From positions 441,501 through 505,500 of the forward strand of contig JAOTOL010001460.1 of the NCBI GenBank assembly GCA_034440575.1: a stretch of DNA of 64,000 nucleotides, read 5' to 3'. The stretch's first letter is position 1; each line of letters starts with the position of its first letter. Made by a program: the position numbers and the translations under genes. Under the pieces are notes generated by a model. The model was not told the origin of the DNA and searched no databases. It saw only the letters and a list, made by a program, of their open reading frames with translations. The DNA is from Imbricaverruca yamaguchii. Lineage: Eukaryota > Arthropoda > Thecostraca > Neoverrucidae. Shown here piece after piece: positions 1 to 64,000 of the stretch.

Positions 1-1239
1 TGAAAAGTGGGAAAAGGATTTGCTCGAGGGGCGACGGATTCTCGGGGGACCCTCCGTCCCTCATAATTGGAAAACTTCTCCGATCCACCACTATATTTTC
101 GGAGGTCTCCAAAATTGAATGGAAAATGGAGTCGAACTGATTCCATGCCGATGGCTCTCCAAAAGCTATGAGGGTGGTGTGCCTTTCGGCACTGTAGCCT
201 GTAGGTCCCATGGTCAACATTCCACTGATTATGCCGGTGACTATTGACAAACTATTTGGGCCTTGGTGCACACCACAACGAGTGAACTGATGACGATTTT
301 ATCAGTAGGATGATGCGCGTATGCACAACGTCTCAGCCGGTGTTGTGAGTCATGTCAATTTTAAGCTTACCAGGAGGCCCTGGAAGTAGCCATATACTAG
401 TTTCAATGTCACATCTCTTGCAACGCCACTGCACGCAGATGCACCTTAGCCAGAGACTGAATGCCAATAGGCATGTTTGTGAGTTTCACCAAGCAACCTA
501 AAACAGACATTTGTCATTGCGTACTTAAAGTAGATCAGTAGATTGTGGTATCAGTAGATTGTGGAGATTATAGGAAAAATTATCGACGGAAGGACAAATA
601 CGAGACATAATACAAAATCACTCCAGTTGTATTCGCGTATGAACTCGGAACAGCCATTCAGCTAGCAGCTAACAGCTACGTTGGCAATTTGCATTAGGTT
701 ATTGCAACGCCGGTCGAGCATGCATGATATCATAAGCATAAGCAAGTAATTTACAGTACAATTGCAGATAGCATCCGGAGCAATGATCACTAGTCACCGG
801 ATCAGTGGAACAGACTCACTTGGGAGTGGCATTTGATCGAGGACATCGAGGTCATTGGTCCAGCGGTCATTGGCCACAAGTCGAATGGCAATGCGGTTTG
901 GAATAAGCTTGTTATATTAGCACATGACGCATAACAATACCACGGGCTAAGTCAAAGCAACCTTTATAGCATGAAGCGTCGGATCTGATGAATTGCCAAA
1001 ACCATGGAATAACATCCACAACCCAGATGCACATTGGCCATTCCTAGTGGATAAAAATTAGACGAGCAATTATAGTCCGAATACAGGATGCATTGGATGG
1101 TTTAGGATCCGAATGATGGCTTACATCGATCCATGCGTCCTTAAGCCCAAATAATAACAATGGCTGAGGACTAGTGTGTATTTGACACAACATCAACAGA
1201 ATGCTTCAACTGACCTACCTTCAGCAGTCCAGAGATGAC
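1..1239. other. Non-coding, no recognisable gene
   Basis: I see no coding region, RNA gene or tandem array here. Around 1138-1160 is the short string TTAAGCCCAAATAA, which is the 3' end of a dispersed SINE-like family seen again near 40.29 kb and 63.54 kb. The rest is unique-looking AT-balanced sequence. Confidence 0.6.
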
Positions 1240-1540
1240 CAAGATTATCTAGATGATGATCTGAGGGGTAGATGATGATCTAAGCGGTAGAAGATGATCT
1301 GGGCGGTAAATGATGATCTGAGTGGTAGAGGATGACCTGGGTGGTAGAGGATGGTCTGAGCAGTAGATGATGATCTGGGCGGTAGAGGATGATCTGAGAG
1401 GTAGAGGATGACCTGGGTGGTAGAGGATGACCTGAGCGGTAGATGATGATCTGAGTGGCAGATTATGACCTGAGCGGTAGATAATTATCTGAGCGGTAGA
1501 GGATTATCTAGGTGTCAGAGGATGATTTGAGTGGTAGATG
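1240..1540. repeat. Degenerate minisatellite, about 20-bp unit
   Basis: About fifteen imperfect copies built round GATGATCTGAGCGGTAGAG, differing mainly at the tgg/cgg and atc/acc positions. No frame through it looks like protein. It runs directly into the 82-bp repeat that follows. Confidence 0.85.
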
Positions 1541-1621
1541 GAGACGACATGGACGACGGCACCAGGATTTGCTGGCGAGACGTCCTGCACTGCGTGGTTG
1601 GCGCAGTCGTCGGAGTCGATA

Positions 1622-1990
1622 GTGTGGAGGCGGTGACACAAGATCTGGGCGAGGCATGTGCCCGGCTCGGAGAGCTCTGTGTCGCCCCGGGAGGAGACGA
1701 TAGGTGTGGAGGCGGCGACACAAGACCTGGGCGAGGCATGTGCCCGACTCGGAGAGCTCTGTGTCGCCCCGGGAGGAGACGATAGGTGTGGAGGCGGCGA
1801 CACCGGATCTTGGCGGGGAATGCCGGCTCTGAGAGCTCGGTATCCCTCCGGGAGGAGACGACATGGGTGGGGGTGGTGACGTCGGGTATGGGATAGGCAC
1901 CCGGCTTGGAGAGCTCGGTGTCGTCACGGGAGGAGTCGATAAGTGTGGAGGCGGCGACACCAGGGCCTGGGGGGAGCACCCAGCTTGGTC
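1622..1990. repeat. GC-rich minisatellite, about 82-bp unit
   Basis: The string GTGTGGAGGCGG (or a close variant) recurs at about 1622, 1704, 1786, 1863 and 1942. Each is followed by a cgacac..gatctggg segment and ends in gaggagacgata. The first three intervals are about 82 bp and the later ones shorten to 77-79 bp. Short open frames on both strands are products of the repeat. Confidence 0.85.
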
Positions 1991-2329
1991 GGCCCAGATA
2001 GCTCGGTGTCGCCGCAAGAGGAAAGTCGTCGTTTCGCACCCACACTCTGCACCTCGATTTGTTCGCTGACCAAGATCTGAGCAGCTTCGCCACCGAGCAG
2101 GACGAGGTCATGGCTGGGCCACGCAGCGGCTCGACTGCAGCGGCCGGTCATGGCTGGGTGGGAACGAGGAGCCAGGGAAGAGGCCTAACGACGGGACATT
2201 CCAGGTTGTTGAAAAAAGTCTACCCCGCCATCAGACCCCCCTGCAGTGGGGACAACCAACAGTGAGGTAATTTCGGAGCCACCAGGTCACCCTGCAGTCC
2301 CTAGACGCTGAACACCCCGTCGTTAGACA
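1991..2329. other. Unique GC-rich segment after the 82-bp repeat
   Basis: A + strand open frame around 2035-2265 contains an acidic exon-like stretch (residues LDLFADQDLSSFATEQDEV). I could not assign clear splice sites or a family. Elsewhere in this window GC-rich minisatellites abut exons, so this may be an exon or exon remnant of an unidentified gene. The evidence is weak. Confidence 0.2.
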
Positions 2330-2620
2330 CCAAAAATACAGTCACTAGACATCAAGCATAGTCACTAGACACCAAATACACAGTCACTATACACCAAACA
2401 TGCAGTCATTAGACACCAAACATTCAATCATTAGACACCAAACATATAATCATTAGACACCAAACACGCAGTCACCAGACACCAAACACACAGTCACTAG
2501 ACACCAAACACGCAGTCATTAAACACCAAACATTCAGTCATTATACACCAAACATATAGTCATTAGACACCAAACACGCAGTCACTAGACATCAGGCATG
2601 CAGTCAGTAGACACCATGGG
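2330..2620. repeat. Minisatellite, about 20-bp unit
   Basis: About fourteen copies of a unit based on CAGTCATTAGACACCAAACA, with scattered substitutions such as tagacatcaagcata and tatacacca. Not coding. Confidence 0.9.
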
Positions 2621-5600
2621 GTACCCAGGGGTGGCACCCACCACCAGAGGCCCCTGTCAGCAGGCGGGATCGCTCATGACAACCGCCAGGTCAATGACCT
2701 CATAATCAATGAGCATCGGCCATCTCATATCTCGGTAATAGAGGAAATTTGATCTTCTCCTGGGCCCTTCGATCTTACTCGGACCAATTCGGTTCCGCTC
2801 TGGTTTACTTTGATCCTACACAGAGATCAGTTTGATCCAGTCCGCGTTTCTTCAACCGTAACTCAAGACTCTTAGATCCTATTCTGAGACCCTCCGATCC
2901 TGTTCGAGGCCCCACATGAGCCCTTTCTATCCACTCGGACTGTTCGATCGTGCCCGGGGCCGCTTCAATCCTCACTGGGAGCTCTTTCGATGCTGTTTGG
3001 TGCGCCTTCGGTCCAGCTGGGGCCCACTTTGGTCCTGGCTGATCCAATTTGGGGGCCACACATGTTCAGAGGAGACCCTTGGCTGTTAACTCGTTAAATA
3101 GTTAAATCGAATAGGCCCCCTTTGCTTGTGGCGGGTTTGCTCTCCTTTGCTTGCCGGTTTGAAAGTAAGGACGCACACATAAATGCTTAAGTGCTTTTGT
3201 AAGCTTGCTGAGCCGTGCAATATGTAACCAGAAACCCCTCAGAATGTAAGAGTTTCGTGCCGTTCCACCACTTTATTTTGGGGTGAATGTTTTTGGGATA
3301 TTTTTAATATAAAAAAATGCTTTTAAAATCAACTGCTCCAGAGGCCGCCAATCAACTTCCAAAAGGAAGGGGATGCGATAGCCCGTTCATCCTCTCCCCT
3401 CCCTCCACGGTGTAGGAAGGTTAATTTGGTTAATCATTAAATATTTTGTTCAAAGTGAGGTCGGTGGTGTACTGCGAAATATTCCAACAGTTCTATAAGC
3501 ATGGTGGCAAATGTTCATGTTGTCCGTGGATTTTGTCGTGTCGAGAATGCGTACACATAATTCAAGATGGTTTCGGAACACTGAAGTGGTTTAAATTGAT
3601 CCCAAATGCTTAACTGATCTCAATTAACCCAAATGCACATGCTTTGAACTGCTCCATGTAGAGTTGTTTATGTAGGAATTGGAACGTGAATCCAATGGAA
3701 GACTTCTGAATTCCTTCGCATTGACGGAACTGGTTGGCAGCCAGTCTGAGCCCCTCGCACTGACTGAACCGGCTGTTAGTCAAACTGAGCCCCTGGTAAT
3801 GACTGAACTGGTTGTCAGTCAGTCGCAATGTTGCTTAATCCAAGAAGCTGCATCAGTTGCAACAAACAGTCTAATCATTAGCAGACGCTGGCAGGCACCG
3901 TGGCGGTGTTCCTGTACTGTGTACGGTGGTCCACCTCCATCAGGCTACCGGCCGCTGCAAGGCACATCCGTCACGCAGCTGGGCCTCAGCTGCAGAAGCT
4001 GGTCTGTAGCTGTAGACTGCAGGGCTGACCGTGAGAGCGAGACGGCCACCCGCCCCGGCGAGCTGGCCACTTCCGGTCCCGCAGACCAAAACGAGGCCGT
4101 CCATGGAGATCACTATCTGACATGTGCTCAGTACAACTGCAGGCTATTTGGCCGTGCATGCGGGAGTTATTTCGGCGCCCAAGGGACCGGGTGTGTCTGA
4201 AGTGTTGACCCGGTGAAGCCGTGCAATGATGCGGGGTATGCTGGAACCCAACAGCGCATGGCGAGTGGTCAAGAGAGCAGTATGTTTGCAGTTCAGGCAC
4301 AATGTGGGTGAAGGGTGGGGTTGGGATAGGTTAGGCTTGGATTTGGTTTTTCTGCAATGCTTACTGACATGGTCATAGACGCCACCACGAGGAGGATGGA
4401 CCGGTGGCGGCTCCCAGCCCACACCTCAAAACATTGTGGCTCAACTCCCGGAGCTGTGTGGCAACATAGCTTTGTTTGATCTTGACGATGGCTTGCTGAT
4501 TTCGTTTTAAGCGGATGGCAGGCTGGATATCTTATCCATCCCTGTAAGTGGCAGCCAGAACATTCCAACGTCATTTCAGAACATCCTCGGATTGCATCCA
4601 GAACAAACAACCAACGGCACGCCGCCTCAGTGCGTCGGCCCGTCCGCTGCAGGATGCCCCACCTAGACTGATCCCTGGCGGCGCCACTGGCAAAACAGGC
4701 CGGCACACCAGCAACACCGCCCTCTGGCGTGTAATTCACGGCCGACACTAATCCGGCGCGCACGCTCCGGCGCCAGTCGGTGCCGTGACGTCACTAAGTG
4801 CCATTCTGAAGCAGCTGTCGAGATTACGTCAACTGTCGGTGGCATGAGCAGCGCATCGTATGCACAGTCCTATTGCACCTCCATGAGCCGTCAGCTCACG
4901 CAGAGGTCATGCCAGCTTGGTGTCTCGTGCGGATACGTAGTGCATTGACATCGACGCGCGTACATTCAGTCGGAGATCTTGTTATCGTTGAGATTCAAAT
5001 ACGCCCCTTTGTGAGTACTTGATAATTATAACAAGGAAGTTCAAGTTATGGTAATATTGGAACTATCTCGAGATGAGATGTAGGTAGTTCATATGTCTCT
5101 AGCAGCAGGCCTTGAATATTATCGATTGTTCTACTTTTCACCAGTTACGCGTATTAGTATTCACATCCGCTGCATGTTGTCACAACCGTGCCAAATTCGT
5201 GGAAATGAGCAATCGTCAAAACCAAGTTGGTAATAGCGACGGTCAGTACGAAGCATGGTAGTTCCTCCATAGTCCATCTAAAGCACGAAGTACACTACGA
5301 TAAAGTATGCTATTGGTATATCTTCTGAGCATTACTTTGCATAAATGTTGCAAACTCACATTTCTGAGATGTGTGTTTCAGTTCGATACCAAATAACCCG
5401 AAAATGCTTCAACCCTAAACAAGTCGCACATTTCCTTAAGCGCAAGCATAGATAGGCAGAAATATACGTACGTAATGGACATACGATTTTTCACTCTTCT
5501 TAAAAAAAAATCCGCGCATATGGTGTACCGAGTAGTTTGGTGCGTACCTTCTAATATTATGCTTTGATTTCAACTGTATAATGAAACAAAGCGACATGTG

Positions 5601-5755
5601 TTGGCTTGCAATGATTTGTTCATTCACTGTTGATTATACCGAATCAGTTGATTTATGAATACCAATTATTTTCATCAAGACGTAGGCATGCGAGGTAATA
5701 CTCGGAACTGTTGTTGCATTTGTCAAGTCATGCTATTGTTCGATTCTAGGACAAA
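2621..5755. other. Non-coding; weak 30-bp periodicity at 2.75-3.06 kb
   Basis: Between about 2750 and 3060 a loose repeat of roughly 30 bp, with cores such as tcgatcctgttcg and ttcgatcttactcgg, produces a low-complexity open frame on the - strand. The remainder to 5755 shows no gene, RNA or element that I recognise. Confidence 0.5.
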
Positions 5756-5759
5756 TGTC

Positions 5760-6945
5760 CATGAAGAAAAATGTACGTATGGTGGATGTACGTATGGTAG
5801 ATATACGTATGGTATATGTATGTACGTATGGTAGATATATGTAAGGAAGATGTATGTATGGTAGATGTACGCATGGCAGATGTGCGTACGGTAGATGTAC
5901 GTAAGTAAATGTACGTAAGCAAACGTACGTAAGCGCAGATGTACGTATGGCAATTGTACGTAAGCCTAATGTAAGTAAGCGCAACTGTACGTATGACAAA
6001 TGTACATATGCGCAAATGTACGTATGCGCAAATGTACATAAGGGCAAATGTACGTATGCGCAAAAGTACGTAAGCGCAAAAGTACGCAAGCGCAAAAGTA
6101 CGCAAGCGCAAAAGTGCGCATACACAAATGTACCCAAGCGCAATAGTACGTATGCGGAAATTCACGTAAGCGCAGAAATACGCATGCGCAAATGTACATA
6201 TGCGCAAATGTATGTATGCACAAATGTACGAAAGTATAAATGTACGCAAGTGTAAATGTAGGTATACACAAGTGTACGTAAGCGCAAATGTACTTAAGCG
6301 CAAAAGTACGTAAGCGCAAATGTACGTAAGCGCAAATGTACGTAAGCGCAAATGTACGTAAACGCAATTGTACGTAGGCGCAAAAGTACGGAAGTGCAAA
6401 TATACATAAGCGCAAATGTATGTAAGCACAAAAGTACGTAAGCTCAAATGTACCTAAGTGCAACAGTACGTAAACGTAAAAGAATGAAAGAGCAAATGTA
6501 CGCATGAGCCAATGTACGTACATTTAGGCATACGTGCCTTTGCGTTTAGGCATACTTGGTGAGATGCATATTTCATTCGTACATTTTCGCTCTCACGTAC
6601 ATTTTCCACACGTAAATTTACACTTAAGTAAATTTGGTATACGCACATTTGCGCATACGTATTTTTGCGCATACGTACATTTGCGCTTACGCACATTTGC
6701 ACATACGTACTTTTGCTCTTACGTACGTTTGCGCTTACGTATATTTCGCTTACGTACATTTGCGCTTATGTATATTCGCGCTTACGTACATTTGCGCATA
6801 CGCACTTTTGCGCAAAAGTACACTTGCCACGCGTGCATTTGCGCTTACGTACAATTGCCATGGGTACATCTGCGCTTACGTACATTTGCGTACGTACATC
6901 TGCCATACGTACATTTGATTTACGTACATTTGTCCGGTTACCCTA
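5760..6945. repeat. 16-bp satellite arranged as an inverted pair of arrays
   Basis: From about 5760 to 6520 the sequence is a degenerate tandem array of GCGCAAATGTACGTAA. From about 6590 to 6945 the same unit continues in the opposite orientation (TTACGTACATTTGCGC). About 70 bp of unrelated sequence separates the arms. The left end also has variant units of the atggtagatgtacgt type. Long open frames rich in Tyr, Val, Cys and Thr on both strands come only from the repeat. Confidence 0.92.
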
Positions 6946-9719
6946 TTGTTCACCTGGTTGTACAGTCTTGCAAATTTGGATGCTTCAGTTTCCTCAGTCT
7001 TTGCCTCGTCAAGCTTTTTACGGGGTCTGGTTTCCTCGGATAGTGGTTTTGTATTCGTGAATGGGTGCGGTCACCAGTGCAAATTATTTAGACTAGCCCC
7101 TGATGATGAGCCCGGAATGCTAGTCCTTATTGACCACCTATCAGCTCTGAACAGATCATTTTGATTTCACTTCGTGGGTGTCTGAACACCACCAGTGGCA
7201 GCCATCCATACCCCTCACTCTAGTAAATGCCAGAGCTCATCTAACCCGCACCAAACTTAAGGTTCTTGGATCTGAGCCTGTTCGGGAAGCTCTGTTCAAT
7301 ACAAAATATGGTTAGAAGAGATGTAGATTTCTCACCAATGACAATCCCTAGCCGTTTTTCATTTATTATCTCTATGCTCAAGCTTCGTCTCCTGATGAAG
7401 GCTAATTTTCTCACATGTCTTAGTTGTGTTATTAGGAACACCTTTTATCAGTTGGGAGATGATTAAATTCCAGTGGAATTTCGTGATGTAATTTTCGACG
7501 TAGTTTTTGTTACAAATAATATTTATCGCCAATAATGTGAACCGTAAATGGAATCGTGGAAAAATAAGTGTTCAGTCGGCCTTTGGTAATACTATGGAGT
7601 TCCTTTCCGTTGCCTATTTTTCGGATCCCTCGCGAAGTTGACTGTGGCATCTTCACTATGGAGACAGATTCATCAAGCTTATCTGTAAGAACCTTGGCAG
7701 AATCCAAGCTGCCGACTTTCCATCGTTGCGAAGGAGCATTTTCGTCGGACGGTGGGAGATCCACGATAAACGTGTTGACAGTCAAGGTATGCCATTCAAC
7801 GTTAATGTAAATTGGAAGAAACTTCATGTTCATGCAATGGTTCCTTTTTCCGTGATTTACCCGCGATCGTTGTGCAATCTGCATAATGTCCCGACAATGC
7901 AGTATGTGGAGGATATACTCACATTAGCGTTGAGCCCGTGGTAGTAACGGTGTTGTGTTTGATATACAGAATTGTGTAACTGGTATATTTGGCTACGTCA
8001 ATCAGTAGACTACGCATTGGTGCGGCCGAACGTCTCGTGACAAAGGGGTGTTGTACTTTTATAAGCTAGTTAATGTGCTGGTGACTTCTGACAAGTACTT
8101 GTTTGTGCAATACCAATGGTCAATGCGCAGGGCAGGAAGAAGCCGAATCACTTCATACTAGCGGACAGGTTAGAAGTGTTCAAACGTCCGCCTTTTAGTC
8201 TCAGAGAGAACAGTTAACGTTAGACAAGAGTGCAAGCACTGTGAAAGAGCCCACCATCTCTTGCGGGAAGATGGGAAGATGGGAAAACCTTATCGGGGAA
8301 ATTCCCATGCATCCTTGTGTCCTGCTGTTATCATAGTTTTCAAAACTTTACTGTTGCCGATTTCGGAATGTGCTCTATGCTTTATGCTCGTTAGTGGCAG
8401 TGCAATGCTCGTTAGTGACAGTGCAGGATCATAGGAGATGGGGTTGTTGCAACCACCACCCTGTATTTTTGCAGCATGAATAAAAAACAGCTTGCGCGAA
8501 TGTGCTGAATTTTGCTGGCTTATTTATTCATTGTGCACCTTTTAATATGCACTTTTTTTTAGATGAAGGTGAAATCCTGCTAAAAGTTGCACTGAAAGAT
8601 GGGAGCGGGACACGCTTGTTCCAATGTGGAGGTGGAATAATGCCTCCCGTAAAAAGTTGTCATTTTTCTCTTAGGCACTATGGGTATTTTTTTCAGGAAA
8701 ATTCCATCATGTATCCCTAACACTAGAGGTCAGTTACACCTGAATACATTATTGTGGAGATGGCAAAAAGTAGTTGGGAGGCTGGAAGAAGGTTGTGTTT
8801 CCTCTGCCTCTTCCATCATCCCTCAGAAGAGTCACTGACAGCGAAGTCAATGCCCATTGGATAAGAGGGAACAGCTTTGTGCTACCACCTGTGCAGAGAG
8901 GTGAGAGCCGTTCCATTTGACGATTAGTGCAGAATAGAACCGATTATCAGGCGACAATATAAATTACACAAGATAACGCTTTGTCTTTCACAAGGCCATG
9001 TTGCGTTTGTGCTTAAGGCGGGCGCAATATGTGTTCTCGCCGCAGTTTGCCGCTATTCAGTGGCATTGCATTCTCTGTCACTGGACTCTTACTGTCTGCT
9101 CAACCGCCTGGGTACGTACGACAAAGGAGGCCACCGGCAGTGGCTCGCTTCCTATCCGCTCCATGTCATCGACAGTGGAGTGTTCGGTCGCTAGCGGTTC
9201 GGTGATCGTCTCCTTTTCCCACTCGATCATTGCTTCGTACGAAGTAGCATCGAAGTTGACTTTGTTAATTATGTAATCCCGCACTGTCCCCTCCACGTGG
9301 TGCAGCTTCCTGCGGATCAGCGGGCGGGAAGCAGCTCTCTCAGCGTCAGCGTCGTTTTCGGCGGCAGTCAACGAGACAGCTTCCTGATGGAACCGATATG
9401 CGCTCGGCTCAATTACCGGTTTCACCATCAGCTGGGAAGTTGTCTCAGGCTAATCAGCATTTTGTTTGGCCCATTTTTGCAGCGGCTGCACCTCCTTATT
9501 GTTAACCGCATTGGAGCGTAGTCACGCACAATGAAAGAGACGAGCTCGCACGGAGCCTGGCTGGGCGTGGGCATGGCGATGCAATAACAACACGGAGAAT
9601 GCCAATCTGTCGTCCTTACTTTGTTTTTCAACATCGTTAGGCGTCATGAGCGAACATACTACCGGTGGCGCCTCTGGTGGTGGCTTTGTGAACGAACACT
9701 ACCAGAGTGGGTTGGTCTG
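6946..9719. other. No assigned gene; possible decayed coding pieces
   Basis: No family could be recognised. Two short open stretches look more protein-like than the background. One lies around 7660-7940 (+) and includes residues VNVNWKKLHVHAMVPFSV. The other is at 9078-9428 (-) and is listed separately. Neither has supporting splice signals that I can defend. The rest is unremarkable. Confidence 0.4.
9078..9428 (-). CDS. Unidentified 116-codon open frame, possibly a mobile-element fragment
   Basis: An uninterrupted - strand frame, rich in acidic and basic residues without simple repetition. It contains residues RDYIINKVNFDATSYEAMIEW and ITEPLATEHS in a balanced composition, unlike the repeat-derived frames elsewhere. 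I do not recognise the family. It has no visible partner exons, signal peptide or membrane segment. It could be a fragment of a transposon protein or a chance frame. Confidence 0.25.
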   Translation of the reverse strand: MVKPVIEPSAYRFHQEAVSLTAAENDADAERAASRPLIRRKLHHVEGTVRDYIINKVNFDATSYEAMIEWEKETITEPLATEHSTVDDMERIGSEPLPVASFVVRTQAVEQTVRVQ

Positions 9720-10518
9720 ATTAATGCTATATTCTAGTTTCTAGGGAAGGTGCAGGCGATTTCCAATGGTTAAATTTGAACAACATTGAAACAAGCTCTC
9801 TTATGATGCGTAGTTCATTTTATTTCAAATCATTTCACACTGTCACTTGGCCGTTAAATTGAAATTAAAGCAATTGGCCATCCAATATCTTGTGATAAAT
9901 GCGCGTCACGCATCTTCTGTGTGATGTGCTGACAATTTCCAATGTTCTTAACGAAACTAAAATCGAGCGTGCTACATTTTTGTATCATCTTGAATAACTT
10001 CCATGAAGGTTTAAGCCTGTCACTTTTACACTCAATTCCGGAATTTGTGTTACACATTATCACATCGTACTACATTAAATGGTATATTAGATGTCCTACA
10101 TTACCGAATTAATAGACAATGGTCTCAAATAAGCCGGCATAAAATCAGCTGTCTTTTGATGCCATGTTCAACTGCTTTTACAGATAGCTAACCCTGTCAT
10201 TTTTGCACTCAATTCAAAGTTTTTTGTCGGAAATTATCACATTCTACTCCTTCAAATTGAATATTGGATGTTTTACATACGCGAATTAATTTCAAATGGT
10301 CTCAAATAAACTGGCATAAAGCCAGCTACCTTCTGATGCCATACTCGACTACTTTTGTGCACATTTAATCCTGTCATTTTTGCACTCAAATACACGATTC
10401 CTATCTCAAATTATCACATTGTATTACTTTTACCATAAATGTATTTGTATATGAGATGTTCTACATTAGCGAATTAATTTCCAATGGTCTCAAATAAACC
10501 GCCATAGAATAAGCTGCT
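9720..10518. repeat. About 177-bp satellite, roughly five monomers, left part
   Basis: The string ATTTCCAATGGTCTCAAATAA or a variant recurs at about 9760, 9935, 10111, 10288 and 10476, so the period is 175-188 bp. Each monomer also carries ctgtcatttttgcactcaa and a tatcacatt..tac segment. The last monomer is cut at about 10518 by a LINE and appears to resume at about 15650 (agctttctgatgtcatactgg). Confidence 0.8.
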
Positions 10519-10626
10519 TTAGACATAAAGACATAAAGACATAAAAGATCAGTGCAACTCTGAGCCACAAGGGCCCTTCTTGGTTGCACTCTGTACACTG
10601 AACCAGTTGCCCACCAAATCTGCCAA

Positions 10627-13600
10627 TCAGCCCTCCCTGTAATACTGAAAAGCAAGCCCTCTATTCTTATAATGATTGTCTATGCTGTTTTTAAAGATTT
10701 TCAATGTGCTGCTACTGACGATGTTTTCTGGCAGCTGGTTCCAGTGTTCCACTACCCTGTTGGTGAAGAAAGTTTGCCTTAACCTTGTTCTGCTGTGGTT
10801 AATTTTAATTTTGAATTTATGACCTCTAATTGCATCATTTCTGTTAAATTCAAACATTTCCCCAAGGTATCCCCTCTCCAGACCATTGACAAATTTAAAG
10901 ACCTCGATGAGATCTCCTCTCAGCCTTCTATATCTAAGTGAAAACATATTCAATTTCTTCAATCTTTCCTCATATGCCAGGTTGCTTATGCCATTAACCA
11001 TTTTTGTAGCCCTCTTTTGTACTCTCTCTAAAAGCCAACAATCTTTTTCATAGCTAGGAGACCAAGCTTGGATGCAGTATTCCAAATGTGGCCTGACGTA
11101 TGCACAGTAAAGCTTCCTGATCACTTCCTCACTTCTGTATGATACATTCCTATTTATTGCCCCGAGCATTCTCAGTGCCTTCTTCCTGGCTTCCTTGGTC
11201 TGTTCTGATGCCCCCAATTTTGTGTTTAGAATAACACCTAAATCCTTCTCCTGTTGAGTCACTGATAGCACTTGGCCACCCATCAAGTATGGAGCCTTCA
11301 TATGCTGCTTACCTACATGCATGATTTTGCACTTATCAAAGTTAAATTTCATTTGCCATTCTTCGGACCACTTCACAAGTTCGTCTAAGTCTTTTTGCAG
11401 CGAGATATGCTCATCCTGACCTGTTATTGCCCTAAAGACCTTCAAATCATCTGCAAATTTCAAAACTTTACTGCTTAGGCCACTTTCAATGTTATTTACA
11501 AATATAATGAACAGTAATGGCCCTAGTACTGACCCCTGGGGGACTCCACTAAGAACATTTTGCCATGATGACTTTGTACCATTTAGCATCACTCTTTGCT
11601 GTCTATCCGAAAGCCACAACTCTATCCATTTTAAGATGCTACCTGCAATACCATGGGACTGAAGCTGTATCATTAACCGTTTATGGGGTACCTTGTCAAA
11701 GGCCTTACTAAAGTCAAGATATGCTACATCCACCTGATTTCCCTGATCAAATTGTTCTGTGGCGAAGTTCAAAAAGTCCAAGAGGTTTGTGAGACACGAT
11801 CGTCCTTTTCTAAATCCATGTTGAGTATCTTGAATCAATCTGCTACCTTCCAGATAACTAACTATTCTATCCTTGATAATTGATTCGAGTACCTTGCAGA
11901 CTAGGGATGTGAGACTTATTGGCCTATAGTTTTCAACTTTCCCTCTTTCTCCTTTCTTGAAAATAGGAACTACATTTGCCCTTTTCCAATCGGTTGGAAT
12001 TTCATTATGTGAAACTGATCTACAAAATATTATACTAAGTGGAAATGCCAGTTCCTTTTCAGTTTCCCGCAACACCCTAGCATAAATATCATCAGGTCCT
12101 GCTGCCTTATTTGGCTTTATTTTCCTGATATGATTGTAAACAACATCACTACCAATGAAATCAACATCATTTGTCAGATCCCATGTATCTGAACTATGGT
12201 GTACGGTCGGCAGATTGGTCATATCTTCCAATGTAAACACTGATTTGAACTGCTTGCTCAGCTCCTCAACCATCTCACTATCCTCACCCAATGTAGTCCC
12301 GTTTACTTCCAGTGGACCAATTGTGTTAGAAACTTTACTCAGCTTGTAGAAACTAAAGAACTTTTTACTGTCCCCATTACAGTTTCTAGCTAAATCCAGT
12401 TCCTTTGCTCGCTTTGCTGCTCTGGTTTTTTGCTTCACAGTGTCTCTAGCTTTTCGATACGCCTTTAGATTAATGACATTTGAGGCTTCTTTAAAAACTC
12501 TAAATGCAGTTTTCTTAGCCCTAATTGCTTTTATCACGTCTGGTGTAAGCCATGCTGGCTTTCCTACCCTTCTTTTGCGTCTTTGCTTTTGGGGGACATG
12601 TCTAATCTGAGTTTCCTTTAAGTAAGATTTGAACTTTTCCCACATTTCACAGGCATTTAAATTGGAGAATTCTTCTTCCCATCTGATGGCACTTAAAGCC
12701 GCTCTCATGCCGTTAAAGTCTGCTTTGTTGAAATTTGGAACCTTTACCAAATTATCCTTGATAGTTTCCCCTACATGTGCCTTGAATCTAACTATGTTAT
12801 GGTCACTTTTTCCCAGAGTTTCGCCTACAGTCAAGTCTTGAACCAAGTCACTTGAATCCGAGAATACAAGGTCCAAGAATGAACCATGCCTGGTAGGTTC
12901 CGATACAAACTGGTGTAAGAACAGGTCCTCTTCAAGGCATTTCCTGAACATTTTGCATGGTGGGGAGCCAACACCAGCATTTTCATAACCTTTTAGATTA
13001 AAGTCACCGAGAATAAGGCACTTCCTCTTAAAGTTTCTACTGATTTCCTCACAAATCACCTTGTCAAGCTCCAGTTGCTGAGAATGTGGCAGGGTTCCTG
13101 ATCGGTAGAAAGCTCCTATCCTAAGAGTATTGCTGTTGCCTTTTCCCACAGTGACATCAAGCCAAATGGACTCCACAGACACATTTTTATCCCCACCTGC
13201 TACTTTTTGAGAACTGAATAAGCTATTCACATAGAGCATTACACCACCCCCTTTCATTGCTGGACCCCTATTGCACGAAAACATATTGTATCCCTGGATC
13301 TCATAGTCCTGTAAGTTATCTCCAAAATATCCTTCACTGACCCATGCCTCCGTAATGCAAACAAAATCCGGTTCCTCCTCAGCAACATAACACTTGAACT
13401 CATCAAATTTGGAACGGATACTCTGAGCATTAAACATCATACACTTAACAAATGCTCCATAACCACCTTTGGCTTTTTCATATTGAGGAGTTCTTTTATC
13501 ACTAGATGAACTATAACTCTGTCCCCTTGAGTTGCTGCTGTCCCTATTTGCAGACTTTGAGGTTATATTGCCTTGGCTGACACTATTGGAATATTCCTGA

Positions 13601-13629
13601 GTTGGCAATGCAATTTCATCCCTCCCCAC
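10627..13629 (-). CDS. LINE ORF2: apurinic-like endonuclease plus reverse transcriptase
   Basis: About 1,000 codons. The endonuclease domain starts near residue 64 (MMFNAQSIRSKFDEF), with ITEAW, a GDFN motif and SDHN at its end. The reverse transcriptase follows at about residues 480-760 with NYRPISL, YLDFSKAFD, GVPQGSVLGP and the catalytic FADD. A C-terminal region is typical of CR1-type ORF2 (LEYCIQAWSPSYEKD, RRLRGDLIEVFK). It nicks the target and copies the element RNA by target-primed reverse transcription. The first codon of the long frame (13629) is GTG, and the first in-frame ATG is at about residue 64, just before the endonuclease. The frame stays open upstream past the ORF1 stop, so translation by reinitiation or coupling is possible. 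No stops or frameshifts are seen; length is normal for the group. Confidence 0.93.
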   Translation of the reverse strand: MGRDEIALPTQEYSNSVSQGNITSKSANRDSSNSRGQSYSSSSDKRTPQYEKAKGGYGAFVKCMMFNAQSIRSKFDEFKCYVAEEEPDFVCITEAWVSEGYFGDNLQDYEIQGYNMFSCNRGPAMKGGGVMLYVNSLFSSQKVAGGDKNVSVESIWLDVTVGKGNSNTLRIGAFYRSGTLPHSQQLELDKVICEEISRNFKRKCLILGDFNLKGYENAGVGSPPCKMFRKCLEEDLFLHQFVSEPTRHGSFLDLVFSDSSDLVQDLTVGETLGKSDHNIVRFKAHVGETIKDNLVKVPNFNKADFNGMRAALSAIRWEEEFSNLNACEMWEKFKSYLKETQIRHVPQKQRRKRRVGKPAWLTPDVIKAIRAKKTAFRVFKEASNVINLKAYRKARDTVKQKTRAAKRAKELDLARNCNGDSKKFFSFYKLSKVSNTIGPLEVNGTTLGEDSEMVEELSKQFKSVFTLEDMTNLPTVHHSSDTWDLTNDVDFIGSDVVYNHIRKIKPNKAAGPDDIYARVLRETEKELAFPLSIIFCRSVSHNEIPTDWKRANVVPIFKKGERGKVENYRPISLTSLVCKVLESIIKDRIVSYLEGSRLIQDTQHGFRKGRSCLTNLLDFLNFATEQFDQGNQVDVAYLDFSKAFDKVPHKRLMIQLQSHGIAGSILKWIELWLSDRQQRVMLNGTKSSWQNVLSGVPQGSVLGPLLFIIFVNNIESGLSSKVLKFADDLKVFRAITGQDEHISLQKDLDELVKWSEEWQMKFNFDKCKIMHVGKQHMKAPYLMGGQVLSVTQQEKDLGVILNTKLGASEQTKEARKKALRMLGAINRNVSYRSEEVIRKLYCAYVRPHLEYCIQAWSPSYEKDCWLLERVQKRATKMVNGISNLAYEERLKKLNMFSLRYRRLRGDLIEVFKFVNGLERGYLGEMFEFNRNDAIRGHKFKIKINHSRTRLRQTFFTNRVVEHWNQLPENIVSSSTLKIFKNSIDNHYKNRGLAFQYYREG

Positions 13630-13637
13630 CCCATTTC

Positions 13638-14594
13638 CTAGTTTCCCTGAAGGACATGCTCATATACTTTGCCTAACACATGGACCCCCTTCTCAGAAAA
13701 ATGCAGGCCATCCTTCTGATAGAGGTCCCACGATGCATAAAACCTGCTCCACTCGTCTACAAATGTAAAACCTAGCTCCTGGCAGAGCTTTCCTACCCTG
13801 GTGTTAGCTGCCAGTGCCCTAGAGCTCCACTCAGGGGAGGCTCTAGTCCTAGGCAAAATTCCTGTTACAATGACTCTATTGGTACCCTTCAGGGTGGCCA
13901 GAAGGGCCCTGTACTCCCGCAGAAGCTCCTCGCTCCTAGTATGACCTATGTTATTTACCCCTACATGCACTATGACTGTGTTAAACTGGTGATCACTGGT
14001 GACCTGTGCCACCGCAGGTACCAGGTCCTTCAACTTGGCACCAGGCCTGGTGATGCACCTCCTGTCCCTCCTACCTTTACAAAATACCCGCTCTAAATGA
14101 CGCACACGAGAGTCTCCTATGACCAGCACTGACTCCTTACTATTGCTATCCTGGGGGCAGTCATCCAATGCCTGGAACATATTTGTTGTTACTATGCCTG
14201 CCCGCTGGGCCGGTCGGCTACACTTCCTCACGCTCCTACCACCTGCCACCTGCCACTCACTGACCCTTTCCTTAGGTTCGCGTCTCCAAATCCTCCACCC
14301 CCTGACCTCATGCCACTTCCCCTCCTGTGACCTACCAGAACTACCCCTCCTCTGTTCACTATTAACACTATTAACACTCCCCTCTTGAGAGATCCCAGCC
14401 ACCTCCACAGTAGGGGAAACCTCAGCTACCTGGTGGCCTGCGACCACCTGGGCATATGATGTCCCTGCTACGGATTGACCCCTTGTTGCTTTATCTTGCC
14501 TACCCTGTGCAACAAGGGCAGCCTTGAGGTTGGAAACCTCTGCCTTAAGGGTCCTCATTTCTTCCTCTAGTGCCTGCATCCTGGTCGAAACCAT
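13638..14594 (-). CDS. LINE ORF1: coiled coil plus SGNH/GDSL esterase
   Basis: A 318-codon frame starting at an ATG at 14592-14594. Residues 1-35 form a heptad-rich coiled coil (MQALEEEMRTLKAEVSNLKA). Residues 40-145 are polar and low complexity. Residues 150-318 are an SGNH-type hydrolase with GDSRVRHL (nucleophile Ser), HVGVNNIG (oxyanion Asn block) and DGLHFSEKG (Asp/His). CR1 and related elements are known to carry an esterase in ORF1, with a presumed role in RNP or membrane interaction. All catalytic residues are present. It ends eight bases before the annotated ORF2 frame. Confidence 0.9.
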   Translation of the reverse strand: MVSTRMQALEEEMRTLKAEVSNLKAALVAQGRQDKATRGQSVAGTSYAQVVAGHQVAEVSPTVEVAGISQEGSVNSVNSEQRRGSSGRSQEGKWHEVRGWRIWRREPKERVSEWQVAGGRSVRKCSRPAQRAGIVTTNMFQALDDCPQDSNSKESVLVIGDSRVRHLERVFCKGRRDRRCITRPGAKLKDLVPAVAQVTSDHQFNTVIVHVGVNNIGHTRSEELLREYRALLATLKGTNRVIVTGILPRTRASPEWSSRALAANTRVGKLCQELGFTFVDEWSRFYASWDLYQKDGLHFSEKGVHVLGKVYEHVLQGN

Positions 14595-14648
14595 CCTAAA
14601 CGCTGCAGCTTATGCCTAGATTTAGATTCAAATTAACTTGCTAAATTA

Positions 14649-15295
14649 ACTTGCTAAACAACCGACAAAAAAGCTAACTATCATTCACTATAAATCGCTA
14701 CCTCCTATACTGTCAGTTAAATATCTGAGTGCCTCAAGAAAAGCAGAAACTATTAAACAATTGTTTTTTTTTTGTTTTGTTTTCTTTTTAAATAAATTAA
14801 ATAACTAAACAAGATGTCTAATCTAATTGTTTTCCACACAAGTAGACAACTATATAAATATCCCTTTGATATCACTTATGGCTAGACAGAAAAATGAACA
14901 GTCACACAGCACTTATGAATACCCCCAACTTACTACTAGTTAAACTATCTTAAACTTCAACACCAAACACACTTGCTAAACAACCGACAAAAAAAGCTAA
15001 CTATCATTCACTATAAAGCGCTACCTCCTATACTGTCAGTTAAATATCTGAGTGCCTCAAGAAAAGCAGAAACTATTAAACAATTGTTTGTTTTTTTGTT
15101 TTGTTTTGTTTTTTTAAATAAATTAAATAACTAAACAAGATGTCTAATCTAATTGTCTTCCACACAAGTAGACAACTATATAAATATCCCTTTGATATCA
15201 CTTATGGTTAGACAGAAAAATGAACAGTCACACAGCACTTATGAATACCCCCAACTTACTACTAATTAAACTATCTTAAACTTCAACACCAAACA
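14649..15295 (-). repeat. Two tandem 5'UTR monomers of the LINE, about 322 bp each
   Basis: The segment beginning ACTTGCTAAACAACCGAC at 14649 is repeated nearly identically from 14971, so the unit is about 322 bp. It includes a poly-T/TG stretch and the string CAAGATGTCTAATCTAATTG in both copies. On the element's strand these sit upstream of ORF1. Duplicated 5' monomers are known promoter units in some LINEs; a promoter role here is inferred from position only. Confidence 0.85.
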
Positions 15296-15645
15296 CACTA
15301 TGCACACCAAAAAATAAATAAAGTATGTTAGGATAGTATGAATGTTGTCTAATGTACTTATCAAATCTACACACTTGTAATATCTCCTACTACAGAAATC
15401 GAAGAGTCGAGAACACGCCGAAGCCAAAGATGGCGTCCTGCGGCGTCGCTAGGTTAATATAGTATAGTTTGCGTGCTACGAAAATGCTTATAAGATAAAA
15501 CCTAATGAAATATAATAAGAGAAGTAATTGCTAAGCACCTATCCACAGCTTAGACTAGAGTACTGCCCTGTTCTGCAGCGACTTACCTGGAAACCTGGAG
15601 CTCGGGGGCGCGTCCTTCCACCTTGAGAGCTGGCGGCAAACAATC

Positions 15646-15715
15646 TTATGAGCTTTCTGATGTCATACTGGACTACTTTTATGGATATATAACCCTGTCA
15701 TTTTTTACCTTTTGA
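15646..15715. repeat. 177-bp satellite, right remnant beyond the LINE
   Basis: AGCTTTCTGATGTCATACTGG followed by actacttttatgg and ccctgtcattttt matches the interior of the monomers at 10.1-10.4 kb. It is the continuation of the monomer interrupted by the LINE at about 10518. Confidence 0.7.
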
Positions 15716-15763
15716 CATGGAGCTGTCCGGAATTATTGAGGTTCTGGCATGGCTCGATGCACG

Positions 15764-16290
15764 TCAAGCGCCGGCAGTTGCTGCCCAGAGGATCCGGAGG
15801 GCCGCCGAGGGGTGGCATGACAAAAAATAACGTAAAGTCCCACCTTTCAGCAATGCTAAGCAGTATCGGCTCTGCCTCGCCAAAATGGTATATGGGAAAT
15901 TCACTGTTGTAAATGCATTCTTCCCATTCAAAGCCCATAAGCGCAATATTCTTAGACAATATCGAGAAAACCTGTCGGCCTCGACTGTACTAGTGGCAGA
16001 ACTCATACCAGGTACATCGCCTAGTGTTTCAAATCTGAAAATCTACCGGTTACTTTGGCGTTGGGGCCCATTAACATTTGGTTTGCGCCCCACCATTTAT
16101 GAATAGCGGCGGGCGGTTGGGGACGGGCCGGGGGCCGCTAGCATCGCCGCCAGCGTCCGGCTGTCTATGGTGGAAAGTTCCAGAATGCAATGAAGTAACA
16201 ATATGCGCAATGTATCACTGTAAATGGCAAGGGAATTGACATCTGAAGGCAAACTAGCTTTCATACATGCAATTCGCATCATATTGTATG
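15764..16290 (-). pseudogene. Decayed protein-coding repeat, copy 1 (unrecognised family)
   Basis: The - strand frame at 15764-16006 includes SSATSTVEADRFSRY and LNGKNAFTTVNFPYTIL. The - strand of 52.34-52.55 kb encodes the related GSATIEVEADRSLQH and YGKNAFTTANISGTIL, in the same order and spacing. Similarity that is stronger at protein than at DNA level in two places suggests remnants of a protein-coding mobile element. The family is not recognised. The upstream part, to about 16290, has another open segment (PSDVNSLAIYSDTLRILLLH) that may belong to it. Confidence 0.45.
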
Positions 16291-19200
16291 GGGACAGTCA
16301 TAAATTGGAACTATATTTGTCGCGCACACACTAATGAACATCCGGGCGCGCTTGTCAAGTGCGCTTGCTTCAAAGTTCTTGAATGGCATCAGGAACCCAC
16401 CTGCTTCCTTTCTTTACTGTGGGTCCCCCTGATGTCCGCATTAACATTGCGTTTGACGCCTAACGTGTATATCGAGTAGCAATGGGAACAAATCTTGAAC
16501 CACTTTCGCTCGGGGTTCTAAATGTGATTTATTTGCGAACAAAATTCAGCAGGAATCTATATTGACTTACAAGTACATCCACGCAGTTGGTGGCTATTAT
16601 TGCACGGGATGGATATGAATGAATAAGTGAGCTGAATAGCTGAAAGGACGTAAGGATTCAGGACGTTGCATTCTAGAGCACGGCAGCCATTTGGCGCCGA
16701 CTCAATAGACTGCAACAAGGACGAGGGTAGGTGTCAGGTCAAGGAATGGAAAGGTGCTGAGAAATCAATGGCAAGGATCGTCCATATAAATTATACAATA
16801 AAAAGGAAGGATGAATAGTGATGTCCTTGTTCGGATTCGTTCGTGCGTTGTCGTCTTAATTGCTGGTTCACCCTCTTTGTATCATACTGAATCCAACTTC
16901 CATTGAGCTGTTTCATGTCTTCCGTGTAGGTTTTTCTAGGTGGTGAAAATTCTTCTCGATGGCAGCACAGTTTTCAGGTTTTCAGGTTGATTGCAACAAT
17001 AGATCACGAGGATGCAAAATTCGAGTGCTTTTTAGCCATGCTTCTTTCGCACTTTTTTTTGCCATTGAAGTAAACCATCATTAAATATCAATTTTTAATC
17101 ACACATGGCTCTCACCGGGTGCCATTACAATCAAAAATTCCATGTGTGTACAGCATGCACGTTGAAAAGCAAGCGTGCCAGATATAAATGCCCTGCCTTA
17201 CTTCATTCCGCCAAAAAAGGACATTTTTCAAGAGCGAGAGATATGCGTCTTTCCCCAGCGAACTCCTAATCCCAACTGAGCGAACTTCACGAGCTCCTCC
17301 ATTGCTTTGATAGCTGCTGGTGGCATGTTCTCGACCGAAGTGGGTTCTTCCACTTCGGTCGAGATCCCTCAAGATCTCTAATGTGTCTAGGTGTCCTGTA
17401 AATAGCCACAGCCCCATTGTTGAGCCGTTCAGCTTTCGAAACGCTTGCCTGGGTTTAATTCGCTGCCACGCAGCTGACGCACACTCCAATGCACGGGCTC
17501 TACTCCAGCCAGCTGAAACAGCTGGCATCTGCCACTCGTCTTTTCCGTATTCAGCGCTGCTCGGTCACATCCTAAAGCGTACAACGTTATCGCCGCACTT
17601 GTTGGTGATGCCAATCAGCTCATTCAACCGATCCATTGATCCTCCCGAACGTGACGTAAAGTGGAATTCAGATCCGGGCACTGACAACGCCGCCACGAGC
17701 TTTTCCACTGATGTGATTGACGTTCTGTCGACTGATGCGCCATCCTCCCCCTCCCCCCCCCCCCCATCACCGTAAAAAATCCTCATTCCTTATTCATGGA
17801 GCCATGGAGCCAATCAGAACTTTTGCTTTACTTGCGCTATCTGACGGATTCACCCTAGCGCCTGACCTTGTTTGCATTCATCAAGGTTTGCGTGCTGTGC
17901 TGGGCACGCGCCCTGCAGCTGCTCGAAAGGCGCTAATCATGGCAGCTGTAGCCGAATTGGAGACGCCAAATCAAACCGCTGTCAGAGCAGTATTCCTCAA
18001 CTACTCGTAGTTTCAACTGTGTGATGCTTCTTCCCTCGCCCACTGGCTACTTTGTGGGGATGACGATGCTGTGTCTTGGTTTTCTCGTATAAGTCCAGCA
18101 TATGAATCACTTCCAACGTTGGACATGACACTGCTTTCAGAAGAATCGTGCGCAGAAAGGATATGTTGAGCCTCCTTTCATCAAGTTTCGCTCTGCGAGT
18201 CGTCTCCTGTTCATCCATCTTTCCAAAGGACATTTTGCGCGAATCTCTGCGGTCGTGAATAAATTCGACCTGTTTCTGAGGCACCTTATTATTTCTACGG
18301 CGCTGCATTCGCCTGTTTTGCAATGACATTGAACAATATAAAAGAGTGGCATGAAAACAGCTTATTTTCTCTTTGCTTGATCTACTGCCCTTTTATATGG
18401 CAGTGCCTTGTTGAATTTCATTAATGATTCGTGTAGTCTTTTTATCTTCTGTTCCACACGTATCTGGGTTGTGATTGCATTCCTTTACTTTTCCATATTT
18501 TTGCTATTTCTGATGGCACAGGTTTAGTGACAAGCTGCTACGTATGTTTCGTGCCTGACATTTTTTAAAGCCTTTACGTTCACCTTGCTGATCAGAAAAA
18601 TAACTCACATGGTTAATCGTGCCCGCGTTGGTTGGCAGTTGACCCTTTGGCAAGGGTGCGCCGCCCTCCAGAAGAAAATGCCTATATTTATGTTCTGGTT
18701 TCCATCCCAAGCGTCTCGGAATGCACCCAGCCAGGCCCCAGTTGCGACTAACGGGATGTTCGATCGGTTCGGACGGAGACAGCGCAGACCCAGGCTGTGC
18801 TCGGACGACTCTGGAGCTGGGCTTAAGCACTGCGGCCACGGCTACAGCGCAGCATCGAGGTGGCTTATCGGGGAGTGGGGGGCGGGCTGGCAGATGTGTC
18901 CGCTTACTCTCCCCTGAGCGCAGGATGAACATTGCTGCATGTGCAAGTAATGCATTCCCGTAAATTGAGGAACAAAATCACACCTCATGTACGCAGATTG
19001 GTAACACATTTTACCATCCGTAATTCCTTAGCCAGACATAAAGCCCGGGGTGAAGACATGAGGCACGAGGCTCTTGGGCTTCAATTAGCATTGAGTACTG
19101 CTGACCTTGACATACAGATGCATCTCTACCTTACTACACCGACCGCATTACGTGTAGGTCCCTTAGTATTCTTGGCGAAAGAGGGCCGCCAGTGTCGATT

Positions 19201-19313
19201 GCGGGAAAAAATGCATATTGTTCGATCTCTTTGTTGCCGATGGTCGTGCAATTTCAGATGTTTCTGTTCAATATTTGCTGTTCGCTGTACCCGTGCATGA
19301 AAATATTACCTCG

Positions 19314-19317
<4 letters not shown>
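16291..19317. other. Non-coding; part of a dispersed repeat at 17.8 kb
   Basis: I recognise no gene. The + strand around 17808-17910 encodes IRTFALLALSDGFTLAPDLV, which reappears in altered form around 19950-20040 (IRTFAFLTLSAGFPRAPDLI). A dispersed repeat of unknown type is therefore present twice. Open frames at 17112-17528 (-) and 18585-18917 (+) have no recognisable motif. Confidence 0.45.
17808..17915 (+). repeat. Dispersed repeat, copy A
   Basis: Shares the order aatcagaac..tttgct, ctgtctg/ctatctg, gcgcc.gatctt and atcaaggtttgcgtg with 19945-20040. The type of element is unknown. Confidence 0.6.

Positions 19318-19401
<84 letters not shown>
19318..19401. repeat. (TA)n microsatellite, about 84 bp
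   Basis: An uninterrupted run of alternating T and A, producing spurious Ile-Tyr frames. A similar tract lies at 55.64-55.72 kb. Confidence 0.98.
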
Positions 19402-19404
<3 letters not shown>

Positions 19405-19944
19405 CAAGCCCAAATCGCTTCTTTCGGAATGTTTGAACCAAATAAATGAATAGGCAGGTTCTATACATATATTCTAGCCGTACCTACATAACCTAAAGAT
19501 TGGAATACACCGATTTCCTTCCCAGATATTATATTTTAAGAAACATAATCATGGGCATGGTAAAACAGTTTAAGCGAGTTCAAGAAGAAAGCGCGTAGGA
19601 GGGGGAGTGCGTAGTACCACAGTGTTCCAGCGAATCTTGCGTCCCGCCTTTCCCGATTTCGTGTCATTATTGCATTTGGTTCGTGATGTGATGCAAAGCG
19701 TGAGAGTAGTCAAAAGCAGCCAGCTTCGATGTTTACCTCTATGTCACGTGACACGTGAAGCGTGTTCAGCAAAATACTTGAACTGGCATGATTGAACAAT
19801 CATTTATCTACAAAAGCATTGAAGCGCGAAAATTTAGCAATAGGTTGCCGAGTTGCCGACGTAAAACTGCCTATTCTCCGGAACATGCCACGTGCCCATT
19901 CTCCTTCGTACACCACAGCCGACACAATTCAGGACATCCAAGAA

Positions 19945-20040
19945 CAATTGTCAATCAGAACGTTTGCTTTTCTCACGCTGTCTGCCGGATTCCCAAGAGC
20001 GCCCGATCTTATTTGAATCGATCAAGGTTTGCGTGTTTTG
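19945..20040 (+). repeat. Dispersed repeat, copy B
   Basis: Counterpart of the copy at 17808-17915. The related translated segment is broken by a stop, consistent with a decayed element. Confidence 0.6.
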
Positions 20041-22320
20041 AAATGCGTCGGGAAATTTTCTCCCCGCAATATCAAACCATTTAGCCTGAGCGTGATCGAA
20101 ATCGATTATGCGTCAAAATGTGTCACCTCGCCGCGATCAGGTCGCAGTTATTGTCGCTATGATTGGCTGATTGAAGGAAAAACTTGACGCCGCACTGTAA
20201 TGCCCCACCATTAGCTAATCAGATTTCGTCAGCGGTAACGCAGACTGCGAATGCTTGTAATAGAACCCTGTACAACTGATTAGGATATGATGTGTTTGCG
20301 ACGTGGCATGCGGAGTGCGTTTCGCACAGTCAGCAGTGGCACGTGCCTTCAAACATCTTAGAAGCACAAAACTGGGATCGCATTGCGGAAGTGAATTAAA
20401 CCTAAAATAGGCACGATTTGGAAATGTGGATCATTCATCAACTACTGATGGAAACAATGCACAACAGAACACATTTATCGTCCTGTGCTTCCTGCGTAAT
20501 GTTGCAACACAGTGCGACTTGGCATGCGGCATGCGACATGGCATGCGGCATGCGACACGACATGCGATATTTTGTGGTAATCTTGTCTGTGATTGATCTT
20601 GCTGGTTCACGCCTGCTCTCCAAGTACATTAGCGACACCACGAACTTTATATAAAGGATAGGAGACATGATAGCTTTGGGATACATTTTTATTTCATGCA
20701 GCGCCCATATGCGTAATGAAAGCATGCAAAATATATGTGGACGATGATTTCATCGTACTTCAACGAGATCATGTCACTGACCTCTCGCACATAGGCGGCA
20801 CAGGAACATGATTGGGGAGAGGCAGAGGGGCAGCGGCCCATAAATGTTGGCGAGTTAACCCTATTATACTAAAGATATTAACCTTATATGGGCATTATGT
20901 TGCAGGTATCTATTTCAAAATGTGTCTTGCCCTCGCCCCCCCCCCAGAATTGTTAGATAATTACAATAATTATGTTCTTGTACCACCCCAACAGCACACG
21001 CAGAGATGCAGCCACGATGGGCCTAGCCCCTTGGTCCTTATCAACCAAAAATACGTCAGATCAAACAATTTATTTTAAAAAAATGTTCTTTAAGCAAAAC
21101 TAGAAATTGTTGCCGCGTCTCGCGCGCCGAAAGCAGTCCCTGTTTCACGACATTTTCTTTGTCGGGCCACGCCTTAAAAAAAATATTGGCTGCGCCCCTG
21201 AGTACACGCAGGAGACTGTTTTGCGCATGCTCAGAGTGCAATGGTACCCACCACTTTTTGGATGTGGGGACAATGAAAGCTGGAAATGACAGTGTTAGCA
21301 CACCATCCATAGGACGTCAGCACATTCGCACAAATACCGCGACTTCCATTCACATCACAACACCCAGCATAAAAAATCGGTGGTCAGATCGCTACTACGT
21401 TTATCTTATATCGTATATCCCGCAGATATATGCATGCATCAATATGGAGGACAAACACCAGGAAGCCGAATATGCATGACAGGCTCTGCAATCAAACCAT
21501 TGCCCTAGACAGTTTATGTAGGACACCACCCTGGGGGAGTGGGCTTAGAGACGTACCGCAACATAGAGGCAATTTGCGCCGCCTTTAAAGTGAGTGGGGT
21601 TTGCAAGCAAAGCCATAGCAAGCGTGCATTTATGCTAAAGGAGTCTGACGATATATTGTATGTGACGATAAGTTGCTGAAGGCGAGGCTGGTGAGGGTGC
21701 ATCTCCCGAATGTTTAATGTTGTCAGTTTTACTTAACTTCTGGGAAAGATATTTTGTTGTTGGGGAGGGGAGTGGTGATGAGGAAGTTGACTTTGTCAGG
21801 GTGCCGCCATATCTACTCTTGTCGAAAAGCACCGAGGATTTTTTCCCGTGCGGACAGGGAGGCAATTGTCCACACCGTCTATTATACCGGCTGCCGCGTG
21901 ATGCTAGTTAGCAGTAGTTAGAAAGCTTACGTTCATGTACGGTTGTGTGTGAGATTAGCGCAGCGTTTTGTAATTTGGCTCATCTGCGTCCGACGGAGCC
22001 TCTGGGTAGCCACTTTATGATGTGAATGATTATGCAAATTGGCTTATCTACGTCCGACGGTACATACATGCGGAGGTGCTGTATTGTATACCTTTGAGGG
22101 GTTCAGTGCCTCCTCAGTGTTGGTTTCCGCCCCTCCACCAAATTAATTCAACTTTTAGCACGAGTTCCTATATCGTGTGCCCCCCCCCCAATTTTGTCTG
22201 TATATTGCCGTCATGTATTCCCCCTTCCCCACCATACACCAATAATTTTAAGAAATCAACATCGGCGAGTATTTAACATCTCTGGGTAGCAGTTTTATAT
22301 TGTGCTATTTTTTTAAGCAA
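20041..22320. other. Non-coding; short palindrome-rich tandem at 20.52 kb
   Basis: At 20518-20570 a short tandem of GGCATGCGGCATGCGACAT type carries overlapping GCATGC palindromes. Nothing else is assignable: no gene, RNA or intact element. Confidence 0.5.
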
Positions 22321-22329
22321 GATAACTCA

Positions 22330-23300
22330 TCTACATTGGACGGCACCGCTAGGTAGGCATTCATTTCCAGTGGTAATAGTGATTATATTGCGTGGTGTGT
22401 GGCGCTGTAGGAGTGTTGTTAGTTGTCTACCGACTATTCCATATTGGGATACGTGGTCAATGCTAAGGCTTACTTTGCCAGCCCACCTAATTGCTCGTTT
22501 CCTGGAATGTTGACGTGGCCTGGAATCAAGAGGAAGGAAATAATGTCTACGTTGTGCACCACAGCTCGTTGGATTCAATCAATTATTGAATGTGGGCACT
22601 CGTGAGTGTGCAGGATGACCGAAAAATTGATTTGGAGTTTGAACGAGTACGTTTCTTGTTTTGCGCTTCGTGTGGAGATAGTGGCCAATGCGCCAACTGG
22701 CTCATCGGTGAAGATGGAAATGTTGTCCAGTGGACTTTTGAAACGCCTATGGCCCGGTCCAGTGATGCCGATGCCCATTTTTCCTCGTGTTTTGGCCCAC
22801 CCGTGAATACGATGATTTTGTGCTTGTTGAGATCAGTGTATTGAATATGAATGACTTCTGAGCATATGAGTAAATTAATGACTTATTGTGTTTTGCTCTG
22901 TGTCCCCGAAGTAGTAGCGGAGGCAGTCGCGCTTTCTCGTCTCCGCCACAGTCTATGCTTCTTATTACATGGAGGAGTCTGATGAGCCTCTCGCATTTCT
23001 TTGAGATGTTAGTGGTACGCGTGTTGAAGCTAAGGTTCTGATCGAACTATACTCCTAAAACCCAAAACATTTTAATTGTTCGATGGTATTGCCGTCGATG
23101 CGAACCAAGTTATAAGTGTGGGCCGGAAACGGCTACATGTCATTGGAGCCGATTTTTCGGTGGCCATAAAGAAGTCCCAAGTTTTGCACCACTCTGCTGT
23201 GCGTTCTTGTGTTGTTTTAATGGTCCCTTCAGATCTTAGGAAGAGATGTGCTGTTGTCGAAATGGTTATATCATCCACGAGAAGTGAGTACGTCTGTTAG
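22330..23300 (-). pseudogene. Remnant of a LINE with RNase H domain (I/R1-like)
   Basis: Reading the - strand from 23300, residues LVDDITISTTAHLFLRSEG then EWCKTWDFFMATEKSAPM match the catalytic YADD block and following W..wgf...KS region of non-LTR reverse transcriptases. Further on (22.85-22.35 kb) come NISIFTDEPVGALATIS, corresponding to the RNase H ..ifTDS..aL.al block, and IPGHVNIPGNEQLGGLAK, corresponding to the WvPGHxGIxGNExAD block. Several frameshifts and stops break the frame. RNase H downstream of RT places it in the I/R1-like LINEs. Long dead. Confidence 0.75.
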
Positions 23301-23315
23301 TAGCAAGGTACTTTA

Positions 23316-23476
23316 GTTAGTTTATGACGCACTCGACTGCTGAATCGTTTAGCGTCGCCGACCTCTCACATCGGTTTGTCGCGGGTGGACTCGGTAATCC
23401 TGCCGTTTGTGGAATACAAAACCACGATCTTACAACCAAGAATCCAACTCACTGCCCACTAAGCTACCGTGGCCCC
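23316..23476 (-). mobile_element. tRNA-derived SINE fragment
   Basis: On the - strand the sequence starts GGGGCCACGGTAGCTTAGTG, followed by an anticodon-arm-like tTGGttgtAAG region. A degenerate box B (gtggttttgtattccac instead of gtgggttcgaatcccac) comes next. The A box and spacing fit a tRNA head. The arms are too mismatched for a functional tRNA, and it continues into a non-tRNA body. Read as a SINE, not a tRNA gene. Confidence 0.6.
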
Positions 23477-23519
23477 CTTGTAAGTGGCAGTCTGCGGACA
23501 TAGTATCATTTTACTTTCT

Positions 23520-26500
23520 TGACATTAGGGTGTATGGCAGGATACCGACGTTCTTCGAAAAACGGCTCTTGTCGCCAATTAATTGACATTAAACATTGTC
23601 ATTATGCACCAGTTTTTTTTGGGGGGAGGGTTGATTATTGGAGTTTAGGGGCGCACTGACCATACCGGTCATGCAGCGTCCATTTTTTTTCGGGAGAGGT
23701 GCTGTTTAGGATACTGTAGTACCGGTCTGCATGAAGAAATGTTGTGTTTTCGATCGGACCGGTGGCATTTAGGGGTACCGCATGAGGTTATATTGTTGGA
23801 TCCAAAAATCTGTTTTCATGACCTGAGGTCTGTGGATGACCTCGACCCAACATTTTCAGTAACGTGCTGCTCCGGTGGAATGCGTTGAATCGGCTGCCAT
23901 TGAAAAACTTTCAGTATGTATCATAACGAAAAGTTATGATGCACCAAAGCTTGGACCGACAAAGCTCAAGGGTGAACCTGATGACCTTTGATGTCAGAAC
24001 GGTTCGCTGTGCAGGCAAGCGGCTGTGGGAAGATGTTCGACTACGTGCAATCTAATTTTATCCCATTTTGAGGGTATGTACTGCCAAAATCATATAGGTG
24101 GCTGAATGCTTTCAGGGCATTTTCACAATGGTGATATTTATCGTTTTCAATCACGCAATTTTCAGCGTTAACGTGGCGTAGCCAAGTCTTTTTGCACATG
24201 TCCTGTACGTAGGCATCGAGGGTTTATATGTGACACCGGTTGTGCTACACTGGGGATATCGTTCTTAAGATTTGGGTCCTGAATATTGTAAATTTAAATA
24301 CTTCCTGAAAAAAATATTGATATCGTCCTAGCACCGTGGGACATCGGTGAATGCTAAATTGATAAGCGTGGATCATGTGCGTGTTATCAGCAACCGATGC
24401 ACACAGTATCAGTCTACCGCCTTGGTATTTGCATGTATCACAGGGTACAATACTTTGTTTGGAATCACGGCTGTTCTCCGCCTATCACTTGATACGGTGC
24501 TAAAGTTTCCTTTCTAAGAGCAGCTTTTAATTTAATGTGCAGCGTCTTTGCATACCGTATTCTGTATGGTTGATCTGCGGAACGAAATTCGGTGTGTACG
24601 AACAGTTAAGTGGCATTTATCGATACCACGTGAGGTTAGATTCTTGGATGCGATTATGTTTTTAAAATGTTAGCTGCGATGTTTTTACCTCACCGGAGGT
24701 TAGGGAATAAACATTGGCCACACATTTTCCGCAATGTGCTGCTTCAATGGAATGGGTCGAATCGTTTGCCGTTGATTAACTTACAATATGTATAGCAGCG
24801 AAAAGCTATGAGGTATCAAATACTTTTTACGCATAGCTCAGGGATTAACTTTGTGACCCATGAAGGTCAAACGGTTAGATGTGCTGCCAAACGGTTCTAT
24901 AGACGTATTCGGGAAGATATTGGCCACATGCTGTGCAAATGTCATCCGATTCTGAGGATGCAGCCACGGGGGCAGGAAACCCCTCCCCCAGCAAACAAAA
25001 TACTCTAGATCCAGAAAGAAAACCTGGGATCTTCACCACGTAAAACTAGAAATGTTCTGCATGCTAAGCGCGCCAAAAGCGGTCGCTAAAAAAATGGTTC
25101 GCCCCCCCGAGGAAAGTCCTGGCTGCGCCACTGTTCATCAAAGTGATGTGTATCATTTTTAATCTCAACTCTTAGCTTCTACGTCGACGAGCAAAAATTG
25201 TTTTGGCATTTGCGCTGCCAAAGCTTCAAATGGGATTACATAACACCGGTTGTGGTACGCTTCGGTAGAACACATCCCCGGCTCTCTTGATGTGTTTGGG
25301 ACGATATTGGCTGTGTGATTATTGTGTGATTTCCATCAGATTCTGAGTGTACCGCCACATGAGAGGCAGGCACAAGGGGGCACTGGGGCATGCACCCTTC
25401 TCCACATGGAAGATGCCCCTCCCCCCCCCTCCACCTCACCGGTCGAGAAAGGCTGGAGAGAGCCCTCTCCATTCTGGAGGGCTGGAGAGAGCCCTCTCCC
25501 TTCAATTCTTTAGCCAGAAGCATCCCTCGCAAGGCAAAGGCGCTCCTCCAGGTACTTTCGCAGTGGCGCTTCTCTGGAATGTGTCCACATTATGGCAATT
25601 CCTGGATCCATCCTTCTACCGCCGAAAATCGAAGCCTTCGCTACATGCCCCGAGTACATTTTCGCAGCCGTTTATTTATCGCTTTCAAACACGTAATTAT
25701 CAGCGTCGACTTGGCGGAGCCAAGTTCTTTTGTTATCTGGACTGTTTACATGTGCTATGTGGACATCGAAAGGGAATATATAATGTTAGTTGTGGTACAG
25801 TGGAATCATTTATCTATCAGCTGTGGACCCGTGAACATTGTAAATTGCATTGTTCAATCACGTTTCCAATCACGCAATTCTCAGCTTCTATCTCGCCGAA
25901 CGAACTTTTTTAACATGTGCGCTTCGCAGGCCTTATCTGGAAGCCTATGACACTGGATGTGGTATGCTAGGGTTCATTTTTATCTCAGCTTTGGACCACT
26001 GAACATCGTGAGTATAAATATTTTCGAAAACTATGATCTCGTCCTAACGCTGAGGAATCTCAGATAAATGTCAAGCTGATACATGTGCACAATATGCCTG
26101 CTAGTAGCAATCGGTGCATACCTTGGCATTTTACTACATTGACATTGGCGTGCATGGCATGGCGCCTTTTTGTAACACAGAAATTTATCACCTACTTTGA
26201 TGTATATTTGATGTATGATATACCACATCATTCGATATGGTATTAAATGTTGACATTACAGAGCAGTCCTGTATGTGCCTCGCCTTGGGATACCGTGGCA
26301 TCTATCTGTGTTAAGATAAATTTCATATTTTCGAACACGCAAGTGGCATTTAGGAGTAGGCACCGTGGGAGATTAGATTGATTAATGGAAAAATAGTTCT
26401 TCGTGAGCTGAGGTCAGTGAGCGACGTTGACCTCAAATTGTCACAAATGTGCTGTTTTGTTGGAATACGTTGAACCGCTTGCCGTTGGGATACCGGCAGC

Positions 26501-26700
26501 ATGTATTAAAACCAAAATTATCAGGTACCCATGATTTTCATGACATAACACAAAGGTCATCTGAGTGACCTATGAAAGACAAACAGTTCGATGTGCTGCC
26601 AAACGGCTTTGGGAATGCATTCGGAAGGTGTTGGTCACGTACTGCGATATTTACATCCTATTCTGAGTGACACGGCCAAAAATCGAACGTTACATTCAAC
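23520..26700. repeat. Degenerate long-period array, unit roughly 850-870 bp
   Basis: Blocks recur in the same order at about 23.82-24.08, 24.68-24.96 and 26.40-26.67 kb: a gag/gtt..tgacctc segment, aatgtgctgct..tggaat.cgttgaat, a gtatgta..gcgaaaagctatga segment, gaccttt/gacctat.aaggtcaaacggtt and tttgggaag. Another pair of blocks (ttatcgttttcaa.cacgcaattttcagc; cggttgtgctac) recurs at about 24.13, 25.15, 25.67 and 25.86 kb. Divergence is high, and 24.69 to 26.40 kb is about two periods. No coding capacity is evident. Confidence 0.6.
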
Positions 26701-28380
26701 ATATATATCAGATGTTAAATGCAAATACAAATGCGTCCATGTTATCATGGAGGTGGGGATCTGACGATCTGTGCCCGCAATAAGGGTTTTTATCATCATC
26801 TTTGAATGAAAAAGTTTGCACTTTTCAAATTAAAGTGGCCGACAATCGTGGAATTAAAAAATGTGTGGCCCATCGCAAAATCCTCCTCTCCCATGCTCCT
26901 TGGACAATTACTGGCTAAGTTCTTGCCACCCGTGACAAATGGTGCGTTTTTGTGTGCTCATTGTACGGGGAATTTCGCCACTTCCAAGCCGAGCAGCGTT
27001 CTTCACGAATTGCACGCAGAATTCCCTGCAGAATCCCGCGTGCACCTAATCATGGAATCGAACAAAAAAAACAGCTTCCTTCATTACCGAGAAGCTGTCG
27101 ACGCCAAGCGACGGGTCCCGAACAAACGATGCTAATGCTAGACCCGTTTGTATCCAAACCAATCGTTCCACCTGCATTTTGGACTACGGCATCCATCGTC
27201 AGCTTGTTGCTGGCATCGCATCTGCTTCACCATCTGATGGACTGCTGAAACAGGATCTCTGAAATTCATGTTGAACCCTGTAAACAAATTGAAAATAAAT
27301 TTTAAAATGCAGCACAATTAGGTAGGAATTAAGTGCGCCTATATCTTTCCTAAGATATGTCTGAAAGTTTTAATTTGGAGGGCTTTAGAAAGGCGCTGTT
27401 GGCGCCTTCCCTATGTTATATGGTACCGAACTAATGAAGGCAACTGTCTGTCGATTTGGAAGTTAATTTTAATTTAGGAATGATAAACCCTGGATGTAAT
27501 GGACTTTGGAAAATATGAGCGCATGCCATGTAACCTTCCGCTTTTCTTTGGGGAAACCTCACTTGAATAAAAGTATCATAAAAAGCGTGCTCATATTTTC
27601 TGCCCATGGATTTATTAAAACCGTTATCAACGAATGACAAGATCGTGAATAAGAGAAGAATGCAGTAAACAATTATGCCACAACTATTACATTAATAATG
27701 GATTGCTCGTCTCTGTTGACAGCTGGGAATATACAAATTTGACAAAAGTGAGACACATGGTCAATGATAATGATGCCCAGTAGTTCAAATTAAGGGCCAT
27801 GATTATGATTTAGGTGGCCGGAATACAACAGGTAATGCCGTGTGTGGTATGCAGTACTTAGACTTGAGCGTTCAATTAAATTAGGAACGTTCTGTAGACA
27901 GGGTTGGAATACGACAAGAAGAGTGACAGTATTATGCACCTGCTTGTCTAGGCACACATCCACCTAGCTATGTAAGCTTGTTCCTGGTTAGGTAGGTACC
28001 TTCCCGGATAAGTGCAAGGTAGGTAGGTAGGTACCTACCTACCTACCTACCTACCAAGGCATGTATCTTGGTTTCCCATATTGAAGGTGCTGAGTTGGTG
28101 CTCCATCTATGCCTGATTATTTGGTTCTATGTAGTTATTTTAGGAAGTAGATATACACTTAGGTAAATAGCTATGTAGAAGAAACCCTGGGACAATTTTT
28201 GGACAATTTTTCGGTTTGTTTTTGTGGTGTTTTCTAATGTGATTTGAATAGTTTTGAGATTCACCTCTTCAATTTTTGTGTGTAGGTATATCCAATTGAA
28301 ATTGGAGTATTTAAATAGTAATTTCACAAGAAAAGAACTTACAAAATAATGAAAATAAAATGGAAAACACCAGAATGTAG
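26701..28380. other. Non-coding; perfect tetranucleotide palindrome at 28.02 kb
   Basis: No gene or element recognised. The palindrome at 28018-28055 is listed separately. Small open frames at 26806-27248 have no family features. Confidence 0.5.
28018..28055. repeat. Palindromic (GGTA)n/(CCTA)n tract
   Basis: Four GGTA units run directly into about five CCTA/TACC units, so the two halves are complementary with almost no loop. Nearby sequence (ggttaggtaggtacc at about 27987) carries a smaller version. Confidence 0.9.
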
Positions 28381-28383
28381 CAT

Positions 28384-28558
28384 TTTGTTTGTTTATTGGG
28401 TGGTTCACAATACATTTGATGCACATTCACTGCTAATGACACCACCCACACTTGCTGGTGGGCCACAGGATTGGGGAATGCCCTGAGTGGTGCTAGCATC
28501 AAACCCGGGACCTTTGGTACCCATAGCCGAAACCTTAACCACTTGGCCATCCCCACCC
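28384..28558 (-). mobile_element. tRNA-derived SINE (Leu/Ser-like head), copy 1
   Basis: On the - strand: GGGGATGGCCAAGTGGTTAAG (A box), a ggtacc stem, CCCGGGTTTGATGCTAGC (B box), a body ending in cacccaataaacaaacaaa. The same family is at 46721-46892 (+) and 58379-58560 (-). It is the most diverged of the three; I see no clear target-site duplication. Confidence 0.9.
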
Positions 28559-28878
28559 CAAGATACTATTTGTAGTAATGCAGGGGTGTGAACCCAAACC
28601 TTTAAAAAATGAACAACATGTACAGAAAAGGGGGTTTGGGGTAGGATAATATATCATGAAGATTGATGTAGAATCATACAGGGGAAAAACAAACAAAAAT
28701 GTAACACCCTAACATGTTGTTACATCATCTATCATTATACCACCAAGGAACCCACAATGTTGCCATATCTATGCTATGTGGTGTGATTTTAGACAATGAA
28801 TTTCCTGACTATATATGATTTCCCAAAGAAATGTTAAATGGGGACATCCATTGTGGATAATGAAAAGCTACATGGACA

Positions 28879-30088
28879 TATGAGGTGCAATCAAAATGGT
28901 CCAAGACTGTGCATGTGAATACACTGAGAAAGTGTATTCACCATGCAGTCAAGTGCATGCAGCATGAACAAGCAGTAACAGTCATGTGTCAGTATGCCAG
29001 GTTGCATCATGCTGTAATCATTGGGGCCTGTCTTGCTCAAGCTTTCAGGACCACATTCACTGCTCATTTGAGATTCAGTATAGACCTCAAGCTTGATCAG
29101 AGTGCAAACATTAAATTATGTGTCAAACTTGAGAAATTGGCAATAGAGACCCCTGAAATGGTGTAGCAGGCTTGCAGCAGTGACACAATGAGCCAGACAA
29201 GGTGTTATGATTGGCACTCATGCTTCATCAGGGGTAGAATGTCAATGGAGGATGGTGTGATGTCAGACAACCATCAGAGAGCACATCCCCTGAATAAATT
29301 TGACAAAGTGTGTGTCAGAATCATCAAATCTGATTTAATAAAGTTGCTGACATTGCTGATGAGACATTTATATAAATTTAGGAAAGTGTTTTGGTTTTCT
29401 TCAACTGGCTTGGGTTGGCCCAACTCTCATGTGAGGATGCTCACCAGTCACTAGAGTTACATCTATGGCTATGACCCAAGGACAAAACAGCAGTTATTGC
29501 AGTGGAAGAGCACACAATATCCAAGACTGAGAAAGTGGGGCAAGCCAGGAGCAAGAGCATGCTGGTCGTTTTTCAACATTCACTGGGTTGTGCACAGTGA
29601 ATTCATTCCCCAGGGTCAGATTGTGAATGCTGATTTCTACTGTACTATTCTGAAGCATCTGAGGGAAAACAATCATTACAAATGACCCAAAACTGTGGTA
29701 GGATGGCAATTGGGTGCTCAGCATGACAGCCTACCCAATCAGTGTGTTGAATACATGCTAGTTTGTGGGCCACACCAACACAATTGTTGCTCCCCACCCA
29801 CACCATTTGCCAGATTTGGCTCCCTATGACTTCTTCCTCTTATCCAATATGAGGTTCAAGCTGAAGGGTTGTCATGTTGATACTGGAGGAGATCCAGCAT
29901 GAATATCAACTGGAACTTGACATGATTAAACAAATACTGAGCTTCCATGAAAGTTCCAAGCATTGCAGCTCAGGTAGTGGTGTATTGCTCCAAAAGGTGA
30001 CTTGGAGGGGATATTGACCAGGTTGAAATCAGGTATCCTTTATCCTTGTCATGGCCATGGTGCCAGAACTCTTTGATAGCATCTTGTA
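28879..30088 (+). mobile_element. Mariner-type DNA transposon, both ends present, inactive
   Basis: Terminal inverted repeats face each other at TA dinucleotides: left end TATGAGGTGCAATCAAAA (28879) and right end read on the - strand TACAAGATGCTATCAAAG (30088). Length is about 1.21 kb, near the usual 1.25-1.3 kb of mariner. The interior encodes a broken mariner transposase. Confidence 0.88.
28950..30020 (+). pseudogene. Mariner transposase, broken by stops and frameshifts
   Basis: Segments in order: IKLCVKLEKLAIETPEMV and RTRCYDWHSCFIRGRMSMED (helix-turn-helix DNA-binding region), then GQNSS..QWKS and SFFNIHWVVHSEFIPQGQ (first catalytic block), a ..GDNW/ HD.. region near 29700, APYDFFLLSNM (third catalytic block, about 29822-29855) and CIAPKGDLEGDIDQ near the C terminus. 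The first catalytic Asp of the usual VFFD block reads as Asn here (FFN). With several in-frame stops it cannot make an active enzyme. Confidence 0.85.
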
Positions 30089-31214
30089 TGGACTATCCCA
30101 GAAGAGCCTGTCTAAGAACTGTCCATGTTTGAAAATACTAGGGCAGTGGAGAGATGGAGGGAACAAAAACGAGAAATGTTTTGGGGAGGAAGAATGACAA
30201 CAGTTCAAAGCTCAATACAATTAATCAAGCATTTAAAACCTCTGACAATGGTGGGAGCCACATAGGGTTGGATGTTTCTAAATGTGCCCAAGCACATTTT
30301 GTATATAGTATGCATTGTTGCCATTTGACTGACTTGGCTACTGGTCTGAGCTAAAGAAGTTTGCTAAAGAAGGTCAAATCCTAGATAATGATTTTTTAAA
30401 TTAAATCTCTTCACCTCTTATAGAAAGAAAAGCATGCTAGCATCCAGCTTGGCTTGCCAATTGTGTTGTTTGCAATGTAATTTATTTTTTAACTCCTCAT
30501 TGCATTACATTTCATATCTGGCTCCCAGGGAAAATTATGGCTACTATGCTAATGGGGCACTAGTTCATCCATTGGTGTGTCCAAGAAATATAACACCAAA
30601 GGTAGTTTAAGGCCCTGCACTGTGCTGCAAAAGATCTCCATGATGCCACATTTTTCATGATATCTCATTTTTTACCGGGTGCAAAGCATAGTTTGACTGT
30701 AAATTGATCATTTGTGATGACCACAATCCAGTGGTGGTCTATGGAGTGTGAGGAAGAGGTGTATGGGTCAGATGCTCAAAGCAAATAAAAAAATATATAT
30801 GCAACTCTCATGACCATGTAGCTATATGTATGTGCCTTACATTTCAAAAGTATGATGGCCAAGCCGAACCTGGCGAGGTGCTCTGATCGCTCATATCAAC
30901 TTCTTTCCTCTTATTATATATTAACTTATTATGTTTATGTATATGAGGAAACTGCATTGGCATTTGCCTTTCCTTCTGCAAATTTGTGTGAACACACTTT
31001 TGATGATCATTTTCTTAGCATATGATAATTCGGAAATTGTCCCCTACAAAATCAGAAACTCAAAATACATATCACAAATTCAGCTACACTCACTGCAGAT
31101 AAATTAGTTAATTATTACTCAGTGGTGCAATTTTGCACACAAAGCAAGGAAGCCCTAGTTTGTTAAGCCTATTTCCATACCTGTGTCCCCAGCTGGTCTC
31201 GTGCAAGGCACGCG
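30089..31214. other. Upstream flank of the sorting-nexin gene
   Basis: No gene or element recognised. The region presumably holds the promoter and 5'UTR of the gene starting at 31215. I see no convincing TATA box or initiator close to the ATG, and the transcription start cannot be set from sequence. Confidence 0.4.
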
Positions 31215-31358
31215 ATGGAGCGCATGGCGGTGCTCAGCTGCGCGGCGCTAGTGGCCTCACTGGCACTGCTGGCGCCGCACGTGACCACTCTGCACCTGAC
31301 GCTGCTGGCACTGCTGCTGCTGGGCTCGCTCTTCCTGACGGCCAGTCTCATCCTGGAA
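31215..31358 (+). CDS. SNX19: SNX19 exon 1: N-terminal membrane hairpin
   Basis: Starts at ATG 31215 and encodes two hydrophobic stretches, AVLSCAALVASLALLA and LTLLALLLLGSLFLTASLIL, with a short polar turn (PHVTT): an ER-type hairpin anchor, as in SNX13/14/19/25. The donor chosen is GAA|GTGAGG (phase 0), which joins exon 2 in frame. An alternative phase-0 donor, GCT|GTGAAG at 31398, would add RRFLDRAKWHHQGA. GC-rich and codon-like compared with its surroundings. An upstream exon cannot be excluded. Confidence 0.55.
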
Positions 31359-34300
31359 GTGAGGCGCTTCCTCGACCGTGCCAAATGGCATCATCAGGGG
31401 GCTGTGAAGGAGAATGACAGTGGCTGGGGCACAGCCATCCGGCTTGACTTTAGTCTTAAGGCTGGGTACAAAATTCGTAGCTATCTTTTATGTAGCCAAG
31501 TATGGCGGGTAACGATCATATTTTGGATATTATGTCAGTGTGTGGTGGATGTACCAACATGGCTAAAGCCCAAATAACTAACTAACTTTGTGGCTAATGT
31601 ATCAGTTCAGGCTAGTACTTTGTCATTAACAGTGAGTGTATCTGAGACATCGTAAATGTTGATTCTGAATATAGCCAATTATCGGTGCTCGTGCAGTTTA
31701 CCGCAGTGTGCAACTGGTGTCACTATATCTACCTCTGCAATAACACTGTCTGAAGTTCGTCACCATCTCTGTCGTAATGCTGTGCAGTGTTCCCTGACAC
31801 CCTTTCAGCCTTAACATTGTACAATATGCACCTATCATTCCCTCAGCTGTCGCGCTGCAGTATCCTGCCACCCTTCACACTATTGTGTGCTGGCAGCAGC
31901 TGCTGGCCATAACACTGTGCAAAAACATAATCCCGGCAACTGCTATTCAGAACACTTGTGTGCTGAGACAGCTGCTGGCTGTAACACTGCTGTGTGCTGG
32001 CAGTAGCTGCTGGCCGTAACACTGCGCTGTATCCTGGCAACTGCTATTTGGAACACTGCCATGTGCTGAGACAGCTGCTGGTTGTGGTACTGCGCTGTAT
32101 GCCGGCAGCAGCTGCTGGCCGTAACACTGCGCTGTATCCTGGCAATTGCTATTCGGAACACTGCCGTGTGCTGATACAACTGCTGGCGATAACATTACTG
32201 CATGCTGGCAACTGCTACTTGGAACACTGCCGTGTGCTGAGACAGCGGCTGACCGTAACACTGCGCTGTGTGCTAGCAACTGCTACTCGGAACACTGCCG
32301 TGTGCTGGGACAACTGTTGGCTGTAACACTGCACTGTGTGCTGAGACAGCTGCTGGCTGTAACACTGCGCTGTGTGCTGGCGACTGCTACTCGGAACACT
32401 ACCGTGTGCTGAGACAGCGGCTGGTCATAACACTGTGTTGTATGCTGGCAACTTCTATTCGAAACACTGCCGTGTGTTGAGACAGCGACTGGCCGTAACA
32501 CTGCGCTGTGTGCTGGCGACAGCTGCTGGCGGGCAGGCCGCTGGCGTCTGAACGGTGGCGCCACTACGTGGACGAGGCGCACCTGCTGCTGCACCATGCG
32601 CTGCCGGACCAGGTGCCGGCGCCGACGCCGGCACCGGCCGCGCCACCGCCGGAACCCGCCGGAGATGAGCTGCAGGCCGAGCTGATCGGTCTGGTGGGAG
32701 ATGTGGAGCGGCAGTACATTCTCAGCTGGTCAGTGGGCTGCACGGCGGTGACACAACGTCTCCAGACGTTGAGATCTGTAGACCCGGCCACGGGCTGTCC
32801 ACCCCACCGGGGTCCACGCGACGAGTTCCTATCCATTGCCTTCAGCGAAAAGGTTCAAAGGAAGCAGGTACTCTGTGACATTAAGACTTACATGGCCACA
32901 GACACCTAATATAATCCTGACTGGACATTCAGGTAGCAGAGTTCGGACTTCTTCTAGTCGACTTCTTTGAATATATAGCAACACTAGCAGCGTTTATTCA
33001 CTACCATTGACATCGCTTGGTCCTTTTTGGTAAACATATCAGTAGTTGCCATTCCTGCTATTTTATGCATGCCATAATTCCATTTTGAACATCAATTTCC
33101 TTGCTTGGACGTCTTGCTGAATACCTTCGACTAACAATTGCTTAGATGTCTTGCTAAATGCTCTCCACTATATGAAAAATGAATTGTGTGATAATATGCC
33201 TAGTTGCTGTGGTAACTGTCGTAAACTATTGGGCGCGTCAGCTGCGGGGCGATGATATACCTCTGATGGTGTGTGTCCGTGGTCAGTTAGTGCCTTACTG
33301 ACCTGGTAAAGGGGACATGCCCCTGGCACTGCAGATGACACCAGATCACGTAACCGTGTCTTGGATGTTTTGTGGGAGGTAGCTCGCTGACTCCGCGGTG
33401 GTGACAGGCAGTGGCTCTGTCGGCTGGGAGACGTTCCGTCATGTGGGTGGCCCTCGGGGGATGAGAGGAGGAGCGGTGGTGCTGATGGACGTCTGCCGAC
33501 AGGTACTCGGACGTTAGTGGCTCTGTGCTGGCTGAGAGAGGTGGCTCTCGGGGGATGAGAGGAGGAGCGGTGGTGCTGACGGACGTCTGCCGACAGGTAC
33601 TCGGACGTTAGTGGCTCTGTGCCGGCTGAGAGAGGTGACTCGGGGGATGAGAGGAGGAGCGGTGGTGCTGATGGACGTCTCCCGACAGATACTCGGACGT
33701 TAGTGGCTCTGTGCCGGCTGAGAGAGGTGATTCTCGGGGATGAGAGGAGGAGCGGTGATGCTGACGGACGTCTGCCGACAGATACTCGGACGTTAGTGGC
33801 TCTGTGCCGGCTGAGAGAGGTGACTCGGGGGATGAGAGGAGGAGCGGTGGTGCTGATGGACGTCTCCCGACAGATACTCGGACGTTAGTGGCTCTGTGCC
33901 GGCTGAGAGAGGTGATTCTCGGGGATGAGAGGAGGAGCGGTGATGCTGACGGACGTCTGCCGACAGATACTCGGACATTAGTGGCTCTGTGCCGGCTGAG
34001 AGAGGTGACTCTCGGGGGATGAGAGGAGGAGCGGTGATGCTGATGGACGTCCGCCGACAGATACTCGGACATTAGTGGCTCTGTGCCTGCTGAGAGAGGT
34101 GACTCTCGGGGGATGAGAGGAGGAGCGGTGATGCTGACGGACGTCTGCCGACAGATACTCGGACGTTAGTGGCTCTGTGCCGGCTGAGAGAGGTGATCTC
34201 GGGGGATGAGAGGAGGGGAGGAGTGGTGCTGATGGACGTCTCCCGACAGGTACTCGGACGTTAGTGGCTCTGTGCCGGCTGAGAGAGGTGACTCGGGGGA

Positions 34301-37300
34301 TGAGAGGAGGAGCGGTGGTGCTGATGGACGTCTCCCGACAGATACTCGGACGTTAGTGGCTCTGTGCCGGCTGAGAGAGGTGATTCTCGGGGGATGAGAG
34401 GAGGAGCGGTGATGCTGACGGACGTCTGCCGACAGGTACTCGGACGTTAGTGGCTCTGTGCCGGCTGAGAGAGGTGACTCGGGGGATGAGAGGAGGAGCG
34501 GTGATGCTGACGGACGTCTGCCGACAGGTACTCGGACGTTAGTGGCTCTGTGCCGGTTGAGAGAGGTGACTATCGGGGGATGAGAGGAGGAGCGGTGATG
34601 CTGACGGACGTCTGCCGACAGGTACTCGGACGTTAGTGGCTCTGTGCCGGCTGAGAGAGGTGACTCTCGGGGGATGAGAGGAGTGGTGATGCTGACGGAC
34701 GTCTGCCGACAGGTACTCGGACGTTAGTGGCTCTGTGCCGGCTGAGAGAGGTGACTCTCGGGGATGAGAGGAGGAGCGGTGATGCTGACGGACGTCTGCC
34801 GACAGGTACTCGGACGTTAGTGGCTCTGTGCCGGCTGAGAGAGGTGACTCTCGGGGGATGAGAGGAGGAGCGGTGATGCTGACGGACGTCTGCCGACAGG
34901 TACTCGGACGTTAGTGGCTCTGTGCCGGCTGAGAGAGGTGGCTCTCGGGGGATGAGAGGAGCGGTGATGCTGACGGACGTCTGCCGACAGGTACTCGGAC
35001 GTTAGTGGCTCTGTGCCGGCTGATAGAGGTGACTCTCGGGGATGAGAGGAGGAGCGGTGATGCTGACGGACGTCTGCCGACAGGTACTCGGACGTTAGTG
35101 GCTCTGTGCCGGCTGAGAGAGGTGACTCTCGGGGATGAGAGGAGGAGCGGTGATGCTGACGGACGTCTGCCGACAGGTACTCGGACGTCAGTCGGGAGAT
35201 GTCGTTCCCGCGCCGCGGCAAGTCGCTGCTGGACGAGGCTGTGTACGAGCTGGCGGGCCGGGCGGCGTCGCTGTGTCCGTGTCGACTGTCGCTGCGGCTG
35301 ACGCGGCTGGCGCATCTGCACCTGCGCCGCTGCCGGCGGACGGTAGCACGCGCCGGCTGCGGCCCGGCGGAGCCGCTCTACCGGCCACGCCACCCGGTCT
35401 GCCGCGGCGCCGTGTCCGAGTCGGCCTACCTGACGGCGGTGGCCGAGCGGCTGCTGCGCGAGCTGGTGCCACCGCGCGTCCGGCTGGCCGGTTCGCCAGA
35501 GCTGGGGCTGGCGCGCGTGCTGGCGTGCGCCGTGCTGCGCGCCCTGCTAGACCACGTCAGCCAGCCGGCCAACCTGTACCGCTGGCTGCTGGATGCGCTC
35601 GTCGAGACCCACTCGGTGACGGACTCGGCTCCACGCGCCGACACGGCAGAGGCGGCGGCGCGGACGCACCTGCCGCCGGCGGAGGTGCCGCAGCAGCCGG
35701 GCGATACCGCACCAAGGGTCAGTGTGACGGACCAGGCCAGCCAGACGCAGGAGGAGTTCATACTGTCGCCCGGCGTCGACGGCGGCGTCTCGCTGTCGCC
35801 GCCGTACTCCCTGAGGCGGCGGCTGGCCTCGCGCACCTCAGACACCGGCACACAGACCCGCCGTCGCCGCGAGCACCGCTCTGTGCAGGAGGGCATGTGC
35901 GGCGCACTCGCCATCTCCGCGGCGCCGGCCGCGCACCGCAGTGTTCCGATCGCCGCGTGCGGACCGTTCGCCAAGCTGTGGCGGCCGGCCGAGCGGGTGG
36001 GAGACGTGGTCGGTCGCAGTCGGTTCCCGTTCGGAGGTGACGACGTGGTGCAGGGCATCACCGAGCAGGAGTACCGCCGTCGGCTGGACGCCGAGGCCGA
36101 CCGGCTGCAGCGGGTCCGCGAGCGCGCGCGCCGCCGCCGCCGCCGGCTGCAGCACCGGCGCAGCAACAGTCTGGGCGACGTGAGCGGCGTGGAGCTGGCG
36201 CTGGAGCCGGCGCCGGCGGGCCGCGCCACACCGCCCGACGACGCCCTGCCGCCGTCGTACTCGGCCTGCGACCTGCAGTCACTCGGCAACTCGTCCGACG
36301 AGCACGGCCAGAAGCCGGCACTGACGCGCGAGGAGGCCGTCCAGCGGAACCCGCTCAATCGTGCCGACGAGGTGGAAGCCCGGGTGGATCCGGACCGGCC
36401 GGCGCCCGGCTGCCGCCGTCCGCCCGGTCCGACCGTGTCCGACACTGAGCGGGCGGCCTCTGTGTGGGATCCGACCGTCGACCGTCGGCTGTGTGGCACT
36501 ACGCTTGTCGCTGCCGACCGGCCGCCGGTCGGCCGGGTTATGTCGCGCAGCGCCAGCAGCGAGAGCATCCCGCACCGGGCGCGCGCCAAGCTGCAGAGCA
36601 TGCTGCAGTCGGCCACCCAGGGCATCGTCAAGAAGACGGCGGCGCCCGTGTGGGAGCGTGCCCGGCCCGCCCCCGTAGCGGCCCGCTGGTCGGCGCCGCT
36701 GCCGTCCATCGGGACCCCGCTGTCGGCCGACTCTGCCGAGGACGCGTTGGAACAGATCTACTCCCCCACTGGGCTGTCCGCGACGACCGCGGCGCTGTGC
36801 TTTCCCACCGCCGCTCCGTCCTCGCCCACCCCCTATCCCTCGTCTGCCGCGCCGGCGCCTCCTCAGATGGCCTCAGCTCTCCCTGAGATGACCGGGCCGG
36901 CACCTCAGACAGCCTCGGCTCTCGCTGAGGCGGTCGCGTCGGCACCCTCTCAGACAGCCTCGGCTCTCCCTGAGATGGCTGCGCCGGCGCCCCCTCAGAC
37001 AGTCTCAGCTCTTCCTGAGGCTGCTGCACCAGTGCTCTCTCAGACAGCTTCGTCTAACGCTGAGACGGCCGCGCTGGCGCCCTCTCAAACAGCCTCGGTT
37101 CTCCCTGAGGCGGCTGCGCCGGCACCCTCTCAAACAGCCTCGTATCTCGCTGAGACGACCGCGCCGGCGCCCGGCTCCGGCTCCTCCCTCAGCTCCCCCG
37201 AGTACGAGGAGTGCGGCGACTTCGCCGGCACCATCGCCAAGCTGCGGGCTGTGCTGGAGGGCCGCAGTCAGCCGACCAGCAGTCTGAGCAGCAGCACGGA

Positions 37301-40300
37301 CACGCCCAGCTACAGCAGCTGTCCGACGGCCGCGCCGCCGTTCATCGAGGACGACGCCGGCGCACGGGTCACGGTGGGTCCCGGGGTCAGGTAACAGAAG
37401 CGTGTCCAGGATTGGACATTTAGGTGGAAAACATCAGGCAACAGGAATATATATTTACATTCCATGTCAGATGTATATTCATTTCCTTGGCATCCTTTGT
37501 TGATCTGTGTCAGTGCACCTAAGAGATAAGTATATGATAAGAATTCACGCCTAGCATGAATATGATAAGAATTCACGCCTAGCATGCGTGAATTATCAAT
37601 ACCTTCAAGTATCACTCTTGTTTTTGAAGTGGTGCTGGTCTGTGCATAGGGCGAATCGTGCTGTGCAATTAGATGCAAGCCGAATATATGTCAGTGGACA
37701 GTTTAGCCTTCGACGGAAGAATTGGATGGGAAATTGAAAATGAATTTTTCAATTTCTCATCCAAGTTGAGTTGTTCATATTACGTTCGGTGTTTAGCGAT
37801 TGTTCTGACACATTAGAGCATGCTTCCGCCGAGGAAGCCCGCAAGTTTATGGCCGAAACATCAGATTGCTTAATAGGAATTTTTATTTGAGTTGCATATT
37901 AAAATTTGTCTGAGACTGTCGGATGTTTTACTTTGTCGAAATAGTAAAGAACGCGTTATTTTATATGAACCCCAAAGTGGTTTTGACGATCATCATTTTC
38001 AGTTTTCATTATCTGGCATGTTTTTTTGTAGTTCTGTTAACCTTGCATTGGGTTTCAGCATATTTTGCTCCAATTCTAGTAGCAATCAGTGCATCTTCCT
38101 TCACATTGCACCTGTAGTGAGGAAGCAGGAGGTAGTCATTGTTTTCCTCAGCTCAGTCGTCTCGATAATTGTTGATTCCCTGATTCCAACTTGCCAGAAT
38201 ATTTGGAGTATCCATAGACATGTATGGCACCATTGTGAGCGGGCAGCTGACTGCTGAGGCGGCCAACAGGTGGCAGCACCTGTGTCTGTCGGCGGAAGTG
38301 ACAGCATGCGGTCCGTGTTCGACGGCGTGCGACAGCGCCTCTTTAACCGAGACAACAACTCTGCCAGCTCCTCCGGCTCGCCGGGGCCGCGGTCACTCGA
38401 CAGCCTGGTGCACCGCGACTCGTCCACCTCGCTCCTCAGCAACAAGTCAGGTAGTGCGACTGCGCCGCAACTGCACCGCGTGACAATTAGACAACATGAC
38501 TATTGGAGTCGTGATCGTGTTTGTCTCGCGATGGTGTTTGTCTCGTGATGGTGTTCGTCTCGTGATGGTGTATGGGAAGCTATTCAAACAACATGGGGCT
38601 GATTGGAAAATTCGAGTGAGAGATGGTAATAGTGCGTCGGCAATATAAGATGCTATAAAATAGGCCAGCACACATTGGCGGGCTTAGAGGTAATTTTGAT
38701 GTGCTGGCATCAAATACATTTTCCTAGCTTCATCCCATGCATGTTTGTCATAGATGCTACACCGAAGTCCCTTAACAGTCATGCTCAAATTGTGCCCAGG
38801 CTTTGGGAAGTTAAATACGAAACATATTTCTACGAGCGTTGTATTGCGTGCTCAAAGTTATATCGGCTGGGGAGCACTCTCCGAGTCGTGGCCATGGGCA
38901 CGTGTGGTCGGCGGTGGAGTTCAAAACTCCCCGCCGTTTGACACCATCGGGGGTGGAATATGAGGATGTGTGTAAAATGGCGAGAGCTGGGTATGTAGGC
39001 AATGTCTTGTAGTGTCTGGAGAAAGTAATGTCTGGTAGTAGTGTCAGAGTAGCTACATGTTGGTATGCGTGCGACAGAACGTGAGATGGAGCTGGTTTCG
39101 TTCCCCGAGGAGATAATGGAGGCCGCCGAGCTGCCACTGGACGGTCGAATATTCGTCAACGTCATCATCAGCGGCACGGAAACGCAGCGCGAGCGAGGTG
39201 GCGGCGAATATACCCTGTACACGATACAGGTGAGTGCAACTCAGATACCCACTCTGCATAATGCAGGCGAGTGTACCTTAGTTGCCTTTGTACACAATAC
39301 AGGTGAGAGTGTACCTCAGGTACATCCTGCACACGATGCGGGTGAGTGTAGGTAACTCAGGCACGCCTGCACCATACACGCGATTACTATCTTCTCATTG
39401 GCCGCCGTACTGTTGATTCGTTCGGACAAATACTGTGTGGAGCATCGTGGTGACTGTATGGTTATGAACAGGGGTACGACGACATTACTGCTACATATAT
39501 CACTGCTATGTGGCATGACTGCTACGCGACATCGCCGCTGCATACTTTATTACTAAAGACATAGCTGATGTGCAGCATTACTGCTGCACGACATTGCTAC
39601 TGGATACTTTGCTGCTCTAGACGTGAGCATGGAGGATGTGTCATATATTGTAGTATGATGGTCTGTACCTGGCGGCCCATCACGTGTTCTGTCACACCCG
39701 TGTGTCATGTGTAAGAGTACAATGGTCTGTACTTGATGGCTCATTACATGGTCAGTCGCATGTCCAGCCACACCCCTGTGTCATGTGTTACAGTATGATG
39801 GTCTGTACCTGGCAGCTCGTGACATGGCCAGTCATATGCCCCCCCCTCCCCCACCCCCACCACATCTCTGTATCGTATGTTGCAGTACGATGGCCTGTAC
39901 CTGGCGGCCGCTGAGGGCGATGACCAGGACCCTGCCGAGACGTCGATGGTGCTTAAGACGAACGTGGTGCGCCGTCGTTTCCGGGAGTTCCTGAACCTGC
40001 ACTCACGGCTGGAGGCCAGCCCCGAGTACCGACACCTCATTAAAGGTACGAGGAGTGCCGCCACTTGGTCAAAGGTGCGGGGAGTACCGCAAGTTGGTCA
40101 GGGGTACGAAGGGTACTAATGTGCTGTTTTGTTGACATAATAGTCACTGAGCCAGAGACCAGAGTAGAAATTGGTTGGTTATCGGTCCTGATCTGACCAG
40201 GTTTTTAGAGGTTCCAACTCCCAGCCATGTCAAATCCACGTATGACTAATCAGTCCCACAGATCTTCTCATGAGTTGATGCGCCCTTAAGCCCAAATAAT

Positions 40301-43300
40301 CAGTCAATCAGTCTGCTCATGACCGATGCCGTCAGCGAGGCTCCTTGCGAGAGGCTCATGGCTAATATTTGATGTTACTGTATACGCTGTCTCAAATGCA
40401 TTCGTCTATGTTGCGTGCCCTGTCTTTCAAATGGATGTCCTCGTGTGGTATCTCCTGTCCTTCAAGCTGTCGGTGGAAAGCACTAAAAATATGCATGGCG
40501 ATGTGCTTGCATAAATATAGTACAATGCGTGTGTTTCGCCTGTGGCCAGATCACTCCACCTATGACCGACACCCGTCACCTGTGACCAGAACGCGTCACG
40601 ACCCGCGCGCCGCTGCTACAGGGATCAAGGAGCCGAACCGGTGGCAGACGCTGCCGTTTAACCGGCTCGACTCGGCGGCCATAGTGTCGCGGCGCACCTT
40701 CCTCGAGCGCTACCTGTGTCAGCTGTGCGAGCGGCCCTACGTGTCCAGCAGCGACCAGCTCAAGGAGTTCATGGCCTACGAGACAGACGGCAGCATCGCC
40801 TTCATCAGGAAGCCGGTTATCAGCGTGCCCCGTATAGACCAGGTCGGTCGGCTGACAGTGACGGTGACTTCCAGCCGTAGGGTGCTGACACTTGAGGGGT
40901 GGTGGCTGGACGTTGGCATTGACCAGATTCCAATTGACCACCATAAAGCATTTTGTGGTGAAAAATGCATCTTGATTAGGGGAAGGCAACGCCTTAGCGT
41001 TATACTTTCGGGGTGTCACGAAAGATGAATGACCTAATATTTGCTCGACCCCGAGCAAAATTGTTATTAATGTAAGGAAAATGTTTCTATTGGTTGTATG
41101 TCATACTGCTTTGTATTAAGTGCGGTAACGTGTAAAATTTGGCCCATTTTTGAAACTGTAAATATAATAACGAAAACAGGATAATACGTAAAATGTCAGT
41201 GATAGTGGTTTTTATGAACATTGTGATGATGAAGTTATCGGATCGTATATGTTCTTCTGGCTCGAGTAGGCTATTTTACTGGCTGTTTTTTGTTCCTCGA
41301 GTTTATGCACGTCTTATTGACCAACTGACGTGGCAGGTGAACAATCGACAGTATGTTTATCTTCCATTGCTACGATTATCATCTTTTATCTAAAAATGTA
41401 TGGCGACCCAATGGTCGCCATACATTTTTAGATAAAAGATACCATTTAATTGAGCCAGCACTATCACTCTTACTTGGGCCTGGACTCCCCACCTCCACCA
41501 CCTGGCCTGACTATCCACCTAACTGCGTGGGCTGTTTACCTGACTACGTCCAACCTGTAAACCTTTCATTTTTCCATGTGACGTGCAACACCTGTGTCCC
41601 CTATCAGATACTCTGTGACACCGTTGTACCATATCAGATGACCTGCACATTGTTGTCCCTTATCAAAGGAACTGCGACACCATTATCATCTACCAGGCGA
41701 CCTGTAACATTTACCACCTATCAGGTGAACTGTGGCGTCTATGTCCCTTACCGGGTTATCGGTAATATATCTGTCTTCCCATCGGGAAACCTTTGGCATG
41801 TCTGTCTCCATCAGGTGGCTTGCAGCCCTTCTCGTTCAGATAACCCGTGACACCTGTCCTATATCAGATGACCTGTAACGCCCCAGGCGCCGTCAGGTGA
41901 CCTGTGACATTGATGTCTCCATCAGATGACCCGGGACACTTCTGTCTCTTATCATGACCTGTATCACCTTTGTCGCCATTAGGTGATCTGTGACGCTGCC
42001 GTCCCCATCAGCTGACCTGTGACCCGCCTGCTGACGCCTATCCTCTGTCATGACCTGTATAACCTCTGTCGCCATTAGGTGATCTGTGACGCTGCTGGTC
42101 ACAGGTCATCAGCTGACCTGTGACCCGCATGCTGATGCCTGTCCTCTGTCATGACCTGTATCACCTCTGTCGCCATTAGGTGATCTGTGACGCTGCCGTC
42201 CCCATCAGCTGACCTGTGACCCGCCTGCTGACGCCTGTCCTTGTGCAGATGTTCGCCAAGACAATGTCTGGCGTGCTGAAGACGATCCGGACGGCACTGC
42301 CCAGCTTCGACAACCACGAGCCGCAGAGGAAGAACTCCGACGACGGTCAACCCGTCAGCCTCGGTTACAAGTACAACGTGCACGTCATGTGCGGAACCGA
42401 TGAACAGGTATATACTGACGACGAGAGTCTGACGACGAGAATCTGACGACGAGAGTCTGACGACGAGAGTCTGACGACGAGAGTCTGACGACGAGAGTCT
42501 GACGACGAGAGTCTGACGACGAGAGTCTGACGACGAGAGTCTGACGACGAGAGTCTGACGACGAGAGTCTGACGACGAGAGTCTGACGACGAGAGTCTGA
42601 CGACGAGAGTCTGACGACGAGAGTCTGACGACGAGAGTCTGACGACGAGAGTCTGACGACGAGAGTCTGACGACGAGAGTCTGACGACGAGAGTCTGACG
42701 ACGAGAATCTGACGACGAGAGTCTGACGACGAGAGTCTGACGACGAGAGTCTGACGACGAGAGTCTGACGACGAGAGTCTGACGACAAGAGTCTGACGAC
42801 GAGAGTCTGACGACGAGTATCTGACGACGAGAGTCTGACGACGAGAATCTGACGACGAGAGTCTGACGACGAGAGTCTGACGAGTATATACCCCAGTATC
42901 GGCGACGAGTAGAGCTTGCACGTCATGTGCAGAACGGACGAACAGGTACCGCGTCTGGCAAGTGTATACCCCAGTGTCGGCTGCGGTTCGGCCTCTGACA
43001 GTGTATTCTGTGTCTCGGCCGCAGCCGCAGCGAGTCGTGGCAGCTCATGCGACCAGTGCCTTGCCTGACCAGTGCCCCGTCTCCTCATGGAGGGAAGACG
43101 TGGTCGTATTGCCCTGCCTTGTTCAGCAGACGATCACTGCCACGGATGGAGAGCGGCTGACATTTTGTCGCTGTGGTGTGCCTTTGACGTGATTATTTGG
43201 TCTTGCCTATTGTAACGGGGCTAGCGTTACGCCCCACAATTAATATGCAGTTATCGGCGGCGGGCGTGCGGTCGGTACGGTACGGGGCGTATCGGACCGT

Positions 43301-46300
43301 ACCGTACCGCCACCGTGCCCCAGGTGGCGGTACGGTATAGTTTCCATCAGTGTCCCGAGCTGACGCCTGTTCGGGGACTTTGACCATGTATCTCGTGAGA
43401 TCCGTGAGACCGGTATCCATGCAGGGATCGCGTCGTCGACCGATCCCCCTTCCTCTCAAGTATTGTGCAGGCTGTTTCATCAGCTGGTGCGTTACTGTGA
43501 CGTCCCATTAGCTCATTGGTGCACGGATAGGCGAAAACAGAGTTGTTATACGTTTGTTGTCGGAAGACCTAGAAGCAGTATTGGATTTTCACTTCTCGTT
43601 GTTGGATTCGGAGTTCATAATCCTTGAGTTCATGCAATTGCGCAATTACAGAGTGCATAATATCTGGTAACCACGGGGTCATACAAGTTTCTGAGAGTTT
43701 CTGAGACAATACTCAGAAGAAGTTTCTGTTTCTGAGACACAAGTTTCTGAGACAAAGGAATGCAAAGTCTTGTTTTTCCATTCAAGAAACATACATTACA
43801 GGTGTTCCCACAAAGCCTTAGCATTCCACAAAGCCTAAGCATGTGTCCTGGTGCTGGCTCACAGAAAAACCGAATTCACTTAGTGTGCAAAATTTACATA
43901 GCAGTCAGCTGTATTGTGCTGTTGGACAAGTTATAAATATGCTGTCATGGGCAAGAAGTGATGCATTTAATCAAGATTGATTTTCCATGCTAGTTCGGTT
44001 ATATTTCAACTTCGTGAATGTAGGTATATTGCTATGATGAAACATATTATTGAAGCTTGAGGTATCCACAAGACACGTCTCACACAGTTTGTCACCATGA
44101 AGGAAACAAATGGGTTATGCTTGGTTAGGCTATAAGTTGGGCTGTACTCTTAGGTTGGACATTTTTTTAAATCAAATTTAATGGTTTTTTTTCAAAGAAT
44201 TGGTTTTTTAATGGATCAGCAAAGTTAGGTTGTCAGGTTATGTTCAGTAATTTGCATTTTTAAAGACAAATACTGGTTGAAAATTTTCACTTTCAAGATA
44301 GCTGTTTTTTTGCAAGGAAGGTTAGGCTAGGTTAGGTTACTAATGTGCTGCTTTGTTGACATAATAGCCACTGAGCAGGGTTAAAATAATGGGTTTTCGT
44401 TAGGTGTGAGATGTCGAAATGAGCACAGTAGGATGTCTACATTTCCCACGGAGTTAGTGTCGTTTAAAATGCTTTTGATGTCTTGCAGACTCAAATTTGA
44501 GCCCATGGTGTAGGCACTATGGCTGTACCGTTTTGAGATACATAATTTATGAAGCTATTTTCGGGATATGTAGAATAATAACTATGCTATAAACTGGTAT
44601 TGTATGCCATGTCACATTATAGGTAATCCCTTTTCTTGGAATTGTATTGTGAAGTGTTTGTGTATCGACATTCCTTATCGAGAGTATGCACATGCTACTT
44701 ACACACGAGATACTGTTGGAAAGGAGACACCCAAGACTTCATGAGCATGCATCGAGCAGCAGGATGTAGATGCTTGTTGGAGAAGGATGCTGATTGAGTA
44801 TTCAGAGAGTGGTGTATTCCACCCTATTTCACGAATAATTTATCACTGCCACTGAGTGATGACCAGAGTAGAAATTGGTTGGCTATCGGTGCTGATCCGA
44901 CCAGCTAGGTTAGGGTAGATTATGCCGAATTTTTTATTTCTTTTGCATGCTGCTTTTTATACTATATTGCCCAACTTCAAGCCCATTTATTGGTGTTGTT
45001 CTGCCTGGGAACTGAGAAGTATGCATTTACTGTGTTGAAATGGGTGGTCACAGCATGTAAGCCGTATTTATAAACATTGCATTGGGAAAAGTAATTACAA
45101 GAACTCAAAATTACCATAACCTGCAAATTTACAAATTGAAACGAAGTGACGATGAACAAGAATCATGCCTTTTACCTCAACAACCACAAAACCTCAATAT
45201 CCCTTGTGGAAAATGATTGGTCCTGAACCCCGTGCTGAGGAATGTCCATGGCATGGTTGGATTTTAAAAAATAATGTGTCAAGTCTGAAAAAAGACTGAC
45301 ACCCACTAAATCAAGACTGACACCCACGCTCTTCCAGAGACACGCGCCTGAGAACGAAAATATAAAAATACCAACAATGGCTTCCTCCTCGGCTTCGCAC
45401 CTTGGCCTGAAAAACACCATGACCTTCAAAACGACTATCAAGGCCGTCAGCGACTTGTGTTATATTGTCACAAAAACAATGCAATCAAGACAGGCTGCTC
45501 TTTTATCTTTCGTCAGAACGATGTATTTCCATTGGCTGAGTTCAAACCACTAAGCCAATTAGCAGCCTCCCTACAGTCATCTGGAGTTGACGAAAGACCA
45601 GCAAGCAGCTCTTTGCCACCCAGGAGTTCGCAATGTATAAGCCTAACTTTTTTTTTAATTTTCGCTGGCGCTAAATTTTCGTTTCCCCGCGGAATGGGAG
45701 AAATTCGTTGTCGGAGTGGCATAGACACTACTATTGCCACCAGTTTGTCTTTCATTGAAACAATGCAGGTCATGAAATGGAATGACACTGTAATTTCTGG
45801 TTACATGGTGCTCCATTTAACTGCAAAATGTAGCCACATTTGAAGAACGTCTTGGAGCCATTTAGGTCATTTACATGCTCAAAATCCATCGGATATCTTT
45901 TTTCTTCTATTGCTTGGTATTTATCCAGGATGCAAAACGATCAGTTTTATTGATGTCAATTGATGTAACACGTAAAAATCTTCAAGGAAGAAAAAGGAAT
46001 GTATTATGCATAGCATTTGTTAGCCGTAGTTTAAATAGCTCCGACCGGCGTGGCAGCTGGAGAGCTTCGAATACGTCGAATCCAAGAAGCGCCGTTCGGG
46101 TCTGGCCAGTCTGGGAATGGTGGTTTCTCTTCATTAGGCGAGCCGATAATAGAGGTTTCCTTTACTTGGCGATTAATTTTTCTTGTAAGCACTGAGTTGC
46201 CCACTGGATTGAAAGTGACTCGTAGGCATCACCAACATTGGTAGGAACGACGACCTTCCAATCTACTATCAATATCTTCGCCATTGAAATTATTGGCCGG

Positions 46301-49300
46301 GATAAGCCCTGTGTTTACGACAAGTATTGCTATATTCGCCATATTTCCAAGGTAGCTGTTAAGGCGTAGTCACCAAACCAGCTGACCAAACACACTTATC
46401 TGGTGTTTCTGTTGTTGTCCGCCAGATGTCCCCGGTGGAGATACGACTGAAGGAGCTGATTGTCGAGTGGGACAGCCTGTCGGCAGTGCCGCTGCAGAGG
46501 AGGAGCTCACCAGTCTGTCCCGCCGGCGCCGACTGCGACTCAGACGTCTCGTCAGAAGATGGTACATACTGGTGTCACTGGTCGGTGCACGCATCGCTCC
46601 TGTCCCGTCCCCGGTCACGACGACCAGGACGTGCGAGTAGTAGTAGTTGTAGTAATGCACGTTACTGGCAATGCACGTATCCCTCACTCTATCCCTGATC
46701 GACGACCAGCGTATACTATCAGGGACGGGGATGGCCGAGTGGTTAAGTCTGTGGGTACCAAAGGTCCCGGGTTCGACACTAGCGCCGCTCGGGACATTTC
46801 CCAATCCCGCGGCCCACCGGCGAAACAGCGTGGGCAGCGCCATTAGCCGTGAATGTGCGTAAAGTGCGTCGTGAACTACCCAATAAACAAATAGCGTATG
46901 CTGTCGCCGCCAGCATGCGGTGTTATTCGGGACGCTGGGCGAGCCAGGGCAAAAGGCCGGCGGACTGTCGGACTTCCCTGCTACAGCCACAGGATTGGAC
47001 ATCAAGCCGCGGAAGACAGTTGGTGGTCCGACCACAGCTGCACTCCTTCGGCAGCCTATTAATATGTGCATTATATCTTAACCCTCTCTCCGGTTAGACC
47101 CTCACACCCAGTCTCGGGGGGGGGGGGGTGATTGGAACCCCCTCCCTCTTAGCTCCAAACTAAGCGTCGTACGAAAACGAAAGAGGTGTCATCGAAAAGC
47201 GCTCGATGAGCGTCCAACCCCCGCAATTTTTCCGCAAATGTGACGTCACTATGGGGGCCTAGTTTTTTCAGACTAGCATGTTTTTGGCTCTGGGGATTCA
47301 TTTTTGGGGAGATTTGAAGCATATAAAAGTTATTTCAGATCAGAAAGGGGCAGCGATTTCAACCAGGACCATAACATTTTTGGGCACCCAAAAATAAAAA
47401 TAAAAGCCAAATTTTGTATCTCAAGTTTTCTTAAATTTTTCTTTTCTAATGGGTTGAACGGACCGAAAAACGTTGTTGGAAGTCAACTGGCTCCAATACA
47501 AAATGCTTACTTTATCCAGAATCTTATATTTATGATATTGCCTCTAATGGGCAAATATGCAAGACTAATAAGTAATCAATAACGTTTTTAAAATACACAA
47601 AATATCTGGTGCGTTTTGTTACATCTCTAAAGATAAGCAGACGACGAAAGTTTCATTAAAATATATGTATCCGTTAAAGCGTGACGACTGGTTTAACTTT
47701 TTTCATGGTGACCTCACTTGGCCTAGACTAACTCCTTGACTAGATGACCTGACTTCAAAATGTTGACACAACGTGCCAAATTGATGTGGGAATAGGTATG
47801 CAATATTTCGGCGCGCTGCCGCACGCCATTCTTTTACTATCCGCGGAAAACCTTAGATGGCGGTTCAAGACCCCCACCCCCGACACAGTGCGGGTTAAGC
47901 TTATGCACAATGCCAAACTGGCGGATTAGAATGGGTGCCTCGCCATATCACGATCCTTACGTCTCACAGCCATCCTGCTCGGTCTATGTCGTATGCAACC
48001 CTTACGTCTCACAGCCACGCAGCCATTACGTCTCACAGACATGCAACCCTCCTGCTCAGTCTATGTCGCATTCGGCTCTTACGTCTCACAGCTCAGTCCA
48101 TGTCTCATGAACCCCTTCCTTCTCACAGCCATCCCGTTCAATATATGTTGTACTCAGCCCTTACATCTAACAGCCATTCCCATCGGTATATGTCGCATAG
48201 AACCTTTGAGCCCACACCTGAGGCCGTCACGCTCCGTAGTGCGTAGGTCCCGTAGTGTATGGCGTCACGAAGTCAACCGGCAATGTCTGAGACGGATGAG
48301 GACTCTCGCTGGAATACCATGTGCGTTGCGGGCTGTCCGCGCGAATGAATTTTGTCACAAACGTCGTTCTTTGACCAAAGGCTAAGAGTACTCCAGGAGA
48401 GATTGTGATCGCAGTTGATGAATATCAAGAGAAGGTTGGGAAGAATTCGGACGAAAAACGTTGTAACGATGTTATTTAAGTTATTTCAAGGCGTGAAAAG
48501 CGTGACGATTGGGTCAGCCGGGCCGTTCAGCTGGTCATTTCCGACGTATAAACCTGGGTAGAATCGCTCGGAATGGGTCTTCGTGACTAATGGGACTTCT
48601 AGACTAACGTGCTTTTTATAACGGTGCGATTTTTTCCACATGCACAGTGTAGTTGTAGGAGCTTTATTGACCACATTTTAATCCTGAACACGGCAGTGCG
48701 TGCACCGTTTAAACAGAAACGGCACGTCGGTGCTCTCTACATTGAACCACGGTATGACACGCTTGGCGGAAGATGTCATTGCAAAAGTACAGAATTGCGG
48801 TGCTCGTGGACCATGGGGAAATTTCATTCATAATCTCCTGGCGGAGCGACGTTGTATTGCTCGCGTTGGGACATCAGCATACGTGAACGGTGTCCTACAG
48901 GGAAGTGTTCGGTGTGTAGCACAGTTTGCGATAACGATTAATGCCATATGTGACGTATATTCACCAGGACTTGGCCGTTCGCTCTTCGTCGACAATTGTG
49001 CCACCTGATGCAGTACAGCTAGGCTGTTGGCTATGTCGAAACGTCTCCAATTTAGTGATTATTAGGCTTCAAAGGTGGAGGGTGCTGAATGGATTCTTTT
49101 TTTGTGTTCAGGATACCAGCACAGTGCACTTCCGCCGTGGGCGTGACTGCGGGGATCCTCCTTGGCTGCGTGGGAACTAGATTCCAGTGCAGTCTGCAGT
49201 GGAGTTTTCTTTTGGAGTGACCTTCGATTTCAATCTTAGTTACAGTGAGAATTTTAACACACTCCGCGAGCAGCGCCTAAGATCCCTTAGCATATTGAGA

Positions 49301-52300
49301 TGTCCGTCGCGTACTAGCCATGGAGCGGATGGGCGCAAAATAACCTTGACAGTCGACGCACCCCTAAGCTCAAATGCATTTTCATCAGACATGGAGCGGA
49401 CAGTGAATCGCTGATTTTCTTCCATCAACCGCTGATGCGCGCAAAGCTGGACGACGCTAGTTTTATTTACGATGGAGTCCGTATCTCTACCACTGTAATA
49501 TTGGGGCCGTCCATTGCATTGTTATCCGCATTGCAACGGGACCATTCCGCACCCCACCCACGACGACCCTCTTGGAAGAAGTGCACGCGAGCCGCGTCTC
49601 TGCGCAGAGATAGGTGGGGAATGCGCTACGTTTGTAAACTTCGCCAGTTTCCGAGCCACCCGCTTATTGCTCCCATATTTGTTTGCAACATTTGCAGCGA
49701 AGCGGAATTTGGGTGTCGCCCCGCTTCCAGTGTGGATTTGTAAGCTTTTTCGAGAAAAAAAGTTGAATTTAGCTTCAATGAATTCAGAGAGCGTAGTGCG
49801 TGCAAACAATGAGAGTTGATCGCACCGGAGATGCATGTATTTATCGCGAAAACAAGCAAAATGCGATATCGCTCCGGCAGAGTGTTGCGTACTCACCATC
49901 GGAGCATATTGGGTTGTGTCAGGATTGGGTGGCAACCTATTTTGATGGACCCCGAATGGAGGGTTGTGTGAGCTGTGTTTTTATCTATGCCTCTGTCACC
50001 CGATCGTCTTCGCTCTCGACAAGTTATCGTCGACATGTTATCTTCACCGATTCTTTACGCAACCTTTTGGCTCTGAATTCAACTCTGCTCGGACCCTGCC
50101 TCCGCTGAGACTCAACTCCGCTCAACTCCGCTCTGACTGAGCTCTGACTCCGTCCAACGTTTTGGTTTCAGATTGGATTTTGGTTTATTGGATTGAATTG
50201 CTTTTTCCTATTTGCGTAGTATCATAAGCCGTCTTACCGCTACGCACCGCTTAGGGCGAATGGTGGCTCTGTGTTGGCTCCCAAGTCATGTGTAAATTTC
50301 TGGAAGTGAGTCGGCCGAAGCTGCGACGAAACGAACAGCTCATGCCCTGCGCACTCGGCCATTGCCACTGACTGCGACGAACCACTACCGGGAATGGTCT
50401 ATTTTCATCCCAGCCAAGTGGCAGGCGGCGTGGGCTGCCCACGGACAACCTGAGAGCCATCAAGCAATGTCGGACCGTGGAGCCCGTCTTGTTATGAGCT
50501 TAGACAAGAATAGGTGACACTGTGCCGCCTCCGCATTGAGCAAACTTGCGCCGCTCATAGTTGCCTGCCATGCGGTGATGGCAGGCCTCAGTGCTCCAGA
50601 TGGCGTGCACCATTGACAGTTCGCCACGCTTTGATCTGTCTTTGTCATGCTGACGGACGTAGATGCCACTTTGGGTGTGTCCAGGTGACATCCCTTAATG
50701 ATGTTCTGTTCGACATGTCTTGCATTGCCAAATCGGGACGACTGATGGACTTTCTGTCTAAAATGTAATTTTCAGTGATATATGTTCCTCACTGACGTAC
50801 GCTCCATGCAGGATCCATAGTACTTGCGTCATATGAAGATTGTCCACGATGTGAAACCCGCTACTGCATTGAACCATAGTTCGGTGACCGTCTGAGTTCT
50901 GGGCGGAATATGACCATTGCAGTCGAAAACCCCTGCAGTACAGAGAACTAACTAACTAACTAACGGATACGAGTCGTGAAATAAAAATGCCGTCGTGGGT
51001 GACAGGATGGGATTAGTGAGATTTGCATCAGGTCTGCACTGCACACCACTTCACCTTCCTGGCACTCGCGTTCAGCCTCATTGTGTTGCCCTTCCCCGGG
51101 GGTCGTTAGGTCTGCCAACATGTCGGTGCTCATTACGCTCTTCGCGGTTCTCCATGTTTTCGGTGTGATGCTGCCGGCACACTGTCCATGTCCCGACACG
51201 TGGTGGGCTGACGTGTGCGGGCTCCATACTCTCCATGACCTAGTCTGGCAAGGCTATGTTCATGCGGCGCAGTTTCTGCCGAAACCTCCGGAAGCTTACC
51301 GCGCCGCCTCCGTGTTTCTTCATATAGTCCTGATGCGTATCAGATGCTGGTGTTTGACGGCAAGTGGTGACGCCGATGAGTATGTGGCATCCATGGTAGT
51401 GGGAGAGGGCGCATGGACGGAAGCTCTCGATGTGCTCGATATGTATGAAACACGGTCATTTGCTGTCCAGAAGTCTCATAGGGTCGCCTTGCGTGATATT
51501 TGGCGATCACATGTACACAAAATCGTAAGGGAGATTTCCAGGAATTAATTCATAAGAGCTGAAATCATTCAGATAGATTGTGTATGCTATTTACTCCTGG
51601 GAATGCGGTGCTTATTCTTAATACAAGGCAGTAGCATTAACAATACATCTTTCTGCGTTTGCACATGGTTATGTGAAGTACCAACTATGCATAATAAGTA
51701 TGCATTACATGCCAAGGTGATAAAACATCTGCAATGCATCCGGCCCATAACGATAGATACAGATTAACCATGCATCTACCAATGCAGTACCCAGTTCTTT
51801 TCATTGGTTTTGTCCTGTCATTTGAGAGTTGAAGCAACTGATAATGTCAAAAGATAATCATACAAGCCATTTTCAAGCGATGTAATTGTATATCAAATGG
51901 CACGTGTTGCACCAATACGGCCGCTCATTTCAATGAGTACCTGCAAACTGCATTAATGCATACAGTAGATGGAGATCGGGCACGTTTCACCTCCATCACT
52001 TCTGGGTCGAAGGTGCCCACCCGGGAACAATATTTGGGTGAGGCGCTTACCCAGGAACAATGTGTGTACAGAGCTGTTGGGAAGCGTGGTTTCGTTTATT
52101 TTTTTCCGCTATTGCTATGACTCAAACCGGCCAGGGATCTGCTCTTTCAGATATGTGGAGTTCAGTACCCGTGGTGGATTAATGAAAAATATGCATGGGG
52201 AGGGAGCTCAAACAGCTTAAGCTTAATTTCATCTGTTGTACTCCCATGTTCATAGTGATAAGAGTGAAAGTGAATCGGGGGATTGAGTACCAAAAATACA

Positions 52301-55300
52301 TAGAAAATTTCACCCCTGGTTACTAGTAAGCACCATTGGCTCAACCATGGCAAAATGGTACCGGAGATATTTGCGGTTGTAAATGCGTTCTTCCCATAGA
52401 ATGTCCATGACCGTAGTGGTAAACATCAAAAATGCTGAAGAGATCTATCCGCCTCAACTTCAATGGTGGCGGAGCCCATGTCAAGCACATCACTAAAGGT
52501 ATAGATGACCCCATAGATGCGAAAATATGTCGGTAAATTAGGCGGCCGGTCAAAATTGGGCGGCTGGTTTCGTGTCCGGACGAACCGTCGATGGCGTGCG
52601 GCTGGTCATGCATTGGACCAGAACGTCGGCCGACCGCATTCTTCATGGTATTGGGTTGATGTATGCATGAGAAAGTTTATATTCATCAACCTGAATATAC
52701 TTGAACTTGAATGTCAACAATGCTACAATTAACTGATTACGCTGTGTGTGAAGGCCCGGTGTGACCGTGTCTCCTGTGTGTGGAGGTGTGGTGTGGTCGT
52801 GTCTCCTGTGTGTGGAGGTGTGGTGTGATCGTGTCTCCTGTGTGTGGAGGTGTGGTGTGACCGTGTCTGCTGTGTGTGGAGGTGTGGTGTGGCCGTGTCT
52901 CCTGTGTGTGTGGTGTGACCGTGTCTGCTGTGTGTGGAGGCGTGGTGTGACCGTGTTTCCTGTGTGTGGAGGTGTGGTGTGACCGTGTCTCCTTTTCCTG
53001 TGTGTGGAGGTGTGGTGTGACCGTGTCTCCGTTGTGTGTGGAGGTGTGGTGTGTCGTGTCTCCTGTGTGTGGAGGTGTGGTGTGACCGTGTCTCCTGTGT
53101 GTGGAGGTGTGGTGTGACCGTGTCTCCTGTGTGTGGAGGTGTGGTGTGACCGTGTCTGCTGTGTGTGGAGGCGTGGTGTGACCGTGTTTCCTGTGTGTGG
53201 AGGTGTGGTGTGACCGTGTCTCCTGTGTGTGGAGGTGTGATGTGGCCGTGTCTCCTGTGTGTGGAGGTGTGGTGTGATCGTGTCTGCTGTGTGTGGAGGT
53301 GTGGTGTGACCGTGTCTGCTGTGTGTGGAGGTGTGGTGTGACCGTGTTTCCTGTGTGTGGAGGTGTGGTGTGACCGTGTCTCCTGTGTGTGGAGGTGTGG
53401 TGTAGTCGTGTCTCCTGTGTGTGGAGGTGTGATGTGGCCGTGTCTCCTGTGTGTGGAGGTGTGTGTGCCTTTTGTGTGGTGTGACCGTGTCTCCTGTGTG
53501 TGGAGGTGTGGTGTGACCGTGTCTCCTGTGTGTGGAGGTGTGATGTGGCCGTGTCTCCTGTTTATTCGTGTTTCCTGTGTGTGGAGGTGTGGTGTGACCG
53601 TGTCTCCTGTGTGTGGAGGTGTGGTGTGGCCGTGTCTCCTGTGTGTGGAGGTGTGGTGTGACCGTGTCTCCTGTGTGTGGAGGTGTGGTGTGGCCGTGTC
53701 TCCTGTGTGTGGAGGTGTGATGTGACCGTGTCTCCTGTGTGTGGAGGTGTGGTGTGACCGTGTCTGCTGTGTGTGGAGGTGTGGTGTGACCGTGTCTCCT
53801 GTGTGTGGAGGTGTGATGTGACCGTGTTTCCTGTGTGTGGAGGTGTGGTGTGGTCGTGTCTCCTGTGTGTGGAGGTGTGATGTGGCCGTGTCCCCTGTGT
53901 GTGGAGGTGTGGTGTGACCGTGTTTCCTGTGTGTAGAGGTGTGGTGTGACCGTGTCCCCTGTGTGTGGAGGTGTGGTGTGGCCGTGTCCCCTGTGTGTGG
54001 AGGTGTGGTGTGACCGTGTCCCCTGTGTGTGGAGGTGTGGTGTGGCCGTGTCTCCTGTGTGTGGAGGTGTGGTGTGACCGTGTCTCCTGTGTGTGGAGGT
54101 GTGGTGTGACCGTGTTTCCTGTGTGTGGAGGTGTGGTGTGGTCGTGTCTCCTGTGTGTGGAGGTGTGATGTGGCCGTGTATCCTGTGTGTGGAGGTGTGG
54201 TGTGACCGTGTCTCCTGTGTGTGGAGGTGTGGTGTGACCGTGTCTGCTGTGTGTGGAGGTGTGGTGTGACCGTGTCTGCTGTGTGTGGAGGTGTGGTGTG
54301 ACCGTGTCTCCTGTGTGTGGAGGTGTGGTGTGACCGTGTTCCCTGTGTGTGGAGGTGTGGTGTGACCGTGTCTCCTGTGTGTGGAGGTGTGATGTGACCG
54401 TGTCTCCTGTGTGTGGAGGTGTGGTGTGACCTTATCTCCCATGTCCAGAGGTGCAGCAGTACGGGCGCCACCTGCCGCTGGCCTCTGCCGTACTGGACCT
54501 GTGTGTGGAGGTGTGGTGTGGTCGTGTCTCCTGTGTGTGGAGGTGTGGTGTGGTCGTGTCTCCTGTGTGTGGAGGTGTGGTGTGACCGTGTCTCCTGTGT
54601 GTGGAGGTGTGGTGTGACCGTGTCTCCTGTGTGTGGAGGTGTGGTGTGATCGTGTCTCCTGTGTGTGGAGGTGTGGTGTGACCGTGTCTCCTGTGTGTGG
54701 AGGTGTGGTGTGACCGTGTCTCCTGTGTGTGGAGGTGTGGTGTGACCGTGTTTCTGTGTGTGGAGGTGTGGTGTGGCCGTGTCTCCTGTGTGTGGAGGTG
54801 TGGTGTGACCGTGTCTCCTGTGTGTGGAGGTGTGGTGTGACCGTGTCTCCTGTGTGTGGAGGTGTGGTGTGGTCGTGTCTCCTGTGTGTGGAGGTGTGGT
54901 GTGGCCGTGTCTCCTGTGTGTGGAGGTGTGGTGTGACCGTGTCTCCTGTGTGTGGAGGTGTGGTGTGGCCGTGTCTCCTGTGTGTGGAGGTGTGGTGTGA
55001 CCGTGTCTCCTGTGTGTGGAGGTGTGGTGTGACCGTGTTTCCTGTGTGTGGAGGTGTGGTGTGGCCGTGTCTCCTGTGTGTGGAGGTGTGGTGTGACCGT
55101 ATCTCCCGTGTCCAGAGGTGCAGCAGTACGGGCGCCACCTGCCGCTGGCCTCTGCCGTCCTGGACCTGTGTGTGGAGGTGTGGTGTGGTCGTGTATCCTG
55201 TGTGTGGAGGTGTGGTGTGGTCGTGTCTCCTGTGTGTGGAGGTGTGGTGTGGTTGTGTTTCCTGTGTGTGAAGGTGTGGTGTGACCGTGTCTCCTGTGTG

Positions 55301-55635
55301 TGGAGGTGTGGTGTGACCGTATCTCCCGTGTCCAGAGGTGCAGCAGTACGGGCGCCACCTGCCGCTGGCCTCTGCCGTCCTGGACCTGTGTGTGGAGGCG
55401 CTCCGGCCCAGCCAACACTGGGCCGTCAGCTCCACTGCCGTCCGACTCACCAAGCTGCTATTCGGCAGACTCATAGAGAACAGTCTGCAGGTGAGATGCC
55501 GGCACACCATCTGACACAGGTGCACGAACACATATGCCCCGTCCGACAGGTACATTTCGTGACGCAGGCCTACGGATACACTGTTCCACACAACTACCCG
55601 GGCCTGACCAGTGGCGTAGGTAAAAATGAATTTGG

Positions 55636-55724
<89 letters not shown>

Positions 55725-58700
55725 AGAGATCAGATCTCACGAGCTTCGTTGCATCCTCTATGTCTTAGGTAAGATGATGATGCCATGAATAACTGTTATT
55801 TGTTGGGCGGAGTCCGGATATCATACGCAGCAAATTTGGAAATGAAATAATTTCTTCATCACACGAACACTTTTCTGAGTCGCGAATAAGCGGGGCGCGG
55901 AGGTTGGTTAGGTGCGTCTCGCGCATCAAAGAAGAGTCGAATTCAGTCGAATTGTTTGCATTTCGCGGTTATGTATGCGTTGCTCGATGCAGAGTAGAGC
56001 GCAGTGTATGTGCCTCGTGGACTTGGCGCAAGCACAGTTGTCGTTTCATGCATGGTCATAAATGTTTAGGGTTAGTTCCTTCCAGATGTGTGCGAGTAAT
56101 TTCATTTCCATTTAACTTTCATTCCTGTGTTTGGCTTTCATTTAGTTAATGCAAACCTGGAAACGTGCAGCAAGGTGGCTCATAATTGAATGTGCCATTT
56201 GTATGTGAGCGTGCATGAACCGGTCGTGATCTTGGTAGCTGGGCTTCTTTATGGCGACCTTTGACAGACTGATGCGTCGGCGCATTGCAGAGGTGGCACG
56301 GCCGCGGCCACCAACGGTGTGATAATTACGACGTCGGCGAAAAACCTGGGCGCAAAATGACCTTGGTGGTCGGTGCGTTCACAAACTCCAATTCATCATA
56401 ATGTACGAAAATAACCTATGATTTGTCCGACTCGAAAGGCGCGAGTCTGCGCGTCAACAGGTGTCCGTTTGATCAGGCCATAGCAGGTGAGCTAAGCAGC
56501 GTCGCCTCTGACGTTGCAGCGGACCCTGGATCAGCTGGTACGTCCGGCCGCCTTTGTCGACTACCTCCGTATGCTGAGGGAGGCGGCGTTCTCCGCCGAG
56601 CCGGAGACGGAGACGCCGCGCTCCGCTGGGGAGCTCCGGCCGGCTGTTGTCGCCGCCATCGTCGACCTCAGCGGTCAGTGCTGCAGTCGACCTCAGTGGT
56701 CAGTGGTCAGTGGTGCAGTCAACCTGGGCGGTCAGTGTTGTTGTCGGCCTGAGCGGTCAGTGTTGCAGTCCACCTGAGCAGTCAGTGTTGTAGTCGACCT
56801 GAGCGGTCATTGTTGTAGTCGACCTGAGCGGTCAGTGTTGCAATCGACCTGAGCGGTCAGTGTCGCAATCGACTTGAGCGGTCAGTGTTGTAGTCGACAT
56901 CAGGGTTCAGTGTTGCAGTTGACCTGAGCGGTCAGTGTTGCAATCGATCTCAGCGGTCAGTGTTGTAGTCCACCTGAGCGGTCATTGTTGCGCTGGTCAC
57001 ACGGTGTGACGTCATGCCGACCTCCGCCCACCACGTGACGCTCACTGTTAGTCGGTCGGCTGGTCACGTGATGCTCACTGGTGGTCGGTCGGCTGGTCAC
57101 GTGGCGCTCACCGTCAGTAAATCAGTCTGGCGGTTTCGTGATATGTCGCTGTGTACAATGTATACATGTTTGTGTGGTAATACATGCGAGCAATATCGTG
57201 TACTCTCCCAGTAGTGTCGTTCCATGAAAATGGCCGATATTGTGTGAGCTGGTAAATGTGCGCTGAATACCGCCCCCCCCCCGTTCGGTTGGGCCCATTG
57301 GAAGCATAGGGTGCTTCGGAACCTTTGGTCATCTTTTCTCATTTGTGTTTCGAAAAAATAGCTGGCGGTACTTCCAACAATCGTCAGTGATACTACCTTT
57401 TTCAATGCATTTTATATGTTGCAAGCTCCAAGTAGATACATATATGTGACAACTTAAAATGATGCTAGAGCAGCTATTGGTAGTGCTCGGATGTTCGTCG
57501 TGCTCGAGCAGTTTTGGTAGTGCCCGAACAGCTGTTGTTAGTGCTCGAACAACTATTGGTGGTGCTCCAGCAACTCTTCCTCACACATCGCTACCAAAGG
57601 CATACAGAGTGACGCTAGTGCACCTTCAGTGTCCCTTCATGTAGACTGGGAAGTGAACTTCAGTGACTGCCGATTTCACACTGCGTCACGGGTGGCATTG
57701 GTGCCTAGCATACGCTCTTGCACACTCGGCCATCCTGAAGATACACCAGTCAACTGATTGGATGGGTCCGACAGCGATCCAGGCTGTCAGCTGCTGGTCA
57801 GGCCGTGCTCAGTCTCACTCTCCGCTTGGTGGCTGGTTTCGGTGTGTCTGAGATCTGGTACCGTGTCATCTCGAACACCGCTTTGTGGCTGGGAGTAATG
57901 AGGGGAACAGTGATCTCGACTACCTCTTTAGCGAGGCACTACAGGGTGTGTACAGGGTCGTGCTGTTTTCGTCAGTTGTAGCTGTCACTGTTATCTCGTG
58001 TGGGTGACTAGTTGTCTGTTACCCTCTGTGTGTGACTGCCGTTGTGTATGTTGCCCTAAGTGTGTGACTGGACTATGTCCGTTGCCGTCCGCGTGCGATT
58101 GTATCTACTACCATCTGGATATAGCTGTGTCTGTTATCTTCTGTGTGTGAATGAGTTGTCTGCTACCCTCCGCGTGGCTGCCGTTTTGTATACTGCCTAA
58201 GTGTGTGACTGCAGCTGTGACCGTTACCCTCTGCGTGTAATTGTATCTGCTACCCTCCGTGTATGAATATGGCTGTCTGTAACCCTCTGCGTGACTAGAT
58301 GTGTGTTGTGTTGTGTACGACTGCAACTATGTTGTGTCTGTCGTACTATGTGCGGCTGTGTCTGCGCTGTTGCTCTCTTGTTTATTGTTTATTGGTTGGT
58401 CCACGACACACTTTATGCACATTCACGGCTAATGACGCCGCCCACACTGTTTCGCCGGTGGGCCGCGGGATTGGGAAATGTCCTGAGTGGCGCTAGAGTC
58501 GAACCCGGGACCTTTGGTACCCATAGCCCGACACCATAACCACTCGGCCATCCCCCCCCCCGCTGTTGCTCTCTGGGTACGACTGCATCTATAAATTGTG
58601 CGCTACATGACCGACGCAGTCGATGCGCCCCTAAATTCCAGTAACAAGGACTGCATCTATATGCTGTCTGCCCGGCTATGTGTCGCTGTGGCTGTGTGCT

Positions 58701-59079
58701 GTGTTGCCTCTGTGTGCTGTTATTTTCTGCTTCTGACTTCAGGTATGTCCTGTTTGCTCGGCTATGCGTCGTTGTGGATGTGTGCTGTGTGGCCCCTATG
58801 TGCTGTTATTTTATGTGTGTGACTGCAGCTATATGCTGTCTGTCCCGCTGTGTGTGTGGCTGTGTCGTGGCTGTGTGACCCCATGTGTGTGATTGTAATC
58901 GTATGCCGTGTGCCCCAGGTGCCGCGTCTGTGGTCCTGGGCCGACCCACCGTGGAGACGGCTGTGGGAGCTCTGGTGGACTCCCTACAGTCGGCCCGAGT
59001 CAACCGTGACCTGGCGCTGCAGCTGCTAGACTGCCTGCTGGTCGACCTGGTGCCCGACCTGGTGACTAGCCCCCTCTGA
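31215..59079 (+). CDS. SNX19: SNX19-like sorting nexin, 12-exon gene (whole span)
   Basis: Twelve exons with GT-AG introns and consistent phases give about 1,341 residues. Domain order: two hydrophobic N-terminal segments (about residues 4-45), PXA domain (about 85-260), a long Pro/Ala/Ser-rich disordered linker (about 260-905), PX domain (about 912-1040), a helical linker, and a nexin-C domain (about 1186-1335). There is no RGS domain between PXA and PX, which matches SNX19 rather than SNX13, SNX14 or SNX25. Known vertebrate SNX19 is anchored in the ER membrane by its N terminus and binds PI3P on endolysosomes through its PX domain, tethering the two. The same role is inferred here. The PX basic motif RRRFREF and the later RRTFLERYL arginine are present. 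Introns are crowded with tandem repeats copied from the exon edges. Exon 1 is the least certain. Confidence 0.85.
31600..31849. other. Intron 1, non-repetitive part
   Basis: Nothing recognised apart from a SINE-like 3' end at about 31560-31585 (AAGCCCAAATAACTAACTAA). Confidence 0.5.
31850..32522. repeat. Degenerate minisatellite built on the exon 2 acceptor
   Basis: Repeated blocks of GCTGCTGGC, cgtaacactgcgctgt, GTGCTGGCAACTGCTA and tcggaacactgccgtgtg in units of roughly 55-80 bp. The last block, gctgtgtgctggcgacag, is the acceptor of exon 2, and exon 2 opens with CTGCTGGCGGGC. The array therefore repeats the acceptor together with the first exon bases. Confidence 0.85.
32523..32728 (+). 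CDS. SNX19: SNX19 exon 2: start of PXA domain
   Basis: Acceptor gcgacag|CTGCTGG and donor CAGCTG|GTCAGT (phase 2). It encodes LLAGRPLASERWRHYVDEA, a Pro/Ala linker, then ELIGLVGDVERQYILSW. Joined to exon 3 this makes ..YILSWYSDVSRE, the diagnostic start of a PXA domain (family pattern of a bulky residue, I/V, xxWY). The phase-2 junction falls inside the conserved Trp codon, and exon 3 completes it correctly, which strongly supports both sites. Confidence 0.85.
32729..33459. other. Intron 2, non-repetitive part
   Basis: Nothing recognised here. The end (33360-33440) holds a diverged version of the following minisatellite (gtggtgacaggcagtggctctgtcgg). Confidence 0.5.
33460..35176. repeat. About 93-bp minisatellite carrying copies of the exon 3 acceptor
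   Basis: Nineteen occurrences of cGACAG(G/A)TACTCGGACG, at about 33500, 33595, 33681 and on to 35175, with a period of about 90-97 bp. The 19th occurrence is the real acceptor of exon 3 (cgacag|GTACTCGG at 35177). Each unit also has gatgagaggaggagcggt, gctgacggacgtctgcc, agtggctctgtgccgg and ctgagagaggtgact. Many copies are nearly identical, so it is recently amplified or homogenised. Confidence 0.95.
35177..37373 (+). CDS. SNX19: SNX19 exon 3: PXA domain and disordered linker
   Basis: 2,197-bp exon, acceptor phase 2, donor ACG|GTGGGT (phase 0). The first 140 residues are the rest of the PXA domain (EMSFPRRGKSLLDEAVYEL; AYLTAVAERLLRELVPP; ELGLARVLACAVLRALLDHV; NLYRWLLDALVE). The following roughly 590 residues are Arg/Pro/Ala/Ser rich with no fold visible, include likely phospho-sites (RRSNSLGD, SRSASSESIP) and end in an acidic stretch. 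Third positions are overwhelmingly G or C. A 48-bp coding tandem lies at 36853-37171. Antisense and alternative-frame open frames here (up to 427 codons) reflect the GC bias. The stop of the reading frame just beyond (TAA at 37392) is in the intron. Confidence 0.9.
36853..37171 (+). repeat. SNX19: In-frame coding minisatellite, about 48 bp (16 residues)
   Basis: About seven imperfect copies of a unit encoding variants of APSQTASALPEAAAPA. The third codon positions and a few residues vary, and the period stays divisible by three, so the frame is preserved. It lies in the disordered linker. Confidence 0.88.
37374..38269. other. Intron 3
   Basis: Contains a 22-bp direct duplication at about 37538-37584 (GATAAGAATTCACGCCTAGC twice), directly followed by the inverted gcgtgaattatc. 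No other element recognised. Confidence 0.55.
38270..38450 (+). CDS. SNX19: SNX19 exon 4: pre-PX linker
   Basis: Acceptor ccaacag|GTGGCAG (phase 0) and donor AAGTCAG|GTAGTG (phase 1). Encodes VAAPVSVGGSDSMRSVF, DGVRQRLFNRDNN and a Ser-rich tail (PRSLDSLVHRDSSTSLLSNK). A short amphipathic segment is followed by disorder. The phases join exon 3 and exon 5 exactly. Imperfect 17-bp repeats (tctcgtgatggtgttcg) follow at 38515-38575. Confidence 0.82.
38451..39077. other. Intron 4
   Basis: Three imperfect copies of a 17-bp string near 38515-38575. Otherwise nothing recognised. Confidence 0.5.
39078..39229 (+). CDS. SNX19: SNX19 exon 5: start of PX domain
   Basis: Acceptor gcgacag|AACGTG (phase 1) and donor ATACAG|GTGAGTG (phase 0). 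Encodes EREMELVSFPEEIMEAAE and then the first PX strands DGRIFVNVIISGTETQRE and EYTLYTIQ. PX domains begin with such an I.V.V....  strand pair. The donor is followed by three near copies of itself. Confidence 0.88.
39205..39356. repeat. Tandem copies of the exon 5 donor
   Basis: The real junction acgatacag|gtgagtg (39229/39230) is followed by cataatgcaggcgagtg (about 39257), cacaatacaggtgagag (about 39294) and cacgatgcgggtgagtg (about 39332). Spacing is about 35-39 bp. Each copy includes exon-like bases plus the donor; the first has lost the GT, but the last two keep gtgag. Confidence 0.8.
39640..39910. repeat. Tandem copies of the exon 6 acceptor and exon start
   Basis: TA(T/C)(G/A)ATGGTCTGTAC, preceded by an AG, occurs at 39653, 39717, 39794 and 39886. 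The last is the real exon 6. Each copy continues with ctgg.ggc.c..a, reproducing the first 25 or so exon bases, and is preceded by a tgtgt/catgtg segment. Intervals are about 64, 77 and 92 bp. Confidence 0.85.
39886..40045 (+). CDS. SNX19: SNX19 exon 6: PX core with phosphoinositide motif
   Basis: Acceptor gttgcag|TACGATGG (phase 0) and donor ATTAAAG|GTACGAG (phase 1). Encodes YDGLYLAAAEGDDQDP and VLKTNVVRRRFREFLNLH. The RRRFREF block is the PX signature that contacts the 3-phosphate of PI3P. Both edges of this exon are tandemly copied into the adjacent introns. Confidence 0.92.
40028..40117. repeat. 29-bp tandem copies of the exon 6 donor end
   Basis: Exon end GAGTACCGACACCTCATTAA followed by ag|gtacgag is followed at exactly 29-bp steps by GAGTGCCGCCACTTGGTCAA..ggtgcgg and GAGTACCGCAAGTTGGTCAG..ggtacg. 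Possible donor GTs are at 40046 (real), 40075 and 40104. Confidence 0.88.
40118..40320 (+). mobile_element. SINE-like dispersed repeat, copy 1
   Basis: Starts actaatgtgctg.tttgttg, includes GACCAGAGTAGAAATTGGTT and tatcggt.ctgatc.gacca, and ends GATGCGCCCTTAAGCCCAAA followed by (ATCA)-like repeats. The 5' and middle parts recur at 44.34 and 44.86 kb, and the 3' end recurs at about 1.14, 58.6 and 63.54 kb. No coding capacity; the source family is unknown. Confidence 0.75.
40321..40621. other. Intron 6, remainder
   Basis: No element recognised. A weak near-repeat precedes the acceptor of exon 7 (tatgaccgacacccgtcacctgtgacc). Confidence 0.45.
40622..40842 (+). CDS. SNX19: SNX19 exon 7: end of PX domain
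   Basis: Acceptor gctacag|GGATCAAG (phase 1) and donor AGACCAG|GTCGGT (phase 0). Encodes GIKEPNRWQTLPFNRLDS, then IVSRRTFLERYLCQLCE and QLKEFMAYETDGSIAF. The LPF..lDS segment and the RR.FLERYL helix are standard for the second half of a PX domain in SNX19-type proteins. The second phosphate-contact arginine is retained. Confidence 0.92.
41381..41440. repeat. Perfect 28-bp inverted repeat with 4-base loop
   Basis: Arms 41381-41408 and 41413-41440 are exact reverse complements (ATCTTTTATCTAAAAATGTA at the outer end), separated by caat. It lies within intron 7 and is unrelated to the nearby tandem repeats. Confidence 0.97.
41560..42248. repeat. Degenerate intron 7 minisatellites leading to the exon 8 acceptor
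   Basis: From about 41560 to 41990, loose copies of tatcagat/tcaggtgacctgtgacac at 30-40-bp spacing. From about 41990, blocks gtccccatcagctgacctgt, gacccgcctgctgacgcc, tcatgacctgtat and cgccattaggtgatctgtg recur with a period of about 100-120 bp in three copies. The last block, ctgacgcctgtccttgtgcag, is the polypyrimidine tract and acceptor of exon 8. The earlier copies end in ctctgtcatg instead of the AG. Confidence 0.82.
42249..42407 (+). CDS. SNX19: SNX19 exon 8: linker after PX
   Basis: Acceptor ttgtgcag|ATGTTC and donor GAACAG|GTATAT, both phase 0. Encodes MFAKTMSGVLKTIRTALPSF and a polar stretch (NHEPQRKNSDDGQPVSLGYK). The first part is an amphipathic helix. The donor edge is duplicated further into the intron at 42913-42950. 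Confidence 0.85.
42410..42890. repeat. 14-bp minisatellite, about 33 copies
   Basis: Near-perfect GACGACGAGAGTCT repeats start 8-9 bases after the exon 8 donor (gtatatactgacgacg). Sporadic variants (agaatct, agtatct, acaagag) occur. The long - strand open frame (SSSDSRRQTLVVRL type) is a product of it. Confidence 0.97.
42891..42995. repeat. Copy of the exon 8 3' end and donor
   Basis: GCACGTCATGTGC(A/G)GAAC followed by ga.gaacag|gta lies at 42918-42948 and matches exon 8 positions 42379-42410. The gta(ta)tacccca..gtatcgg segment flanks it twice. The copy keeps the GT. Confidence 0.87.
43200..44338. other. Intron 8, first part
   Basis: A GC-rich inverted repeat at 43270-43345 (cggtacggtacggggc and the complementary cggtaccgtaccgcc strings) and short agtttctgaga repeats at 43680-43760. 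Otherwise non-coding. Confidence 0.5.
44339..44930 (+). mobile_element. SINE-like repeat, copy 2, interrupted by a MITE
   Basis: 44339-44375 matches the start of the copy at 40118 (actaatgtgctg..tttgttgacataatag.cactgag), and 44857-44910 matches its continuation (gaccagagtagaaattggttgg.tatcggt). The MITE at 44376-44848 separates the two halves. Confidence 0.78.
44376..44848. mobile_element. hAT-type MITE, 473 bp, nested in a SINE-like repeat
   Basis: Flanked by the 8-bp direct repeat CCACTGAG (44368-44375 and 44849-44856). Begins CAGGGTTAAAATAAT and ends, read on the - strand, CAGTGATAAATTATT: imperfect terminal inverted repeats (11 of 15). An 8-bp target duplication with CAGNG ends is the hAT signature. 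There is no transposase frame inside, so it is non-autonomous. The interrupted host repeat resumes correctly after the second CCACTGAG. Confidence 0.85.
44931..46425. other. Intron 8, last part
   Basis: No repeat or family recognised. The open frames at 45457-45843 (+) and 45172-45441 (-) are without recognisable features. Confidence 0.4.
46426..46561 (+). CDS. SNX19: SNX19 exon 9: linker before nexin-C
   Basis: Acceptor gtccgccag|ATGTCC (phase 0) and donor GAAGATG|GTACAT (phase 1). Encodes MSPVEIRLKELIVEWDSL then a Ser/Asp-rich tail (CDSDVSSED). A helix followed by an acidic linker, codon-biased like the other exons. The phases join exons 8 and 10 exactly. Confidence 0.8.
46721..46892 (+). 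mobile_element. tRNA-derived SINE, copy 2
   Basis: GGGGATGGCCGAGTGGTTAAG A box, ggtaccaaaggtCCCGGGTTCGACACTAGC B box region, tail cccaataaacaaata. Flanked by the near-perfect 13-bp direct repeat AGCGTAT(A/G)CT(A/G)TC (upstream ending 46720; downstream from 46893). It lies in intron 9, sense orientation. Confidence 0.92.
46905..48685. other. Intron 9, first part
   Basis: A poly-G run at 47116-47129. At 47930-48210 a degenerate repeat of about 45 bp is seen, with cores cttacgtctcacagcc, atcctgctc and ctatgtcg. No gene recognised. Confidence 0.5.
48690..50965 (+). pseudogene. Decayed LINE with RT, RNase H and zinc-finger C terminus
   Basis: In order on the + strand, across several frames: VQNCGARGPWGNFIHNLLAE and NGVLQGSVR (RT block normally NGVPQGSVLS) at about 48780-48915; FVDN (from FVDD) at about 48990; RWRVLNGFFF and TVHFRRGRDCGDPP at about 49070-49160; a thumb region (FSFGVTFDFNLSYSENFNTL) at 49200-49260; an RNase H TDS block (HVIFTDSLRNLLAL) at about 50035-50075; LCRLRIEQT then a C..C..H-type finger at about 50520-50640; and a 3' tail of (ACTA)n at about 50944-50963. 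Typical of I-type LINEs. 5'-truncated, with many stops and frameshifts. Confidence 0.78.
51081..51548 (+). CDS. Unidentified 155-codon open frame in intron 9
   Basis: Uninterrupted frame between the LINE tail and the downstream repeats. From the internal Met at 51120 it begins with a hydrophobic stretch (MSVLITLFAVLHVFGVMLPA) that resembles a signal peptide, followed by a Cys/Trp-containing region and helical segments (YRAASVFLHIVLMRIRCWCL; EALDVLDMYETRSF; ALRDIWRSHVHKIVREISRN). Composition is not simple-repeat and is protein-like. I do not recognise the family. It is not in phase with the host exons and has no splice signals I trust. It may be a mobile-element protein or a nested gene. Confidence 0.35.
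   Translation: MCCPSPGVVRSANMSVLITLFAVLHVFGVMLPAHCPCPDTWWADVCGLHTLHDLVWQGYVHAAQFLPKPPEAYRAASVFLHIVLMRIRCWCLTASGDADEYVASMVVGEGAWTEALDVLDMYETRSFAVQKSHRVALRDIWRSHVHKIVREISRN
51549..52339. other. Intron 9, middle part
   Basis: No gene or repeat recognised. Confidence 0.4.
52340..52560 (-). pseudogene. Decayed protein-coding repeat, copy 2 (unrecognised family)
   Basis: The - strand encodes GSATIEVEADRSLQH and YGKNAFTTANISGTIL, matching the segment at 15764-16006 in order and spacing (SSATSTVEADRFSRY; LNGKNAFTTVNFPYTIL). Frame breaks are needed to read it. Confidence 0.5.
52745..55335. repeat. 32-bp minisatellite, about 75 copies, derived from exon 10
   Basis: The unit joins CTGTGTGTGGAGG (identical to exon 10 codons for L-C-V-E) to tgtggtgtgaccgtgtctc (nearly identical to the intron just upstream of the exon 10 acceptor, gtgtgaccgtatctcc). 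The array runs almost unbroken from 52745 to 55335. It includes two larger pieces, at about 54440-54505 and 55100-55170, that copy the exon 10 acceptor plus the exon through ctggacctgtgtgtgg. Three 32-bp units make 96 nt, so an open - strand frame of up to 982 codons (HTTPPHTGDT type) arises; this is not a gene. Confidence 0.95.
55336..55490 (+). CDS. SNX19: SNX19 exon 10: start of nexin-C domain
   Basis: Acceptor gtgtccag|AGGTGCAG (phase 1) and donor CTGCAG|GTGAGA (phase 0). Encodes VQQYGRHLPLASAVLDLCVE and STAVRLTKLLFGRLIENSLQ. This is the beginning of a nexin-C (sorting-nexin C-terminal) domain, normally ..LLdevf.L...gWlrrq...l..qlfg..i. The upstream intron carries two partial copies of this exon. 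Confidence 0.88.
55639..55720. repeat. (TA)n microsatellite, about 82 bp
   Basis: Uninterrupted alternating T/A inside intron 10. Confidence 0.98.
55721..56519. other. Intron 10
   Basis: No further repeat or gene recognised apart from the (TA)n tract before it. Confidence 0.45.
56520..56673 (+). CDS. SNX19: SNX19 exon 11: nexin-C core
   Basis: Acceptor cgttgcag|CGGACC (phase 0) and donor CTCAGCG|GTCAGT (phase 1). Encodes RTLDQLVRPAAFVDYLRMLR and ELRPAVVAAIVDLS. It corresponds to the second helical part of the nexin-C domain. The donor is immediately followed by a minisatellite made of copies of the same junction. Confidence 0.88.
56660..57000. repeat. About 25-bp minisatellite made of the exon 11 donor
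   Basis: The exon end GTCGACCTCAGCG|GTCAGTG is repeated about thirteen times with variants (gtcgacctgagcggtcagtg, caatcgacctgagcggtcag), joined by a ttgcag or ttgtag spacer. The gcg|gtcagt donor is kept in most copies. At 57015-57115 a further approximately 36-bp repeat (ggtcggctggtcacgtg) follows, and at 57470-57560 a roughly 26-bp one (gctcgaacagctattggtag). Confidence 0.92.
57120..58364. other. Intron 11, middle part
   Basis: From about 57960 to 58360 a degenerate repeat of 30-40 bp (gtgtgactgc.gctgt, ctgttaccctctg). No gene seen. Confidence 0.55.
58379..58560 (-). mobile_element. tRNA-derived SINE, copy 3, with perfect target duplication
   Basis: Flanked by the 14-bp direct repeat CGCTGTTGCTCTCT (58365-58378 and 58561-58574). 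On the - strand it starts GGGGATGGCCGAGTGGTTAT and carries the same box B region (CCCGGGTTCGACTCTAGC) and tail (aataaacaataaacaa). Recent insertion into intron 11. Confidence 0.95.
58640..58918. repeat. Degenerate repeat before the exon 12 acceptor
   Basis: gactgcatctatatgctgtc (about 58651), gactgcagctatatgctgtc (about 58822) and gattgtaatcgtatgccgtg (about 58891) are three copies. The last leads into the acceptor tgtgccccag of exon 12. The first two continue with cccggctatgtgtcgctgtgg and cccgctgtgtgtgtggctgtg, weakly like the start of exon 12. Confidence 0.65.
58919..59079 (+). CDS. SNX19: SNX19 exon 12: end of nexin-C and stop
   Basis: Acceptor tgccccag|GTGCCGCG (phase 1), stop TGA at 59077-59079. 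Encodes GAASVVLGRPTVETAVGALV, DSLQSARVNRDLALQLLDCL and LVDLVPDLVTSPL. The V.....LvDSLQ....NR.L..qLLD.ll..LvPdL pattern is the C-terminal end of SNX19/SNX13-type nexin-C domains. Confidence 0.9.
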
Positions 59080-59335
59080 AGTCACCGGCTACTTGTATGT
59101 CCGATCTCCCGCCTCTTGTAGGTCCGATCCCTGACCTCTTGTAGATCCTGTCCTCGGCCTCATACGAGGTCGCCGGCCACTGGTAGATCCTGTCCCCGGC
59201 CTCTTCGGAGGTCGCCGGCCACTGGCAGATCCTGTCCCCGGCCGCCTTTGAGGTCGCCGGCCACTGGTAGATCCTGTCCCCAGCCTCCTCTGAGGTCGCC
59301 GGCCACTGGTAGGTCCGGTCCCCAGTCTCCTCTGA
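59070..59335. repeat. About 42-bp minisatellite seeded at the stop codon
   Basis: Units contain CTCTGAGGTCGCCGGCCAC followed by tggtagatcctgtccccggc. The stop context CCTCTGAAGTCACCGGCTAC is itself a diverged first copy. About five copies lie within the presumed 3'UTR. Confidence 0.85.
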
Positions 59336-62300
59336 GATCTGGTTAGCAGCTGCCCTGCGTGCACCGTCATCTCAGAGTCGCGGCCACTGTGGTGACCGTG
59401 TGGCGCCGGCTCTGAGCGGGCCGTCGTCCGCGACTGCGGGTCATATCGCCAGTCGGGCTGAGGATGCGGCGCCCCAACTCTCCACGTGCGCGCCGGATGC
59501 CGCTGTGGAACAGTCTGCTGACGCTGACGCCGACTACTGCCCGGCTGTGCCAACGGGAGCGCTCTCGCTGTGGAACGCTAGTGTAGGGCTGTTGCGTGTG
59601 TGGCTCATTCGGAGGTCATGACCTGATACCGTCGGAGCTCGAGAGGTCATCGCCTGATGCCACCAAAGCTGGAGGGTGCTGGAGGGGTCATGACCGGGCG
59701 TCGGAGATGGACGGCACTGTGGAGGTCGTGACCTGACGCCGCCAGAGCTGACTGGTGCTGTATACGTCAGGACCCAACACCGCTGGAGCCTGACATTACC
59801 GGTGCTAGGGAGGGGTTGCTAGATGGATCACGATCTGGAACCGCTGGAGCTGAAGGGTACTGTACTGTAGAGATCATGACCTGAAGCCTCCTAAGCTGGA
59901 AAATGATGTAGAGATCATGACATAGACGCCCCGAGCTGGGCATTCCGTGGCGGTCATCATCTGACCTTTCTGAAGCTGTGGGATGCTAGGGGACGCATGA
60001 CCTGACACCCTAGGAGCTGGGGGATGGGGTGGGGTACTGGGGAGGTCATCACAAACTGCTGATTGCAAATGACCCCAGGTGGTGTGGAGAAGGGGCACGA
60101 GATTAGACACCCTCGGGGTGTGAGGGTTAACTTGAGCCGAGTGGGAGTGGAGTGTGGGCTATGAGCTTAGGGTTGAAGAACCTCCACAATGCAAACCACT
60201 CCCACCTCATCTGATATTGTTATCAGGAATATATTTCTTTCCGAGCAAGTACTTAGCACACATGCTGCCAGTGTTACCTGAAGTAGGAAAGAGGCGAAAC
60301 CACGCGTTCACCTCATTGAAGATTGTTTGGATCTGTATCTAGTCCAACCCACATGTTTATGTTTCATTTACTGCATGCCATTGTCATTTTTTCCCGGAAG
60401 CTCGTCTGATCTGCCGTTCACATTTGTTTTTGTTTAACATCTAGCGCCAATATGTGGTCCCACCCATACTTGGCATCCAATATTCATTGTCGGCTTAGCC
60501 ACCAAAGCACCTGCGATGAGGCCGGCCGACTGACCCTAGGACTGCATGCGGTCCCGGTGGGCCTCAGTCGTGACATGTGTTGGTCCTGCCACCCTGTGAA
60601 GGTCAGCTCACTGAAACCCGGGCCAGAGATCACTGATGCAGGGACCGAGGTTCACTGATGCCGTGACCAAGGGTCACCGATGCTGTAACAAAGTGCCGCT
60701 GATGCCAATAACATGGATCAATGGTGTCATGGCTGAAAGATGACCTATGTGGCCAATAATCACTGATGACATAACTTGAGATCACTGGTACCATGGCCGG
60801 TGATGTGACCATATAGCACTGATGTCATGACCAGGGATCTTTATGTCAAGACCATATGAGATCAGGATTTCACGGCCTGGTGTTGCTGATGTTATGGTTA
60901 TGGGTCACTGGTACCGTGGCCGGTGATCGCTGACGTGATCAGTGATCAGTAGTACCCGGCTGGTGATGTGGCCCCGTGACCCACACATGTCTGTTGGGGG
61001 CGGCCGGGTTGTCGCTGTCGATCTTTCCCTCGCGCATTCCTGAAATAAGAGCTTGTGTAAACATTCCCGCGTGTTTCGCCAAACTTCATGGTTGAGTCAT
61101 GATGCAAACACTATTTATTATATTGTCATCAACGAGCGGTATGGTAGTGGTAGCCATAGTCACCCTATTACAGCAATGGCGATAGACCGGAATTGCGCTG
61201 TTTTGTTTGTGTATGGAGGCTTGGCGTTAGACCGGAATGACGCTTTTTTGTCTATGTTGGAGGCTTGCTTGTGTACCTGATTGTTGACCTGTTTCCCATT
61301 AATGCCAGGCCCCCGTGATGGCTCTGGGAGTCCTGCACGGGGGAGGGTGTTCAGGTGCTGCATCGGGTTACGTATTTATTCCTACCGGCCGCATGATATA
61401 GGGAAGATGCTTGACGAAAATTTAGGTAGTCGCTGTTTCCTCTCCTGCCACCTCTGGTACCTTCCACACTGTAGGAGTCCTTCAAGAAGTATGGGGGTGA
61501 TCAGCTGGCGTGTTACGTCGTTATATACCAGCCTACGTTCCTGTGTACTCTGGTCGCTCACCAGTATTGGGGGAATATTTTTGTTATTCAAATATCGGCT
61601 ATATTTTGGTATGCATATACAGCGCGCGAGGCCATGCGTTAGTGTTGTGGTGGTGTGCTCTTCTGATGCGTCATCGTTTGCCATATGTGCGACCCCTGTG
61701 ACCTCTGTTGGCCGACGTGATCAGAGGCAGTTTTCCTCCGTCCAGCAGGAGGCCCGCAATAACCCTCGTGGCCAGGCGCGCCTCTCCCGAGCGCCAGTCT
61801 GCGCTGTGACGTGTTACTCATTGTCATGTTGCCGGCGGGAAACGTGGAGTGACGTCACCGCGCCAGTGACGTCACTGTCGCACTGGCGGGTCAGCGCTGT
61901 AGTCACGTCATACCACGTCTGGGCGTCTGTAGTACCGCCACACGCCGACCTGTTGTTAAGTGCGTAGTCGGGCACTGTTGTTGAGACGAAGTGTTGATGC
62001 ACAGGCTGTACGCTGTATGCTCAATGTGCTAGTTGACATTACTCTGTTCATTGTGATACCGCATCCGACATTGTACCCTGCTGCTTATGCCCGATGTTGT
62101 TGCCTCGTGTATCCAGCACATAGTCATCAGTTCGGTATGGATATCGCTACTAAATTCCAATCACCATCGTATGTCAGATACAGATGTCGGTACCGTCCGA
62201 GTACTGCAATATTCACCTCATGGGAAATTAGGTGCACATTCTCCGCGGATGTGCGCAGCTCAAATTTTACACAACAGCCAAGCCGCGTGTGTCCGTTGGT

Positions 62301-62540
62301 GTTGTCTATGCGTAGTGTAGGCCGTCACCAATGTGGTGTAGATCCGAGCTCTGGCCGTCGGCCCACCTCTATCCTTCCGTGTCTGTAGTGCTAGCCGGTG
62401 TCTGTAGTGTCGGCCAGTGTCTGTAGTGCCGGCCGGTGTCTTGACCTGTAGCTGTTGCCATGTAGCTGTCCAGCGGCGGCCTTCGTCTCGGAGTCCCCGT
62501 CTGAAGGGACACCCTATTCCTGTCGCTGTCACTCCGGATT
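59336..62540. other. 3' flank: degenerate repeats, no gene recognised
   Basis: At 59600-60060 a loose repeat of 35-45 bp (ggtcatgacctga, cgccagagctg). At 60640-60960 a loose repeat of accatggccggtgat/cactgatg type. I see no canonical AATAAA close to the stop, so the end of the transcript is not defined. The 228-codon open frame at 61281-61967 has no family features and is not called. Confidence 0.5.
62370..62445. repeat. Short tandem, about 23 bp, three copies
   Basis: tgtctgtagtgccggccggt type unit, three copies. Confidence 0.75.
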
Positions 62541-62544
62541 GGTG

Positions 62545-62985
62545 TCACTGACACCCGGGCTGGTGTCGCTATCGCCTCGGACTAGTGTTGCTATCACCCC
62601 TGAGTGGTGTCGCTGTCACCCCGGTCTGGTGTAGCTGTCATCCCTGGTTGGTGTTGCTGTCATCCAAGCCTGGTTTCGCTGTCACCCCGGACTGGTGTAG
62701 CTGTCATCCCGGCCTGGTGTCGCTGCCATCCCGGACTGGTGTAGCTGTCAACCCGGACTGGTGTCGCTGCCATCCCGGACTGGTCTAGCTGTCACCCCGG
62801 ACTGGTGTCACTGCCATCCCGGCCTGGTGTCGCTGCCATCCCGGACTGGTGTAGCTGTCATCCCGGCCTGGTGTCGCTGTCACCCCGGACTGGTGTAGCT
62901 GTCATCCCGGCCTGGTGTCGCTGCCATCCCGGCCTGGTGTCGCTGCCATCCCGGACTGGTGTCGCTGCCATCCCGGACTGGTGTC
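62545..62985. repeat. 22-bp minisatellite, about 20 copies
   Basis: CATCCCGGACTGGTGTCGCT-type units with alternating ctgtc/ctgcc and gactgg/gcctgg variants. Confidence 0.93.
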
Positions 62986-63410
62986 AGGTATGTGGATGCA
63001 CTGCTGCCGTCTCCCGAACACAATATACGATGGCGTCAGTGTCGGGTCTGTGGATGTACCACTGCCGTCTCCCGAACACAATATACGATGGCGTCAGTGT
63101 CGGGTCTGTGGATGTACCACTGCCGTCTCCCAAAAAATTCGGATCTGATGTACCACGCCTCTCCGAACACAATATACGATGGCGTCAGTGTCGGGTCTGT
63201 GGATGTACCACTGCCGTCTCCCGAACACAATATACGATGGCGTCAGTGTCGGGTCTGTGGATGTACCACTGCCGTCTCCCGAACACAATATACGATGGCG
63301 TCAGTGTCAGGTATGTGGATGCACTGCTGCCGTCTCCCGAACACAATATACGATGGCGTCAGTGTCGGGTCTGTGGATGTACCACTGCCGTCTCCCGAAC
63401 ACAATACACA
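62986..63410. repeat. 58-bp minisatellite, about 7 copies
   Basis: Units of CTCCCGAACACAATATACGA, tggcgtcagtgtcgggtct and gtggatgtaccactgccgt. One unit carries a short insertion (caaaaaattcggatctgatg) near 63130. It follows directly on the 22-bp array. Confidence 0.95.
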
Positions 63411-64000
63411 GCAAGACCTGCACGCGCTGCCAGGCGGCAGGGCGGTACAGTGCATCGCTCGTACATCGACCTGACCTGACCCGACCAGACCAGACCAGAC
63501 TCGAATGACCGACATTTCACCGTTCACTTGTAGTCGGCGCGCCCTTAAGCCCAAATAATCAATCAATCACCGTTCACTAGGAGGGCTCTGAATGATCAAG
63601 AGACGAAACATGTGAAAACGCTGAGCATGTGGCGATTATGAAATTCCAACTCTATCAAAATATATTGATCGTTTTTTTAATGTACTTTTGTAATGTGCTT
63701 GTTGATATTCAAATCATTTCAAGGAACCTGGTAGGCCACGTATAGTTATTTAACTTCATATTTGGTATATATCGACACTTCAAACCGTAGGCCATAATAT
63801 CTAGTAGGTTGCACTGCCTTGAAGCTCTTGCATTGTGTATAATAATTCATAGCATCCTGATCCTCCATGTCGTGGCATTTCGTGCATCTTCCCGCTGCAT
63901 ATGCGCGTCAAATCGGCAGTACCTTGCGTTCAGCATGTGAGTAACTGAGTAGACCTCCATGACCCCTCGAAAGTCGGAGCATTCGGCAAACGCTGTAGTA
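63411..64000. other. Non-coding end of window
   Basis: A pentamer-like (ccaga)n patch at about 63477-63500, then the SINE-like 3' end CGCCCTTAAGCCCAAATAAT followed by (caat)n at 63541-63568. No gene recognised. Confidence 0.55.

Follow-up and report, generated by a model that had tools for sequence, protein, structure and literature searches.

Tandem repeats spanning exon edges of barnacle genes are probably products of unselective duplication in GC-rich DNA, clipped by selection on coding sequence

Tandem repeats that span exon edges occur in several genes of the barnacle Imbricaverruca yamaguchii, and we consider it likely that they arise where GC-rich DNA is duplicated in tandem unselectively, and that selection acting on coding sequence then determines which duplications survive. 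We analysed a sorting nexin gene, SNX19, that lies in a 64,000-nucleotide stretch of the assembly (the window), and compared it with genes that were not picked for repeats, giving five gene models including SNX19, on three contigs, with 76 coding edges. Fifty-base segments (50-mers) were aligned to flanking sequence, and a copy was counted when its score exceeded the 99.9% level of 3173 mismatched between-gene pairs. At this level copies were found for 14 of 76 edges, for 226 of 864 tests in intron interiors (either side searched) and for 0 of 76 exon interiors; at the 99% level the corresponding counts were 17/76, 253/864 and 3/76. Edges thus show no excess over the intron background, and exon interiors are nearly empty of copies.

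The gene in the window is, judged from its sequence, the SNX19 orthologue, with PXA, PX and Nexin_C in order and the SNX19 PX domain as its nearest solved relative. A sequence search of solved structures matched its PX region to the SNX19 PX structure 4p2i (E 8e-22), and 4p2i/4p2j was the sole solved relative of the gene product found by sequence. PX and Nexin_C score above their Pfam cut-offs, and the PXA match in exon 3 (E 3e-5) falls under its own. The product has four protein matches, one of them named (sorting nexin-19a of Alosa), and PXA, PX and Nexin_C are all present in three of the four. SNX19 is one locus in the assembly searched (767 Mb, 1430 contigs), with all eight protein matches lying within this gene on contig C1227.

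Exons are numbered as in the initial annotation and 11 are known (Table 1); exon 9 of that numbering found no support between 42407 and 55338. Exons 2 to 8 and 10 to 12 form a single open frame whose only stop is at the end. Exon 1 was added to the model from a coding-potential scan and the sequence, its junction with exon 2 being made by eye alone. Splice sites in all five gene models were placed by eye, and those of SNX19 with the repeats in sight.

Table 1. Exons and tandem arrays of the SNX19 gene; positions are those of the window.
Feature	Position	Strand	Basis
Exon 1, inferred start codon, hydrophobic N-terminus	31215..31358	+	coding-potential scan; phase-0 join to exon 2 by eye
Array over exon 2 acceptor, 34/104/172 bp units	31930..32530	+	TRF, edge alignment
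Exon 2	32523..32728	+	open-frame join
Tandem duplication (21 bp x 2) within exon 2, coding, period divisible by three	32619-32661		
Array over exon 3 acceptor, 93-94 bp x 18.8, 94% matches	33446..35192	+	TRF, edge alignment
Exon 3, PXA region	35177..37373	+	open-frame join, Pfam
Coding array in exon 3, 45 bp x 7.3, period divisible by three	36846-37172	+	
Exon 4, without significant junction repeat	38270..38450	+	edge alignment
Exon 5, PX domain starts here	39078..39229	+	
Exon 5 donor, three degenerate copies ~41 bp apart	39230..39370	+	read directly; missed by TRF
Exon 6 acceptor, three degenerate copies, period ~76 bp, including ~23 bp of exon 6	39640..39885	+	
Exon 6, PX domain	39886..40045	+	
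29-bp array, overlaps exon 6 donor by 4 bp	40042..40116	+	TRF; weak copy score 14
Exon 7	40622..40842	+	open-frame join
Array before exon 8, 29/86/101 bp units, ends 7 bp from acceptor, junction unspanned	41836..42241	+	
Exon 8	42249..42407	+	
Array and second copy of exon 8 end, after exon 8 donor	42415..42950	+	
14-bp x 33.5 array, begins 7 bp past exon 8 donor	42415-42883	+	TRF
Second copy of exon 8 end, downstream of 14-bp array	~42916-42947	+	
32-bp x 81 array ahead of exon 10	52742..55331	+	TRF
Exon 10, ahead of and into PXC / Nexin_C region	55338..55490	+	open-frame join, Pfam
Exon 11	56520..56673	+	
25-bp x 13 array over exon 11 donor	56661..56991	+	TRF, edge alignment
86-bp array, ends 24 bp ahead of exon 12 acceptor; junction copies not significant	58649..58894	+	
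Exon 12 and stop codon	58919..59079	+	
23/42-bp array, begins 5 bp beyond stop codon	59085..59336	+	TRF, edge alignment

TRF gave 72 rows in the window, and the initial annotation had placed repeats at ten edges of this gene. For each of 20 edges, one being the stop codon, a query of 30 exon and 20 flank bases was aligned with the flank of that edge and, as mismatched controls, with those of non-adjacent edges. In eleven cases the own flank scored above every one of the 17-18 controls, and in eight of these the margin was at least 5 points: the acceptors of exons 2, 3, 6 and 10, the donors of exons 5, 8 and 11, and the stop codon. The exon 6 donor, exon 7 donor and exon 8 acceptor exceeded the mismatched flanks by only 1-3 points. 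The exon 6 donor and exon 8 acceptor both scored 14, where the best mismatched flanks reached 11 and 12, and neither passed the 99% level of the larger control (3173 mismatched pairs); the exon 7 donor scored 14 against 13, with its copy about 1 kb distant. Eight of the ten proposed edges thus have clear copies of their own junction, but at the exon 6 donor and exon 8 acceptor the repeats abut the edge and the copies are weak. At the exon 7 acceptor the closest array ends 22 bp before the junction and no acceptor copies were found.

The copies differ in extent and in preservation from edge to edge. At the exon 2 acceptor there are 14 junction-spanning copies, nine with AG intact. The exon 3 acceptor copies include AG and, at the median, 15 bp of exon sequence, and AG is intact in 22/22 over the entire intron; at least 17 of them lie upstream of the true acceptor at a spacing of about 93 bp for nearly all, with 28-30 of 31 bases identical and ACAG intact in every one. 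One part of the exon 6 acceptor repeat is too decayed for TRF and was read from the sequence directly. The best copy of the exon 8 donor lies about 500 bp off, past the 14-bp array, and extends just 3 bases beyond the junction. Within 3 kb of exon 10 its start is repeated twice at full length with the junction included, and the 32-mer ahead of this exon looks like an internally deleted form of that unit. The exon 11 donor has six junction-spanning copies, five with GT intact, and the coding end of the gene is spanned by five copies, three of which keep the stop triplet.

We searched the genome with three of the units. All 22 matches of the doubled 14-bp unit (exact search), all 18 of the exon 3 unit and all 67 of the exon 10 unit (both at up to 2 mismatches) fell inside the SNX19 gene, so that these units appear private to the locus as far as a search that may miss simple or very common words can see. 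Some arrays are long and fairly homogeneous, as at exon 3, but we give almost no credence to the arrays being assembly artefacts: degenerate copies are common (outside the signal, mean identity is 0.69-0.89 at every edge with spanning copies except one) and differ from unit to unit, like structure recurs in genes on three contigs, and each of the five gene models has a single open frame through its fully delimited exons.

The comparison sample consisted of 304 kb of the SNX19 contig and two CCT genes from a family search, picked for compactness. Junction-spanning repeats were found outside SNX19 in a chitin deacetylase gene on the same contig and in the two CCT genes on two other contigs, each with its own units, and were sparser there. 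Edges over the 99.9% level numbered 8/21 in SNX19, 3/16 in the CCT7-like gene, 2/16 in chitin deacetylase, 1/18 in the CCT4-like gene and 0/5 in Pumilio, where one array lies 10 bp from a donor and no edge passed the alignment threshold. Over the five genes copies were found at 8/38 acceptors and 4/35 donors at this level, and the stop codon was repeated in two of three cases (SNX19 and the CCT7-like gene, not chitin deacetylase). Such repeats are not restricted to SNX19, in a small sample of five genes on three contigs. One CCT gene seems to be present on contigs C89 and C1012, perhaps as haplotypes or recent duplicates; between the two contigs the length difference is about 8.9 kb for one gap separating its exon matches and about 66, 49 and 125 bp for three others.

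The recurrence of repeats at exon edges had been read as a sign of duplication directed at splice junctions or exon edges, through R-loop, RNA-templated or nick repair, on the ground that random repeats would not be expected there. That expectation holds only against a null in which arrays are confined to introns: arrays touched 8/20 SNX19 edges where 0.41 were expected (no more than 3 in 5000), and 13/68 in the five genes where the expectation was 1.34. We rejected this null as proof of targeting because arrays are barred from exons, so that every boundary-spanning array seems exceptional. When random arrays were instead clipped at exons, overlapping them freely as long as at least 30 bp stayed in the intron, the 13/68 intron edges touched in the five genes compared with 10.5 expected (P 0.18). 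For SNX19 the clipped null gave 7/20 edges against 3.9 (P 0.03), a value that comes from a gene picked for the pattern, and for the other four genes 6/48 against 6.6 (P 0.72).

Copy rates point the same way and make targeting, in our judgement, decidedly improbable. Random 50-mers of the contig had copies in 323 of 1500 cases, and one-sided intron interiors, with targets facing away from the nearest exon, in 272 of 1013; edges exceed neither these nor the two-sided intron rate. The predicted enrichment at other genes was reversed, with non-SNX19 edges carrying fewer copies than intron interiors (6/55 vs 226/864, P 0.010), although within SNX19 itself the edges look richer (8/21) than intron interiors (133/462), at P 0.34. 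Nor is the duplication confined to splice junctions, as the repeated stop codons attest. The profile across the boundary is a gradual one: copies were found for 26/75 50-mers of the first intron bases, 14/76 with 30 exon bases, 3/76 for the outermost wholly exonic 50-mer and at most 1/76 deeper, with a similar shape at three other settings.

Moving into the intron, 34-37% of 50-mers had copies within the first 75 bases; the rate was down to 30% at 100 bp and to 18-22% over 200-400 bp, and stood at 8/31 and then 8/19 farther in. This proximal excess does speak for targeting. In a paired test of 73 edges, the copy rate was 35% in the first 75 intron bp vs 21% beyond 150 bp (23 edges higher, 13 lower, Wilcoxon P 0.0017), mostly owing to acceptors (45% near vs 24% far, P 0.0008) rather than donors (25% vs 17%, P 0.23); in the non-SNX19 genes the excess had P 0.018, with the CCT4-like gene in the opposite direction. 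Base composition, however, removes it. Copy rate was 3-8% in bins below 50% GC and 43-64% above, and GC was 0.542 near exons vs 0.500. A regression over 1957 intron positions, bootstrapped by edge, gave a near-exon term of 0.31 (-0.15 to 0.75), which became -0.21 with GC included (95% interval -0.95 to 0.43), so the exon-proximal excess vanishes once GC is allowed for. This correction could over-correct or mask a modest real effect because the arrays, GC-rich themselves, set the local GC.

The same association with GC underlies a rival account, in which GC-rich DNA near exons, or mid-introns diluted by transposons, would alone make the exon-proximal intron repeat-rich, exon selection having little part in shaping the arrays. 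It fits both the higher GC near exons and the dependence of copy rate on GC, and we regard it as unlikely but as deserving some weight; what it leaves unexplained is the complete lack of exon-interior copies at the 99.9% level and the periods of the arrays in exons. In all three TRF arrays wholly inside exons, a small number, the period is a multiple of three (21, 45 and 12); of the arrays without contact to known exons, 75 of 240 have such a period.

A function for the repeated junctions, for example in splicing regulation as decoys, is highly unlikely. At 14 splice edges, 62 of the 75 copies that span the junction still have the splice dinucleotide, which might suggest that copies are kept, but this fraction (0.83), taken from an alignment biased towards retention, is close to the 0.74 expected if the dinucleotide drifted as fast as the bases beside it. 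The copies also span every degree of decay, and intron interiors are just as repetitive. Equally, the retained dinucleotides give no sign that decoys are purged. With its 17 near-identical upstream copies, the true exon 3 acceptor offers a natural splicing experiment on how the exon-side site is chosen, if it is.

Ordinary GC-rich minisatellites have private units, divergent copies and tandem expansion. The barnacle arrays share these properties and the high GC, and differ in their high density: TRF arrays with a period of at least 7 make up 21.8% of the 304-kb stretch of the SNX19 contig, a figure for this one genome, and arrays cover 28% of the sampled introns.

Unselective duplication clipped by selection would account for these observations as follows. 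Minisatellites would arise and turn over throughout GC-rich barnacle sequence. A duplication crossing the end of a coding segment would be tolerated because one copy retains the coding sequence together with the true splice site or stop, the extra copy going to the intron or 3' flank, and splicing would presumably keep using the exon-side site. Duplications within coding sequence would be lost unless in frame. It is this selection on the coding side that would let repeats reach coding edges and a few tens of bases inward, each array with its own unit, while later slippage or unequal exchange may expand, trim and homogenise the units. Edges would look special because crossing duplications survive, whereas coding-internal ones must keep frame. 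The way in which the duplications themselves form, and the continued use of the exon-side splice site, are the parts that we infer.

The initial annotation knew of no described equivalent, yet the available text of two reports (PMC3087553, PMC3902484) describes tandem repeats spanning exon/intron boundaries in the amphioxus Adh3, globin and troponin C genes, named mirages, and likens those of PGBD5 to them. The amphioxus globins concerned are BflGb6 and BflGb9 (PMC3087553, PMC3902484). According to the same text both boundaries can be involved, regular splicing is seemingly undisturbed, the origin is unclear and the repeats are possible seeds of introns; transcript effects and allele length differences are also reported (PMC3087553, PMC3902484). 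The barnacle repeats resemble mirages in being minisatellite-like tandem copies of boundaries, at donors or acceptors, with locus-specific unit lengths in several genes, and in that AG or GT survives in many of the copies but is lost in others (PMC3087553, PMC3902484). Here too copies join exon and intron sequence of one junction, at either boundary, with partial retention of AG or GT. They differ in their host, a barnacle and not a cephalochordate, in affecting many edges of one gene at once, in including stop codons and in having been measured against the intron background. A boundary-crossing duplication that brings splice signals into the copy is also a feature of the system described in the available text of PMC4974935; unlike there, no gained intron was identified in the barnacle, where the copies sit in existing introns and the 3' flank.

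We class the barnacle repeats as mirages of a new lineage and offer a plain explanation for them. A structure known from amphioxus is thereby reported for a crustacean and, with a simple reason proposed for it, no special mechanism need be invoked for mirages. It is improbable, in our view, that barnacles have, besides general turnover, an exon-proximal and mainly acceptor-side hot zone of tandem duplication, independent of amphioxus mirages; if they did, two distant animal lineages would share a junction-directed duplication route and a possible seed of new introns.

Among the titles and starts of abstracts listed in a literature search, with subscription journals mostly outside it, there was no report of boundary-spanning repeats in barnacles, and a text search of the main text of two barnacle genome papers found no mention of tandem repeats or minisatellites (PMC8917513, PMC11331182). 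The available text on the P. pollicipes genome reports 3.2% repeats and the lack of a comprehensive barnacle library (PMC8917513). Tandem repeats are mentioned for the amphioxus huntingtin scaffolds, in the available text not at exon edges (PMC2206037). Dense junction copies of the kind described here matter for barnacle gene annotation.

Several other features were observed. The window contains a non-LTR retrotransposon on the minus strand (10627-14594) with an endonuclease and reverse transcriptase ORF of 1000 aa, and a separate ORF upstream of it has a GDSL-lipase-like domain; just 5' of the element TRF detected a 326-bp tandem duplication with 97% matches (14649-15299). Embedded in a 405-kb contig (C996:270910-272247) is a mitochondrial COX1 frame that reads open with the invertebrate mitochondrial code, either a recent nuclear insertion or an assembly join. 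It shares 97% identity with an entry of the barnacle Leucolepas longa and 91% with entries of Balanomorpha, Scalpellum and Lepas, which agrees with a thoracican barnacle and led us to reject amphioxus, first considered because of mirages, as the source. At 5771-6932 of the window TRF found a 16-bp array and, about 55 bp beyond its end, an array of its reverse complement, with units ATGTACGTAAGCGCAA and CGTACATTTGCGCTTA; repeats resembling these units, CGTACATTTGCG, also occur in one comparison sequence (L037).
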